NCBI GenBank assembly: GCA_963855995.1
Contig: OY979716.1
Span: forward strand, 42,287,854-42,351,853
Origin: Muricea muricata
Lineage: Eukaryota > Cnidaria > Anthozoa > Malacalcyonacea > Plexauridae
Direction of reading: 5' to 3'
Length of the DNA: 64,000 bases
The notes under the pieces are model-generated. The model worked only from the letters and a program-made list of their open reading frames with translations, had not been told where the DNA came from and searched no databases. Positions 1-64,000 of the stretch are shown in pieces; positions within the stretch are counted from its first letter, which is position 1; every line of letters starts with the position of its first letter. The position numbers were made by a program, and so were the translations under genes.

Positions 1-1655
1 CAGGGCAAAGCCTTGCAAGATTTTGCCATTCTACACAATTTGATGATAATCTATATAAATTTATATTCAACACTGACGTACATTTTTATTTTTGAAAATG
101 ACATAATACTTGCAAGTGTGTCATGGAATGTTACATCAACAGCCATACAAAAGAGTGCTCAATAATATATAATTATTATTAGTAGAATCATACCAGTATT
201 TTATTGCAATTGTATTAGTATTCTATTGCAAATGCTGTAATTTGATTGGCTATTCTAGTTTCTATCTCATCGGTAGATAGTGAGTAGCAAAAAATATCTT
301 TCTGGTGTATTTTTTCCAATTCAAAGACAATTTGTAGGGTTTTTTAACAAAATGGCTTGAGAATCATTTTTTGTATCTTTAATTCTACCAAAACAGTTAG
401 ATTACTCTCTCAATTTCTATGCAGTCCATATATGTCGAGCACATAATCTAATAATTGTTAATTAGAAGATGTCCTTAATGCCAGAGACGACGTCTTTGAC
501 AATTTTTCTTAGAACCCATTCTGTTGGGGATGATTTTATCTTCAAGTTATTTGGTTCTACATTCTGTTTAAATTGTACCCACTTGCTTTTCACTTAAAGA
601 AGTTCGTATTTCATATCTTTCCACTGTTCTAAGAATTCATTTCCAGCAGCTGGGAAATTTGTCTGAGCATGCGCGAGATAAGCCTGCGTGAACGCATGGA
701 AATTGCGTGATTTACGTGTGATATTTAAAAATCATATAACAAACATGGATCACAAGCATTTTCAGTGGACTAAACGACCTTTTAGCGTAATTTTTAAGAG
801 CACGCTAACAAATCAGGTGATTTGATATAAACATGAAGGCCAAATTCCCGCTAAAATCATGTTGGAGCAAAAGGCTAATTTTTTAAAATTCGACTCAAAC
901 TAGTCAACGCTCGTACTGGAACAACAATACAAAAATGTCCCTGAAATCGATCGACTAAACCCATTAGTCAATTGAAAAATATCTTTACCATTTGTACGGA
1001 AACATTTATACCATATCAAAGACATCATTGCACTGATGGCCCACGTGATTGTGGATGTTTTATCACTTTCACGACCATTTCAACAACAACCGTAATTTAA
1101 AGTACTTTTCCGGTAGCGAGTTTCACAACAAACTATTGGCCATGAGCAGAATTTATAAAACAAAAAAATTGGTTTCGAAAGGAACATAAACATATTGGAA
1201 GTAACAGGAAACAAATATCTTTTTGGAGCAAAATCGAAATTTTTCAGTACTAAGTCAAACGTAAATTCAACATTGTGCTTAATTCTTGGCAACCCACTTA
1301 CATGACAAAGTTTGGAAATTTGCTTCAACAGACGATGTCATCACTTCAAAATATGATTAACTGACAGCTATATCAGTCCTTTACTGAAATCAATGAAAAA
1401 TTGTGAACAAAATTATAACTGGCTCATCAAAGAAACTAAATTCCGAGCACCTCTGAAACCAATGTGTATTTTGCAAATAATATGCTAATTACATTTTGTG
1501 TTCAGCCGCCAACAATATTTTTGCACAGCGGTGGCAAATTTCCCAGCTGCTTTCATTTCCTATTTGCTCTGATTGTCCATATACTTTAAAAGCTGGAGCA
1601 CTGGTGTTGTTTGGCACTTGTGTTACATCACAGACTGAAAATGATTCCAAAATGG
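1..1655. other. Gene-free stretch with dispersed repeat fragments
   Basis: I see no convincing coding region here; the ORFs are short and low-complexity. Bases 183-300 resemble, in inverted orientation, 10030-10112 inside Kolobok-1 (shared block around ATGCTGTAATTTGATTGGCT, then GATAGTGAGTAGCAAAA), so both are copies of a dispersed repeat. Bases about 414-465 resemble one arm of the palindrome at 15489-15602 (ATTTCTATGC followed by CATAATCTAAT and TTGTTAATTA). Confidence 0.5.
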
Positions 1656-2949
1656 CTAAAGACTCTGGTGACTCTGATCAATATTCTTGCATATAGCCTT
1701 AGCATATTTTTTTACCCTCTCCTGGATCATTTCTCTAGTTTTATTGTCCATTGATAAGTTGCACAGTTCAAGTCTGGCTTTCAAATCTTTTTCTAGTTTC
1801 TTTACCACTTTGACTTCGTTTACAACTTCCTCTATTCTTTCCTTGGTAATTTGGATGCTCGGAATGATCCTGCAAAAGTTGAGATTTCCAGCTTGAAAAG
1901 TTTGACTTCAGGCTGATAAGTGTGGCAGGATGAATTTCAACAGGTATAAAGTCCCAAGAAACTTCACCGAGTCAATCTTCATTTAGAGTCCTTTGGCAAG
2001 GGAACCAGACCTTGCATCTTCTTACATTGAATGCGGAGCATGGACTAACCCCACATATTCTTGGCTTATGGATCAACAGAGTAATGTATACTTAACCATC
2101 TCATTCTTACAGCTTTTTTCATCTTTTTCACCAACTTCTTCTTTTGCCTTTTTGACATTGCATTAAAATTTCTCACCTCCAATGCGACATTAATATCTAT
2201 TTTTAGTCTTTTTGATAAACTTTTGAAAAAAGACCATAAGTCCAAAGCTGTTTTTTCAAAATCTTGAATAAACTTTAGCTCATCACCAGCATCTGCACAT
2301 GTAAGGGCCAGTCTGTGCCATACACAATGAATACTCATCATAGTTTTGCATTCTTCCAATTCCTTGAATTTGGCAGCTACACCTCCAATTCTACCTGTCA
2401 TTACACTTGCTCTATCGCTAGCAAAGCCTTTTAACTCATTTACATCTAAACCATGCTTTTGCAAGAGCTTAACTAGGCAGGAAAAGATTGCATTAGCATC
2501 TGGAGATGAATTAGACGAGCTCTCTAAAAGATCTGTTGCATCAATAAATTTAGTCACGCAATCACTAATGTCTTCATCGAAAAACTGGGTAAACGACACC
2601 AGTTGTTGCACGTTTGATATGTCTGTGACCCCATCAGTTAAAAGGCCAAAAGCTTCGCATTCCTTAATCTTTTTAACTATTTTTTTATTTCAGGTGACGA
2701 AACAGTTTCGGTCCTGCATCGGGTGTTGGGCTCTATGTTCCAGACTTTGGACTTGTTAGATGGTTGACATGTATTGTGTACCCGACCTAGCCCACAAAAC
2801 ATTCCTTTGTTGTCAATGTAACACAAAGACCGGATTCCAGTTTCTTTGCAACATGCAATGTCAGGGTCTGCAAGCCATTTATGCTGGAATTTATTATCCT
2901 TCTTCATTTTCACTTTGTCTTCCTCACTGATATCAGTACAATTTCTCAA
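1656..2949 (-). pseudogene. hAT-family transposase, ZNF862/KIAA1586-like, broken
   Basis: Cut-and-paste hAT transposase relative. The N-terminal part (2949-2677) has a TTF/BED-like Cys-His region with the run HNT-PSNKSKVWN followed by NTRCRTETVSS. The middle part (2611-2066, extending upstream in frame) has LLTDGVTDISN, a likely first catalytic Asp region, then GFASDRASVMTG and IHCVWHRLAL, the pattern around the second Asp in animal hAT-derived proteins. A C-terminal basic stretch continues to a stop near 1656. The frame changes in an A-run near 2682-2690, separating the zinc-finger and catalytic parts, and further frame changes lie between 1800 and 2066. I saw no TIRs. A domesticated gene fragment is possible, but the breaks favour a dead transposon. 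Confidence 0.75.
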
Positions 2950-3355
2950 CTTGCAAATGTAATAATTATGAAGATGTTCTGGTAGAATATCATCTTGAAA
3001 ATGATTAAGAAATGCTGTCTCTATGAGTTTAGCAAGTTGTAGACATTTTCTTCAGTTACACCATAAAATGGAGTTGCTGGCACTGCATGATTTTTTGGTG
3101 GTGTTGTGATCTTTGTTTTTTTTTTAGATAGCTTCTGTTTGCATATTATTTGACGAAGGACGCTTCCTATAATATTCAGGAAAAATATGGTTAAAAATGA
3201 TATCAATTTCCTGCTCATTGCATAATGTTTTAAACTAAAGTATCACTAAATGACATGTAAGTAATAATCAAAATCCCTTGTAAGTCTTGCCCACTATTAG
3301 GATACCTTTAATTTAGGAAATCTGCTAATAGGCTGAAATTTCAAACCACTTAATG

Positions 3356-4536
3356 ATAATAATAATAATAATTTATTTCCATGCAAAAATTACAAGAAAT
3401 GGAGAATAATGAGGTTAGCCCTATCTACGTTATCTCCTAAATTAACAGTTACATAAGAAAACTTTTATAGTCTCTGTAAATAGTATCTAATCCATTAAGT
3501 GTATTCTTAATCTTTCCTTGAACGCTATTAAACTTTCTGCCTCTGCAACGTATTCTGGCAGGCTATTCCAGATGGGAATAACACATACAAAGAAAGAATA
3601 TTTATTGCTATTTAACTTTGCCATTACTGACTTTAGTTTATAACGATGATTTGATCTTAATTGCCTAAAATTACTAGCGAATGTAAAATACATGGATGGT
3701 CTAAACCATTTAGGCCATGTATTGTTTTATAACACTCTACTAATGATAAATAATCTCTTCTTTTCTCTAAGGTAGGCCACTGAAGAATTTTTAAACATTC
3801 CTCATAAGAAATTTCATAAGGCACACCTAGATGCTCTTCTTGGCAGCTTTTCTAATGCCTTAATGTCTTTTTTCAAATACGGAGACCAGACTGGAGAACA
3901 ATACTCTAAAATTGAATGCACAAGCGTTTTATAAAGGTTAGAGAACAGTTGATAATTTTTTGGTGCCACAGTTCGTTTCAAAAAACCCAGTACACGGTTT
4001 GCTTTGTTTACACATTGATTAACATGCAGACTCCATGATAATTTAGAAGTAATATTTATTCCAATATCTTTTGTTTCATCAACTACATTTACTGCTTTAT
4101 TCGTGAGAGTATAACTAGGTCTTCTGTGGTCAGTCTTTTTTGTTATTCGCATTACTTTGCATTTTTCTATGTTAAAATTTAATTGCCAATTAGCACTCCA
4201 CATTTCAAGTTTCATTGAGTCATTTTTCAATGTTCTATGATCTTCCACGACGTTATTTAGTACTCCATAGACTTTTATGTAGAACAGCTCATTCGATATA
4301 TCATTTATGTAGATCAAAAACATAATAGGACCTAGAACAGTACCCTGAGGTACTCCAGGTGTAACTTTTGTCCATTTAGAATATGTCCCTCTAACTATAA
4401 CATGCTGGTTTCGATTTATTAAAAAGCTGTTTAACCATGATAACAATGGTCCTTGTATTCCATAAGACTTTATCTTTGTAATGAGACGTGCATGTGGTAC
4501 AGAATCAGAGAAGGTTGGACAGCTGTCATGTGTCAT
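3356..4536 (-). pseudogene. Non-LTR retrotransposon (LINE) 3' end: RT fragment
   Basis: The 240-residue part (4536-3814) contains the RT palm sequence PGVPQGTVLGPIMFLIYINDI and the downstream WSANWQLNFNIEKCKVM block, which are typical of Jockey/CR1/L2-type LINEs. The F/YADD catalytic loop expected between them is replaced by KVYGVLNNV, so the enzyme is dead. A second piece (3693-3487) has RSNHRYKL and YSFFVCVIPIWNSLP, the usual C-terminal tail. The element ends in an AAT/TTA trinucleotide run at 3356-3378, a LINE-type 3' tail for a minus-strand copy. It is 5'-truncated, as most LINE copies are. Confidence 0.85.
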
Positions 4537-6814
4537 TTTCGACCAATGATATTACGTTATTTTCTGAGCGCTAGCAAGAGGCCAGTCGACTAGAAAATAA
4601 GCATCAGGCTTAAAAACATCTAAATATTTCGCGTTTTGATATAAATTCACACTCGAATACCATTCAGAATGTTTTAACAACAATTGGTGGACCCACAAAC
4701 GAAATATTGTGTAAGTATAACGTCATCTACTACTTTAATTCCGTTCTTGAAGGGAGTGCTATGTCGTCATGTGATTACCCAAATCCGTCTTGGGTGTTAA
4801 TTTTTAAAAGCAAAAATCTCGAATTTCCATGGTTTAATTTCGCTCATTTTTGGCTAGATGCTAGATTAAACACTTATCTTTCGTTTAAACCATTGGAACC
4901 TATCAGAACCTCTCACCGTTTGAGATATTCGCCTTTGAAATTTGTCTATCGTTTTTCGTGCGGTAAATTTGGTATGTCTTTATATCCAGTTAATTTCCCC
5001 AATTTCTCGTGAATTTTAGTAAAGAACTTTGATGCTTTGGTGCTAAGTTGTGCTATTGATGCATTTGCTGCCGAATATCTCCCGTATTAGTATTTCAAGA
5101 ATGTTTAAAAAGTGAAACATGTTTTTTTTAAACTTTTACAGATTTATGTTTAACTTGTGAGTAACCTGAGATCGTCTGTCTAGTATGGAAAGACTATATT
5201 TTACTATTTGGTTTGTTCTGCGGATTTATAGGTCTTGATGTCAGATTGACAAAAGAGGAATTGTTTAAACTGAATAAAGAGAAAAATACAGATTTGAAAA
5301 AAGGTACGCAGATTCACATTTGTTTACTATAGCTTTGGTGTTCCCCTCTCATGCACATTGCATTGCTAGCTTTTGGTTTTCCCCTGGCGACTTGTCATAT
5401 ATATATTCTAGAATTATATTCAAAATAGAATATTTTTATTTTTTAAATAGAATTGATAAATGGAGCTTTGAAAAGATTCTTGGTCTTCATCATGTTCACA
5501 ATATTCTTTGGTTTCACTATACCATTATGCAGTGAATTTGAGTGGGGGTCAACCTCATTTGAATTTATGCTTATGCTGTAGCAGAATGAGCAAATGATAT
5601 GAAACTGAATGTTTTTGCAGACCAAAACAAGACCAATATATAACATCAATATAATATAACCATTAGTATTTTCTATATACAATTTAGACAAGCAATGCTT
5701 ACTAGCTTCTCTCACAAACTTCATCAAATATTTTAGATAGCTTGTGAATTAAAATGGAGGTTAACATATGTTTGATTAATTTCTGTAACATGACTTTTGG
5801 TACAAGTCTCAAAAATTTATGGGTCCAGTAAGAAAAAAATTCATTTATTGTAACAAGTATACACACAGAACAATTATATTTAAAAACAACTTGTGTGTAA
5901 ACAGATATATGCAGGGTTGTCATAACAGTAACAATGATAAACTAGCTTTATTCGACACAATTTACAATCAAACATTTAAGCATTTTACACATCTGATATA
6001 TATATACAATATATTTTAATGTCTTTCTAATGTCTATTCTGATGTCTTTTGATATTGAATTACAATAAAATATATATGAATGTAATAATTAATGTAATGA
6101 ATGTAATGTAAGGAGTGCACTTTTGACTAAGGAATGTGACTGGTATAACATTTTTTGAGTGAAAAATTAATGACTGGTGTATGAGACACATGTCAAATGC
6201 ACCCCTACTTTCCCTACATAACAAGCATGCAAAGCTTACCACACATGCCTCAGCTGTTCCTTTTTTATCCAGATTATTTGGAAACACCTAATGCAAAAGA
6301 TGTCTGCTCTATATACTTAATATGTTCAACACAAGCATCAGTAATATATATTTCCTGCAGCTATAAGAGTGTTGATACTTGTATAATTCTGAGGCAATAG
6401 TGCATAATTATTAACAAACATGAGTCCAATCTCCTCCAGATCTAAATCCATAACAATTGTCTTTTTATCCAGCCAAATAATAACCTAATATAAACTTGCA
6501 CCAGCTTGTCTTCCCAAAGAGCAATGCATGCTTGTTCCAAGTTATCTTGGTTATTTTTTTCATGGGCAGCATCAATGTTTTTAGATCCTACAAAATGTGT
6601 GATCTCTTCATCTTCACCACATTCATTATCACTTTCATTGTCACTATCACCTCCATTATTAACATCAAATGCATGAGACAACCAAACCAGTAGATTTTTT
6701 TCTACAAATGCGTATTAGAAAATTGAAGTATATATGTAATAGCTATTAAAATGAGAATCAAAACACGCTGTCTGAAATCTGAATACAGTTATATATATTT
6801 AAATCACAATGAGT
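4537..6814. other. No recognised gene
   Basis: AT-rich DNA between the LINE fragment and the large nested element. A few ORFs of 65-100 residues occur (4707-5012, 5443-5727, 6442-6681) but none shows a recognisable domain. The acidic ORF at 6681-6442 (Asp/Glu/Asn-rich N-terminus) resembles the acidic exons of the Kolobok elements in composition only. I cannot support a feature here. Confidence 0.4.
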
Positions 6815-6820
6815 GCTTTC

Positions 6821-6999
6821 TATGGGGCACCAAATGTGACATAAAGATTTGTAACATGTAAAGCACCAAATATATTTTTAAAGTCTCAACAATTTATATA
6901 AGGTGAAAATATTATATGTAAAGTCAATTTGATTTATATAAAGCAAAAATAATATGTAAAGTGTATATAAGTGTATAAATATATAAAGTCATGGGCACT
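6821..6999 (+). repeat. Left TIR of the integrase-HECT transposon
   Basis: Aligns to the reverse complement of 46187-46395. Shared blocks include CCAAATGTGACATAAAGA, TAAAGCACCAAATATATTT, GTCAATTTGATTTATATAA and GTCATGGGCACTAA, with an indel-rich AT segment before the last block. The 6-bp duplication GCTTTC precedes it. Confidence 0.88.
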
Positions 7000-8917
7000 A
7001 AATAGCTCGGGGTATGGTCGGCACAAGTCGGACCAGGGTCGGTATAAGAACAATATGGCGATGGAACACAGTGAGAATTTGGAAGATTTTTTAAGGAATG
7101 TATCAACACAACTAGAAGAGGCAAGCAGGAATCTTCACTCTGACAATGCAAATGTTCTTGAGTTTATTCAACGTCGTCTTGAAGATAGCATTTTGGTGTT
7201 AAATGTTCTTGTTTTGCAGTGCCCTGACTTTCAAAATATGGACGAATGCATGACACTGCTAAGGCGTTTGATTTCTGACGTGCAGCAAATGCATGGACGG
7301 TATGACGATCTTACTTCCCAGTCGAGAATGCAAAGTGAATACAGGTTCTTTTGTCCCAGAGAAAACAATATTAGAGGACGTCCGAGATATGCAATTCCAA
7401 ATAACATCATTTCTGGATTGCATCGAATTCATCGGAGCTGGCAGCAGGCATCTAACGATATTGGAGTAAGTCACCGCACTCTTCTCAGGCGGCGTCACGA
7501 AAATGGAATGGATGTAAATAGCACCGGGTGCCCACGAAGAAGTTACAGTAATATAAACAACGATCAACTCTGCCAGCAAGTTTGTCACATTCTTCAGATT
7601 CTACCCAATGCGGGCGAAACCTTTGTGTTGGGAGCTCTACGCCAACGAGGGATACATGTACAGCGATACCGGGTGTGGGAAGCAATTCGGTTGGTTGACC
7701 CACTTAGTCGAGCAATGAGACGGTCTGTTGCTGTACTTAGACGTGTTTATAATGTTCCATGCCCTAATGCATTGTGGTAAGTGTTATCGAGCTACGTCGG
7801 GGGGCGCGCCTTACATAGATACCTTAGCATGCTCTTTTCCACTTAATACAGGTATGAAGAGTCATGGTGACAAATTTTGAATTTTATTAAAGTTCTGGAA
7901 TTATTTAATTTTAGGCACATCGATGGTCACCATAAGTTGATTCGGTGGCGCTTGGTGACACATGGTGGCATTGATGGATTTAGCCGGTGTATTGTTTATC
8001 TGAAGTGTTCATCAAACAATTGTGCATCTACAGTTCTTGATCTATTTACTGATGCTGTAGAAAGGTTTGGGCTACCCTCGAGAGTTCGGGCTGACTTAGG
8101 AACAGAAAATGTTGATGTGGCTTGCTATATGTTGCAGCATCCACATCGTGGGACTAATAGAGGGAGTTTTATCACAGGAAAAAGGACTCATAATCAAAGG
8201 ATTGAGAGGTTATGGGCTGATCTTAGAAGGGTGGTTATCAGATACTACGTGCACCTTTTTCATCACCTAGAAAGGTCAGGTGTGCTGGATGTTCTTGATG
8301 AGAAATGTTTGTTTGCACTTCATTTAGTATTTATTCCCAGGATTAACAGGGCCCTTGATGAGTTTTCAGCTGACTGGAACAACCACTCATTGAACACGGA
8401 AAATAAATGCTCACCCCTTTCTGTATGGCACACTGGGGTGATGAGAAGCTTTGATTCTGGATATAGTGCTATTGAAAGCTTACTGATGGGTAATGAGTGG
8501 AATGATTATGGAGTAGGTGGTGATGGACCTTCATCAGAGCCGGATTCTGATAATGCTGTTCAAGTACCTGAGGTTGAATTCAATTTGGATGATGAGCAAC
8601 AACAGCAATTGTATGATATGATTAAAGGGCCTATACAGCCATTTTCTTTTATTTCATCATCTTATAGATCGCAGCACGGTGAGTTTGGTGCTGCAAAAAT
8701 TTTTTCGATACGATTATTCCTTGCGAAGTTATGCAGGGTTGAAGTAATGAAAATTAGGCATTTTGCGACACCATGTTTGCCCATTGTCTGAGACTGGGGC
8801 GAGAGGTGCTGTGACATAAACACTGGAACGGAAGTAAACACAACAAGAAATGGCATTATGTAAATTATAGGGCACACACAGCAGTTTCGAATTACTCTCA
8901 CATTTTGTTCGACAAAG

Positions 8918-9665
8918 ATGCCTGAAAGATGTGTTGCGCCTTGTGGCAGGCTGCAGCAACACGAGAAATTTAGACGAAGGTATTTCGCTTCACACAATAT
9001 CTTTTTATGGCGACGAACGGCCAGAAGCGAAGAAAAGGAGGAAAAAGTGGGTTAGTTTTGTGAAACAAAAACGTGCAAAATGGGAACCAACACGACACTC
9101 GGGAATATGTTCGAAGCATTTTAAAGATACCGACTTTTCGCAGATTCAGCAAAGTCAAGGAAAAAGATGGTTAAACTCTGATGAACTCGGAGTTTCAGTT
9201 TATAAAGTGAAAGTTTACCTTTGATTAACACTTATAGAAATTCACAAGGTCCTTTCATCACATCCACATACAGTGGTAATGGTGATATCATCTGGGCTAA
9301 ATTCAGAAGCTTTTTGAGCCATGTTGTCAACAAACACAAAAATTTGGATGACCCTTTGTTTGATAAATGTGCTCATGGAGAAATTGAACCCAGAAGATGG
9401 TTAAAATCTGGTGAGTCTAAAATAGTAAAGAACTGAGAAACATCAAGGTGCAGTGCATAGCAACTTAATGGGTTAATTATGTACCTGTAAAATATCTGTT
9501 TTGTCAAGGTACTGCTGTTCATGACCGGTTATGTGCTGAGCTCAACAAGAAAAGTTTGGTTTCTGGCATAAAGAAGATATCACCCCTAGCCCAAACAAGT
9601 TGCTTAGAAGCCTGGCACTCAGTGTTGAACCACTTCTGCCCAAAGATGCTGGCTTTTTCATTTTC
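8918..9665 (+). pseudogene. Kolobok-1 THAP transposase remnant, catalytic core deleted
   Basis: A THAP-type zinc finger is visible: MPERCVA at 8918 followed, after a frame change near 8935, by AGCSNT, KWVSFVKQKRAKW and SGICSKHF (8946-9130). The next pieces, DPLFDKCAHGE and RRWLKSGE (9348-9410) then SCLEAWHSVLNHFCPK (9595-9645), match the C-terminal part of the Kolobok-2 transposase (FHKCAHG, WLKPGSSAH, NLEVYHSLLLKYAPK). The central DDE core seen in Kolobok-2 is absent, so this copy carries an internal deletion and would need a transposase from elsewhere. Homology by direct comparison inside this window makes the call firm. Confidence 0.78.
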
Positions 9666-9691
9666 TGAGATGTATTGCAGGTAGATCTGTG

Positions 9692-9840
9692 TAATGTAGC
9701 CCAATTCTTGTTGTTGTTTCGGTGGTGCATAGAGATCAGCGCATGTATTATCTGTATTACATAATACCATTGCATAATACAGATAATATATGCACTGATT
9801 TCTGTATGTTACTGAAACCACAGTCAAAATTGGGCTACCT
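9692..9840. repeat. Imperfect hairpin (about 150 bp)
   Basis: GTAGCCCAATTCTTG at the left end pairs with AAAATTGGGCTACC at the right, and the interior TGTATTATCTGTATTA pairs with AATACAGATAATATATGC. It lies in Kolobok-1 downstream of the transposase remnant and may be a small MITE or a folded spacer. Confidence 0.6.
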
Positions 9841-10448
9841 AGGGGCAGATATGTCATTTTTTAAAAGTTACGTACCTGCCCCAAAGCCCAAACAACTATC
9901 TCATGGAAATTGAGAGAGAGTAATCTAATTGTCTGAGCAAAATTAGAGATCAAACGTAAACATTGAACAAAAAATTGATTTTTAAGCATTTTGTTGGAAA
10001 AGTAATATCAAGAATGATGATTGTTTTGCTACTCACTATCAAGAAACAGATAGCAAGTAGAGTAGCCAATCAAATTACAGCATTTCTAATAGTATGATTC
10101 TACTGAAATTGAAAAATGTATGTATGGACTAATATGACAATAGGATATGTGAGAAAACAAAATATGTTTATAAGTAACACATTTTCACTCAAAATGTTCC
10201 ACCAACTGCACCAGGTAAGCAAAACTGTATGAGCATCAATGTTACCCAGTGTGCTCCAAACTTTACAAATGCAAAAATTTTGAACTTTTTAAGGGCAGAG
10301 CTTATTATTAAATTCATGGGCTAATGAAAACATTGTAAGCTATTTGAAATACAATCGAAGTTATGCTAAAGGTAATGCCATTAGAATGATCTAAATGTTT
10401 TTCTTTTTAGTGTCACATGTAGCAAACATTGTAGCAAACAAAGACTCC

Positions 10449-10533
10449 AAGAGCTGCACCAAAATGTAGAGTCTGTAACAATCCGATGAAGGGTCACAAA
10501 AATGTTGCATCATGTCCCAAAAACCAGAAATAA
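10449..10533 (+). pseudogene. Zinc-knuckle tail, probably Kolobok-1 transposase C-terminus
   Basis: A short in-frame stretch reads KCRVCNNPMKGHKNVASCPK and stops at 10531-10533. The spacing Cys-x2-Cys-x6-His-x5-Cys is a zinc-knuckle-like pattern. It lies downstream of the transposase remnant on the same strand, so it may be that protein's last exon; the link is inference. Confidence 0.4.
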
Positions 10534-10634
10534 TAATTATAAATACAGTTATATAACTGTATATCACTCCACAACTAGGTAACATCTCTATCTAACTTTT
10601 TCACACTTGAACTGAAGCCATTACTACTTGTAAT

Positions 10635-10853
10635 ATGATATGGTGGAGGTGTAATTGCGGTAATAAAGACAACATTTTTAATTCATCATTGTTATCAATA
10701 AAGAGCATGAAAGAGCATGAAAGAGTAAAAGACCTTACTGACAACCATATTATCAAATTTTATGTTAGATATGTTGATAACACATTAGTCGTAGCCAAAT
10801 CGTCTTGGAAGAGTTTATTGATAACAATGAATAAAAAATTTCTCTTTATTTAA
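10635..10853 (+). pseudogene. Penelope-like reverse transcriptase fragment
   Basis: A 72-residue ORF contains IKFYVRYVDNTLVVAK, which corresponds to the RT catalytic box of Penelope-like elements (normally YVDD; here the second Asp is Asn). No other RT block is visible around it. It lies in Kolobok-1 between the zinc-knuckle tail and the P2X7-tail gene. A second Penelope remnant occurs at 18.2-19.6 kb. Confidence 0.6.
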
Positions 10854-10956
10854 AGTTATTGCTGTTGTATATTTTGAAGAGCCTAGCTTGTGACATTACT
10901 CAAAAGTTAAGGATTGTAAATTTAACATGTTAATTAATAGTCTTCAACAGAATTAT

Positions 10957-12244
10957 TTAGTCTTCATCTAGTTCAAATCCTGTGTAGCTTTCATCTTTCT
11001 CTGCAGGAAACTTCTTTCTAATGAGGATATATGCGCATGATGGCAAAGGTTTTCTGACTTTTCCCATTATTCCATAAACAAGCCTACAGAACTCTCTGTA
11101 TGAAACACTTCATAAGAACCTAAAATGAATAATAATTATAGTCACTGAAATAGCAATGCAACAAATTAAAATGAGAAAACATACATTAGAAAAGATATCT
11201 ACATAAACCAGATTATCTTAAATCTGGAAAATGTTGCCAACCGTGGTGGTATCTTGTGGCCATACACATACCTAACTAGAATTTGGTTATAGCATAGGGG
11301 CAGGTTTTATCAAACTTGTTTTATATTTTCAACTTTTCCAAAATTAAAGCTGAATGCTTTTGGTACAACCAGCTTCAATACAGGGAATGGGAGATAGGGC
11401 CAATGAGTTGAAATTTCCATGTCCATGCAGGTCACATTACAAATCTCATTAATACCATTATCCCAATCACACAGGGAGTCAATTGGTTTTCCAGTCAATA
11501 AGAAAGCAGGCAGAATGTTGCACTGCTGAGGGCCCTACTTTCTATTTGCAATACAGCAGTTATAGTATACCTTTCTTCTGATTCCATTTGAGTATATTTT
11601 CCCTTAGTTGTGGTCTTGTAGTGTGAAGATGCCATTCTTAGACTCCACTTTTCAAGACGAGGCAAATCCTGGATGATCTGTAATGCATTGGAGTTTTGTT
11701 TCTTCTCCAATATCTTTCTTAACTAGAGCACTATTTAACTCCTCCACACAGCCTTCTTGCTCTTGGCAACAGTAGCACTCGTTAGGATTTTGAAGAAGGC
11801 TCGTGTTACAATTTCCACATGTACACCTACAAGTTAGGGTGTAAAAAGATTAGGTATCAACTACACATGCTAAACAATGCCACATGGCAGGTGTGTATCG
11901 GCTTCTGCATTATGCTGATTTACGCTGTCATGTTTATATTACAGTATATTAAAAAGCATTACCATTCACTGACTGGTATTGATCCATTTAAATGATGCGC
12001 AAGCATTTCATCTAAATTCCTCTGCCATTTCAGCTTCGTACCTAGGAGTCCATTCTTCGTCTGCAATCGGATCATTTTGGTATGCATATTCTTCTTCGCT
12101 ACTAGACAAATACTCGCTTAAATATTTGCCGACTTTACTTTGGTCCATGTTTTCCATGAGTTCCTCCTCCATTTCTTGCTCAAAATCAGAACATCCTGAA
12201 TTCTCAGACTTAGAAATTACTTCGGAGCTTGACGAAGAACTCAT
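10957..12244 (-). pseudogene. Kolobok-1 acidic/P2X7-tail accessory protein
   Basis: Exon 1 (12244-12042) encodes a Ser- and Glu-rich acidic N-terminus ending DEEWTP, with a donor reading CTCCTAG/GTACG. A matching acceptor before 11826 joins it in frame to a Cys-rich exon with CTCGNC, ECYCCQE and CITDHPGF. The last part (about 11100-10957) reads YGIMGKVRKPLPSC and IRKKFPAE then a YTGFELDED end. These are hallmarks of the P2X7 receptor cytoplasmic-tail domain, a zinc-binding fold also found in transposon proteins. A frame change follows CITDHPGF. No transmembrane segment is present, so it is not a channel. Kolobok-2 has the same gene at 14076-15027. Confidence 0.7.
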
Positions 12245-12770
12245 TTTATTGAATTATAACGTTTTAAGGCAAACGTTTGCTCCGTCAAATGAACGTAAGT
12301 GAGCTTGTATCTGCAGTTGTAACATAAAACCAAAAATAAAACATATGAGTGTCCTGATCAACATGGGTTCCGGTTGTGACGTCACAAGCCAAAGTGTCAT
12401 GGCGGCAAAATTGAACACGCGTGGCAAAAAGTCAAATGATAATAACTTCACAAGGAATAATCGTATCAAAAAAATTTTTGCTGCACTAAACTCACCGTGT
12501 TGCGATCTATAAAGTAATAAAATAAACAAAGATGGCTGCATTGGCCCTTTAACCCACTTCAAGATGATAAAAACCATGCTTGTGAACTTTATTGTCACAC
12601 TCTTAACATTATTAACCAAATGGAAGGCATAGAATAACAAAAACAGAGTAAAATTTTAGGATAACTTTAATTTCAACCTAAAATGCCCTTGTCACAAAAT
12701 GGTAAGTTTAAAACATTTCTCTAATAACGGAGCATATTATAATGCTTAATAAATAATGGTAATTGCACTG

Positions 12771-12894
12771 AGTGGAGTGCAATTTGGTCTGAAATCAAAC
12801 GCGTGATTACAAAATCGCACGACCGCGAAGCGGGAGTGCGATTTGTAATCACAAGTTTGATTTCAGACCAAAATTGCATGACACGAAGTGCAAT
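12771..12894. repeat. Long palindrome with about 50-bp arms
   Basis: GGTCTGAAATCAAAC and GTGATTACAAA on the left pair with TTTGTAATCAC and GTTTGATTTCAGACC on the right around a short GC-rich loop (ACCGCGAAGCGGGAG). The outer arms carry GTGCAATT. It resembles a foldback MITE and abuts the next element. Confidence 0.75.
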
Positions 12895-12898
12895 TTCC

Positions 12899-13613
12899 AC
12901 TTTATTACATTCACTTTGAAATCTAAAACAAGACACACCTCCCGCCTTCCTTCCCGTTCTTCTTCGGCGCGGTAGCATAGCAACAAGCGAACAAAATCGA
13001 AGGACATATTTGTACAGGTATTTAACAAATGGAGAAGATAATGAACTTGTTTGTGCATAAATTCTTGGCCAAAGGAATAGCAAGGTTAGTTTAAACATTC
13101 TATCAGCTTTATTCGCGATTTAACAGGATTTAACAACGGATTTTTGAGCTAAAACATATTAAATTTATCTGGACTTACTTGTCGCTGCCATATTGCATTT
13201 TGAGCTTGTACTAGTTATTCAATGTTATTCACAAAGGTTTTATTTCTGTAATGTGTAGCATCGTTTGATTTGTTTGGCAACTTAGCTAGTGTTTTATCTG
13301 TTTTTCAGTGCTTGTGTACTAGCCTTTGACTGCCTGAGAAAATAGTTTAGGTGATATGAAATTTGTTTATTTTGCTCTTTTGTCACCGTGATCAGATGTT
13401 TTTAAAATTTATTTGGTAAATTGAATGCATGCAGTTTGATTTGTTTTGTTGGCTAGACTCGGCAGCCATATGCAATTGGGACCAAAAAAGATGCGATTAA
13501 TGAGCAGTTCTTTAATCGCACCCAAAATGATGCGATTTGGGGATTAATCGCACTATTTTTGACCAATCAGAATGCTGGAAATACCATTGATTTCAAAATG
13601 AATGTAATAAAGG
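12899..13613. mobile_element. Non-autonomous element with 24-bp TIR
   Basis: CTTTATTACATTCACTTTG at the left is the inverse of CAAAATGAATGTAATAAAG at the right. There is no supported coding sequence. Near the right end, GATGCGATT and ATTAATCGCA repeat in both directions. No clear target duplication was found, so the ends are approximate. Confidence 0.5.
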
Positions 13614-14075
13614 ACAATATCAACTAAAATGTAGAGGCAGCAATTTTCATGCCATCAAAAATAGTAGAATTGCAAAACTGCAAAGTAAACAAATGTCCCC
13701 ATTGCAATGAGGTCCCTTCTGCACATCTAATACACATTTACATAGCATTGGCATGTTTGTCTATATTTTGGCTTTAAAGGAGTAGTCAAGGTTCATGACA
13801 ACTTGCACTTATATCAAACTAAATAACATTCTTACCTCTCTCCCAAAGTTTGAAAATTCAAAGTTACATAGAATAAGAGATATTCAACAAGAAACATACG
13901 AACACAAGCACATTCTACAATTGCCATTTTGGACGTCGTAGCGAACCCGCGATCATGCAGCGGTAATGCACCGTGACATCACTGTGCGCTTTGCAATGCA
14001 TCGCATGCATGTGAGATAGAGTTCAAATTGTGCAAGGCTGGTGAAAATATTACATAAAATTGTAAAGAAAGTACA

Positions 14076-15027
14076 ATGAGCGTCAATGGCGATTCGTCAA
14101 ATGAACGGTCATCTAGCTATACAAATTCAGACTCCGAAGATAGCGATGAAGCATGTTTGAAATGTTTCGACGGAGAAATTCAGCCATACGCTTTCGAACC
14201 CGTTGATGATACACTTTCTGATACTGACACTGATGGGGAAATAGATATGGAGGTTGAAGAATCATCAGAAGATTCCGACGACGAAAATCGCCTTCAAAAC
14301 AAAGACTGGTTAGTTTAAATGCTAAAACCAAGTTTTTCTTGAAATAATATGTCATTTTGACGTTTAGTGTTCAAAGTAAAGTACAATTATAGAGTACCTG
14401 GCCACATACGGTTTGGCCAGGTATTCTATAAGTAGTCCAAATGTTCTATGATTCAAGTGAACTTGATCACAGAATATATTGTGTAGTCAAGCTTTTTTAG
14501 AGCACTTCAATCAAGCTACGGAGACCAGAGATATCATTATCAAGACATTAAATTTTCCCCCATTTGCATTTTGTCTATCATAATCCCACACTTCATGATT
14601 GTTTCCTAGGTGTTTGTGTTCACATTGCCAAATTATGGATAGGGTTGAAGAAAGTGTTTGCTGTCAGGAAATCACAGACGTTAAATGGAAAAATGAAGAG
14701 GTAGCCCAAGTTGAGCAGATAAAAATTCCAGGCTGTATCACTGACAATCCAGGATTTCAAGCTGTGTGTCTAAATCAGTGGGTATTACAGGCTGCGTGGA
14801 GTCAGTACCGTCAAGAATATGGCACAAGAGCATATGAAGGGCCTGAACACAAAAACAAAAGGCATGTAGCCTATAGACAAATGGTTAGATGGTGTTGGGG
14901 TGTACTGGGCAAAGATATACGAGTACCTTTGCCTTCCTGTGCTGTATCTTGTATTCGAGCACACTTTCCACCCCCAGGATTAGAAGAAGATTTTGAATTT
15001 GATGGATTTAAGTTTGCTGATGAATGA
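14076..15027 (+). CDS. Kolobok-2 acidic/P2X7-tail accessory protein (two exons)
   Basis: Exon 1 (14076-14308) gives MSVNGDSSNERSS and a Ser/Asp/Glu-rich acidic region ending NKDW. Donor AAAGACTG/GTTAG and acceptor TTTCCTAG/GTGTTTG (exon 2 from 14610) join in frame as a Trp codon followed by CLCSHC. Exon 2 carries CCQEI, GCITDNPGFQAVC, AYRQMVRWCWGVLG and PLPSCAVSCIRAHFPPP, the conserved Cys and aromatic positions of the P2X7 tail domain. It ends with a DGFKFADE-type C-terminus like its Kolobok-1 homologue. The role is unknown; a zinc-binding adaptor with an acidic arm is plausible. No lesion is seen in these exons, unlike the transposase. Confidence 0.75.
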
Positions 15028-15052
15028 CAGTATTTATATATTTATATGTTTC

Positions 15053-15198
15053 CAGTGGCGAAGCCAGCCTGACATTTGGTCACGCAAATACAAATTTTTC
15101 TGTGTTTATAGACCGTATAAGGAATCAATTTTTAAAGAAATGAATAATGATTTAAATTTGCATAGCATGACCAAATTGTCGGGCTGGCTTCGCTACTG
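15053..15198. mobile_element. hAT-type MITE, 146 bp
   Basis: Terminal inverted repeats CAGTGGCGAAGCCAGCC / GGCTGGCTTCGCTACTG are flanked by an exact 8-bp duplication TATGTTTC (15045-15052, 15199-15206). The 8-bp duplication and CAGTGG end are typical of hAT MITEs. Confidence 0.9.
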
Positions 15199-15488
15199 TA
15201 TGTTTCGTCTCGATATTTTACTTTATCATGTAATTAAAATGAATACAATGCTCAGTTCAACTGCATGCACAACCAAATGTTTTGACACTCTAGTCTAGTG
15301 TCTTGTCTAGGAGTGATCAAAAGTCAAACTCTGACTTCTTATACACTTGAGGGATGATGTCATCTGCTTACAAGATGTCAACTGCGTACATCTTGTTGAA
15401 GTAACAATCCATCTACAGGTGTTCCAATCCAGCTGTTAAGATGGCACGCTGTTATTGTGTCGTCAGATAATTTACCCTTTGATTGATT

Positions 15489-15602
15489 AATTAGATTACG
15501 AGCTCGAGATTATGCTCGAGATTTCTATGCGGTGATAGTTGATTCGGCCTTCACCCTCATCAACTATCACCGCATAGAAATCTTGAGCTCATAATCTAAT
15601 TG
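15489..15602. repeat. Foldback palindrome
   Basis: Left arm AATTAGATTACGAGCTC to TTCTATGCGGTGATAGTTG mirrors the right arm CAACTATCACCGCATAGAA to CATAATCTAATT, with a 10-bp insertion in the left arm. It sits next to the stop of the Kolobok-2 transposase. A partial relative is at 414-465. Confidence 0.8.
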
Positions 15603-17811
15603 TTAATTACTGAACTTTTTTGGCCATTCTTGATTTGTGCTTGCTTATTATTTCATCTTTGCTTGGTAGAGGAAATGATGCAATGTTCTTGGGGATAGTT
15701 GCAGGCTGAGTTGGTTGTGTTTTCTTGGCATTGTCCTTATTTTCATGAATTTCTTTCATCAGCTCTTGCACAAAGGAGTAAGACTTTTTTCCATAATGGG
15801 TTTTGCAACCCACTTCTTCTTCCCCTTGGGAAACACAACATTGTAGCGTTTTGCTCCCTTGTTTTCTCCCCTTTTCACCTGTGCCTGCTGCCTCTTCACA
15901 TTAGAGTTAAGATCAATAACTGCCAGTTGGGTTCTTGCAATCATTCCTTTGTAAGAGAAATGCTGGCATTTGGGGGCATACTTGAGAAGCAAGGAATGGT
16001 AGACCTCGAGATTTCCAGTGTGGTGAAATTCGGTCAATTTGCTGATGTCCTTCAGTAGCTTCTTATTTGTGACCACTTCTTCCAGGGCAATGTGAGCAGA
16101 TGATCCAGGTTTGAGCCACTGTGTCTTCCTCACTTTCGATCTTGATAACTTGCCATGAGCACACTTGTGAAACATTTTTCCTGTTTCTTTTCGCCATTTG
16201 TGCTTGTTCACAACATGCTGGAGAATGGATAACCACTTCTCTTCAATGGATCACCATTGCAGGTTTGTGCACTCCACAACAAATGGTGTGAAACAGCTTG
16301 GATCCATTTGGTAAGTTCTTCATTTCCCTTCTTCTTTGCCTTTTTACACAACTTTTTGGTGAACCATTTGGAAAGGTGCCAAACATCGTATTGGTGTATA
16401 ATGTTGGGGTACTTCTTTCGCAGCTCAGAAGTTATTTGTATGTGCCGATCAGTTGTGAGGGACCTGATTTTTATTTTTTTTCTCAGTAAATGGTTGAGGG
16501 ATCTTTGGCAACCTTCATTTTCCATGGCATTTGAAGATGACACCTCTGCAACATGCACTAAAGAAAAATCAACAATTTTTTCTGAATTTTCATCCATGAG
16601 GGAATATGTTCCATATTTGGCATTGTGTCCAGGGCTATCTGACCGACCATCTCCACAAAGATCAATTGCTTCACCTTGTTTTTTGATTTCTTGAAGCACA
16701 GCCTTTTGCTGTTTCTCATAACTCTTGTTGATGGTTGGAAATATAAGCTTATCTTGGACTTTGTAAAATTAATCTTTGTTTACAAAGTTCATGTTGAGTG
16801 CCTGGGAAATTTGCTTAGTAGCTTCATATGTACCACCAGTAAAAACAATTGCAGATGGAATTAAAATATTTCCTGCTGGCTTCTTATGCAATTCAGGTTG
16901 GGGTTTCCATTTAAAACTGTGATTGTTGCAACAGACTGTTTTAATTGTTACCATACTACCTGTGTGAGTCTTTTGTATTTCACAAAGAGATCCACATTCT
17001 TTGCAAGAAATAAATAATTGATCCAGCATCGATTCAAACACAATAAACTTTCTTTCATTCACCAATGTTTGAACATCTTTATCACTATTTTCACCTGATT
17101 CTAAATAAACATATTGTTCATCAAAACTCAAATCATCTTCACCAGCATAGTCATCATCATCATCATTCACATCAAGCCCATCAATATCATCAGGAATATC
17201 ATCATCTTGCCCAATCTGTTCAATGTTCTGCTGCTCTTCCACTTCTCTACTAAATAATTTTTTTGGTTCCACTCTTGACTCTTTGCAGGCTCTGACTGGT
17301 GTTTGGCAGATTGTCTTGTGGCTTTGTTTTGACTTACGCTTTTGTTTTCTTGATTTCCTTTGGGCCAAGGTTTGAGCTTCAGCATCATTATAAATTATGT
17401 TATCACACATTGTGGCTTTATTTTGTGTAATCTCAATGTCATCGGGAATATGCCCAACATTCACATCTTTAGTCATGTTATACTCAAGTAATTTGGCTAT
17501 TTCCTATGAATTGATCCAAAGAACAGTAAATATATTTAAGTAGGCTTTACAGCAATGGTTGGAAAAGAAGCCTGCTGGGGGACAGACATAGATTTATCTG
17601 GGAGGGGGTCCCCCCAAGCAGCAGCACACCTACCAGATTGAGCATAGCCCTAGCATGCTAACCAGTTTTAAGATAGGTGTTGGAGTAGTACCAATTTGCT
17701 TGAATACCGTAATCTCTCTATTTGCCCCCCCCCTCAAATAAGCCGCCTCTCTCATATGCCCCTCCCTTTTTTGAGTGAAAAAATGAAATAAGCCCCCCTC
17801 TCTAATAACCC

Positions 17812-18189
<378 letters not shown>

Positions 18190-18249
18190 AGGAATAAAAA
18201 TAAAACCATATATATGAAGAAAGTGCTCAATACCGAAGTAGAGCGGAAT

Positions 18250-18786
18250 AGACAATGAAATAGACTTTGGTTACTTCATAAAGTTTTATTCACAACAAAT
18301 CTGTTTTCGTATGACAAGCAATGCTTGCCACACTCGTCAGGTGATGATCGCGTCTGATGTTATGATCTAGGGAAACTTGATATGTATGTTACAATTGACG
18401 TGTTAAAGCCAATTGCATGAGCGCTTTAATTAAAAGTTGGCGAGTAAATGTTTCTTACGATGTCTGCAAGCGCTTATTAGTTCGTTCCTTGAATTTAGGG
18501 TACCTAGCTCTGGATGACAAATAATAAGAAATTTTTCATGCAAGCACAAATTACATCTCTTTGAGCTACTCTTGTAAGCTTTACACCGTTTTATGACTCT
18601 CCATTTTATGGAGAATTTGATGTCGTTATCTTTTAAGTCCCAAATGTACTTGCTGAGGGAAGTGCTGTTTTTGTGTTTGGCTTTCCGGAAAGTGTTGTTG
18701 TGGTTATTGTACCGCAATTTGAAAGGGCCTTCTGTTATGCCGATGTAGGATTGAATCTCCTTGTTGTCTTGTCTTTCGATCACATG
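18250..18786 (-). pseudogene. Penelope-like element 3' end, inverted copy (GIY-YIG)
   Basis: The ORF on minus (to 18430) encodes the GIY-YIG endonuclease half: SYIGITEGPFKLRYNNH, then CNLCLHEKFLI and SRNELISACRHRKKHLL. It is almost identical, including its 3' untranslated region (18250-18420), to the plus-strand copy at 19075-19610. The two copies face head-to-head near 18787. This copy is truncated at the 5' side of the GIY-YIG domain. Confidence 0.88.
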
Positions 18787-19606
18787 GTACAACCCACCAT
18801 TTAATTCAAACGTTTCCACAAATGTGGGACAAAGATTTCTGAAAATAGTTGCCGAGTGTTTCCCTCCTCATCATACCCTACATAAAATTTTCAACAAAAA
18901 TACCTTAAAAATAAGCTACAGTTCTATGCCGAACGTTTCCAGTATCATCACAGCACACAACAAACGCCTACTAAGAAATGAAACATATTCAGCAACCACC
19001 GCTACTTGCAACTGCCGAAAGTCAGTAACATGCCCACTAAACGGAAAATGCCAACAAGAGGGAGTCGTGTACCAGGCCGTGATCGAAAGACAAGACAACA
19101 AGGAGATTCAATCCTACATCGGCATAACAGAAGGCCCTTTCAAATTGCGGTACAATAACCACAACAACACTTTCCGGAAAGCCAAACACAAAAACAGCAC
19201 TTCCCTCAGCAAGTACATTTGGGACTTAAAAGATAACGACATCAAATTCTCCATAAAATGGAGAGTCATAAAACGGTGTAAAGCTTACAAGAGTAGCTCA
19301 AAGAGATGTAATTTGTGCTTGCATGAAAAATTTCTTATTATTTGTCATCCAGAGCTAGGTACCCTAAATTCAAGGAACGAACTAATAAGCGCTTGCAGAC
19401 ATCGTAAGAAACATTTACTCGCCAACTTTTAATTAAAGCGCTCATGCAATTGGCTTTAACACGTCAATTGTAACATACATATCAAGTTTCCCTAGATCAT
19501 AACATCAGACGCGATCATCACCTGACGAGTGTGGCAAGCATTGCTTGTCATACGAAACAGATTTGTTGTGAATAAAACTGTATGAAGTAACCAAAGTCTA
19601 TTTCAT

Positions 19607-19610
<4 letters not shown>
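18787..19610 (+). pseudogene. Penelope-like element 3' end (linker plus GIY-YIG)
   Basis: The reading frame from about 18790 to 19432 has the post-RT linker, the Cys region CNCRKSVTCPLNGKCQ, then the GIY-YIG endonuclease (SYIGITEGPF with Arg and Glu blocks, CNLCLHEKFLIIC). The endonuclease cuts target DNA for reverse transcription in Penelope-like elements. The reverse transcriptase itself is missing, so the copy is 5'-truncated. The tail runs to the TA tract at 19610. Penelope elements often insert into TA-rich microsatellites and leave inverted partial copies, which fits. Confidence 0.88.
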
Positions 19611-19651
<41 letters not shown>

Positions 19652-20714
19652 ATGCTATATTATATGTTGTTGTTACCATATATTTATACGTTGTTATATT
19701 GTTAATATAAATGTTGTTATATGATATATACTGTGTAATGATTTTGAGTTTATTACAGTTCAAAGAGATAATCTCCATTGCTGGTTTTTTGGATGAATAA
19801 ATAAGCCCCCCTCTCCAATAAGCCCCCTCTCCAATAAGCCCCCCTCTCCAATAAGCCCCCCTCTCCAATAAGTCCCCCTCAAAAGGTCATGAAATGAATA
19901 AGCCCCCCTCAGAAAGGGGAGGGGGCTAAATAGAAAGAATACGGTAACTCTAGTTTAACCCACTATAAATATGATAGGTGTTGCTCCAGGAGATTTGCGA
20001 CATAATTATACTATATTAACAATAAAATCAAACCTGTTCGGTTTCGACTTTCTTTAACAAGTTGTTTTGTTTTTGTATCCTTGACTGCGATGACACACGT
20101 TCATTTTTTGGTTCTTGAAATGGAAATGTTGATGGCACACTTCCGACTTTTAGGCTTGTTTTCGCCTTCATTCCAAAGGATCCCATTAAAGAGCTTTCGA
20201 AACATTCCCGTGTAAAATGCATGCTGCAAACATAGCATGATTTAGCTTGAGGAGGATTGTCACGACGAATTCTATTGAACCATATTTTTCGCATTTTTTC
20301 GTCTTTAGGTAACCGGTGATATGACACAGGTATCCCTTCAGTTTTCCTCGAACCATTTGCGCATCCGGGAACCATGCAATGAGGCATGGTTCTGGTTGAT
20401 TTCACACAATTGAATATTCAAATTAGGTTTTCGAACAGTTTTTTGAATTGCTTTGAGTATGTTTGATTATAGATTTATACTTCGCGCCAAATTGCAAAGC
20501 GCGCAGTGACGTCACGGTGCATTAGCGCTGCATGATCGCGGATTCGCTACAATGTCCAAAATGGCGATTGTAAAATTTGCTTGTATTCGTATGTTTCTCG
20601 TTGAATATCTCTACTTCTATTTAACTTTGAGTTTTCAGACTTTGGGAGAGAGGTAAGCATGTTATTTAGTTTGATATAAGTGCATGTTGTCATGAACCTT
20701 GACTACTCCTTTAA

Positions 20715-21315
20715 TGCATGTTGCTTTATATTTATTCTCTAAAATTGCAAGACATACACAGAATTTGATGTTTTATCACGTTATACCATATACATTATAA
20801 TACACGATTTATTCTTTGTAACTTCACTGAAACTGATTTCTAAAATATCCATAGAAGTTGGTTGTTATATGCAAAAAAATAATCTGATTAAAAGACCAAA
20901 TTTTTACTTTGTCAATGCACTTTGAATGCAATGGCAAGGACCTTACAATTAACAGATTTATCTATTGTTTGAACATTTGCATATTAAATAAACATGCCCA
21001 CACAATATTATGTGCACTTAACCTCTTTTTAGACTGCAAATCTAAATGAACATACCCCCCCCCAGGATAAAGCTTGTATGAAATAGTCAGTTCTTACTAC
21101 AAAGTACAAACATTTTTTATCTAAGGCAAACCCAGCAAAAAGCACCACAAGGAAATGCTACATTACATCTTGTATGACCTCCTATGAATAAAACTTTAAA
21201 AAATAGTTCCAAACTATTACTACCTTAACAAAAGCTTATTTAATTACCAGAACCTGTCAATGTTCAGGGTGAAAACAAATGCAATGTTCTGAATCATGGG
21301 TAACTACAGTACTCA
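20715..21315. other. Gene-free spacer of the integrase-HECT transposon
   Basis: AT-rich DNA between Kolobok-2 and the 3' end of the HECT gene. It would be the intergenic region between the two convergent genes of the outer transposon. No ORF or repeat is supported. Confidence 0.5.
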
Positions 21316-21730
21316 TTTTTCATGATAGCTTATAGCCTACCACATCCCACTTTGCCATATCCAATTGAAATATCCATGACTTTCTTAAAAGCACCATAAT
21401 CTTCATAACAGTGGGTATTTTCAGTAAATTGAAACAGTAGTCAACTGCAGGCATAACACTACTATCATTTGTTAAAAAGGACACGCTCAACTTCTCACCC
21501 ATAGTTGGAAGAGCTGGCCACCCAGTCCAAAGCTGAAGAAGATCTTGCAGACCCTCCTGATCTTTACTCTCTGCAATACATTAAAAAGCCATATTAGAAA
21601 GAAAAACATGGTATTTATTTCATTGTAAGGCTTACTAGTTATTCAGACAAAATGTCCACACAGACTTAGTTGCCTACAAGTAAACATATTTTCAACAGTC
21701 TGGGTTTTTGTGTAATTGGCCATATGTACT

Positions 21731-21945
21731 AGTAGTACTGTGCGGGCAATCTAGCGGAAACGCGTTTGTGCTGTCTTATATCAAGTATTCCGCTATTCAT
21801 CCGCTAGGTTGCCTTGCACATCTGCTTAATTACCTTGCGCATATAAGGTCGAACTGGAACCTCACTTTTCATATTAGTACACAATTACCAGGATACGTTT
21901 ATATCTTTTTCAACATTTGGTGGTTCTTAAAAGAACCATTTTTTG
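21731..21945 (+). repeat. Polinton left TIR
   Basis: About 215 bp pairing with 41668-41934. The first 120 bp are nearly identical, with a few substitutions (for example GTATTCCGC against GTATACAGT). The inner block TTTTCAACATTTGGTGGTTC recurs inversely at the right end. It includes one inverted copy of the GAAAAGTGAG core (21869-21878). Confidence 0.93.
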
Positions 21946-21985
21946 ACAGGGGTATTCGTTGGCAAGATTTGACAATCTTGTTTCT

Positions 21986-22555
21986 TTACATTTTTTCTTT
22001 CTCTTCTTTTAACCACAGGGCAAAGGCTTCTACCTCCACTTTTGGACAGTGATGGTACGCGTGCGTCCCGATAAGCTGTCCACATGTCTCAAGCCATATC
22101 AATCTACCAAACAGGAACTCCGCTTTTGGGCACCCGAAATCTTCCAGGTTGATTGCAGGGATATTTATTTGTTTCAATAAATCCCTTTCGAGATGCCCTC
22201 CTTTGTAGGCAATTGTACTTTCTTCGTCTTGTTTAATGTTATTGTAAAAATGTTTTACGATAACATTCAAGTTGCAGAGTGGGATCGATCCCCGGGAGGC
22301 GGCGAATGGTAATTCATGTATGTTTTTTGTGAGAAACATACAACTTTTCTGCTCTTTGTTTGACAAATCCTGCCAACGAATACCCATATCGAAGAGGTGT
22401 GATTCTCCCGCATCTTTTCCAACTCCTATCATTCCAAGTTCTCTGCAGTGGAATTTTCGTCTCACGGTGAAGCGATCCATATCAATAATTCCTACAATAT
22501 TATTCATTTTTTCACATGCTACAGTATCATTCATTTTACGCATGTTTTTTCTCAC
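21986..22555 (-). CDS. Conserved Polinton-type hypothetical, 189 residues
   Basis: Reads leftward towards the TIR. Features: IIDMDRFTVRRKFHCRELG near the N-terminus, FDMGIRWQDLSNKEQ, an IHELPF block, then YKGGHLERDLL, FGCPKAE and HHCPKVEVEAFALWL at the end. The spaced acidic residues and His/Cys resemble an RNase H-like or DnaQ-like nuclease pattern, but I cannot assign the fold securely. The upstream region holds degenerate copies of the GAAAAGTGAG repeat and a second repeat, so it probably shares the early-type control of other regulatory genes. No break seen. Confidence 0.6.
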   Translation of the reverse strand: MRKNMRKMNDTVACEKMNNIVGIIDMDRFTVRRKFHCRELGMIGVGKDAGESHLFDMGIRWQDLSNKEQKSCMFLTKNIHELPFAASRGSIPLCNLNVIVKHFYNNIKQDEESTIAYKGGHLERDLLKQINIPAINLEDFGCPKAEFLFGRLIWLETCGQLIGTHAYHHCPKVEVEAFALWLKEEKEKM

Positions 22556-22569
22556 TTTTATACTTTTAA

Positions 22570-22830
22570 GGGTTTTGAAAAGTAGGTTTTTGGGGAGTGA
22601 GGAATTTTTAGTTCAAAATGTTGGGTTTTGGGAAGTAGGGTTTTGGGAAGTGAGGATTTTTTAGTTCAAAATGTTCTGAATAGCTATTTTCATCGAAACC
22701 TCACTTTTCAAAATGTTCTGAATAATTAAAGGGATCAAAAAATGTTCTGAATAATTATCGGGATCAATTAGCCAACGTTCTGAATAATTATCGGATCAAA
22801 AATACATGTTCTGAATTTTGAAACTCGGGT
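22570..22830. promoter_or_regulatory. Divergent intergenic region with two repeat types
   Basis: Lies between the divergent genes starting at 22555 and 22943. The left part has degenerate GAAAAGTGAG-like units. From 22671 there are five copies of ATGTTCTGAATAATTATCGG with variation (22671, 22714, 22741, 22778, 22806). A promoter or replication role is possible; the repeats are seen, the function is inferred. Confidence 0.55.
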
Positions 22831-22942
22831 TGTGGTTGGTTAAAAACTTACACAAGAGCAATGATTGGGTAAAAGAACTATACAAATAGTTCAAACCCTC
22901 TGAAGCCGGTCATTTTTTAGTGCAAATCGTAAGTAAAACGTT

Positions 22943-23550
22943 ATGATGAAGAAACTTTGCCAATCCGAAAGGTCCATACGTGAAAGGGAACTACGAAGAC
23001 AAAAAGGGGAGAATAGACGTTTTAATGACCCGATGAAAATATTTATACAACGAAAATATCCTGAAATATTTAAGGAGTATACTGAATTTTACAATTTCAT
23101 GGAGGCTGAGGACCCAAACAGAAGAAATTTTACGACATCGAAAACATTTAGGAAATGGATGACTGAAAACCCGATAAAAGAATCAACACCAACCCAAGCA
23201 ATGCCATCAACGGGGCAGTCATTATCCACACAACCTTTATTATTTCCCCAACTGGCACTAGAACCGGTAGATTTTCCAAGCAAGGTGCAAGAAGCACCCG
23301 CGAACGTGTTAACCCAAGCGCTTCAGGAAACATTAGCTCAGGGGGCCGTGGGACACCATTGCACATCGAGGCACAGGTAGATGATATAATAAACGAATTG
23401 TTAGAAAATCATGAGTTACGAGATTTCCTCGAGCAGGCCGATATTGATGTGCTACAGGACGAAGGGATAGAACTTAATGTTCATGATGAAATAGAAATGG
23501 ATATTGAACCTTTTGACTATAACTTAGAAGTAGAACCATTTGACTTTTGA
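22943..23550 (+). pseudogene. Unrecognised Polinton ORF, frame-shifted
   Basis: The first part (22943-23380) is basic at the start (MMKKLCQSERSIRERELRR), then has a Tyr/Phe-rich block and a Pro/Gln-rich linker. The frame changes in a G-run near 23341. The second part, to 23550, is acidic (VDDIINELLENHELRDFL, ending EVEPFDF). The continuity of charge pattern and the lack of a start in the second frame suggest one original gene of about 200 residues. I do not recognise the family. The following 3' region is repetitive. Confidence 0.5.
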
Positions 23551-23589
23551 AAAAGTTTTTAATAATTGTTTTTATTCCCCATGTAGAAC

Positions 23590-23880
23590 CTAAATAGAAT
23601 TGTTTTTATCTTTAGCCTTTCAAAATGTTATATAGTGAAATTTATCTTTAGGCTTTTAAAATACCATATACCATATTTAATAAATTGTTTTTACATTTAG
23701 GCTTTTAAAATATCATATAGCGTATTTAATAAATAGTTTTTACCTTTAGGCTTTCAAAATGTTATATAGCGGGGTTTACCTTTAGGCTTTTAAAATATCA
23801 TATAGCGTATTTAATAAATTGTTTTTACCTTTAGGCTTTTAAAATGTTATATAGCATAAATATTTAATAAATTGTTTTTA
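23590..23880. repeat. Tandem repeats of about 60 bp downstream of 23550
   Basis: About five units with CTTTAGGCTTTTAAAATATC followed by ATATAGCGTATTTAATAAAT and TGTTTTTA. Located in the 3' flank of the preceding gene. Confidence 0.85.
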
Positions 23881-24017
23881 TACAACTTACGGTGTTGCTA
23901 TGATTGTGGGACGGGGAACATATTTACGCATGCGCACAAAAATTTAAGTTATTTTTTCACATTATTTTTAAATTTACAAAATATCTTCAGGGTAGTTCAC
24001 TCGGGGGTTTTATATAG

Positions 24018-24329
24018 TTATTGTCTTTCTGGAGGGAGTAAATGCCGGTATTTGTCAGGGCATTTTCCCCAAAATTCAAAGTCTGCAACTCCGTGTATTG
24101 TGATAAGTCCCATTTTGGCTCGTTGACATTCCGGATGAGAGTTGCACAAAATAGCGTAATGAACACCGTCAAGCTGCACATACTCTTTTTTCATTAAACG
24201 GTGTAATAAGAATGGTATTGAGTAAAGACCATCAAAGAACTTGTACAAAGGTTCATCTCCATCAATAAGATGTTTTTCTCTGGTGGATTTATTCGTAATC
24301 AGGTAATGGCTTCCATCACAAAAGCACAT
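24018..24329 (-). CDS. Unrecognised small Polinton protein, 103 residues
   Basis: Starts MCFCDGSHYLITNK and contains YVQLDGVHYAILCNSHPEC and WGKCPDKYRHLLPP. The Cys and His residues (CFC, CNSHPEC, GKC) could bind metal. It is divergent from the gene at 24514, with the best-ordered GAAAAGTGAG array in between. No family recognised. Confidence 0.5.
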   Translation of the reverse strand: MCFCDGSHYLITNKSTREKHLIDGDEPLYKFFDGLYSIPFLLHRLMKKEYVQLDGVHYAILCNSHPECQRAKMGLITIHGVADFEFWGKCPDKYRHLLPPERQ

Positions 24330-24389
24330 AATGAAAATTATTTAAAACACTCCTCAGTACTGTACTTATTTATACTAAAGAAAAAAGTG

Positions 24390-24470
24390 CGGTTTTGAAA
24401 AGTGAGTTTTTGAAAAGTGAGTTTTTGAAAAGTGAGTTTTTGAAAAGTGAGTTTTGAAAAGTGAGGATTT
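24390..24470. promoter_or_regulatory. GAAAAGTGAG array, divergent promoter region
   Basis: Five consecutive units of TTTTGAAAAGTGAGT, 15-16 bp each, between genes diverging at 24329 and 24514. About 45 bp separate the array from the plus-strand ATG. The same core repeats at 35150-35250, 39515-39660, 40978-41062 (inverted) and in both TIRs. Confidence 0.7.
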
Positions 24471-24513
24471 TACAGTATAAATATAACCCTATGCGCCACG
24501 TCAAGCATTCAGC

Positions 24514-24833
24514 CATGGATCCGTCCAGATGTGTTGTTATTGAAATAGAAATCAGCCGAAGAACGACTTCTGAAGTACCTTTCGGAACATAAAAGTAGTT
24601 ATAATTGGATTTTGAAAGAAAGCAATGATGAAGTACAGCCTAAAATACGGGTATGTGTTTGGTGGAGAAAAGAAGATTATAAGGAATTTTCTGCTACCCC
24701 TCTGCGTTCGTTCCTTAAACAGCTGAAGAATAAATCGCTGTATGCCCCAAAGATTTCCGTGAGAATGCCAACAGAAGAAGGCATACAAAAAGTGTGCGAT
24801 CACATCCGTGATAGCATAGATAAATATTATTAG
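24514..24833 (+). pseudogene. Unrecognised small Polinton ORF, frame-shifted
   Basis: ATG at 24514 opens MDPSRCVVIEIEIS. The frame changes near 24555, after which the reading continues through SSYNWILKESNDE, RVCVWWRKEDYKEF and a basic C-terminus to a stop at 24833. The shared early-type promoter array lies just upstream. Family unknown. Confidence 0.45.
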
Positions 24834-24853
24834 AGGGGCTATTACTCACTCAT

Positions 24854-25174
24854 TTGGCAGGGTTGTTATTAAATAAACCACCTGGAATTGGAGAATCGGA
24901 CTGTAATGAAGTGATAATGGATGGTACAGACCCAAACATGAAGAACATTTTGACGAAGCTTGACCTTTTACTGGAATTTGCTGTTAGCATAGCGAAACAA
25001 ATCAAGAGGTTATCTGAAGTTGATGAAAATACACCCTCCTCGTTAATTACTCACATGGGTGATCCTGTCGCACCTTCTCTACTTACCACCCATTCAGATT
25101 GTGAACCGATACAAATGGAGGATCCCTCCATGAAAGCAACTTACAACATGCCTTCTTCACCACTGATGTTTTGA
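24854..25174 (+). CDS. Unrecognised small Polinton ORF
   Basis: The open frame runs 24854-25174; the first ATG is at 24917 (MDGTDPNMKNI). It has one amphipathic helical stretch (ILTKLDLLLEFAVSIAKQIKRL), then a Ser/Pro/Thr-rich tail. It could be a coiled-coil protein or part of the preceding gene. Function unknown. Confidence 0.4.
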   Translation: MAGLLLNKPPGIGESDCNEVIMDGTDPNMKNILTKLDLLLEFAVSIAKQIKRLSEVDENTPSSLITHMGDPVAPSLLTTHSDCEPIQMEDPSMKATYNMPSSPLMF

Positions 25175-25347
25175 CGGAGATTCTTGTGAACATTTAATAT
25201 TATCAGTTTGACTTTGTAAATGGAAAATGTTTAGTGTAATCATGACACAAGTCAGATAATTTTTGTTGTTAAAAACGTTTTATTAAAAATTTACATAAGT
25301 GTAAATATACATACGTGTAAATAACTTTTAAAATTCAAATAAATTAT

Positions 25348-26337
25348 TTACCCCTTTTTAGGGGAAGTTAATTCAAGTGTTTGTTTTACAACTCTTGTTG
25401 CACTAGGAAAAATAATTGAGAGAGATTCATTTCTATGTGCGTAAATTGAATCCAAGACATGATGGTGGGGGATCATAGGAAGTTTCCGGTTTAAATAAAA
25501 AACATTACCGCCCCTTTTCGGTTTATTTACACCTGTATTGTAATATATTTGATTAAATTCCACTTCTGTTTTTTCAGAAAGTGATTCTTTATATATATTT
25601 AGTCGGTATTGAAGGGTAAATGGTATGGCAAGGTCACTTTCTTCATCAAAGTGGTGCGTGAGGAGAGTTATTGTTATACGTCCAGTACCCCGGCAAGGAA
25701 AAACAGGTTGCGGGTGTCCGGAGGGCTGTGCAGAATAACACCACCCATTATTTTTCTTTACAGCAGTATCAGGAGCTATGTAGGGTAAGTAAATACTCAT
25801 ATGATGTGGTACGGCATTTATTAAATTAACCTCAGTTAATCTCAATGCATCATTCGCGGTGACTGTTACATCAGTTTGCTTTGTTCCGGCAAGAAGGACA
25901 TCTCCAATCATAACATCTTGAAACTTATGTTTGTCAAAGTCTTTCTGATGTGGGTAAGGGAAGTGAGTCGTAATATTTGCAATGTTATAATCACCGTCTG
26001 AGAAATTATTAAAAGTGAATCCTTCAAAAATTTCCATAATCATTTTACCGTCCTTTAATTTGGATGATGTGAAATTGAATTGCACTGTAGTTCCTGTTCT
26101 GCTTTCGACATCAGAGGCAACTTTAACCAGGAAGTATTGATAAATATTTCCATTTAGTTTTATCGAACCAATATTTTTAATTGATTGTTCAGTAAATACT
26201 TCATCCCTAATTGTAGAGGCCGATTTTGATTTGAGGGCCTTCCCCGTTTCAGCAAGAAACTTAACACTGAATAATATACCGTATTGATCCTGACGGGTTT
26301 GAGGTGTAGTGAAAGCAATTTCAGTCACACTCACCAT
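25348..26337 (-). CDS. Probable virion-surface or fibre-associated protein, 329 residues
   Basis: The start MVSVTEIAFTTPQ overlaps the last 17 bp of the collagen-like gene on the same strand, so the two are likely coupled. The predicted sequence is rich in Thr, Asn, Val and Phe with alternating hydrophobic residues, in keeping with a beta-rich fold; it has no obvious membrane segment or signal peptide. The stretch SGHPQPVFPCRGTGRITI and the conserved-looking HHH near the end give no family. Position suggests a structural role next to the fibre. The open frame is intact. Confidence 0.5.
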   Translation of the reverse strand: MVSVTEIAFTTPQTRQDQYGILFSVKFLAETGKALKSKSASTIRDEVFTEQSIKNIGSIKLNGNIYQYFLVKVASDVESRTGTTVQFNFTSSKLKDGKMIMEIFEGFTFNNFSDGDYNIANITTHFPYPHQKDFDKHKFQDVMIGDVLLAGTKQTDVTVTANDALRLTEVNLINAVPHHMSIYLPYIAPDTAVKKNNGWCYSAQPSGHPQPVFPCRGTGRITITLLTHHFDEESDLAIPFTLQYRLNIYKESLSEKTEVEFNQIYYNTGVNKPKRGGNVFYLNRKLPMIPHHHVLDSIYAHRNESLSIIFPSATRVVKQTLELTSPKKG

Positions 26338-27262
26338 TATCTTGTTCGATTTTCAGTGGAGTATGAAAACCCATATGCGGAACTTTTTCCTTTCTTGTTT
26401 CTCTGCTTACTATTAGGTTTCGTCCACGTCCCCCATTATAGGGTGCGGAAGCACCGGTGCTGGCAAATTGAAATTCCTGAAAAACTCCTTTAACATTTCC
26501 ACTACTGTCTTCATAGGTTATTTTTTCAAAAACTTTATCAACCATAACAATCTGTCGTTTTGTAACTTTATCAATACTTCCTGCAGCACCTTTTTCACCC
26601 TTATCACCTTTATCACCTTTAACTCCTCTCAGCCCCTGAATACCTTGAGGTCTCGCGGGCCCGGTATTACCGGCGGGCCCTCGGTCTCCCGTATCCCCTT
26701 TTTCACCCCGGGGTCCTCTAGGTCCTTGGACTCCTGTAACCCCTGGGGGTCCTTGTACCCCTTCTAGGCTGCGAATTCCTTGAACACCATTCTTTCCAGG
26801 CAACCCTAGATCTCCTTTGTCTCCCTTAAGTCCCTGAGGCCCCTGAGCCCTCGAGGTCCTTGAGCACCATCCTTACCGGTTTTTCCAACATGTCCTGCAT
26901 TCCCTTGACGTCCTGCAGGTCCTACAGGCCCCTGATCACCCGGATCACCTTTATCACCTCTACGTGCTGCCGTATCCGGTACACCTTGTATGCCTTGTGG
27001 CCCTTGCGGTCCTGTGTGACCATCGGCTCCTGCAGGCCCTTGATCACCTTTTTCACCTCTAGGTCCCCGAGGACCTATATCTCCAGGTACCCCTCTAGGG
27101 CCTACAGGACCTATTGGACCAGTAGGGCCGGCGAGTCCTGCCTGACCAGTACTGCCTTGGAGGCCTTGTTTTCCTTCAGGACCTGTCGCCCCTTGATCTC
27201 CTTTAGCACCTTTAGGTCCTTGAGGGCCTGGAGGAGCTAACAAATGGATATCCTCTCTTCAT
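26321..27262 (-). pseudogene. Collagen-like fibre candidate, frame-shifted
   Basis: About 220 residues of near-perfect Gly-X-Y repeats (27240-26570), rich in Pro and Lys (GPQGPKGAKGDQG and similar), followed by a non-collagen C-terminal domain (RQIVMVDKVFEKITYED, then a Gly/Arg-rich patch, to 26321). Collagen triple helices occur on the surface of several large DNA viruses; a fibre or spike is the natural inference. The frame changes near 26806-26830, and an ATG at 27262 is out of frame with the repeat, so the gene is probably damaged. The antisense ORFs are shadows. Confidence 0.75.
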
Positions 27263-27370
27263 CACAAATGAGTTTTCAAATGAAGAATACTTTCAACACA
27301 GAAATTTAAGTACTTAATTTGAATACATGTAATAATATTTCAAAATTGAATAAAACGTCATACAATAAAC

Positions 27371-27598
27371 ATGGGATGTAGAAATTCAAAAAAGAAATTT
27401 AATAAAGAAGGTGAAAATCAGAAAATGTGTAAAATCGGTTTAAGCTTTGGTAGAAATGATTTAAAAGTAGAAGGTAACTTTCAAGTGGGTTATCATAGTA
27501 AATCCGATAAGAAATACATTGCCGTGGACGGAATTTGTAAATCTCAATCTATTTTACCTGCAATCCGCGAAGAAGAGGAAGGAGAGGAAGGAAGCTGA
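27371..27598 (+). CDS. Small protein with a candidate N-terminal lipidation site
   Basis: 75 residues starting MGCRNSKKKFNKEGENQK and ending in an acidic EEEEGEEGS tail. Gly-2 and Cys-3 followed by Ser and several Lys is the SH4-like pattern for N-myristoylation and palmitoylation. It lies directly upstream of the integrase; the ends are separated by one base. Function unknown; membrane attachment during assembly or exit is an inference. Confidence 0.5.
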   Translation: MGCRNSKKKFNKEGENQKMCKIGLSFGRNDLKVEGNFQVGYHSKSDKKYIAVDGICKSQSILPAIREEEEGEEGS

Positions 27599-27599
27599 T

Positions 27600-28673
27600 A
27601 TGGATGAGTACTTATCGCAAGTTTATTATGACCCTAAGCGTACAGGGGGTCTTGGAGGTGTAGAACGTTTATACCGTGATGTTAAAAAAGATGGGAAGTA
27701 TGATATCTCTCGATCTTATCTTAAAAAATGGTTGATGAAACAAGACACTTATACATTACATAAACCGGCAAGTCGTCATTATAAGAGAAATTGTGTTATT
27801 GTTGGAGGTATTGATGAATTGTGGCAGATGGATTTGGCAGACATGCAATCTATTGCTACTGATAATGACGGATACCGCTATTTACTTGTGTGTATTGATG
27901 TATTCTCAAAATTTGTTTGGGTTATTCCCCTGAAGAACAAAACGGGACCTGCTTTGGTAACAGCCTTTAAGGTAATTCTGGGATCGGGCCATAAACCCCA
28001 AAAAATACAAACGGACCAAGGTACTGAATTTTTCAATAAACACTTCAAAGCACTAATGAAAGAAGAAGAGATTCTGCTTTACAATACTTACAATGAAACC
28101 AAAGCTTCCATTGTAGAACGAGTAATTCGTACTTTAAAAACACGAATGTGGCGTTACTTTACCGCTAAAAAGACAATGTGATACATAGATGTTCTACCTG
28201 ACCTTATAGATTCATACAATAGAAGTAAACACAGGAGTATTCAAAAGAAACCGATTAATGTTACACAAAATAATGAACGGGAAGTATGGCATACGCTATA
28301 TGGGAAACATGAGAATAAGGAAGTCGTCAAGTATAAATTCGAAACAGGAGATCAAGTTAGAATTAGTAAAATGAAACGTACTTTTGAAAAAGGTTACCTA
28401 CCTAATTTTTCAAAAGAAATTTTCACAATTAGTCAACAAATACCTCGACAACCTCCAGTGTATAAACTGAAAGATTATGATCAAGAAGAATTGAGTGGAA
28501 CGTTTTACAATGAGGAATTACAAAAGGTTATTAAAGAAGATGATGTCTATGAGGTAGAAAAGATATTGAAAAAACGTGGAAAAGGAAAAAACAGTGAAGT
28601 TTTTGTCAAATGGTTAGGGTACCCAGCAAAATTCAATTCCTGGATTCCTGCATCGCAAGTAAAAGATATTTAA
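27600..28673 (+). pseudogene. Polinton retrovirus-type integrase with chromodomain
   Basis: Catalyses strand transfer of the element ends and makes the 6-bp duplication. N-terminal part MDEYLSQVYYDPKRTGG; core Asp in WQMDLADM, second Asp in QTDQGTEFF, Glu in ASIVERVIRTLK; then a C-terminal chromodomain (VYEVEKILKKRGK, VKWLGY, SWIP). An in-frame TGA at 28179-28181 separates the core from the C-terminal half, and no other break is visible. A chromodomain may direct insertion to particular chromatin. Length and order match Polinton integrases. Confidence 0.93.
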
Positions 28674-28709
28674 AAATACGTTTCAAGTACTTTATATATC
28701 ATTTTCATT

Positions 28710-29468
28710 ATGAATAGCAACGGTGAAGGTTTTTACATAACCCTTCCAAATGATTCTTCTAAAGATTTTTTCCCTGAAAATAATCCCTCGAAATATACAA
28801 CAAAATTACCTCGATGGATTCAATTAAACGGTGAATGGGAAATAGGTTTACATTCTATAGCTTATACGCAATGGAATATAGTCAGACACCTCGACGAACC
28901 AATATCCTTCACACATTCTGATAATAATGAAAAAGGAGGGGGAATGAAGAAATACTATGCTACTATTCATGAATACTTAACAAGCATCAATAAATCGCTA
29001 AGAGAATCTGTAACTGATGACGAAATTAAATTCAGCATGCAAAATGGGAAAGTAACTATTATTTTATCTCCAGGATATAAAGTGTATTTGAGAAGAGAAC
29101 AAGCTATTGTTCTTGGATTCATGAAATTTGAAGACTCTACAGAGGTGAAAGAAATTGTAAAAACAGAAACAGGGTTGTACGAGGCAAATTTACATCGAGA
29201 AACGAACATTCACGTATATTGTGATATTGTACAAGCACAAATTGTAGGAGATAAAACAGTACCTCTATTAGGTATTGTCCCTTGTGAAAAAACAGCTGAA
29301 ACATACGAGACGGTCTACGCTGTGGAAAATATACACTATATTCCCATTCAAACAAAATCCTTTCAAAAAATTAAAGTTCTTTTAAGGAGCAGTACTAATG
29401 AATCTATTCCATTTGAGTACGGACGTGCAACGATAACACTACACCTAAAACCCTTAAATTATTTTTAA
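28710..29468 (+). CDS. Probable minor capsid (penton-type) protein, 252 residues
   Basis: Starts MNSNGEGFYITLPNDSS and has LPRWIQLNGEWEIGLHSIAY, an AIVLGFM block and a C-terminal IPFEYGRATITLHLKPL. The FYxTLPSN-type start and WE-GL motif occur in structural proteins of animal Polintons; a single jelly-roll penton fits its length and its place ahead of the capsid gene, but this is family knowledge plus position, not proof. It opens the plus-strand structural cluster, 36 bp after the integrase stop. Intact. Confidence 0.55.
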   Translation: MNSNGEGFYITLPNDSSKDFFPENNPSKYTTKLPRWIQLNGEWEIGLHSIAYTQWNIVRHLDEPISFTHSDNNEKGGGMKKYYATIHEYLTSINKSLRESVTDDEIKFSMQNGKVTIILSPGYKVYLRREQAIVLGFMKFEDSTEVKEIVKTETGLYEANLHRETNIHVYCDIVQAQIVGDKTVPLLGIVPCEKTAETYETVYAVENIHYIPIQTKSFQKIKVLLRSSTNESIPFEYGRATITLHLKPLNYF

Positions 29469-29484
29469 GTAGTGTTTTTCAAAA

Positions 29485-30212
29485 ATGTTTTATAACTCTC
29501 AGAGAGGGTATGGTTTGAAAGATCTCTTCCGTAATATTGTCCGCCCATTTAAACCGATCTTAAAGCCTATTTTAAAAGAAGCAACAGGGATCGGTGCTGC
29601 TGTTGGTGTTAATTTGGCTGAAAATTTACTCCAAGATCTTATTGCTGGTAAAAGTTCAAAGGCTTCTGTAAAAACTCGTGGAAAACAGGCAAGTTTAAAT
29701 GCAAAAAATTTGGCAGCCCAACGTGCGCTACAAGCTTTACTTCAAAGTCAACAAAACGGGTATGGTAATTTTAATGGAATCAAGCACCCACGGGGAGTAG
29801 TCTGGGGTGGAGTGGTAAAATAGCAAAACGTAAACGAAGTCGTTCAAAAAGTCATCCCCCAACGAAACGTAAACGATCCCAGTCTAAAAGTCAATCAGCA
29901 AAGCGTAGACGGGTCCAAACTGGGGGTACAGTTATCCGACCTCTTAGGAAGATAAAAGTGGTTGGGAAAATGAAAGGATGGGAACGCAAACAAACCAAAA
30001 AACGTAAACCCCGAAAACAATCTGGGGGACGTCAAATCAGAAAGAAACGTAAACCCCGAAAACAAACGGGTGGACGTCAAACTGGAAAGAAACGTAAACC
30101 CCAAAAACGAACTGGAAAGAAACGTAAACCCCGAAAACAATCAGGAGGGAAACGTAAACGATTAACAACTAATGAAGCAGCTTTTGGAATCATTGATGAT
30201 ATATTTTCCTGA
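29485..30212 (+). pseudogene. Basic core/packaging protein, possibly two ORFs
   Basis: The first part (29485-29823) starts MFYNSQRGYGLKDLFRNIV, with an amphipathic helix and an Ala/Gln-rich region; this recalls the small membrane-active or core proteins of adenovirus-like viruses. The second frame (about 29823-30212) is extremely basic: repeated KRKPRKQSGGRQ units, ending FGIIDDIFS. No good start lies at the head of the second frame, and basic residues begin right at the first stop, so one gene broken by a frame change is likely. DNA condensation is the natural role. Confidence 0.6.
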
Positions 30213-30287
30213 AGGATATAATTGAACAATTTTTGAAAAAAGTATTCATAAACGTCTTAGCAGAGTTACAGGGAAGAGGTCTACATA

Positions 30288-31789
30288 ATGAGTTACGTAC
30301 ACCCATACTCGAAACGTTGTGAAAAAAGTGAGGTCGATTTATTTAGTGTACCTCCAACACAATTAAGTTTAGAAAAAGGACGTTGGATTGATTATCGCCC
30401 TCTTTCTAGCGTACAAAATGATGATAGCGCAATTACTTTTACGGTATCGGGGACCGATAAATACCTTGACCTATCAAAAACAATTCTTGTTGTTGAAGGA
30501 ACCATTAGAACCGGTACCGATTCAGATTTATCCGGTGGCGGACAGTCAAGTGTGGCTCCAGTAAACAATTTCTTACATAGTTTATTCAAACAAGTTGATG
30601 TCTATTTGAATGGGAAGCAGGTCACCCTGGCCATGGGTACATATGCATACCGTTCTTACATAGAAACCCTCTTGAACTATGACGAATTAGCAAAGAAATC
30701 TCAGCTTTCTTCAGCATTGTACTTTAAAGATACTCCTGGGGAAATGGATAATACAGGGTCTTTACCAAAAGTAAAAAAAATTACTTACATTAAAGGGAGC
30801 TGGGTGCCGACGAGTACTAACAGTCGGGTCCCCACTGAAGGGGGGACCCCTACATTTACCGGTAGTGCCCCTGGTGCTAATGACAAGGAAGAAGTAACTA
30901 TTCAAGTACCAGGGGAAGGAAACCAGGGTTTTGCAAGAAGGCATGAGTTCATCCAAAATGGGAAAACATTTCGGGTCCTATTTTTTCTGATGTGTTCATG
31001 GGTGATCGACTTTTATTGAACATGTTGAATCTTAAGGTGTTGCTAAACCGTTCATCCAATACTTTCTGCTTAATGGATATGAATGAAGGTCAAAACAGGA
31101 TTAACCCTAAAGTTAAATTAACTGATGTCGTTCTAAAAATACGGAAAGTCAAAGTGGATCAGACAGTCAGTGATGCAACAGAAGTTATCTTAAAACAAAC
31201 ACCTGCCCTTTATCCCATTCGTCGCGTAGAATGCAAAGCCCTTACAATCCCTACAGGCCTTCCTAATGTGAGAAAAGATAACACTTTTTCCGGAACAATA
31301 CCAAAATCATTTGTGTTTGGTCTCGTGGAGGCCTTATCCTACAGTGGTACTTATGGTAGAAACCCGTACAACTTTCAACATTTCGGGGTGAAAAACATTA
31401 CTTTGTCTGTTAATGGCGAAGAAATTCCATTCAAGCAACTAGCTCTCACGTACCCGGAGGACCCCAATGGTAATCCCGGTAACGATACAGGTTTAGACTT
31501 TATTCAAGCCTACAATACCCTGTTTTCAGGTACAGGAAAAATGTATGCTAATACAGGATTGGATATTACAAGAGAAGATTATCCTAAAGGCTATGTTTTA
31601 TACGCCTTTGATTTGACTCCTGACATGTGTAATACTACAGAGTATTTTAATACAGTACAACGTGGATCCTTATCAGTTGATATCACCTTCGAGGGACAGA
31701 CTAAAGTTCCAATTGCTATGCTGTGCTATGGAGATTTTGAAAATATTATACGTATAGATTCTGAAAGAAACGTAATTTATGACATATAA
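30288..31789 (+). pseudogene. Major capsid protein (double jelly-roll), frame-shifted
   Basis: About 500 residues in two frames. The first (30288-31019) has VPPTQLSLEKGRWIDYRPL, LDLSKTILVVEGTIR, NNFLHSLFKQVDVYLNGKQV and TYAYRSYIETLLNY, the F54H12.2-like Polinton capsid signature. The second (30992-31789) has LLLNMLNLKVLLNRS, a PALYPIRRVE block and the GYVLYAFDLTPD end. A one-base change in a G-run near 30966 separates them. The protein forms the hexon-like shell. It is preceded by the minor capsid and core genes and followed by the protease. Confidence 0.9.
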
Positions 31790-31831
31790 ATATTATGAAA
31801 CATTATACGTATTGGTCCTGAAAGAAATATT

Positions 31832-32335
31832 ATGGACACTCTTCAAATTAAACGGGCTCTTGAACGCAATACTTTTACAAAAAAGACCTTCTGTGGAGTA
31901 TTTGCTGCTGATGAACTACCTGAAATAATTAATACATTTCCTTGTGGATTTGTTGCAAATACAGATCCTAGTACTGAACAGGGGACTCATTGGGTGGCTT
32001 TTTACTTTCCCTCTCGTGAAAAAGGAGAATTTTTTTATAGTTATGGGTATCCGCCGGAACATTATGGTGAAGCATTTAAATTCTACAGAATCGAAACATT
32101 GAACAAACGTAAAATACAAAGTTCGTGGAGCAGCGTGTGTGGACAATATTGTATTTTTTACCTTTATCAAAAAAGTCGTGGTTATAGCATGAGTAAAATT
32201 GAAAACATGTTTACGGGTAATACTAACTTAAACGATTGTAATGTATTTTGTTATGTTAAAAAACATTTTAATGTCATTATAGAAAATCAACCCGTTTGCG
32301 GGCTTAAACAATGTTGTAAAGCATTATTAAAATAA
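31832..32335 (+). CDS. Adenovirus-type cysteine protease, 167 residues
   Basis: Maturation protease of the Ulp1/adenain fold. GTHWVAFYF carries the catalytic His; the following FYSYGYPP region holds the place of the acidic residue; SSWSSVCGQYCIFYLY has the catalytic Cys in the typical CGxYC setting, with the Gln/Ser just before it. Its length is usual for Polinton proteases. It lies last in the plus-strand structural cluster. The reading frame is intact, the start ATG is the first in frame, and no lesion is visible. Confidence 0.9.
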   Translation: MDTLQIKRALERNTFTKKTFCGVFAADELPEIINTFPCGFVANTDPSTEQGTHWVAFYFPSREKGEFFYSYGYPPEHYGEAFKFYRIETLNKRKIQSSWSSVCGQYCIFYLYQKSRGYSMSKIENMFTGNTNLNDCNVFCYVKKHFNVIIENQPVCGLKQCCKALLK

Positions 32336-32403
32336 ATTATACTCGAAAAAATGTTTTTTAAAATTTTTATTGAATTTCTTACGTTATTAATACATGAAAG
32401 TTT

Positions 32404-32928
32404 TTAAAAAGTTAACCAATTCGAAACCCCTAGTTCCGCCTGAGACTTTTCAGGGGGAGTTTTTTCATTAAATGAAACTTTATTCTTTTCTGCTTCAGAC
32501 CATCTTCTTTCATTTCTTACAAGATCTTTAGGAACGTTTATCTCGTTTAATACATTATAAAATTCTCGTACACATACAGGATTAAAATGTTTACGGGGTC
32601 TCATCGCGCCCGAAATCAGATCGGAAATATTGGATTTCGGTATAAGGACTCCATTTAAAAGCACTTGAACCATATCATCCCACGTAATAACGTCTTCCTT
32701 TTCTTTTAAATGTGCCAGTAATGCCTGAGCTCTTGTTTTCATGGTTTTGGGAATACCACGCACAATCATTTCAGCCGATAAGGAATCTTCCAATGTTTCT
32801 TTCGAATCTTCACCCTTACCATGCATTATTCCTTCTGGTAAATCATTATACGTATTTTCAGCCCTTTGTTTATAGCGTTCTTCATAACGTAAAAGTCTTT
32901 CTTCAGGAATCAAAACCATACGTTTCAT
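32404..32928 (-). CDS. Conserved Polinton-type hypothetical, 174 residues
   Basis: Starts MKRMVLIPEERLLRYEERY, then an Ala/Leu-rich helical middle (KTMKTRAQALLAHL) with WDDMVQVLLNGVLIP, and a C-terminal charged tail. Short proteins opening with KMVLVPEE-like sequences are frequent in animal Polintons; their role is not established. It ends convergent to the protease on a minus-strand cluster with the ATPase. Intact. Confidence 0.5.
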   Translation of the reverse strand: MKRMVLIPEERLLRYEERYKQRAENTYNDLPEGIMHGKGEDSKETLEDSLSAEMIVRGIPKTMKTRAQALLAHLKEKEDVITWDDMVQVLLNGVLIPKSNISDLISGAMRPRKHFNPVCVREFYNVLNEINVPKDLVRNERRWSEAEKNKVSFNEKTPPEKSQAELGVSNWLTF

Positions 32929-33244
32929 CCCGATAACAGTGCAATTGCAAGAGGTAGTAACGCGGTAAGACCAGCCCCACCACCTTTCTGAACGAGAAGT
33001 TTCCTTTTCTTAGCTACAGATATGCCTTTTTTGCTAGAGAGCGGAACTCTTTCTTATACCGAGACAAATGGTGTTTCTGTTGAGGAGTCAATTTTATTAT
33101 GCCTTTAAGCATGTTCAGAGCAATCTCTGAAATAGCCATCACCAGATCAGGGGACGAGTATTTTATAATAGCTTTTTTCAATTTAGGGTTAGCACCCGCT
33201 AATGTTTTAAGAAGCAGAAGAGCTCTTCTTACAACTGCAGACAT
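32929..33244 (-). pseudogene. Small helical Polinton protein with hydrophobic C-terminus
   Basis: The first 76 residues (33244-33014) read MSAVVRRALLLLKTL, then ANPKLKKAIIKYSSPDLVMA, NMLKGIIKLTPQQKHH and a basic end. After a frame change near 33020, the continuing frame reads AKKRKLLVQKGG followed by a hydrophobic LTALLPLAIALLSG end (stop near 32929). The combination of a basic stretch and a hydrophobic tail suggests a small membrane-interacting virion protein; this is inference. Confidence 0.5.
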
Positions 33245-33256
33245 TTCGTAAATGAA

Positions 33257-33955
33257 TTATTCCAATGCAATATTCATTAATATATTTACATCAACTTTTT
33301 CTGATATGTTAGAATTTACTGTAAACTTCATTTCGGACACGATATCATTTTTAGCCGGACGTGATGTGTAATCCCTCTCGTATACATAACAATTTGAATT
33401 CAAACGGGTCCCTGGGGTAATAGGTAGGTACGCAAGAATTGTACTCCGATCACCATTCAAATCCGTATTCTTTGATGAATCGATAAGATCACACGTTACA
33501 GTTAACCATCTCAAACCATGATTCACGTCCACAGGGTTTGGTGATGTGGAAGTACCAGTTGGTAGGTCATGATTCTCAGGAAACCCTAAAAGTTTCCCAA
33601 ACTTTACCAAGTTTACGGTTTTAGCTGTATTATTACTGATAGTACATGTATTGTCATGTACATTCATTGAAAGTTCAAGCTTCTCCCCTTCCAAACGTTC
33701 CTTGATCTGCTGAAAATCCCAATACCCCTCTTCAAAAGTTTTGTCTTCAGTATCAGTATCTGTTGGCCCCTTGATAATGAATTTCCTATTATCAATAGCA
33801 TCCGTAATATTTTTAAATTTCCAAAACACCGACACCTCCTTAACCGTTAGAACTGAAGCGTATGTTACAATAGGTTTCTTAAATTTCAATGTTTTCGCTC
33901 CCCCTTCAATAAATACTGAAATATTCTTCATCGTTATCTCATTAATGCTCTTCAA
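33257..33955 (-). CDS. Probable structural protein, 232 residues
   Basis: Starts MKSINEITMKNISVFIEGG. It is beta-rich in appearance, with FGKLLGFPENHDLPTG, GLRWLTVTCDLIDSSKN and a C-terminal VDVNILMNIALE. The middle LGF block and the ILAYLPITPG stretch resemble the LGF and LLGIVPCEK blocks of the 28710-29468 protein, so the two might be distant paralogues (penton-like). Next to the packaging ATPase. Intact. Confidence 0.45.
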   Translation of the reverse strand: MKSINEITMKNISVFIEGGAKTLKFKKPIVTYASVLTVKEVSVFWKFKNITDAIDNRKFIIKGPTDTDTEDKTFEEGYWDFQQIKERLEGEKLELSMNVHDNTCTISNNTAKTVNLVKFGKLLGFPENHDLPTGTSTSPNPVDVNHGLRWLTVTCDLIDSSKNTDLNGDRSTILAYLPITPGTRLNSNCYVYERDYTSRPAKNDIVSEMKFTVNSNISEKVDVNILMNIALE

Positions 33956-33976
33956 TGAATGAATGCATACATATTT

Positions 33977-34600
33977 TTACTTTTGCATATATACTATATG
34001 TCTTTCTCCAGGTAAAATATTGGTGCGTAATCGTATATTTTCAGGAGTTTGAGGGTGACAATCAATAAGTAAATAACTATAAGGTTTCTTGGTAGCATCA
34101 TGAAAAGAATCCATTAAGTACTGACTTCGCCCCGGGAACATCTGCTTGGCCAATGCAGCAATCCCCATAGAATCCTGAGGATTTTTAAAGACTATAATGT
34201 AATGGGAATTCAAACTGATGGTTCTTGATAATTTCCCAGGAGGAAATAAATTTTGTGTAAGGTAAAATACGAAAATGCCTTTATGATGAGAACCACGTGT
34301 AAATAAATCAGAAACACGTTGATCTTTAGAACATTCACTCATCAAGTCATCCAATACTAATGTCTGTTCATGTCCCTGTATTAGTTGATTTAAATCTTTT
34401 GGAAACCCTTCAACAAAATCTACTCCATATAACTCATCAAATTCCTTCTGATATTCACCATAGCAGTAAATCACCTTTGTTGGAACTGGATGAAACAATT
34501 CGTTTAAATAATGCAGTAATTTACGAACCAAATATGATTTCCCACTCTGACTTTGTCCCGATATATAAAAGTTAGCAGGTACTTTAAATCTCACATCCAT
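33977..34600 (-). CDS. FtsK/HerA-type packaging ATPase, 207 residues
   Basis: Drives genome packaging into the capsid. Walker A GQSQSGKS near residue 14, Walker B TLVLDDLMSE near residue 80, then FTRGSHHKGIFVFYLTQN (sensor region) and the SLNSHYIIVFKNP block. Length and motifs match Polinton/adintovirus A32-like ATPases. Intact reading frame. It forms a minus-strand cluster with the neighbouring structural candidates. Confidence 0.93.
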   Translation of the reverse strand: MDVRFKVPANFYISGQSQSGKSYLVRKLLHYLNELFHPVPTKVIYCYGEYQKEFDELYGVDFVEGFPKDLNQLIQGHEQTLVLDDLMSECSKDQRVSDLFTRGSHHKGIFVFYLTQNLFPPGKLSRTISLNSHYIIVFKNPQDSMGIAALAKQMFPGRSQYLMDSFHDATKKPYSYLLIDCHPQTPENIRLRTNILPGERHIVYMQK

Positions 34601-34729
34601 AATGTCACACGTGCAGATAATAAATAAACAGGAAACAGTGTGTGATTGTATTTTTTATACATAATATTATTTAACTCTTTTTACAAGGTCGTGTATACAA
34701 ACAATGATAGAACTTAAATACATTATAAA

Positions 34730-35095
34730 TTATGGTAGTGAAGCATCCCATAAGTGCAGAGCATATCCTGCGCCAGAACATATTCTTCGTATAAAACTCC
34801 CCTCAATTCTTGGAATGTTCTTTAAAACAGGTACCACTAAACGGACATCTTCACGTACTGTATCTTCTTCAGGAATATTCATTCGAAAAACAAGCGCCAA
34901 GTAAACCACTACACGAACAATATTGTTTATGTTCATTTCGTTAAAAACATTCATCAAATCGGCTGAATTCAAGCGGTTTGTTGCCTCGTTGTACATATCC
35001 TCATGATTATTAAGTACATAATGAATGTGCTGAGATAGTATCGATATATCAATGTTAACATTATTTTTTCGTAACTCATCTGCAATAACTTCCAT
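34730..35095 (-). CDS. Unassigned helical protein; weak Bcl-2-like pattern
   Basis: 121 residues, predicted all-helical: ISILSQHIHYVLNN near the N-terminus, then LMNVFNEMNINNIVRVVVYL, and a Trp-containing end (YALHLWDA). The block order (a short N-terminal IHYxL motif, a central N-x2-RVV-x-hydrophobic helix, a C-terminal Gly/Trp region) is reminiscent of Bcl-2-fold proteins, which some adintoviruses carry. Conservation of the key central Gly-Arg pair is poor (IVRVV), so this is a hypothesis. Upstream lies the strongest GAAAAGTGAG array. Frame intact. Confidence 0.4.
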   Translation of the reverse strand: MEVIADELRKNNVNIDISILSQHIHYVLNNHEDMYNEATNRLNSADLMNVFNEMNINNIVRVVVYLALVFRMNIPEEDTVREDVRLVVPVLKNIPRIEGSFIRRICSGAGYALHLWDASLP

Positions 35096-35149
35096 CTTTT
35101 AGCCGCTATATGAGGCATTCGCCTTTCTTGCCAAATATATAATGTACAA

Positions 35150-35250
35150 AAGTGAAGTTTTGAAAAGTGAAGTTTTGAAAAGTGAGTTTTTGAAAAGTGA
35201 GTTTTTGAAAAGTGAGTTTTGAAAAGTGAGTTTTGAAAAGTGAGTTTTTC
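35150..35250. promoter_or_regulatory. GAAAAGTGAG array upstream of the 35095 gene
   Basis: Seven units of TTTTGAAAAGTGAGT spaced 14-16 bp between the end of the polymerase gene and the start of the helical protein. The first two units read GTGAAG in place of GTGAG. Confidence 0.7.
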
Positions 35251-35280
35251 GTAATTATTTACAATAGTTTCTTTGGTAAA

Positions 35281-38200
35281 TTAAAATCCGTAAGGTAATG
35301 TTTCATAACCCTCTGTAATAACACGCTTATCATACACGATGCGGTAGTCTTTCTTCATTTTTTTCGTAACAATGTTTTTTTCCTTTTTATCTCGCGTAAT
35401 TTTGAAAGGCATGTCGATCGTTACTTTAGCTTCCGTTTTGCAATTCACATATAAATGAACAAGAGCACGAACCACATCATGATTAAGTTTTCCCGATGCT
35501 GCATGATCCAGTGTAATGCCACGTATCTTAGTATCCGTCGTCCCATTCTTTGTGCAGTAGGCGTAATTCTTAGGCCCTCCTGAGACAAAAGACGTGATGT
35601 AATCTCCATTCAATTCATCCGTGAGATCCCCCAAATAATTTCCTAAAGGTGGATCAGGTTTATCTGCCTTATGCACGTAAATCACAGAATCTGTATCGTA
35701 ATAAAGGACACGCTCTTGTAAAAGGTCTAACAAATCATATAGTTTCAGACGAGCATAGGCTGTAGTAAAGGCGGCAATTACTACATTAACTTTATTATTC
35801 TGTTCAGCAAATTCTTCGGTGTTTCTGTACTGAACTTCAATCATATTCTCATTCACCATACGAACATCACACACTTCAAATTCGGCAGAGTACAAAAGAT
35901 CAAAGAAACGGTTGGGTTCTTGCACCATTTCAGTTTTGGTTAGATTGGAACATTGTGCAAATTTCCCTAAAAATATGAAAAAATAAAATTTTCTTACCCC
36001 AGAGTTAATAATAGGGTAAAAGTTGTTATATAACATACCCCATAACGAATTGAGCATAAGTTTCACTAAAGAACACAAGCCTGGATTATATTCAATCTTC
36101 TCTGGATCTAGATGAATTCCTTCATGTTTGTAATACGCGTCAATATATGCTTGTTTCTGTTCTTCCGTAACGCAATCTTTAGGATACCCACTGGCTTCTT
36201 GTTTAATCTTCAGAAATGTGTTTACGTACTCTTTAAACAATTCGTCGCTATGATTTGGAAAATGCCAGACCTCGTGAATTGTTAAAATTTGGTAACCTTT
36301 TTCAATGGCTTTCATTAATTCCACATGGCACCACGTACCGAGAATAGATCTTTCTTGCTCGGAATGTGTACATGGGCTCTTATTCAAGGTGTCGGCACAG
36401 GTTTTACATAGAGGGAACATGAGCTTATTCTGCGTACGGTAAGGAAGAACGGGGTGTCGTAAACCTCTGGGCGGTAATGCTGTACATTTGATTAAACCAA
36501 AGTACGAAGAAATATCACCAAAATTCTCTGTAATGATTTAAGGATGACCAACTACAGTTTCTGTTGATTTATTGCACTAGGGATATAAACTTGTAAAATC
36601 CACATACCTGAAAAATAGCACAGTAATCACGCAAACAGATGTTGTAAAGATTTTCTATAAGTACACGTTTCTTACCTGATTTCCTCGTCTTCTTGACACA
36701 CATGGGAAATTTTGCTGCATTGGTACGTCCTCCATAGAATGCGTCACGTGGCTGTAGAGGTTCAACAAGTTCGTGCTCTTCAAAATAACGTTTCATATCC
36801 TCATCACGTTCCATTTCCTTCATTAAATCACATTCCCACATTTCTACAACATGGAAACCTTCGCCTTTAAGATAACAGATTTTTTCCAGCGTATCTTCAT
36901 GAAGTTGCTGCATGGTCTTCCCATTTACAGGATTTACTGTTTCCCTGGCATAACAGTTCAAACACCCTGTGAAAAAATAATAAATAAATGTATTCCTGTT
37001 TAAACTTAATAGTGAAAATCTTCATGCAACTTACCATGCCAAAAACATCCTTGAAACTCATATACCGTATGGTGCTCTTCGCAGTATCCATCCAACGAAT
37101 ACTTTCCGACACGTTTCTCCCCACCATTCCTGACATGTTCAATATGTATGTCATTCTCTCACATTGTGTAAGAACCATTTAACTGCCATATTGGATTGTT
37201 TTATTTTCAGATACCGATCAGGTTGGAAAACGGCAATGGTCTCCTTCTTTAAGAAATTAGTACGATAAACCTCGTGACATGCACTAGCAATCGTTAAGCA
37301 TTTCTCAAACGGGTCTATGTCCGTAATCTCACGAAGCATTTCACGAAACTCCATACAACATTTCCGTAAAATGTCGACATCAGATCGACAATACTTGATA
37401 ATTTCTTCGTTAAAATTAAATATATATTCATTACCCCTTTGCTCTTTATGCCATACGCGAAATGCTTTCCTAACTTCGGGTTTCATTGAATTCGGTGCGT
37501 AGTAGGGTTCGGGTGGAATAGGACCTATATAACTTTCATTTTCTTCTCTGTTAAACAGGTGTGGGAAGTACCCTTTACACAATTCACTCATTCCGAAGGT
37601 TTGAGGAAATTTAGCCAAACTCATGGGAATAAAATTGAGGGAGTCAATGAACTTTATGTTAAACATAGAGATTGTCATCGAAAGGATCTTTGCACCTCTT
37701 AAAATATTTTCATACTTAACTCCATTTTCATTAAGGAAGTTCTGAATAAAATATCCGTCATACCCTTGAAAATTATGTGCTACTACAATACAATCCATGT
37801 GTTCCTTTGTAAATAACCATTCGCAAAAATCTACATTCGTATCCTTCCCCTGAAACATCCACTCGTCCCCGGCTTCGTTATGTACAATGCACAAATTAGG
37901 TTTATGAATTCCATCTTCCTGTGTACATTCGAAATCGAAAAACAGTAATTCTGCGTATTGACTTTCTTCCGAATGTTCGGTTTTCTGTATGTAACATTTA
38001 TGCTCATCTTCCCCTTTAAGGATTACTCCACATGTTGTGCATTTTCTCCCACACACGTGATTCTTAAAATTTCTAACATTCAACGATTTTCCGCATTTTT
38101 CACATTTCTTTATTCCTTGACAAACCGATTTTCCTTTGCCTACAGGTTCTTTATGACGATCATAACATGTTTTACTTTTGAACCAGCGACCACACTGTTC

Positions 38201-38700
38201 ACATTCCATGGGATCTTTTACAGTGCATTAAGGTGAACGGCATGATTTACACATCCCAGGACATACGTGATTAAGGAGTTGATCATAAGAACGTCTGCAC
38301 TTATGGCAAAAATAGGAGTTACCCAGAAAACCAGGCATAGAGGTAATGACATCATAATGGTTACGATGTAAATATAGGTAAATAGGTTTCGCGTCGGAAG
38401 TTGTGGGTTTAGGCGGGTATATAATGCTGTTGTTGTGATCTGCAGAAACAATGTTTATTTCATACTTCGTAAGATGTTTCTGAAACATTTGCACCTCAGG
38501 TATACCACACGGTCCTAAAGGTACATTAGCTAATTCATGTAATTCTCGCGCTTTTTGTCCTTGAACTTTTTCTCGAGGATCTTTCAAACTCTTATACTTC
38601 GGATCTTTTTCAATTTTTGCAATAGCCACTACAAGTGCTCGAGCTAAACACAGGTCATCTTTATTCTGTATGGTTACAACCGATCCTTTTTTATGTAAGA
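35281..38700 (-). pseudogene. Protein-primed-type DNA polymerase B, broken, with introns
   Basis: Replicates the element. Exonuclease motifs: LLFFDFECTQEDG (Exo I), HNFQGYDGYF (Exo II), YCRSDVDIL (Exo III). Motif A region FTSLYP at about 36580-36606, motif B KLMLNSLWG, motif C YYDTDSVIY. N-terminal Cys-rich fingers (CEQCGRWF, CEKCGKSL, CTTCGVIL). GT-AG introns fit near 37034-36969, 36676-36614 and 36040-35969; in the last the exons meet at SLWG/KFAQ as expected. Lesions: in-frame stops at 38228, 36577 and 36538, plus a frame change near 37155. The acidic upstream ORF may be its N-terminus. Confidence 0.88.
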
Positions 38701-38734
38701 ATTCCTTTATATTGAGATGGACACGTTTCCTCCT

Positions 38735-38772
38735 TTTCGCTACCTCCTTTCGCTACCTCCTTTCGCTACCTT
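38735..38772. repeat. 13-bp tandem repeat at the polymerase N-terminus
   Basis: Three consecutive units of TTTCGCTACCTCC (plus strand; the leftmost diverges). Thirteen bases are not a multiple of three, so a unit gain or loss shifts the frame exactly where the acidic ORF stops. Confidence 0.75.
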
Positions 38773-39481
38773 CAACGTGCACTATATCTACCACAACAGT
38801 ATCATTCAAACGGAAGTCACGATTAGACTGAATAACACGTTCAATTTGAGAAAAAACACGTTCGGGTGTAAGTTGCAATACGGGCATAAAAGGTAATGAA
38901 ATAGGCATGTCCAGCTGAGTAGAACGCAATACGAAACGTACTTGGTCTTTTTCATTCATACCGCTGGTTACATCATTCAATAAACATTCAAAGATTTCTT
39001 GAGTACGTTCATAACTTTCAATCAAATCGAGATCGTTCTCTGCATTATTAAAACGCACCGAGTAATCCAATGCAGTCGTTCGGAATTTTCTAGATTTCAC
39101 CTGTTTCACATTCTCTATTACGTAGAAGTTTTCTTCTGGTAATGTTGAAGTACTAGACCCCTCATCCGTCTCATCACTTTTACGCTTTCTTCCACGCCCT
39201 GTTTGAACATTTTCTTCAACATCCCACACCCAATTATCATCAGAATCACTCCTTTCCCCTAACGTATTTTCATTAACATCCCAAACCCACTCGTCATCGC
39301 CATCACTCCACTCCCCTAACGTGTTCTTTTCCTCAGTATCACAAAACCCAGCACCTACGGATTCATTTTCCACATCATGCATTTCACGCTCCATTCCCCT
39401 CTGTTCCATTTTTTGTTCAAAGTTTTCATGTTCCCAATTTCCTTCCATGATGAATGGTGCGGATAAATAGTTCACGCCCAA
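38753..39481 (-). CDS. Acidic protein, 242 residues, likely polymerase N-terminal part
   Basis: Starts MGVNYLSAPFIMEGNWEHE, highly acidic, with two repeats of NTLGEWSDGDDEWVWDVNE type, a basic patch (GRGRKRKSDE), then a folded-looking region VRFNNAENDLDLIESYERT to TVVVDIVHVEGSERR. The stop falls inside the 13-bp repeat; beyond it a basic frame leads to the polymerase N-terminus. It may be separate, but the arrangement suggests one long gene broken by repeat slippage. Its start faces the array at 39515-39660 and the divergent GRF gene. Confidence 0.5.
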   Translation of the reverse strand: MGVNYLSAPFIMEGNWEHENFEQKMEQRGMEREMHDVENESVGAGFCDTEEKNTLGEWSDGDDEWVWDVNENTLGERSDSDDNWVWDVEENVQTGRGRKRKSDETDEGSSTSTLPEENFYVIENVKQVKSRKFRTTALDYSVRFNNAENDLDLIESYERTQEIFECLLNDVTSGMNEKDQVRFVLRSTQLDMPISLPFMPVLQLTPERVFSQIERVIQSNRDFRLNDTVVVDIVHVEGSERR

Positions 39482-39514
39482 GCACCGCCTTTTAAACCGT
39501 AGGAAATCTCACTT

Positions 39515-39660
39515 TTCATACGTCATGAAAAGTGAGTTATGAAAAGTGAGTTATTAAAAGTGAGTTTTTTCTGAAAAGTGAGTTATGAAAAGTGAGTTAT
39601 GAAAAGTGAGTTTTCCAAAGAGTTTTTGAAAAGTGAGTTACGGTAAGTAAGATTTTGAAA
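39515..39660. promoter_or_regulatory. GAAAAGTGAG array, divergent polymerase/GRF promoter
   Basis: About eight units, several as ATGAAAAGTGAGTT, lie between genes diverging at 39481 and 39717. It is the longest array in the element and the only one serving the replication gene. Confidence 0.7.
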
Positions 39661-39716
39661 GGTTTAAAACAATATAAATAAGGGCGCATTAAACTCGAAA
39701 TTGTATCGATTCCAGA

Positions 39717-40685
39717 ATGATTTGTCTACATGGTAAACCTGCTGTAATAACAACAACCGATAAAGGTACTTTCTGGTTCTGTGGAGAACCTTCCAGCTGC
39801 CATTTCATATGTCGTGAAGAGCATGCATTTTTATATGAAATAGCTATAAAAGAGTTCCTGGCAACTAAACAAGCTCGACCTGCGTGTTGTGCTATTGCAC
39901 ACGAAACTTCTGCAGAACGCCGCTATGCCAGAATCAGAGTGGTCAGGGATACAAAGAAAGCAAGTTTTGGTCGGCCTTTTTTCACATGTTCAAAAGAGAA
40001 AGACAAATGCCGCTACTTCGAGTGGGGAAATGAAATCATTGTCCCTAAACCGCTATGTAAACATGGGAAACCATGCACTGTACAGAAAGTGAAAAAAGAA
40101 GGGCCAAACCAAGGACGAAGCTTCTTATGCTGCGCTGAACCGATCAAAGAGAGCTGTAAATTTTTCAAATGGTTCGAAATGCCAAACCCGAGAGAACATG
40201 CTGACAAAGACCCCCTCGAACCAGGTTGTTATTGCCTGTTTACCAACCCGTCATCTTACCAGTATACCGTGAAAAAAACAGGGGTAAGATTTACTAGCAG
40301 AGAAACAGATCGTAAGAAAGCGTATGCCGAATTCCTTCGCTGTAATGAGAAGGTTATACCTACAATCACCCCGAAAAGACCCTTTGAAAAAATTGAAGAC
40401 AATGAGACACCACCCAACTCTCCAGCAGAAATTGATGACAACGAGACAACACCCAACTCTCAAACAGAAATTGATGACAACGAGACACCACCCAACTCTC
40501 AAACAGAAATTGATGACAACGAGGTACTACCCAACTCTCCACCAGAAAAAATTCCTGCATCCTCCTTTTTTGAAACCTTCCGAATGCCCGGCGCATGCAA
40601 AAGAGGTAACTGTGGCCACTTTGAGTGCTTCGATCAATCCAAAAAAAGAATGCGAAGTATCAGACAAGGCTCATCCCTCTTCTAA
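39717..40685 (+). CDS. GRF zinc-finger protein, 322 residues
   Basis: Three GRF-like modules: an N-terminal degenerate one (GTFWFCGE, SSCHF), then GRPFFTCSKEKDKCRYFEW and GRSFLCCAEP with CKFFKW. GRF fingers bind single-stranded nucleic acid in topoisomerase 3-alpha, NEIL3 and APE2. A tandem repeat of EIDDNETPPNSQT (four units, about 40395-40545) follows, then a Cys/His C-terminus (CKRGNCGHFECF). Divergent from the polymerase and sharing its array, it is a candidate single-strand-binding factor in replication. Intact frame. Confidence 0.8.
   Translation: MICLHGKPAVITTTDKGTFWFCGEPSSCHFICREEHAFLYEIAIKEFLATKQARPACCAIAHETSAERRYARIRVVRDTKKASFGRPFFTCSKEKDKCRYFEWGNEIIVPKPLCKHGKPCTVQKVKKEGPNQGRSFLCCAEPIKESCKFFKWFEMPNPREHADKDPLEPGCYCLFTNPSSYQYTVKKTGVRFTSRETDRKKAYAEFLRCNEKVIPTITPKRPFEKIEDNETPPNSPAEIDDNETTPNSQTEIDDNETPPNSQTEIDDNEVLPNSPPEKIPASSFFETFRMPGACKRGNCGHFECFDQSKKRMRSIRQGSSLF
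40395..40545. repeat. 39-bp coding tandem repeat in the GRF gene
   Basis: Four units, each encoding a variant of EIDDNETPPNSQT; the first opens with KIED. Length changes would stay in frame (39 bases). Confidence 0.8.
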
Positions 40686-40977
40686 AAGTTCTGATTTACC
40701 CATCACCTGTTTTGCTAAAACTTTTGAACTTAATGAAATAAAGAAACAGTATTATTACGTGTTAAGAGAAGTTCTGTTGATATTTTGTAAGTTTTATTCA
40801 ACATTTTATGAATAAAAGTTATTTAAAGTTCTGATGATATTTTGTAAGTTTCAATCAGTATTTTATGAATAAAAGTTTAAACAATATTAATGTTTTTTAT
40901 CCCTTATGTATGCATAGAAAAAGAGTTAAATAAAATCGAATCTTTTAAGAATTATTCATTTTTACCCGAATTTTTTC

Positions 40978-41062
40978 AAAAACTCACTTTTCAGAAAACC
41001 CACTTTTCATAACTTACTTTTCATAACTTACTTTTCAGAAAACTCACTTTTCAAAAAGTATA
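40978..41062. promoter_or_regulatory. GAAAAGTGAG array, inverted orientation
   Basis: Six copies read as AACTCACTTTTCA on the plus strand, ending about 45 bp before the gene at 41108. The orientation is opposite to the other arrays, so the element seems orientation-independent. Confidence 0.7.
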
Positions 41063-41107
41063 AAAACCCATGAAAAAAGCCTGTGTAAAACAAATAACAT
41101 CAGTAAT

Positions 41108-41593
41108 ATGGATGGTTTCTACTACTACTTCTCAAAAGACATATTCAGGGATGTTTATAAAGAATTTTTTAATAACCTATTACATATTTATAACAAGGAA
41201 CGGTACGTAGAATCGAAATACTTTAAAGAAGCCGCCCGAAGCCTCGTATTTAACGTATGTGAAGTAAACCCAACAAATAAGGTTGGACGCATTATCCACG
41301 AATTTTTAAAATTATTCTTTTTTGAAAAACCGGAATATAGAAAAAGCGTATATAAACAAATTAGGTACCAAATTTTACCTGTCCTTTGGAAGAATCATAA
41401 AGCAATTGAACGGAAAAAACAGAAAAAATTAACATTCCTAGCTAACGAGCTGTACAATTCAGGGCGTCACGTCGAAGCGCACATCATACGAACAGTTGTG
41501 AAACCGTACATACGTGACATGAACCGGAAGTGGGGTAAAATGACAGCCATGCAAAAATTGAAGACCGTCGAGTGGAAGCGTTACCGCACATGA
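41108..41593 (+). CDS. Unrecognised basic Polinton protein, 161 residues
   Basis: Starts MDGFYYYFSKDIFRDVYKE; rich in Lys, Arg, Tyr and Phe, helical (EAARSLVFNVCEVNP, KIIHEFLKLFFFE type blocks), and basic at the end (KWGKMTAMQKLKTVEWKRY). No family recognised. An early-type array precedes it and the right TIR follows. DNA binding is plausible from charge only. Confidence 0.5.
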   Translation: MDGFYYYFSKDIFRDVYKEFFNNLLHIYNKERYVESKYFKEAARSLVFNVCEVNPTNKVGRIIHEFLKLFFFEKPEYRKSVYKQIRYQILPVLWKNHKAIERKKQKKLTFLANELYNSGRHVEAHIIRTVVKPYIRDMNRKWGKMTAMQKLKTVEWKRYRT

Positions 41594-41667
41594 CAATAGT
41601 ATCTACCTGACCTACCCCGCCATAAGAAGAACCTACCCAGTCATAAGAAGAAAACAGAAACAAATAA

Positions 41668-41934
41668 AAACGGTTCTTTTAAGAACCACCAAATGTTGAA
41701 AAAAAGATTAAACTTATTCTGTTAATTGTGTACAATTATAAAAAGTGAGTTTTATGAAAAAGTGACTTTCCCGAAAAGTGAGTTAGAATATTAATAAGAT
41801 GGAAAAGTGAAGTTTCGACCATATGCCATAGGTAATTTAGCAGATGTGCAAGGCAATCTAGCGGATGAATAACTGTATACTTGATATAAGACAGCACAAA
41901 CGCGTTTCCGCTAGATTGCCCGCACAGTACTACT
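41668..41934 (-). repeat. Polinton right TIR
   Basis: Inverse of 21731-21945, with about 50 bp extra between the outer 120-bp block and the inner block GAACCACCAAATGTTGAAAA. The extra segment includes two or three GAAAAGTGAG-like units at 41745-41815. Confidence 0.92.
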
Positions 41935-42734
41935 TGTACTGATTTTTAAAATTAAAGAATTAAACGTGTATATACATATATATTACATTCAGATTTCATA
42001 TTCATTGTATTGTTCATTTTCATATTTATTGCTATAATAAAACACCACACTGACCTCTTTGTGACACTTCACCCAAGTATTTTTCGAAAAGCAGTTTTGC
42101 ATGAATGGTACGAACATCTTCAGCAGCACTGTACTCAATAAGTTTCTTGACATCTTGTAGGTTGATATCATCTGCTTTGGGAAAAAGAATGTTTCTAATC
42201 TGCTCATGTTCTCTTGCAAGGTCAAGCAAAGTTTGTCTGCCAAACACAACTTCAGAAGGTATCCCTTTTCGTAGGTCACCCAGCGACGGGATTCGCTTTG
42301 TGATGACTTCATTACTCAGGCAACACTCATATGCCAATTGCCTGTTTGAAGGACTAATTTGGATATGGGGGAATCCTGAAGCCACGAGAATATCAGTAAT
42401 ATTGTAGGCACTCTCGCTATCAGTAAATTTCTGCAGATCGTTGTCAGCACATGTTGTAAGCTAAAATACAGTAAGATACATTATTATATACTGAGTGTCA
42501 AAGTTCAATTATTCCTGTTTCTTATTGGTTAAGAACGTATCACGTGATAGTGGAGAAATTCTACTGTCTCCCTGGCAACGTAGCTAAGCGGTGGACATTA
42601 CTTTTATTCACCGGTAAATAACAAATCCACAGAGCCTCACGGAGCCATGTCAGGTAAAAGGTAATCCTTTTTATACATGTTTGATTGATTTGTGGTACTT
42701 TTCTTCTCTTTCGACACTCAGTATATAATAAAAT

Positions 42735-42845
42735 ACTTATTGGCTGAGACCTTGGAAAAGCAGTATGTTTTGTGGACCCTCGACGATCGACAGTCTCTGG
42801 TCCACAAAACATACTGTTTCCCTCGGTCTCAGTCAATAAGTGTTA
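42735..42845. repeat. Foldback palindrome in a HECT intron
   Basis: CTTATTGGCTGAGACC and AGTATGTTTTGTGGACC on the left pair with GGTCCACAAAACATACTG and GGTCTCAGTCAATAAG on the right around a GATCGACAG-type loop. MITE-like; no certain target duplication. Confidence 0.85.
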
Positions 42846-43779
42846 CTTGTACATAGTGATAGCAACAATTATGCACAACCAGCACAAGTTGACAACAATT
42901 GACCATAGCGAAAAAGATAGCGAAAATAAAGTATGATCCCTCAAAACGTATGTTAACAACTGACAAGCCAAGACTTGTAGCTACCATTAAATAAATTTAG
43001 GCTTGCAACAGGTCAAAATAAAATCGATATGCTGCCATTTTTTGCTGAAGTCAATTACGTAATCAACAAAAATTACACAACTACTTTAAGAATGTTTTAA
43101 ACGAATGCCCTTAACTAACTGCTTGAGGAAGGGCATTGACTCAAAATGTCAAATTCTACTTATATCATTTTTGGTATTGAAAGATCTTGTGTTTTTGTAC
43201 ATAATTAGTCACTGTGTTTTTTGTATAGAATTAGTCACTACAATACCTCGCAGAAGCTTTCCCTTAAGCAAGGATCTGGTATGTCTTCTACAGTGAGAAA
43301 TCCTAATATGGCATCTCTACTTCCTGTCAAGAGGAAGCTTTTCACAGCTGACGATAAACCAGCAATGCCCCTGCAACCATTGCCCCTTTTCCCCTTCAAA
43401 GAAACGGATGCCCTTAAAACCCCTGTTCTCTAGTTCTTTCATCAGCTCTTTGAAAAATTCTTTTGTGGGACCCCCAGCATCAACTCCTAGCTTATCTGTG
43501 CCAAAGCTCCGAAACTCCCACAGTAAGATCACAACCCAAATCGAACTTGGGGTTTTTGTATTTGTCCATAACTTGGTTGATGAAACTCTTTTCTCTTGTA
43601 ATTAAAAAATGTTCTGCAGACTGGCCTTTTTTCACTTGTCTAACAAAACATTTTAACTCATCAATGGGGTTGAGTTTGATTATTTTTGTTTCTGCTAAAG
43701 TTGAATTCCAAATATCATCATCAGATGACCCCTCTAAATAGAAAATAACAACCAAAAACTGCATTACCAATTTAAAAAT

Positions 43780-44400
43780 ATAGTTAAGGAATATAGATTA
43801 ATATTTTCCCTGTTGATTTGTATTGGTTATCACAAGAGGATCGAGGTGATACCATTAACATTTTAGGATGATATCATATTTCATCATAAGCAAGTGCAAA
43901 AACTGACATTACCAAGTCTCAAATGTGAAAACCTATTTATCACATACTTGTGCCTTTATCAGTGGCAAAAATCACATTATATTTTGAAATTATCATAATC
44001 ATTTTCCAATAAATATAAAATCATTGCAAAAAATATTTAAAACAGGCAGAACTTTACAAAAACAAACCAAAAATTACTTATCTTTTAATAGCTGCAGATA
44101 TCTTTCAGTTGTTTGCCTTGTATCATAACATATTTTCACTATTTTAATTGTTATTTCACTACTGATCCTTTAGTCGGCTGCCATCTTTGTTTGGACAGCG
44201 GGGCACAAAAAGACACCACAAGACAAAAAAATATTGCAAAACATATTATTTGCTACCCTGTTATCTCCCTGATAAAGGCACAAGCATGTGATAAACAGTT
44301 TTATCAACACAAGTGGAACTTCGAAGAAAAAATTGTGTAAAAAAACAATGCCCCTAAGGCAGAGAAGCCAGTCATTGGGTCAATGGGTTAATAGGTTTTT
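43780..44400. other. Intron-like spacer of the HECT gene
   Basis: AT-rich DNA between the HECT N-lobe exon and the CUE-like exon of the minus-strand ligase gene; no supported coding. The long gap suggests an intron. Confidence 0.4.
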
Positions 44401-46186
44401 TTTATTTACCATTTTCATCAGTTGCATTCAGGAGCTTATTAATTGCTTCTTCCAAATCTGTGGTACTAGCCTTGCCATACTCAATTGTAGGTAATTCTTT
44501 ATTTGGAAAGATTTCATGTAACTGAACTTTACACTCATCGCTTGTCAGTGGAGTACTGGTGGTAGGGAAATGGGCATGAGTTGTACCACCAATGATTGGC
44601 TGTGGACTGCTCATGGGGGTCTGAGTACTGGTGGATGGCACATCATTGGTGGTAGTAAATTGATCTCTGCCTGCAAAAAATTTGCCATTGGTGGAGGGAT
44701 ACTGTGTACTGTCATTGGTTGAGGTTGACTTTTGCTACCAGAAAACTGAGTCCTAGAGGTGGATAATTGAGCAACAGCCATGGGAAACTCAGCTCTAGTT
44801 GTGGGGTATTCAGCATTAGTTGTAGGGTATTGAGCACTAGTTGTAGGGTATTCAGCATTTAGTTGGGGAGTATTCAACACTAGTTTTAGGGTATTCAGCA
44901 TTAAGGATGGGTGACTGAACACTAGTGATAGGATGCTGGCTGCTGTCTAATAAATCTTTTTCTGGCAAAAGCCACACATTTTTTGAGAAAATAATTTTGA
45001 TAGTTTTTCACCATCAAGCTTTTTCCCCATCAGGTTTGGTTCAACAATATCATTGCCAACACCCAACATGATTTAAAACCTAAACACAAGAAATTTTTCT
45101 ATAGTTAGCTATAGTGCAAATTTGTGTGCAAATTTGATCATTTGAATACAAAATGAAAAACCAGATTTGTACTAAATTGACACCTGGGTGACAAGATACA
45201 AATGCATCAAATGATTGGCGAATTTTTTATGCAATATCTGTCTAAAAGAAGAATATATGTTTTTTCAAATGATCAAATTTGCACTATAAGAAATTTATTG
45301 CCTTCATGGCATTTGCATTTTGGCACTGGGTTTCTAATGTATCACAAATCAGATTTTTCATCCTGCGATTGTTGGTTTTCTATATTGAGAACTCAAGTTA
45401 CATCAGAGAGAGCAATTTTCCATAACAAGCTGCATTTGTTGGTGAATTAGGTCAAAAATTAACCTCCTATGTACACTTGTACAAAACCCCGGTGTAACAA
45501 GACTCTGCAAAAAAAAGGTATTTGCTCTTCTGCCCACACACATGCACGATAGACACAAAATATCACAGACAATAAAGGGGTCAATGAAGTGTGGCAGAGG
45601 GTAAAGTAAATTAGTAATACCTTGTATTTTGAAGCACGTGTTCAAAGGCTTCCCTTAGGTTTTCATACACCTTATTGCTAATTGATATTTGATCTTGAAA
45701 GAAGCACAACTTCTCGGCTATACCAACATTGGCAGCGAAAGGGTCTTGAGCTAAAGTCATTTCCTAAACGTACGCAAATACGAAACATTTTCAAGGGGGG
45801 GAAATTTTCAACAAAAAAAAATTTTCGTTTGGGTTTACTGCTTACGCGTGATTGAGCACTACGTGCACTAAAGCGGCTTGAACCAAGAATCGGGACAAAC
45901 GAAGCAACAGTACCTCCCCCGCGACCTCGTCCTCCAGTTCGAAACAAGGATTGCAGTTCGTGTTGTGGCGAAGAGAATGTTGCCCTACTCGAATCTGGCG
46001 ATGGTAACACGTTGGTTGACGCATTTACGTTTTGTCCACTGATTGATTGCTGAACTGCATCAGAGACAATTCTCCTAAAAGCAGGATGACTTACAAGATT
46101 TTCAACAACAGTTCTCAGATCCGTGTTGTTTTGTTCAGTCGCCATGATGAATAATGCATGTTAGCGTGCGCGGGAAATTGGTCAGA

Positions 46187-46395
46187 CCGTTAGTGCCCAT
46201 GACTTTATATATTTTTATCATTCATTCCATATATATTATATACAACGTTATATATTTATGTTGTTTTTGCTTTATATAAATCAAATTGACTTTACATATA
46301 ATATTTTCATCTTATATAAATTGTTGAGAGTTTACAAATATATTTGGTGCTTTACATAATGTTACAAATCTTTATGTCACATTTGGCACCCCATA
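46187..46395 (-). repeat. Right TIR of the integrase-HECT transposon
   Basis: Inverse partner of 6821-6999, ending CACCCCATA directly before the GCTTTC duplication (46396-46401). It is about 30 bp longer than the left copy because of AT-rich indels in its inner third. Confidence 0.88.
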
Positions 46396-46673
46396 GCTTT
46401 CAGAACAAGCACACATATTACACTTAAAGTAAATCGACATACATCAATGATACAAGAAGATTTAATAAGTCTGTTCACTTTCAAGATATCAAAAGTAATT
46501 TTGTCTCTCAGGCAATTACAGAAACCCCGCGCACAATGTCAAAAAGCATACTCGGATCAGTAAAAGCCACATCGTAAAAAGAATCGTAGAGACAAAGTTG
46601 CACAGTGCTATTTTCTTGGAGAATTACAGCCCGATAGTCTCGTCTTTCGAAAACTTCCATATTCTAGAGACGT

Positions 46674-46976
46674 TTACTTTGCTGAGGTCAGCGCGTGAAT
46701 GAAGCCAATCAGCAAAGCACACGCAAATTTCCCATGATGCTTTGCGAGTGGCTGTCCAACCTCCTCTGGTACAGAATCAAAGGCTTTGGACAAGTCTAAG
46801 AAAATCACATCAGTTGTTTTCCCTTTGTTTCTTTCACGTGAAGCAACTGTGAAATATGTGTTTTTCATAAAACCAAACTGACCCGAAGTGAAAACATTTC
46901 TTGATATCCAAAATGTAACTAGATTTCTATGTACTATCTTCTCACATACCTTGCTAACAATAGACATAAGTGACAC
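46674..46976 (-). pseudogene. LINE reverse transcriptase fragment
   Basis: A 100-residue ORF has PISLMS-like MSLMSIVSKVCEKIV, GQFGFMKN and DVIFLDLSKAFDSVP, the first blocks of non-LTR RTs with the first catalytic Asp. It stops soon after. It is a 5' RT piece on the same strand as the 3.4-4.5 kb fragment but separate from it. Confidence 0.85.
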
Positions 46977-47592
46977 TGGTCAATAGTTCTCTCGATGATC
47001 CTTCAGACCTTTTTATATAAAGGTTCAATATCAGCCTGTTTCCTCTGATCTGTACAGCACCCTGCACAAACGACATATTAAATAACTCACATAACGAATT
47101 CGCAACTGTTTAAGAGCATTTTTTCATTATCATAGGGTGTATTTCATCTTAGCCAATTTGTCTCAATATTCTGAAACTACAATAAATACTGTAGTTTCAG
47201 AATTTATTCTTGAAATGACTTAGATTTTATTATTTTTATGTGAAATTTCGATTTAAAGTAGCGATACTTAAAAATTTGCTCCCTAGAAACGCCTTAGCAA
47301 CAGATTTTTAGTCAAAAATCGCATGAAATATTCATGAAAGACACGTTTTTTGTGGCTTCTTCTTTTGATGTATGTTTTTTAAAGCCTACTCGCAAAGGTT
47401 CTTTGTGATTGGTCCATTTTTGGAGCCATGGCAACGCGCTGTCTTCCCCGAACGAGTGGTCTGCTTGCAAGTGTTGTTGGAAAAATCGTGTTCGAAAATC
47501 GCTGTTTTTTTACATTTATTGGTGAAAAAGTTGCCTTCTTTGTTATAAAATACCTTCTATTTGTCATTTTGATTGTATATCAGAGTAGATAA
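46977..47592. other. 5' flank of the Mutator-like gene
   Basis: No supported coding. A short palindrome (TCTGAAACTACAATAAATAC / GTAGTTTCAGAA) lies at 47170-47202. No long terminal inverted repeat with the DNA after 49350 was identified. Confidence 0.4.
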
Positions 47593-49348
47593 ATGGGAAG
47601 TTCTCGGAATAGAGCGAGAAAAAGGTCTAGACCTTCAGTGTCAAAAAAGGCAAAAAAAATCCAAGATGGCGTACCCAACTACAAAGACCCTGGACCTTCT
47701 GCGAAGAAAATAGACAAAAATATCGCGAAGCTTAAAAGAATTTCAACTGATGTGAGTCCTGATTTAAAGGAAGGAACAATATTTATGGACTTGTCTACTT
47801 TATTTAATGTTTTTGACGCAATTTTGAAGTGTCCTGAGTGTAACAGTGATATGAGTTCCCATGTTGATATGAACAAAAAGAATGGCTTCTCCCATTACAT
47901 TGTGCTCCAATGTAAAAGTACAGAGTGCGACTGGGAATACTGCTTTAACACATCTAAGAAGCAGGGACATTCCCATGACGTTAATGTCAGAGCAGTCCTG
48001 GCTTTTAGAGAGATTGGTCGAGGACACACTGCAATGACAACCTTCAGCAAAGTCATGAATATGCCAACTCCACCAACACGTAAAAACTTTACCCAAATTC
48101 AGAATAAAAAGATTCTACCTGTGGTGAAGCAGTTGGCTAGTGATAGCATGGTGAGTAATGCCATGAGTGTGAGAAAGCAGAATGGCAATGATGGTGGAGA
48201 ATGCGGAGTATCCATTGATGGCACCTGGCAAAAGAGGGGCCATGCGTCGCACAATGGTGTGGTGACTGTGATCTCACTCGATACCAAGAAGTGCCTTGAT
48301 GTTGAGGTGATGTCTGACAAGTGTGCACAATGCCTCAAGTGGGAAAAGAAAACAAATGATCCTAGATATCAAGAATGGAAGGCGTCACACAACTGCAAGA
48401 TAAACCATGCAGGAAGTGCGAACAGCATGGAAACTGCTGGTACTGTGCGTATCTTTGAGCGTTCTGTAGCCACCAGAGGGCTCAAGTATAAGAATATGCT
48501 TGGTGATGGGGATTCCTGTACCTATAATGCAATTGTTGAAAGGAAGCCATATGGGGAAGAGTGCGTACCCAATAAAATGGAGTGCATTGGACATGTGCAA
48601 AAAAGAGTCGGTAGTCGCTTGAGGAAATTGAAGAATAAGAGCAAAGGAGTGAAGTTAGCGGATGGAAAAGGCTTGGCAGGCAAAGGAAGACTGACTGATG
48701 GTAAAATTGATGTTCTCCAAAATTATTATGGCTTAGCAATAAGGGAGAATCTCACTGATGTTGATAAAATGGCTAAAGCCATTGAGGCATCACTATATCA
48801 TGTTGCGTCAACAAATGAAAAGCCCCAACATGATCTCTGTCCAGATGGTGATGACAGCTGGTGTGGCTACAAAAGGGATAGAGAGAGTTATAAACACAAG
48901 AATGGAATTCCAGAGTGCATTGTGGAGGTAGTCAAGCCAATATATGTTGACCTGAGTAAGACTGACTTACTAAATAAGTGCACCCATAACATGACGCAAA
49001 ACGTGAATGAATGTTTGAACAGACTTATTTGGGACAGATGTCCCAAAGCAACATATGTAGAGCAAGAAACAGTTGCTCTGGCCACTTATCTTGCTGTCCT
49101 TAAATTTAATGATGGGGACATTTCTATGCTAAAGATATTAAGTGACTTAGATATTGCTGCAGGAATCTTCACCAGTAAGGGTGCCGAGGGGTGCCGAGGA
49201 TTGTGACAATGCCAGGATAAAACTGTCGGCGAAAAAGGTCACTGAAAAGGTGAAACAGAGGAGGAAAACATTAAGGCATGCTAGAAAGCATTATATTGAC
49301 ACTGTGGAAGACAATGAAGGTGTCACATATGAACCAGGTGCCTTCTGA
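47593..49348 (+). pseudogene. Mutator-like transposase-domain protein, near-intact
   Basis: 537 residues in the main frame. A basic N-terminus is followed by a Cys-rich region (KCPECNSDM, CKSTECDWEYCF). The DDE-type core has GVSIDGTWQKRGHASHNG (first Asp), CAQCLKW, KYKNMLGDGDSCTYNAI (second Asp) and KMECIGHVQKRVGSRLR, as in the Mutator-like transposase proteins found in many copies in cnidarian and other animal genomes. A direct 10-bp duplication GGTGCCGAGG at 49180-49199 moves the frame; the other frame then continues DCDNARIKLSAKKVTEK to a stop at 49348. The duplication is the only lesion seen, so this copy may be young. Confidence 0.85.
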
Positions 49349-51235
49349 ACACAACTGAGCTAAAACAAAACTGAGCGAGATTTTAAAACAGCATTTTCCC
49401 ATTTTGACAATTTTCCTTTTTCAGGAAATCTTTGTGACAACATAACTTCTTAAATATTTGCTGTAAAAAGTTGAAACTTGGCATGATGATAGATAATAGC
49501 TTTAGCTACTGCATTAGCTACTTTAAATCTCCCCACATCTCATTTGTACTGAGAAAATGAGGTTTAATTACCTAATTACGCCCCCAAAAAATGAACTTTT
49601 CCCTAAAGTATCAAATTTAGGAATATATTTTTTTTAAAAATACTTATTAAAAAAAATAAAGTAGTTAATGCAGTAGATCATATTATAAGCTTTCAAAATA
49701 TGTATTACTTATCAAATTTGACTAATTGGTTCATGAGATATCACGTTACAAAAAGTGAGCAATTACGGGCTAATTAGCTGCCGCCATATTGGATAATTAG
49801 TGTAATTAGTGATTTTTTGAAAATTTTTTTTCCCAAGTAAATTTCTATCACTAAATTGTTTTTAAAAATGATATTTTCACATTGATATGCTTTAAATTGA
49901 AAAAAAAAGGTTTAAAGGGGTATGACCATTAAGTTATTTAAATTTTTATAACCAGATCACAAATCGTTCCGATTTAATCTCTTTGCTGTCTGGTACATTA
50001 TTCCGTGGAGGGCAATTATGTTTATTCTTTGTGCGCTTTGGAATACAACTTGTTCTCAATCATTTGTAATGATCACATAAAATCAAAACTAAAATTCCTA
50101 AAGAGATGCTACAAAATATTAATAACAGACATTCTCCAAAATCCTGGCTAAATCAATAAAATACAATACTCTTCATTAATACACTTCCCACAATTAATGA
50201 CAATCTTAATTTGGGTCTACTTTGGAGGATCTACATTCTCGTATAATATTGACTTCTTTTCACTGTTCTGACAACAACATAGACAGTGATTGCTTACAAA
50301 AGGACTTTATTGAATATTGTGGAGAACTTTAACTTACATTGCAATTGAAGGGGTTGTATCACTAGTTGATCATTGGCCAGGACCAGATTTAGCAGATTGG
50401 AATTAGAAGGTCTATAAACAAAAATCAATCACATGGGATATTTATGCATAAAAGATGACTATATACAATGCCAAACATGCAACATTGCATTACACTATTT
50501 AATTCTTAATAAACATTCATCAACATTTCATGTCAGTAGGGTATTATACTTTATAAATACTCTCCTAAGTCCCAACAAGGACATCTTGAGTTTATATCCC
50601 GGAGTACTAAATCTGTATTCCATGAGAGAACATTAGCTTTCTTTCTTGTCTTTAAATTCATGCAAGCTTTAAAAAATAGTGTCAAAAACAAGTACTCACT
50701 TATTGGCGAAAAAGTCTTTTATGGTGGGCTGTTTCGGTGTTTTTTCTGGAACAGACTTGTTCTTATTCTTATTCTTGCTGCAGCAATTATTGCATTCACT
50801 TTTCTTCTTTGGATGCTCTTCTGAATACGCTGGGTGAGTGGTATCAAAAAATCAAAGTGCAATCAACTTACGTACAATACAGGGTTAAGAACTTTTTAAG
50901 GACTTTCATTAAAAACTTCAGATTATCATGTTTGCAAGTGCCGGCGAATTTTTCTCACCCTCTGGCTAATGACTTTGAATTTCTGCCTGATAATATAAAC
51001 TTACTCCTCTGACTATTAACAATTGTGATTACATTTGTTGTGTTGTCTATTAAATTATATAACACATTTATGACCTGTACATTTTTATATTCTTGTTATA
51101 TCGTCTAATCATTTATATGTGACTAAATAAAGTATGAATCAAGCTGGCTGTGATAGACATAGCTGAGTTTATAAAGATATGACTGCAAACTCAAAATTAC
51201 TTGACTTCTCCTTTTTATACAGTATATTCTTAATA
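49349..51235. other. No recognised gene
   Basis: AT-rich DNA after the Mutator-like gene. ORFs of 60-90 residues (50433-50636, 50737-51012) lack recognisable domains; the latter contains VQYRVKNFLRTFIKNF and could be an exon of the following gene, but I cannot support it. Confidence 0.4.
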
Positions 51236-51586
51236 TTATACAGAATGTATCAAGTGATGTGCCATACATTGAATTTAAAGTGTCATCTGGTGATGACAGT
51301 GATTACCCCCATAACGCCATCAATATTGCAGTTAAAACTTGTAGAGAAGCCGCAAAACTCTATGGTTTAGTTCTTCATCATAAAGGTGTTCTACGAAAGT
51401 TGGGAAGTGACCCCTGTTGTGTAAGAGGTCAATTAGCTGACAATTTGAATGAAAGGGGTCAATTTTTCAAATTGTGGTGTGCTGAAGAAAAGATTTATGC
51501 AGAAAGTTATATTTCAGTGCAAATGGTGAGTTGGTGTGAATATGGTACATGTATGGGAAGGGGGCATGCACATTCATGAGTAAAAT

Positions 51587-51841
51587 CAGTGGCGGAAACT
51601 AGAGGGCAAAGGGGGCAGTTCTGTCAATATTACTGTATATTTAATAACCAAATTCACTAAAATAATGTTTTTAACCTTCAAGTAGCTTTCAAATTGTACA
51701 GCAAAAATTTTGAAAATGCCATTTCAGAACCGTAAGTTAAAAAAGGTTTGGGGTAATGCCCCTAACTCCATATAGGTCCTCTAACTGTGATACTTGCCCC
51801 CCCCCCAAAAAAAAAAAACAATAGCCAGGTTTCTGCCACTG
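51587..51841. mobile_element. hAT-type MITE, 255 bp
   Basis: Ends CAGTGGCGGAAACT / GGTTTCTGCCACTG, flanked by AGTAAAAT (51579-51586) and AGCAAAAT (51842-51849), an 8-bp duplication with one mismatch. It lies in the intron of the RecQ-like gene. Confidence 0.88.
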
Positions 51842-52150
51842 AGCAAAATTATCAGAAATTGTAAAACAAGTACGTAAGGCATGTTTCTGACAAAATGTAC
51901 TGAATATTGACAAAAAATGTGCATATCCCAAACAGGATTACAACTTGATACATAAAAACATCATATAATGCTGTTGAAAATTAAAAAAAAAATTTAAATG
52001 CAAAATTTAGCATTTGAAACACAAATTTTGAGGTGGTTCTGTTGACCATACTACTGTGCACAGCTACTCAGCTGTTTTATGTAGGACATTCACTAAGCTA
52101 GAGTGTGTATTTGATTTACAATATACAATTTGTTTATTTTATAGTATTAT

Positions 52151-53436
52151 ACGGTGGCCCGTTAGGGATACGCATGTTCCGCAGAAAAACGCATTCGTTC
52201 TGTGAAATTAAAGTTGCTTTCTTTAATAACAGAGCTTTTCTGTATAAATGCGCTGTGTTTCCTTAGAAAATGTAGGCGAGTTCCGTAGAAATGCTCACGC
52301 CTTCCGTATAAATGAAGACGCCTTCCATACAAATTTTATACATGCCTTCCGTATAAATGTAGACGCCTTCCGTAGAAATCTGAAACTTATGCGCGCGCAT
52401 AGTCCGCCACCTCTGGCTGATATATACATATCATATTACATATCGCATGTATGACTGTGTTTTGGTTGAGATGTTTTGTCAAAATTGTGGCACAAAGGTT
52501 TTTGATATGGGAAAATTTTGCCACAACTGTTTTGTAAAACAAGGTATGTATTCGCTGTATAAAAGTTATATATTTGTATATTCATGTTGCGGCAAAATAT
52601 TACCTCATATATTCACGTATACGGGCATTTCACATGTGATGTAATTGAATACTGATCAGGGGCCGGTTGTTTGAAACCCTTTGGCACGGCGTACCAGTCA
52701 AAATTAGAATTGTTCAGTGTGAGAACTGTCACTAATGTATACAACAACATATAGTACGTGTTAGGTCCTTCACGACTACGAGATAAATGGGATATCAACT
52801 CCGATTTTGGGAGTCCCCCGTATGACTCTAGTAATAATTAGCTTATATTATTTGAAATTTGAAACTCTCATTAGCTAACAGCCATGGGTTGATTCAATAA
52901 TATATTAAATATCAACACAAGAAAATTCTTGCAGCTCATGCCCGCATACATGAATATATAATGAGGTAATATTTTGCCGCAACATGAATATATAAATATA
53001 TAACTTATACAGCGAATACATACCTTGTTTTACACCACAGTTGTGGCAAAATTTTCCCGTATCAAAAAGCTTTGTTCCACAATTTTGACGAAACATCTCA
53101 ACCAAAACACAGTCATACATGCGATATGTAATATGATATATATATATCAGCCAGAGGTGGCGGACTATGCGCGCGCATAAGTTTCAGATTTCTATGGAAG
53201 GCGTCTACATTTATACGGAAGGCATGTATAAAATTTGTATGGAAGGCTCTTCATTTATACGGAAGGCGTCTACATTTGTATGGAAAGCGTGAACATTTCT
53301 ACGGAACTCGCCTACATTTTCTAAGGAAACACAGCGCATTTATACAGAAAAGCTCTGTTATTAAAGAAAGCAACTTCAATTTCACAGAACGAATGTGTTT
53401 TTCTACGGAACATGCGTGTCCCTAACGGGCTACCGT
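52151..53436. mobile_element. 1.29-kb element with about 480-540 bp TIRs encoding zinc-ribbon ORFs
   Basis: The arms (52151-52630 and 52905-53436) are inverse copies beginning ACGGT(G/A)GCCCGTTAGGGA. Each arm carries several CGCCTTCCGTATAAATG subrepeats, then a short ORF with MYDCVLVEMF, CQNCGTKVF and KFCHNC (zinc-ribbon pattern; 52447-52644 plus, 53120-52905 minus). The sequence TAGTATT occurs at 52142-52148 and 53436-53442 and may mark the target duplication. No transposase is present. It sits in the RecQ-like gene intron. Confidence 0.78.
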
Positions 53437-55023
53437 AGTATTCTGTTCAACCTGAAGTATTCCAGCAAATAGTATTCCAGACAGTGTGCCAAACCAGAAA
53501 CGTGCCATTCAAATGACATATTTGGATATTTTAAAGAGTGTATTTGGCTATGATTCGTTTAGACCAGGGTGGTTGACTGTTATAGAGGCCCTAGCTTCAG
53601 GGAAGGACACCATTGTTGTTATCCCAACTGGTGGTGGTAAAACAGTAACATATGTTTTACCATGTGTAATGACACCTGGAACAGCAATCGTTATCTTCCC
53701 ACTTATTATGCTAATGGTTGATCAAGTTTCAAAGCTATGTTCTCATGGAATCAATACATGCTATTATAATACATTACTAACTGACAATGACAAACAAAAC
53801 ATTTTGCATCATTTAAGAGAACCTACGTGCCAGTATGAGTTTGTTTTTGTAAGCCCAGAAGCAGTTGTCATTGAGCCATTTAAAAAATGTTTGGAAAAAA
53901 TTAAAATTGATAATCGTTTAAGCCTTTTGTAATTGATGAAGCTCACTGCATAGACACTTGGGGAAGCGACTTTAGTCCAGCTTACTAACAGCTAGGAACT
54001 TTGAGGAAATATGATACCCTATTTGCTGCCCTAACCGGCACAGCTGCTGGCCACACCATAAATCTGCTTTTCAAATGGGTGATTCACAAGTAATCAGAAT
54101 GCCATGTGGAAGAGAGAATCTACAGTACAATGTGGTTCCTAAAAACGAAAGCCGATCAAAACGGCAAGTAGCAGAAATTGTAAGCAAAGAACACATCGAT
54201 GACTGTGGAATTGTGTATTGTGCAACAAAGGCTGATAGTGTGGAAATGGCATATGTCCTTAAAGACCATGGTATCCTGGCTACATTTTATCATGCTGGCT
54301 TGGATAGACATGAACGGCTACAAAATTCATCGTTCTGGTTGGATGGCAGTGTACCAGTGATATGTTGTACAAATGCATTTGGGATGGGCATTGATAAAAA
54401 AAATGTTCATTTTGTAATACATCTTACACAGCCATCATCATTAGAAGACTATGTTCAAGAGTCTGGTCGGGGTGGACGAGATGGTGAAACCTGTAACTGT
54501 ACACTGTTGTATCGGTTTGGAGACAGAACATTTCACGTGCAAAACATAAGCAAAATAGATTCAAAACAAAATAGAATCAAAACAAGATGACAAACTAAGA
54601 ATGCTGAACGAAATTTCCAAATTTTGTATGGAAACATCTATGTGCAGAGTGCAAAGCATATCAAGGCATTTTGGAGAGGATGAAAGTAATCCATGTGGTG
54701 TTTGTGACATATGTCAAAAGGGTAGTGTTCCTGATTTACATGATTGCACTGATGAAGCCAAAAATGTACTGAATTGTCTTGCCAGCTTGATTGCCATTCA
54801 ACCAAAAATAAAGTCATCTGAACTTGCTTTGGTATTTATTGGTTCAAAGGCCAAAGATGTCATGTCAATGAGATTTTATGTTGTACCTTTGTGTGGAAAA
54901 GGTAAAAAATCATTCAAAAATAATGCAAAATTGACTGAATTTGTTCAGCAGTTAATTTTTAAAGGGTTAATAGTAGAGACTCTACCAAATAGTGAAAGTA
55001 GGATATTCTCAACATATCTATGA

Positions 55024-55514
55024 CCTGGTTGTGTAACAGACATTACAGTTACATATAGTATGTAGTTACTTGAAAGATTAGTGCCATGTCACATTGCTGT
55101 ACTGTGTGCTCAATTTCAGGGTCATGTTTGATACAATAGTTTTTGTATTCCCGAAAGTTTTTGCATCCCAACCAAAAACCTCCTGCGTCCCACTCCCCCC
55201 AAAAATATTTTCTAACTGATCCAATCCCAGGAAAAAAACATTTTGCTAAATTATTTGGCACCTGCTCCCCACAATTTTATGTATCCCTCCAGGACAAAAT
55301 TTGAAAATCTTTCTCTAATTTATTTGGTGATGTGCAGAGATAAAACAGGATGATAAGAATAAAGGCCCACAGTACTACACTATAACACTGTCATTAATTG
55401 TACATATAGCATAGCTTTAATTGATAAATATTTGTAAATACAGTGTAGTTTTATTCATAGAAATCTATTACCTTAATGTATTAAAAAATGATATGAACAT
55501 TTAATGTTGTATGA
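55024..55514. other. Spacer between the RecQ-like gene and the ISL2EU element
   Basis: No coding sequence or repeat structure that I can support. Confidence 0.4.
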
Positions 55515-56204
55515 ATGGGCCAATTGCGGAATTGCAAAGCATCATGGTAGTTTAGTTACCGAACAGAATTTTGCTAAACATGGCGACTGAATTTTTTCAA
55601 GCACGGGGAGCTTCATTAATTCAAATTTATGGAAAATACAAATCATTGTTCAACTCAATTTAAATTTTCAAGAAATCTGTACGTGTTGTTCTATATTTGT
55701 GCGAAGTTTTTGGTTTATACAAGCTAATGATTCTGAAATATTCAACATGCTGTACGGGATTCTCGAAATGAGGAATGACTAATTTTCGAAGGGGTCAGGC
55801 ACAAATTTTGCTGTTTTTCATAGCATAAAGGTGAGTACCTGGTTAAATTACTTCTAGGATAATAGGAATTTTATGGCTCATCGTTTACATAAACAAACAC
55901 AGCGATCGCGTGGTTTTTAGTGGCTTGAGAAGCGAAGTTGCTTGTATACTTGATCGGCCTAAAACAACACATGCTTGATCAAACGTTCTTTTCACAAACC
56001 AAAACATTGAGGCTGTTTTGGCGCGAAATGTTTATATCTCAAAACGAGCTTTGTTGCTCAAAATATTTTCACTGTTGTCAAAAGCACTTTTAAGGGCTAT
56101 TTACTGTTCTTGGCAAGTTAAAATTTCCACAAAAATGTAAACAGATACTGTTCCTTCGGCGAATATTTTTTCCAACGTTTTGGAAATGTATTTTTTGTAA
56201 ACAA

Positions 56205-57809
56205 ATGGACAATACAAGACAAGAAGACCATAGTTCGAAGACAATTGGGTGGACAAAAAACCTCAATGTCATCCCCCCTTTTACGCATGAGCTGCTGAAA
56301 GAACATTTAATAACCAACACCTCAAGTAAAATAAACAATGGGCAACCAAATAATGCACACAAACACAAAAAGGAAGGTTATCAGTTATTCAAGGACAAAA
56401 TGGTAATTCATGTCTTAGTCAAGGCAAATATCATGAAAGGCGAAGAAAAGTTTTTCTCAGTAAAGTGCAATGTCCATGCATCTATGAAAAAGACTCAGTA
56501 TGTTGTTTATGTACACTTACATCAAGATACTGGCAAAGTATCTCATGCAAGCTGTTCATGCTCTGCTGGACAAGGAGGATGTTGTAAGCATGTAGCAGCA
56601 TTGCTATTTCAACTTTTAGACTACATACAGCTTGAACTGACTGAAGTACCTGATGACTTAACATGCACCCAGCTACTTCAGCAATGGCATGTACCACCAA
56701 ATGATAAACTTGAAACAAATTTACCAAAATTTACCAAAGCAACTCGCAAAAAGGAAAAAGTATATCAACCACAATACAAAAATCCGTCACCTGCATTTGG
56801 TAAAAAAGTTACTGAATTCGATTTGAAGAAATTAGAAGATGGTTTAAAATCAACAAACTCATGTAATTTTTTTCATGGCCTTTTAAAATCTAATCACCAT
56901 CAACCATGGGATTACAATGAGTATTTGGAAGGCCTACCTTCAAAGAGAGTTCTTATTGATGCAAACTTGCATGTCTCTCAACTTTACAATAACAATATTA
57001 GAGAATCAGTACTAAATGAAATCACTGTTACGGACTTCTCTGAAGTATGCAAGCACCTACCATCTCAAGATTATGCACCATTTGTTCAAAACTATCTATA
57101 TACTACAAAAGAACAGATGGTTGAGTTAGAACGTAATACAAGAGGCCAATCAGATTGTACACTTTGGTTTGAAGAAAGGAGGTCCCGTTTAATCGCCTCC
57201 AATTTTGGTTCAGTTATTAAACGAAAGAAAAATATATTTCCAAAATCCCACTTACAAAAAGTGCTTTCCCCAGCAACAAGTCAGTCCAAGACACCAGAAT
57301 CATGTTTGTGGGGTAAAACTAATGAGCAAGTTGCTATCGCAAAATATTTGGAGTTAAAATCTGATGAAAAATCTGTGACTGCTTGCACACAGTGTGGATT
57401 ATTTATAAACACTGAAACTCCTTGGCTTGGAGCCAGTCCAGACTGCCTGCTACATGACCCTGATGAAGAAATACCATTGGGGTTAGGTGAAGTTAAGTGC
57501 CCATCATCTAAGAAAGACATGACAATTTCTGAAGCATGTCAGGATCCATCTTTTTTCCTAGCTGCACCAAGCAACAAACACAGCAAACCCACTTTAAAGC
57601 ATAATCATAACTAGTACTTCCAGCCGTTCCAGGTACAAGGCCTGATGGCAGCATGCAAAGTGAAGTGGGCAGACTTTATAGTATATACTAAGCAAGAAAC
57701 ATTTAGTGAAAAAATTTACTTTAACACTGAATTGTGGTATAAAACAATGCTACCAGAATTAACTTCATTCTATTTTACATACATGTATCCAGAATTAACA
57801 AAACAGTAA
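56205..57809 (+). pseudogene. SWIM zinc finger and YqaJ-type nuclease protein (ISL2EU)
   Basis: Start MDNTRQEDHS lies inside the TIR. After a basic N-terminus comes a SWIM finger (CSCSAGQGGCCKH, near residue 118). The C-terminal half is the YqaJ/lambda-exonuclease fold: LWFEERRSRLIASNFGSV, CLWGKTNEQVAIAKYLEL, then WLGASPDCLL (Asp) and GLGEVKCPSS (Glu-x-Lys), the metal-binding set. An in-frame TAG at 57612-57614 interrupts it; the same frame continues through VQGLMAACKVKWADFIVYTK to a TAA at 57807. The protein is the known partner of ISL2EU transposases; its exact role in transposition is unclear. One lesion only. Confidence 0.88.
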
Positions 57810-57821
57810 AAATACAAAAAA

Positions 57822-59245
57822 TTAAGTGTTACTTTCTATTTCACTATTTGCATTGATTAAGGGGGGATAAAACAATGTGAGGTAGGAACAAATTACCCAA
57901 ATTTTATTAAGGTCTGATGACATTTTTAATGGGAAAACATTACTTAGTATTTTATAACTTTTTATTCATTGTATCGCTCTTTCCACATGTACCCTGAGTG
58001 ATGCTATCTTCCTTGTTTTAACTTCATCCTGAAGTGATAATTGTGGTGCACCATCCAAGAATGGTGGTATATTTAGCCCAACACCAGGAGGCATCTCATT
58101 TTCTATATCAAACCCTCTGTCTGCCATAACTTGATCTCCAGACTCAAGTAAACTTAGAATACCGCAATCTTTGGTAATCTGTTTATCACTAGAACGCCCC
58201 GCGTAAAGCTCTGACACAAATGTAGGATAACCTGCTGGGGAAATGCCCAATAGTCCCTTAGCAGTGTTATGATTTTTGTATGCTGAGTATGTAGCTGACT
58301 GGCTTCGAAATGAAGTTGGCTTTTCAATAAATATCTCAGTACAGTCAATTATTACTCTTGTATTTGGATAAGTATTTTTAAAGCTTCTGGCATGGTTTTT
58401 TGTATATATTCCTGTGATGCCCAGATTGAAATTGCCCTTAGTCTGTGGTATAGGAACTCCAACCAAGTGACCCAAATGTGTGAAACTTGCGTCTCTGAAA
58501 TACTAAATCTAAAAGCTAAGTCTGGCCCTGTTAGCCCACATCGTAAGCGAACAAGTATCATAAAAAGTTTTTGCTCTGGTGACATTGAACGTGTTCGTCC
58601 CACTTTTTGCTGTGTTTCTATGGAGTATTCTGTGTTGCTATTTGAACCAGCATAGTTTAAAAAGTGACAAGCGGGTTGGAGGTAGTCAAAGAATGCTTTG
58701 AATGTTTGATAATTTTGAAAGCCAGTATAAAATTTAAAGGTTGTGTTACTGGCAAGCACATGTTCAATTCGTAGTACAGATTGTGTATACCTGCATGTCA
58801 ACTCTTCACATTTCTCTTTTAATGCAATATTTTCTGCCCTAAGTGTAGCTTGCTCATCATTTGACTCCTGTAATGTGGTTTCTTGTCGCTCAAACTTGGT
58901 CAGGTCTTGAACATTAGAAATTGTATTGCAGTGAGGAGTAATATCATTCCTGCCTACATTACTGTTAAAAGTTTGCCTCCCTGAACAGTTTAGTACAGTG
59001 GGTAGTGCACCAAATGACTTTTTCCCACCAGGAGGGTGCAAAGAACAAACTTTATGACTTTTTAAAGGTTGTTTATCAATGCCTAATAAATTCAGCCACG
59101 TTTCTTTTATATCCAAATCTTTCGGAAATTGGTGAAAGGACAATTCAGGATTGTTCAAGCTGTTGCTTTTACAAAAAGGCACACAGCAAGTCGTCCCTCC
59201 ATGATTTTTGCTTTTACTATGGTCTTCTTGTCTTGTATTGTCCAT
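57822..59245 (-). pseudogene. ISL2EU THAP-DDE transposase
   Basis: Starts MDNTRQEDHS within the right TIR. THAP-type finger: CCVPFCKSNS, HQFPKD, HKVCSLH; then a coiled coil (LRAENIALKEKCEEL) and a helix-turn-helix region (LTGPDLAFRFSISETQVSHIW). The DDE core has RVIIDCTEIF, DQVMADRGF and RVHVERAIQ. A frame change in the T/A run near 58385 separates the helix-turn-helix and core, and an in-frame TGA at 57966-57968 cuts the last part; the frame then runs to a stop at 57822. Related to IS5/Harbinger-type enzymes. Confidence 0.87.
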
Positions 59246-60099
59246 TTGTTTACAAAAAATACATTTCCAAAACGTTGGAAAAAATATTCGCCGAAGGAAC
59301 AGTATCTGTTTACATTTTTGTGGAAATTTTAACTTGCCAAGAACAGTAAATAGCCCTTAAAAGTGCTTTTGACAACAGTGAAAATATTTTGAACAACAAA
59401 GCTCGTTTTGAGATATAAACATTTTGCGCCAAAACAGCCTCAATGTTTTGGTTTGTGAAAAGAACGTTTGATCAAGCATGTGTTGTTTTAGGCCAATCAA
59501 GTATACAAGCAACTTCGCTTCTCAAGCCACTAAAAACCACGCGATCGCTGTGTTTGTTTATGTAAACGATGAGCCATAAAATTCCTATTATCCTAGAAGT
59601 AATTTAACCAGGTACTCACCTTTATGCTATGAAAAACAGCAAAATTTATGCCTGACTCCTTCGAAAATTAGTCATTCCTCATTTCGAGAATCCCGCACGG
59701 CATGTTGAATATTTCAGAATCATTAGCTTGTATAAACTAAAAACTTCGCACAAATATAGAACAAGACGTACAGATTTCTTGAAAATTTAAATTGAGTTGA
59801 ACAATGATTTGTATTTTCCATAAATTTAAATTAATGAAGCTCCCCGTGCTTGAAAAAATTCGGTCACCGTGTTTAGCAAAATTCTGTTCGGTAACTAAAC
59901 TACCATGATGCTTTGCAATTCCGCAATTGGCCCATTCCTTTAAGCCATTCAGTATCTGTCATGTCTAAACAGAACAATCTATAACTCTTTACAAATTTGG
60001 TTTTGTAAGCAATGCATTCACATACAATGCATAGTTGATACAAATGCAGCCTAAAATAAATCGTAATGCAAGCCAAAAAAGCCGGAGAACGCGTGCTCT

Positions 60100-60515
60100 G
60101 CGTAACCAACAGAATGTAATGCGAGCCAACAGAATGTGTTTTGGAGTATGTGCGCCATTCCGTTTCGTAGTTCAGCCTTGAAAGCTTAACAATGTAATGC
60201 GAGCCAACAGAATGTGTTTTGAAATATGTGCGCCATTCCGTTTCGTATTTCAGCCTTGAAAGCTTAACATGCAATAGCTAAAAAAGTGTGCGCAAATTCG
60301 TCTTGTATTACAGCCTTTAATGTTTTAAGCCGTCACACATCGTTGTAACCAACAGAATGTAATGCGGGCCAACAGAATGTGTTTTGAAATGTGTGCGCCA
60401 TTCCGTTTTGTATTTCAGCCTTGAAAGCTTAACATGTCAATAGCTAAAAAAGTGTGCGCAAATTCGTCTTGTATTACAGCCTTTGATGTTTTAAGCCGTC
60501 ACACATCGTTGACGT
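60100..60515. repeat. Tandem repeat, unit about 180 bp
   Basis: Two and a partial copy of a unit with GCCAACAGAATGTGTTTTG, GTGCGCCATTCCGTTT, TTTCAGCCTTGAAAGCTTAA, AAAAAGTGTGCGCAAATTCG and CCGTCACACATCGTTG. The array ends just before the start of the KDZ-type gene at 60550, so it may be its promoter or TIR-proximal region. Confidence 0.85.
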
Positions 60516-60549
60516 TGCCACGTTTATACAGTTTCTATTCAACGTAAAA

Positions 60550-63500
60550 ATGTCCGTCAAGAGAGCGAAAAAGAAAAAGATGTCAGAGTTATTCGACCTA
60601 GACAACGTTAAGGCTAGAATGGCAGAGCAGAACAGGGTTTTTGCCGACATTCGTAAACATGTAGCAGCACTACAAGAAACGGATATCAAACAGTTAATGA
60701 ACTCCACAATGTCGTCACTGCAGGAGCACGAAGCTCTACAATTATTGGCTTGAAGGCTCACAGTCGAGAGGCTAAACCACTTGAAAACTGCCATTAAACA
60801 TATACCTGAAAATATTCCACGCATTGTCGATGGTATTCCATTACGGTTGACATATACTTATAAGATATTCAACGCTCTCTCAACCACGCATTGCGACGCA
60901 AATTTATCGATTCAAGACGTGGGAGACTATGTAAAATTCATTGAAACCCACTGCCATTCCTTTCTTTCGAAGCAAGATAATCTTGATCATTTTTGGACAT
61001 TGACGGTCAAAGAAGATATGCCATTTAACAAATTTGTTACTCCACCTTTAAGGACATGTCTGCGTCGTGAAAATTACTAACAATGCAGAATTATCCTGCC
61101 AAGGTTAAGATTTTTACAATGGATGGTCCTATATCTTGCTCGAAGATTACGCTGGAGTGCAGAAGTTGCTCTTGTGTGTATGGTGCTTGCAATTTTTCGG
61201 ACAAGCTAGGTACTCATTTCTATTCCAAGGAAACACAAATTCAGCTTGTTGAAGTGAGCAACGTAACTTACCTCGATTTGGAACTGTATAAATGGTTTCC
61301 AGCTCTAAGGTATGGGTGACAAATTTAATTTAATGCACATGTATAGCAATTTATTATATATTCAGATTTTAAACTATCAAATCTGTATTATTTTGCCAGT
61401 TTTAATTAAATCCCCATCACCTTGTGTGCATTGCCACATACAACAACCTTGACTGACCTCAATCTGAGCCGTATGAGTAATATAGTAAAGTTCAAGACGA
61501 AAGCCTGAAGCGTCCAGTCCAAAGCTTGAATGCTGTACAATAAACTTTACTTGACCACAAATTTAATTTAAATGCATGGTGTTCTGCAAGTGATATGTGG
61601 CTTTATGCTATGCATTATGATGTAAATTAGGCAAACAAATTTTTTGTCCTTTGTGGCTCCTTTTCAATTTATTGCTCCCTAGGTTGGGTAAGGATAATTC
61701 ATTAAAGCCGATTAGTAATAAATTGTTTTTCATTACACATGGCTAATTGACATTACATAACTTGTGTTTAATATTTGTGTGTACTCTATCAGCACATTAC
61801 TATTACAGAATTAGCAGTTTTTGTTGTTTTTTTTCCATCCAGTAATCACTGTTGGGTGTCATTCAGTGGCTTTGCTGAGGCATATATAATGACATCTTTA
61901 AGGACAACATAAATAAATATGGATCAATAGTAGCTGGCCCTATTCAAGTAGGTAATCAAATGTATGGCAATACTAAGGATTAAGAATGTGCTAATACCAT
62001 ATCACCAGTGTTTCACTCTGCCCAATACTGAACAAATTTACTGCAACCTGATTGCACTGACTATCACAATTTTACACATCTAACGACTGGTGTCTTTGCA
62101 CATGTGTAACTGCTAAGGTACTGTAGTACACATCACATAATCGATTGTAATTATTTTTTAAAGAAACATTTACTGAGTGTGTTGATGAGGAAGATGAAGA
62201 CAAAGCAAAAAAAAAATTTTGGTTGGCATTTTCATTTTAAAAGTACACTGTGCTTTGAGAGTCATGTCTTTGTAACTTCCACATTATAACAACTATTGTA
62301 TTTATACTTATATGCTGTTTGCTAAATTTTTACAGGCATTTTACCAGGTGAATTGTCACCGATAGTAATTGCTTTGTCTTTTTGGCATCGGGAAGTGGAA
62401 GAAGAACTTGCATCTTCAGGTTTTAGAGAAAAGTGGACATTTTGTAAGGAATCTGGGGAGTTATCAGGAACTTTTGATGCGGCAATGGAGAGAATTGACA
62501 AAATCCGATGTGATGAGTTATATTCTCATACATGTACTGCACACTGTAGAAGCAAAGGTTGGTGGAATATACAGCTAAATTATTAAAAACTGTGAGATAT
62601 TGTAGGTAGGATAATGTAATCATCATATTGGGCCCTTTGTGTGAAGCCCAATTGCAACAAAATCACATCCATGAGACACTCATGCTTGTAATTATAATTA
62701 TAATTGCCGTGAAAGATTAGGAAGTAGTCCTGCAAATTAATAGTGGGCACATTTTCTATGTGACTTGCAGGTTGTGGGCAGCTGTATGTGGCAGATGGGA
62801 ATTGGAAGCTGAGATATGCTCACTGTATGTGGAAGGTTCCTGTATCAATTCCTGGATTTGGCAATGTAAATTACCCCAGTATTTGTCCGCTATCACCAAA
62901 ACGTGGCCATGCATTTTGTGAGAAGCACTGCATGAAAGCTGAACAGTTGGGATTTCCTTCAGGACTAAGGGAATTCTATCAGTGCTGTGGGGTCAGCAAG
63001 GTAGATATGGATAAAGGTATTCAACTGTACTATAGAATTAAATCATGCAATGTAGCAATTTTTGTAGCTTGGTATTTGCATGTAGAATCATGATTTGGTT
63101 GTCATCCAGCTAGCTTTGAAGAAATACTCATTATTCATCTTACAATTAACACTTATCAAAAGTGAAGATAACAGTAAAAAGATAAGGTTGATGTTGCAAA
63201 CAGTGTGAGAATTTTATATATGGCTTTGTATATATCAACTGTTGAAACGAAAATATTGTATTTCCATTCAAACTACAGTTTGAGTACAACTTTCTCCTAA
63301 ATGTTTATGCATGTTTGTAGAAACACGGATACTGATTGTATTTTCTGAATGCCTATGAAACGGACATTTGTTGCTTAATCTTGTTATGAGTAATCTTCAT
63401 TATCTATACGATTTTCAATTGTGATTGATTAAGTATTAATCTATATTACAGCCCTTGAAGATTTGTCATCACAGTTATTGCTGACAGGTATAGTTCTATC

Positions 63501-64000
63501 ATTGAATTATTTTATTGAAATGTTTTTCAGTTACAATAGAATTACGCTTATGATATTCATTTTTTACCAGATACACGGTACAGCAATTTGTTTAGTTGTT
63601 TGGATGCATGCTCATCAAACGATAAGGCTAGTGACGAAGTCAATGCATCCGAATTTCAAAGTAACTACTGTATATCTTAGACTAGGGTCCAATTATCGTT
63701 ATCAGCTATTTACATTTTATTTCGACCACTTGCTGTTTATTTCATTTGTTTGGAATGGTTTGTTTTCAAAAATGAACGAGAGTAAAATAATTAGCATAGG
63801 GCATAGGAAACTGCGCTCACAGCTGCACTCATTGTTCTTTATGCAATGTATTGTTTTAATATGTTTAGGCACAGCCGAATTTCTACAAACTAATCCAGAG
63901 TTTGTTGAGGATCAATCCCAGGTGGAAGAGATTGCTTGCAATAAAGATACTGGTGGTTTAAAGGCTTACCATTCTTGGTCTCGCGGTGTATTTTTTATTG
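60550..64000 (+). pseudogene. KDZ transposon-type cysteine-cluster protein, runs off the window
   Basis: Multi-exon gene. Exon 1 (60550-61313) starts MSVKRAKKKKMSELF and has FNKFVTPPLRTCLRRENY, then MDGPISCSKITLECRSCSCVYG and LDLELYKWFPALR. A short exon at 61842 reads NHCWVSFSGFAEAY. Further exons: 62336-62558 (FWHREVEEELASSGFR, CTAHCRSK), 62771-63013 (YVADGNWKLRYAHCMW, KRGHAFCEKHC, REFYQCCG), 63452-63486, 63571-63660 and from 63870. The Cys/His clusters match the CxC-type domains associated with KDZ transposases. Lesions: in-frame TGA at 60751-60753 and a frame change near 61078. The transposase core would lie beyond 64000. Confidence 0.7.

Follow-up and report, generated by a model that had tools for sequence, protein, structure and literature searches.

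The 64,000-nucleotide stretch of the Muricea muricata genome analysed here (the window) raises the question of whether a DDE integrase gene and a HECT ubiquitin ligase gene lying between two inverted repeats belong to one mobile unit and, if so, what role a ubiquitin ligase has in a transposon.

Anatomy of the interrupted element

The feature at 6821-46395 has the ends TATGGGG..CCCCATA, inverted arms of about 200 bp and an exact 6-bp duplication, GCTTTC, on both sides (Table 1). Alignment of 6820-7001 with 46190-46396 gave 172 identical positions in 207 columns (83%, E 4e-60), which upholds the arms and the duplication reported in the first-pass annotation. Later insertions (one Polinton and two TTAA-flanked transposons, the larger of which, at 13778-20710, is presumably Kolobok-like) make up about 31 kb of this span. 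The four remaining pieces of the element total about 8.5 kb and hold two convergent genes, one starting by each end. The integrase ATG lies 53 bp inward of the left arm and the HECT ATG 44 bp inward of the right arm; a gene had been correctly placed beside each arm, at distances (54 and 41 bp) that require correction.

A less interrupted sister copy, L020, is 7,424 bp long; the unit size was first put at about 8 kb. It is 93.6-96.9% identical to the window element, but identity falls to 87% in a single stretch of 225 bp and to 80-88% in overlapping matches of repeats. At the nested insertions the alignment of the two copies is interrupted, with overlaps of 4, 6 and 6 bases, indicating that each duplicated insertion site is present once in L020. 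The integrase frame of the window is open apart from its insertion, while the HECT gene is broken by several frame breaks and a deletion of about 85 bp relative to L020, damage that the first-pass annotation had missed. We read the window feature as an IS3EU-type DNA transposon in the form of an old copy, decayed and interrupted.

Table 1. Features of the window element, its target site and its nested insertions.
Feature	Positions	Strand	Basis
Target-site duplication, left (GCTTTC)	6815..6820	.	Exact match to 46396-46401
Left TIR, TATGGGG..., TATATAAAG box at inner end	6821..7001	+	Aligned with right arm, 207 columns, 83%, E 4e-60; box by eye
Integrase exon 1	7055..7776	+	Open frame, GT donor
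Integrase exon 2, first part, DDE core (D244, D301, E338)	7915..8625	+	PF24764 2e-72 (Pfam); residues invariant in 30 aligned proteins
Nested TTAA-flanked transposon within integrase exon 2	8626..12548	.	111-bp inverted arms, 87%; TTAA 8622-8625, 12549-12552; not in L020
Integrase exon 2, end and stop	12553..12637	+	505-aa frame stays open
About 850 bp not in sister L020	12754..13604	.	Comparison with L020
Nested TTAA-flanked transposon, THAP ORF and Mutator-like DDE ORF	13778..20710	.	227-bp arms; Pfam THAP 4.5e-17, Mutator 2.5e-6; not in L020
HECT last exon (C-lobe), Cys codon 21434-21436, frame break near 21410	21330..21570	-	Pfam HECT 2.2e-5; splice positions inferred from L020
Nested Polinton within last HECT intron	21731..41934	.	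Inverted arms; TGTACT 21725-21730, 41935-41940; Pfam rve, DNA_pol_B_2; not in L020
HECT middle exon	42055..42460	-	Profile E 2.3e-37; 91-93% to sister copies
HECT N-lobe exon, frame break near 43500, ~85-bp deletion near 43383	43247..43733	-	Profile; comparison with L020
Exon with linker (21-bp repeats) and CUE-like domain, frame interrupted in places	44410..45069	-	CUE 0.052; 5.3e-5 in sister P0123
HECT gene N-terminal coding stretch, 3' boundary approximate	45681..46145	-	Open frame from ATG 46145; L020 start the same
Right TIR	46190..46395	-	Inverted-arm alignment with left TIR
Target-site duplication, right (GCTTTC)	46396..46401	.	Exact match to 6815-6820

In order to assign the element to a superfamily, we examined its transposase, its ends and its target site. 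Beside its strong match to PF24764, the integrase matches the rve domain at 1.8e-4 (22.2 bits), under the cut-off of 32.6, and the H-H-C-C pattern and CxxC are absent from the 505-aa protein. For the integrase of the nested Polinton, Pfam reports rve at 3.5e-13, and PF24764 is absent at E <= 0.001. Judged by its Pfam matches, the window integrase is not of the Polinton or retroviral type. The published marks of IS3EU (PMC10045372) are termini of the TA..TA type, target-site duplications of 6 bp and a transposase that resembles an integrase but lacks the HHCC motif. The window element has all three, with a DDE core and no HHCC; matching TATG ends and exact 6-bp duplications were likewise found at 15 of 28 loci, in a scan that itself required a 6-bp match and TA ends. 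The combination of ends, duplication and transposase type fits IS3EU, an already known superfamily, and on these grounds a new one is rejected; the initial view that no described superfamily fits is therefore abandoned.

Recurrence of the gene pair and nature of the HECT gene

We sampled 32 integrase loci in the 453-Mb M. muricata genome, the one genome on which the genomic evidence rests. In 31 of them, HECT sequence follows past the integrase and runs on the other strand. The loci were picked by score and type rather than at random, four were held out from the HECT profile, and N runs in some locus sequences were left unaltered. The C-lobe is present in 13 of 15 complete elements, so that copies with such ends do not in general lack the ligase; L025 has no C-lobe, and L005 is a complete 4.8-kb element that carries the N-terminal domain only and no HECT domain. 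Plain tblastn matched the HECT part in 16 of 20 loci, reaching only the N-terminal exon of L025 and nothing in L013, L015 and L024; an iterated profile added HECT in the latter three and, for L025, a portion of its HECT stretch.

A genome-wide search with the window HECT gene returned 50 clusters, 18 of which have an integrase within 10 kb among the 150 of 1,177 candidates listed (chance alone would give about 0.3); 9 of these lie outside the sampled set. All 18 are convergent with their integrase, which speaks against HECT exons of a fixed host gene without inverted ends. The other 32 clusters, two of which are the window's own split gene, have no integrase within 10 kb among the same 150 candidates.

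The 40-kb span and nested insertions, seen in the window only, would suit an accidental pairing in which a host HECT gene was struck by an IS3EU-like end or a neighbouring element, but the sister copies L020-L022 share both genes and the same ends within 7.4-8.6 kb and have differing 6-bp duplications. We regard such an accident as vanishingly improbable; the sister copies and the convergent orientation rule out a chance neighbour or host gene. The first proposal, that the two genes form a single mobile unit, is borne out by these copies and, like the anatomy above, held with very high confidence. As the two genes recur head-on in almost all related elements examined in this genome, the HECT ligase seems to belong to the working parts of the transposon, and the earlier term cargo is too weak for a gene recurring across deeply diverged subfamilies.

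The window HECT gene matches the Pfam HECT domain at 2.9e-7 (30.9 bits) on read-through and, more weakly, on the C-lobe exon alone (cut-off 23.9); the single-exon HECT of L017 reaches 54.6 bits. The C-lobe cysteine is kept in 25 of the 26 rows having a residue there, the window among them, and is serine in L016. The catalytic cysteine first located near 21450 is present, with its codon, counted by hand, somewhat away from that position (Table 1). A structure model from 36 rows was good (an earlier one from 6 rows was poor, pLDDT 41) and predicts the two-lobed HECT fold. The HECT profile matched 22 distinct sequences in the PDB, all named HECT ligases; phmmer of P0121, a HECT protein of Acropora cervicornis (708 aa), found no PDB match by itself. 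Domain matches and the modelled fold characterise the transposon HECT as a predicted ubiquitin ligase. Of the CUE-HECT label given initially, HECT stands over its cut-off, and CUE falls below its own in the window and in P0121 (0.013) but passes in sister P0123 (23.2 bits, cut-off 21.1). No CUE match at E <= 0.1 was found in L017, L012 or L025, nor in L013, whose ORF stops short of that part. In the window's subfamily the ligase probably bears a small ubiquitin-binding domain of the CUE type, the match to which is weak in the window itself.

Selection on the ligase and its possible substrates

Pairs were compared where dS was between 0.03 and 1.6 in either gene. Within subfamilies, HECT dN/dS is 0.44-0.85, close to neutral decay, with one pair (148 codons) at 3.0; for two distant pairs, whose dS is near 1.5, the values are 0.42 and 0.53. 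Third codon positions hold 0.41 of the differences in HECT and 0.44 in the integrase (15 representatives; 1/3 expected without constraint), shares that are as expected near saturation and by themselves not strong. The near-neutral decay within subfamilies and the broken window copy would suit a captured host gene carried as a functionless passenger, as transposons do capture genes. However, the silent-site excess is clear between some subfamilies (L012/L013 and L017/L025), the cysteine is almost invariably kept, and HECT accompanies deeply diverged integrases in nearly every sampled locus; we consider a passenger very improbable.

We have strong confidence in an IS3EU-type lineage with two standing convergent genes, a DDE integrase-like transposase and a HECT ligase, working as follows, the choice of substrate aside. 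A TATA-type promoter in each inverted end would drive the adjoining gene inward; the transposase would bind the ends, excise the element and paste it with a 6-bp stagger; the ligase would act in trans within the cell that holds the element, taking ubiquitin from an E2 onto the C-lobe cysteine and handing it on to a substrate. Our leading candidates for that substrate, proposed tentatively, are host proteins that silence transposons.

The ligase could instead act on the transposase, ubiquitinating the integrase or the strand-transfer complex and so limiting copy number or clearing the DNA for repair. The two genes travel together and their trees correlate, as expected if the proteins touch (rows under 120 aligned residues were excluded; no printed row is that short), but the trees conflict in places (L028, L004/L006), which a tight protein pair would resist, and L005 and L025 have no intact ligase; we give this option limited credence. 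Cut-and-paste elements rely on host repair, and the ligase might target host DNA-repair proteins, rather than silencing factors, so that the excision gap is mended in the element's favour, which we consider unlikely. Returning to the two-gene lineage, HECT may be the ancestral standing second gene of animal IS3EU, kept as it disarms host silencing or repair, comparable to the kinase and the DNA demethylase found in fungal IS3EU, in which case many coral and other animal 'host' HECT genes, P0121 included, would be transposon genes; this is a conjecture, held at somewhat less than even confidence. A ligase of the transposon's own would bring protein ubiquitination into the repertoire with which cut-and-paste elements influence their hosts, and expanded HECT families in animal genomes may partly be transposon genes. 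As both the enzyme and its cysteine are defined, the role of transposon second genes would become testable.

Comparison with known systems

None of the 5.39 million papers searched combines IS3EU and HECT, and further searches showed no paper on this pair among the titles and abstract openings listed. To judge by the literature searched, a HECT gene as the standing partner of an IS3EU transposase is new, though it may be known in Repbase or the GingerRoot paper. As protein query, the full HECT read-through found nothing and the CUE-HECT part matched three proteins. The viral contigs scanned held no relative of the integrase or HECT. Among prokaryote genome contigs, three sponge-host contaminant contigs carry a related integrase; they show no HECT, at lengths too short to be telling.

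IS3EU/GingerRoot elements (PMC10045372) share the TA..TA ends, 6-bp duplications and DDE transposase without HHCC, but HECT and ubiquitin have 0 occurrences in that paper's main text. The TET-carrying IS3EU of rust fungi (PMC12730594) has TAYGG..CCRTA ends, 6-bp duplications and a second gene opposite to the transposase; unlike here, that gene encodes an alpha-kinase and a TET/JBP dioxygenase lies in between, and the main text of that paper likewise has 0 occurrences of HECT and ubiquitin. Polinton/Maverick elements, one of which is nested inside the window element, have a DDE integrase, inverted ends and a 6-bp duplication, but their integrase is of the rve type and they carry DNA polymerase B. 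P0121 groups among the transposon HECTs with L026/L031 (FastTree support 0.93), has a CUE-like segment below the cut-off and may itself come from an IS3EU element. HUWE1, Smurf1, AREL1 and UBR5 share the two-lobed fold, the C-lobe cysteine and a GxDxGGxxREFF-like N-lobe stretch, with 14-19% identity between the transposon HECT and known ligases among the 50 matches listed; unlike them, the window-type HECT sits inside a transposon.

Ends and extent of the element

The inverted ends of the element, at 6821 and 46395 of the window, agree at 172 of the 207 aligned columns (E 4e-60). Both start with TATGGGG and GCTTTC stands on either flank, which bears out the inverted ends and exact 6-bp duplication read in the first-pass annotation. 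The 39.6 kb between the ends do not constitute a single unit; a Polinton and two TTAA-flanked transposons are inserted there. In a less interrupted sister copy from the same genome (L020, 7,424 bp), which shows 94-97% identity to the window across long stretches, the alignment breaks off and restarts at the nested insertions, and every duplicated site is single. The element thus measures about 7.4 kb as L020 but about 8.5 kb as the window copy, which is longer by three small added stretches.

Gene starts, nested insertions and added stretches of the element (window coordinates)
Feature	Position	Strand	Remark
Integrase gene start	7055	+	one intron
First TTAA-flanked transposon	8626-12548		
Added stretch relative to L020	12754-13604		
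Second TTAA-flanked transposon	13778-20710		
Polinton insertion	21731-41934		duplication TGTACT
Added stretch relative to L020	near 42482-42847		~365 bp
Added stretch relative to L020	near 45577-45878		~300 bp
HECT ligase gene start	46145	-	

The Polinton sits inside the last HECT intron and carries an rve integrase, PolB split over two ORFs, a weak adenovirus-type protease match (0.0008, under the cut-off), ORFs that appear collagen-like by eye and, near 24383, 35133 and 39528, tandem repeats of the 15-bp unit AAAAGTGAGTTTTTG. The second TTAA-flanked transposon contains a near-perfect inverted repeat (18248-19613, 99.6% across 536 bp), whose ORF matches no Pfam family at E <= 0.001 and presumably resembles a Penelope GIY-YIG endonuclease. 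Elsewhere in the window, 722-bp inverted arms that are 98% alike (55513-59937) enclose a THAP + HTH_Tnp_4 ORF and a SWIM + YqaJ/alkaline-exonuclease ORF, an arrangement that resembles ISL2EU. A 537-aa open frame at 47593-49206 is a Mutator-like transposase (PF20700, 2.4e-70), and inverted repeats at 52143-53444 adjoin helicase-like ORFs at 53456-55023 (DEAD 7e-12 for the first; RecQ by eye).

Integrase and ligase genes

The integrase frame is open over 505 aa once the TTAA-flanked insertion is skipped, and it matches PF24764 at 2e-72 but rve, the Polinton/retroviral-type core, only at 1.8e-4. Residues D244, D301 and E338 do not vary across 30 aligned proteins, and a search of the 505 aa for an HHCC motif found none. 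Relatives are widespread (1,440 protein matches), and the named taxa among the 120 listed include octocorals, hydrozoans, fish, beetle, nemertean, gastropod, amphioxus and an arbuscular fungus. Three contigs assigned to a Cycloclasticus symbiont MAG (L001-L003) also carry an IS3EU-like integrase and are probably sponge-host DNA.

In the window, Pfam HECT is matched at 2.9e-7 for the read-through and 2.2e-5 for the C-lobe exon. The window frame has several breaks and lacks about 85 bp of L020 sequence; in L020 the CUE-HECT part, spliced by script, is open over 713 aa. The C-lobe Cys is retained in 25 of the 26 alignment rows with a residue at that position. For an AlphaFold model of the HECT from a related locus, L017 (36-row alignment; pLDDT 84.6, pTM 0.79), the 50 PDB matches listed per program all are HECT ligases. 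Its residues 1-40 form three helices with good confidence, an arrangement like that of CUE or UBA domains. Database proteins matching the window HECT numbered three of 7,483 candidates scored: an Acropora cervicornis protein of 708 aa, a fragment on a 1.5-kb contig (P0122), and P0123, which is identical to part of another element copy in the same genome (L027). Judging from the named relatives, the host is probably a cnidarian. Among the window, the Acropora protein and the other copies tested, Pfam CUE exceeded the cut-off in P0123 only.

Recurrence and evolution of the pair

The genome (453 Mb, 74 contigs) yielded 1,177 integrase candidates, and the 150 scored all exceed the curated cut-off. 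From these 150 rows we took 32 loci, a non-random sample: 20 in which the match, like the window's, begins at profile position 9-13, the 8 top-scoring rows with 6 kb downstream each, and the 4 rows closing the list with 5 kb downstream each. HECT stretches were detected at 16 of the first 20 loci by plain tblastn and at 26 of 28 by an iterated profile; the HECT of L029 was detected by tblastn, and L005 has the N-terminal domain of the gene only. All four last-listed rows, on which the profile was not trained, also have HECT. Every HECT ORF found by the profile lies opposite in strand to the integrase (79/79, 7 being the window's own), as do all 12 listed at E <= 0.01 in the last four rows. In control searches the profile matched none of 732 ORFs from the 55 kb of window outside the element pieces and none of 8,672 ORFs that had been shuffled or reversed.

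At 15 of 28 loci we recovered the whole element, bounded by TATG ends and an exact duplication of 6 bp; these elements measure 4.8-9.2 kb, and 13 of them contain the HECT C-lobe. Searching the whole genome with the window HECT produced 100 matches, which fall into 50 clusters. In 18 clusters an integrase from the list lies no more than 10 kb away (about 0.3 expected), convergent in all 18, and 9 of these are loci outside the sample above. The other 32, two of which are the window's own gene, have no integrase within 10 kb among the 150 listed of 1,177 candidates. The check proposed in the first-pass annotation, for other copies with like ends in which the two genes recur together, turned out in its favor.

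Between the subfamilies of L012 and L017, HECT dN is 0.22 with dS saturated (differences by codon position 0.26, 0.16 and 0.55) and integrase dN is 0.19 with dS 1.58; HECT dN/dS between L012 and L025 is 0.09. However, two distant pairs have HECT dN/dS of 0.42 and 0.53 at dS near 1.5, and the third-position share across 15 representatives is just 0.41 for HECT and 0.44 for integrase. Inside subfamilies HECT values are 0.44-0.85, apart from a single outlier at 3.0, as in dying copies; those of the integrase range from 0.14 to 1.73. Integrase and HECT tree distances correlate with r 0.74 (27 loci) and r 0.43 (16 representatives), neither reached in any permutation; the two trees conflict in part. 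The Acropora HECT nests within the transposon HECTs.

Proposed mechanism and known systems

Each gene starts just inside one end and the two ends have an inner TATATAAAG box in common, which suggests that each end is probably an inward promoter for one gene. The transposase, judging by its family, would act by the known DDE scheme. The ligase is predicted to act in trans, most likely on host proteins limiting transposition; the main rival explanation is that it acts on the transposase itself.

The first-pass annotation knew of no described superfamily for this pair, which has to be corrected, since the ends, duplication and transposase fit IS3EU, a superfamily already described (PMC10045372). 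A literature search, with Repbase entries and the GingerRoot paper outside its scope, found no paper combining IS3EU and HECT. Fungal IS3EU elements, according to PMC12730594, can carry a TET/JBP demethylase, proposed to aid escape from silencing, and also an alpha-kinase gene on the opposite strand.
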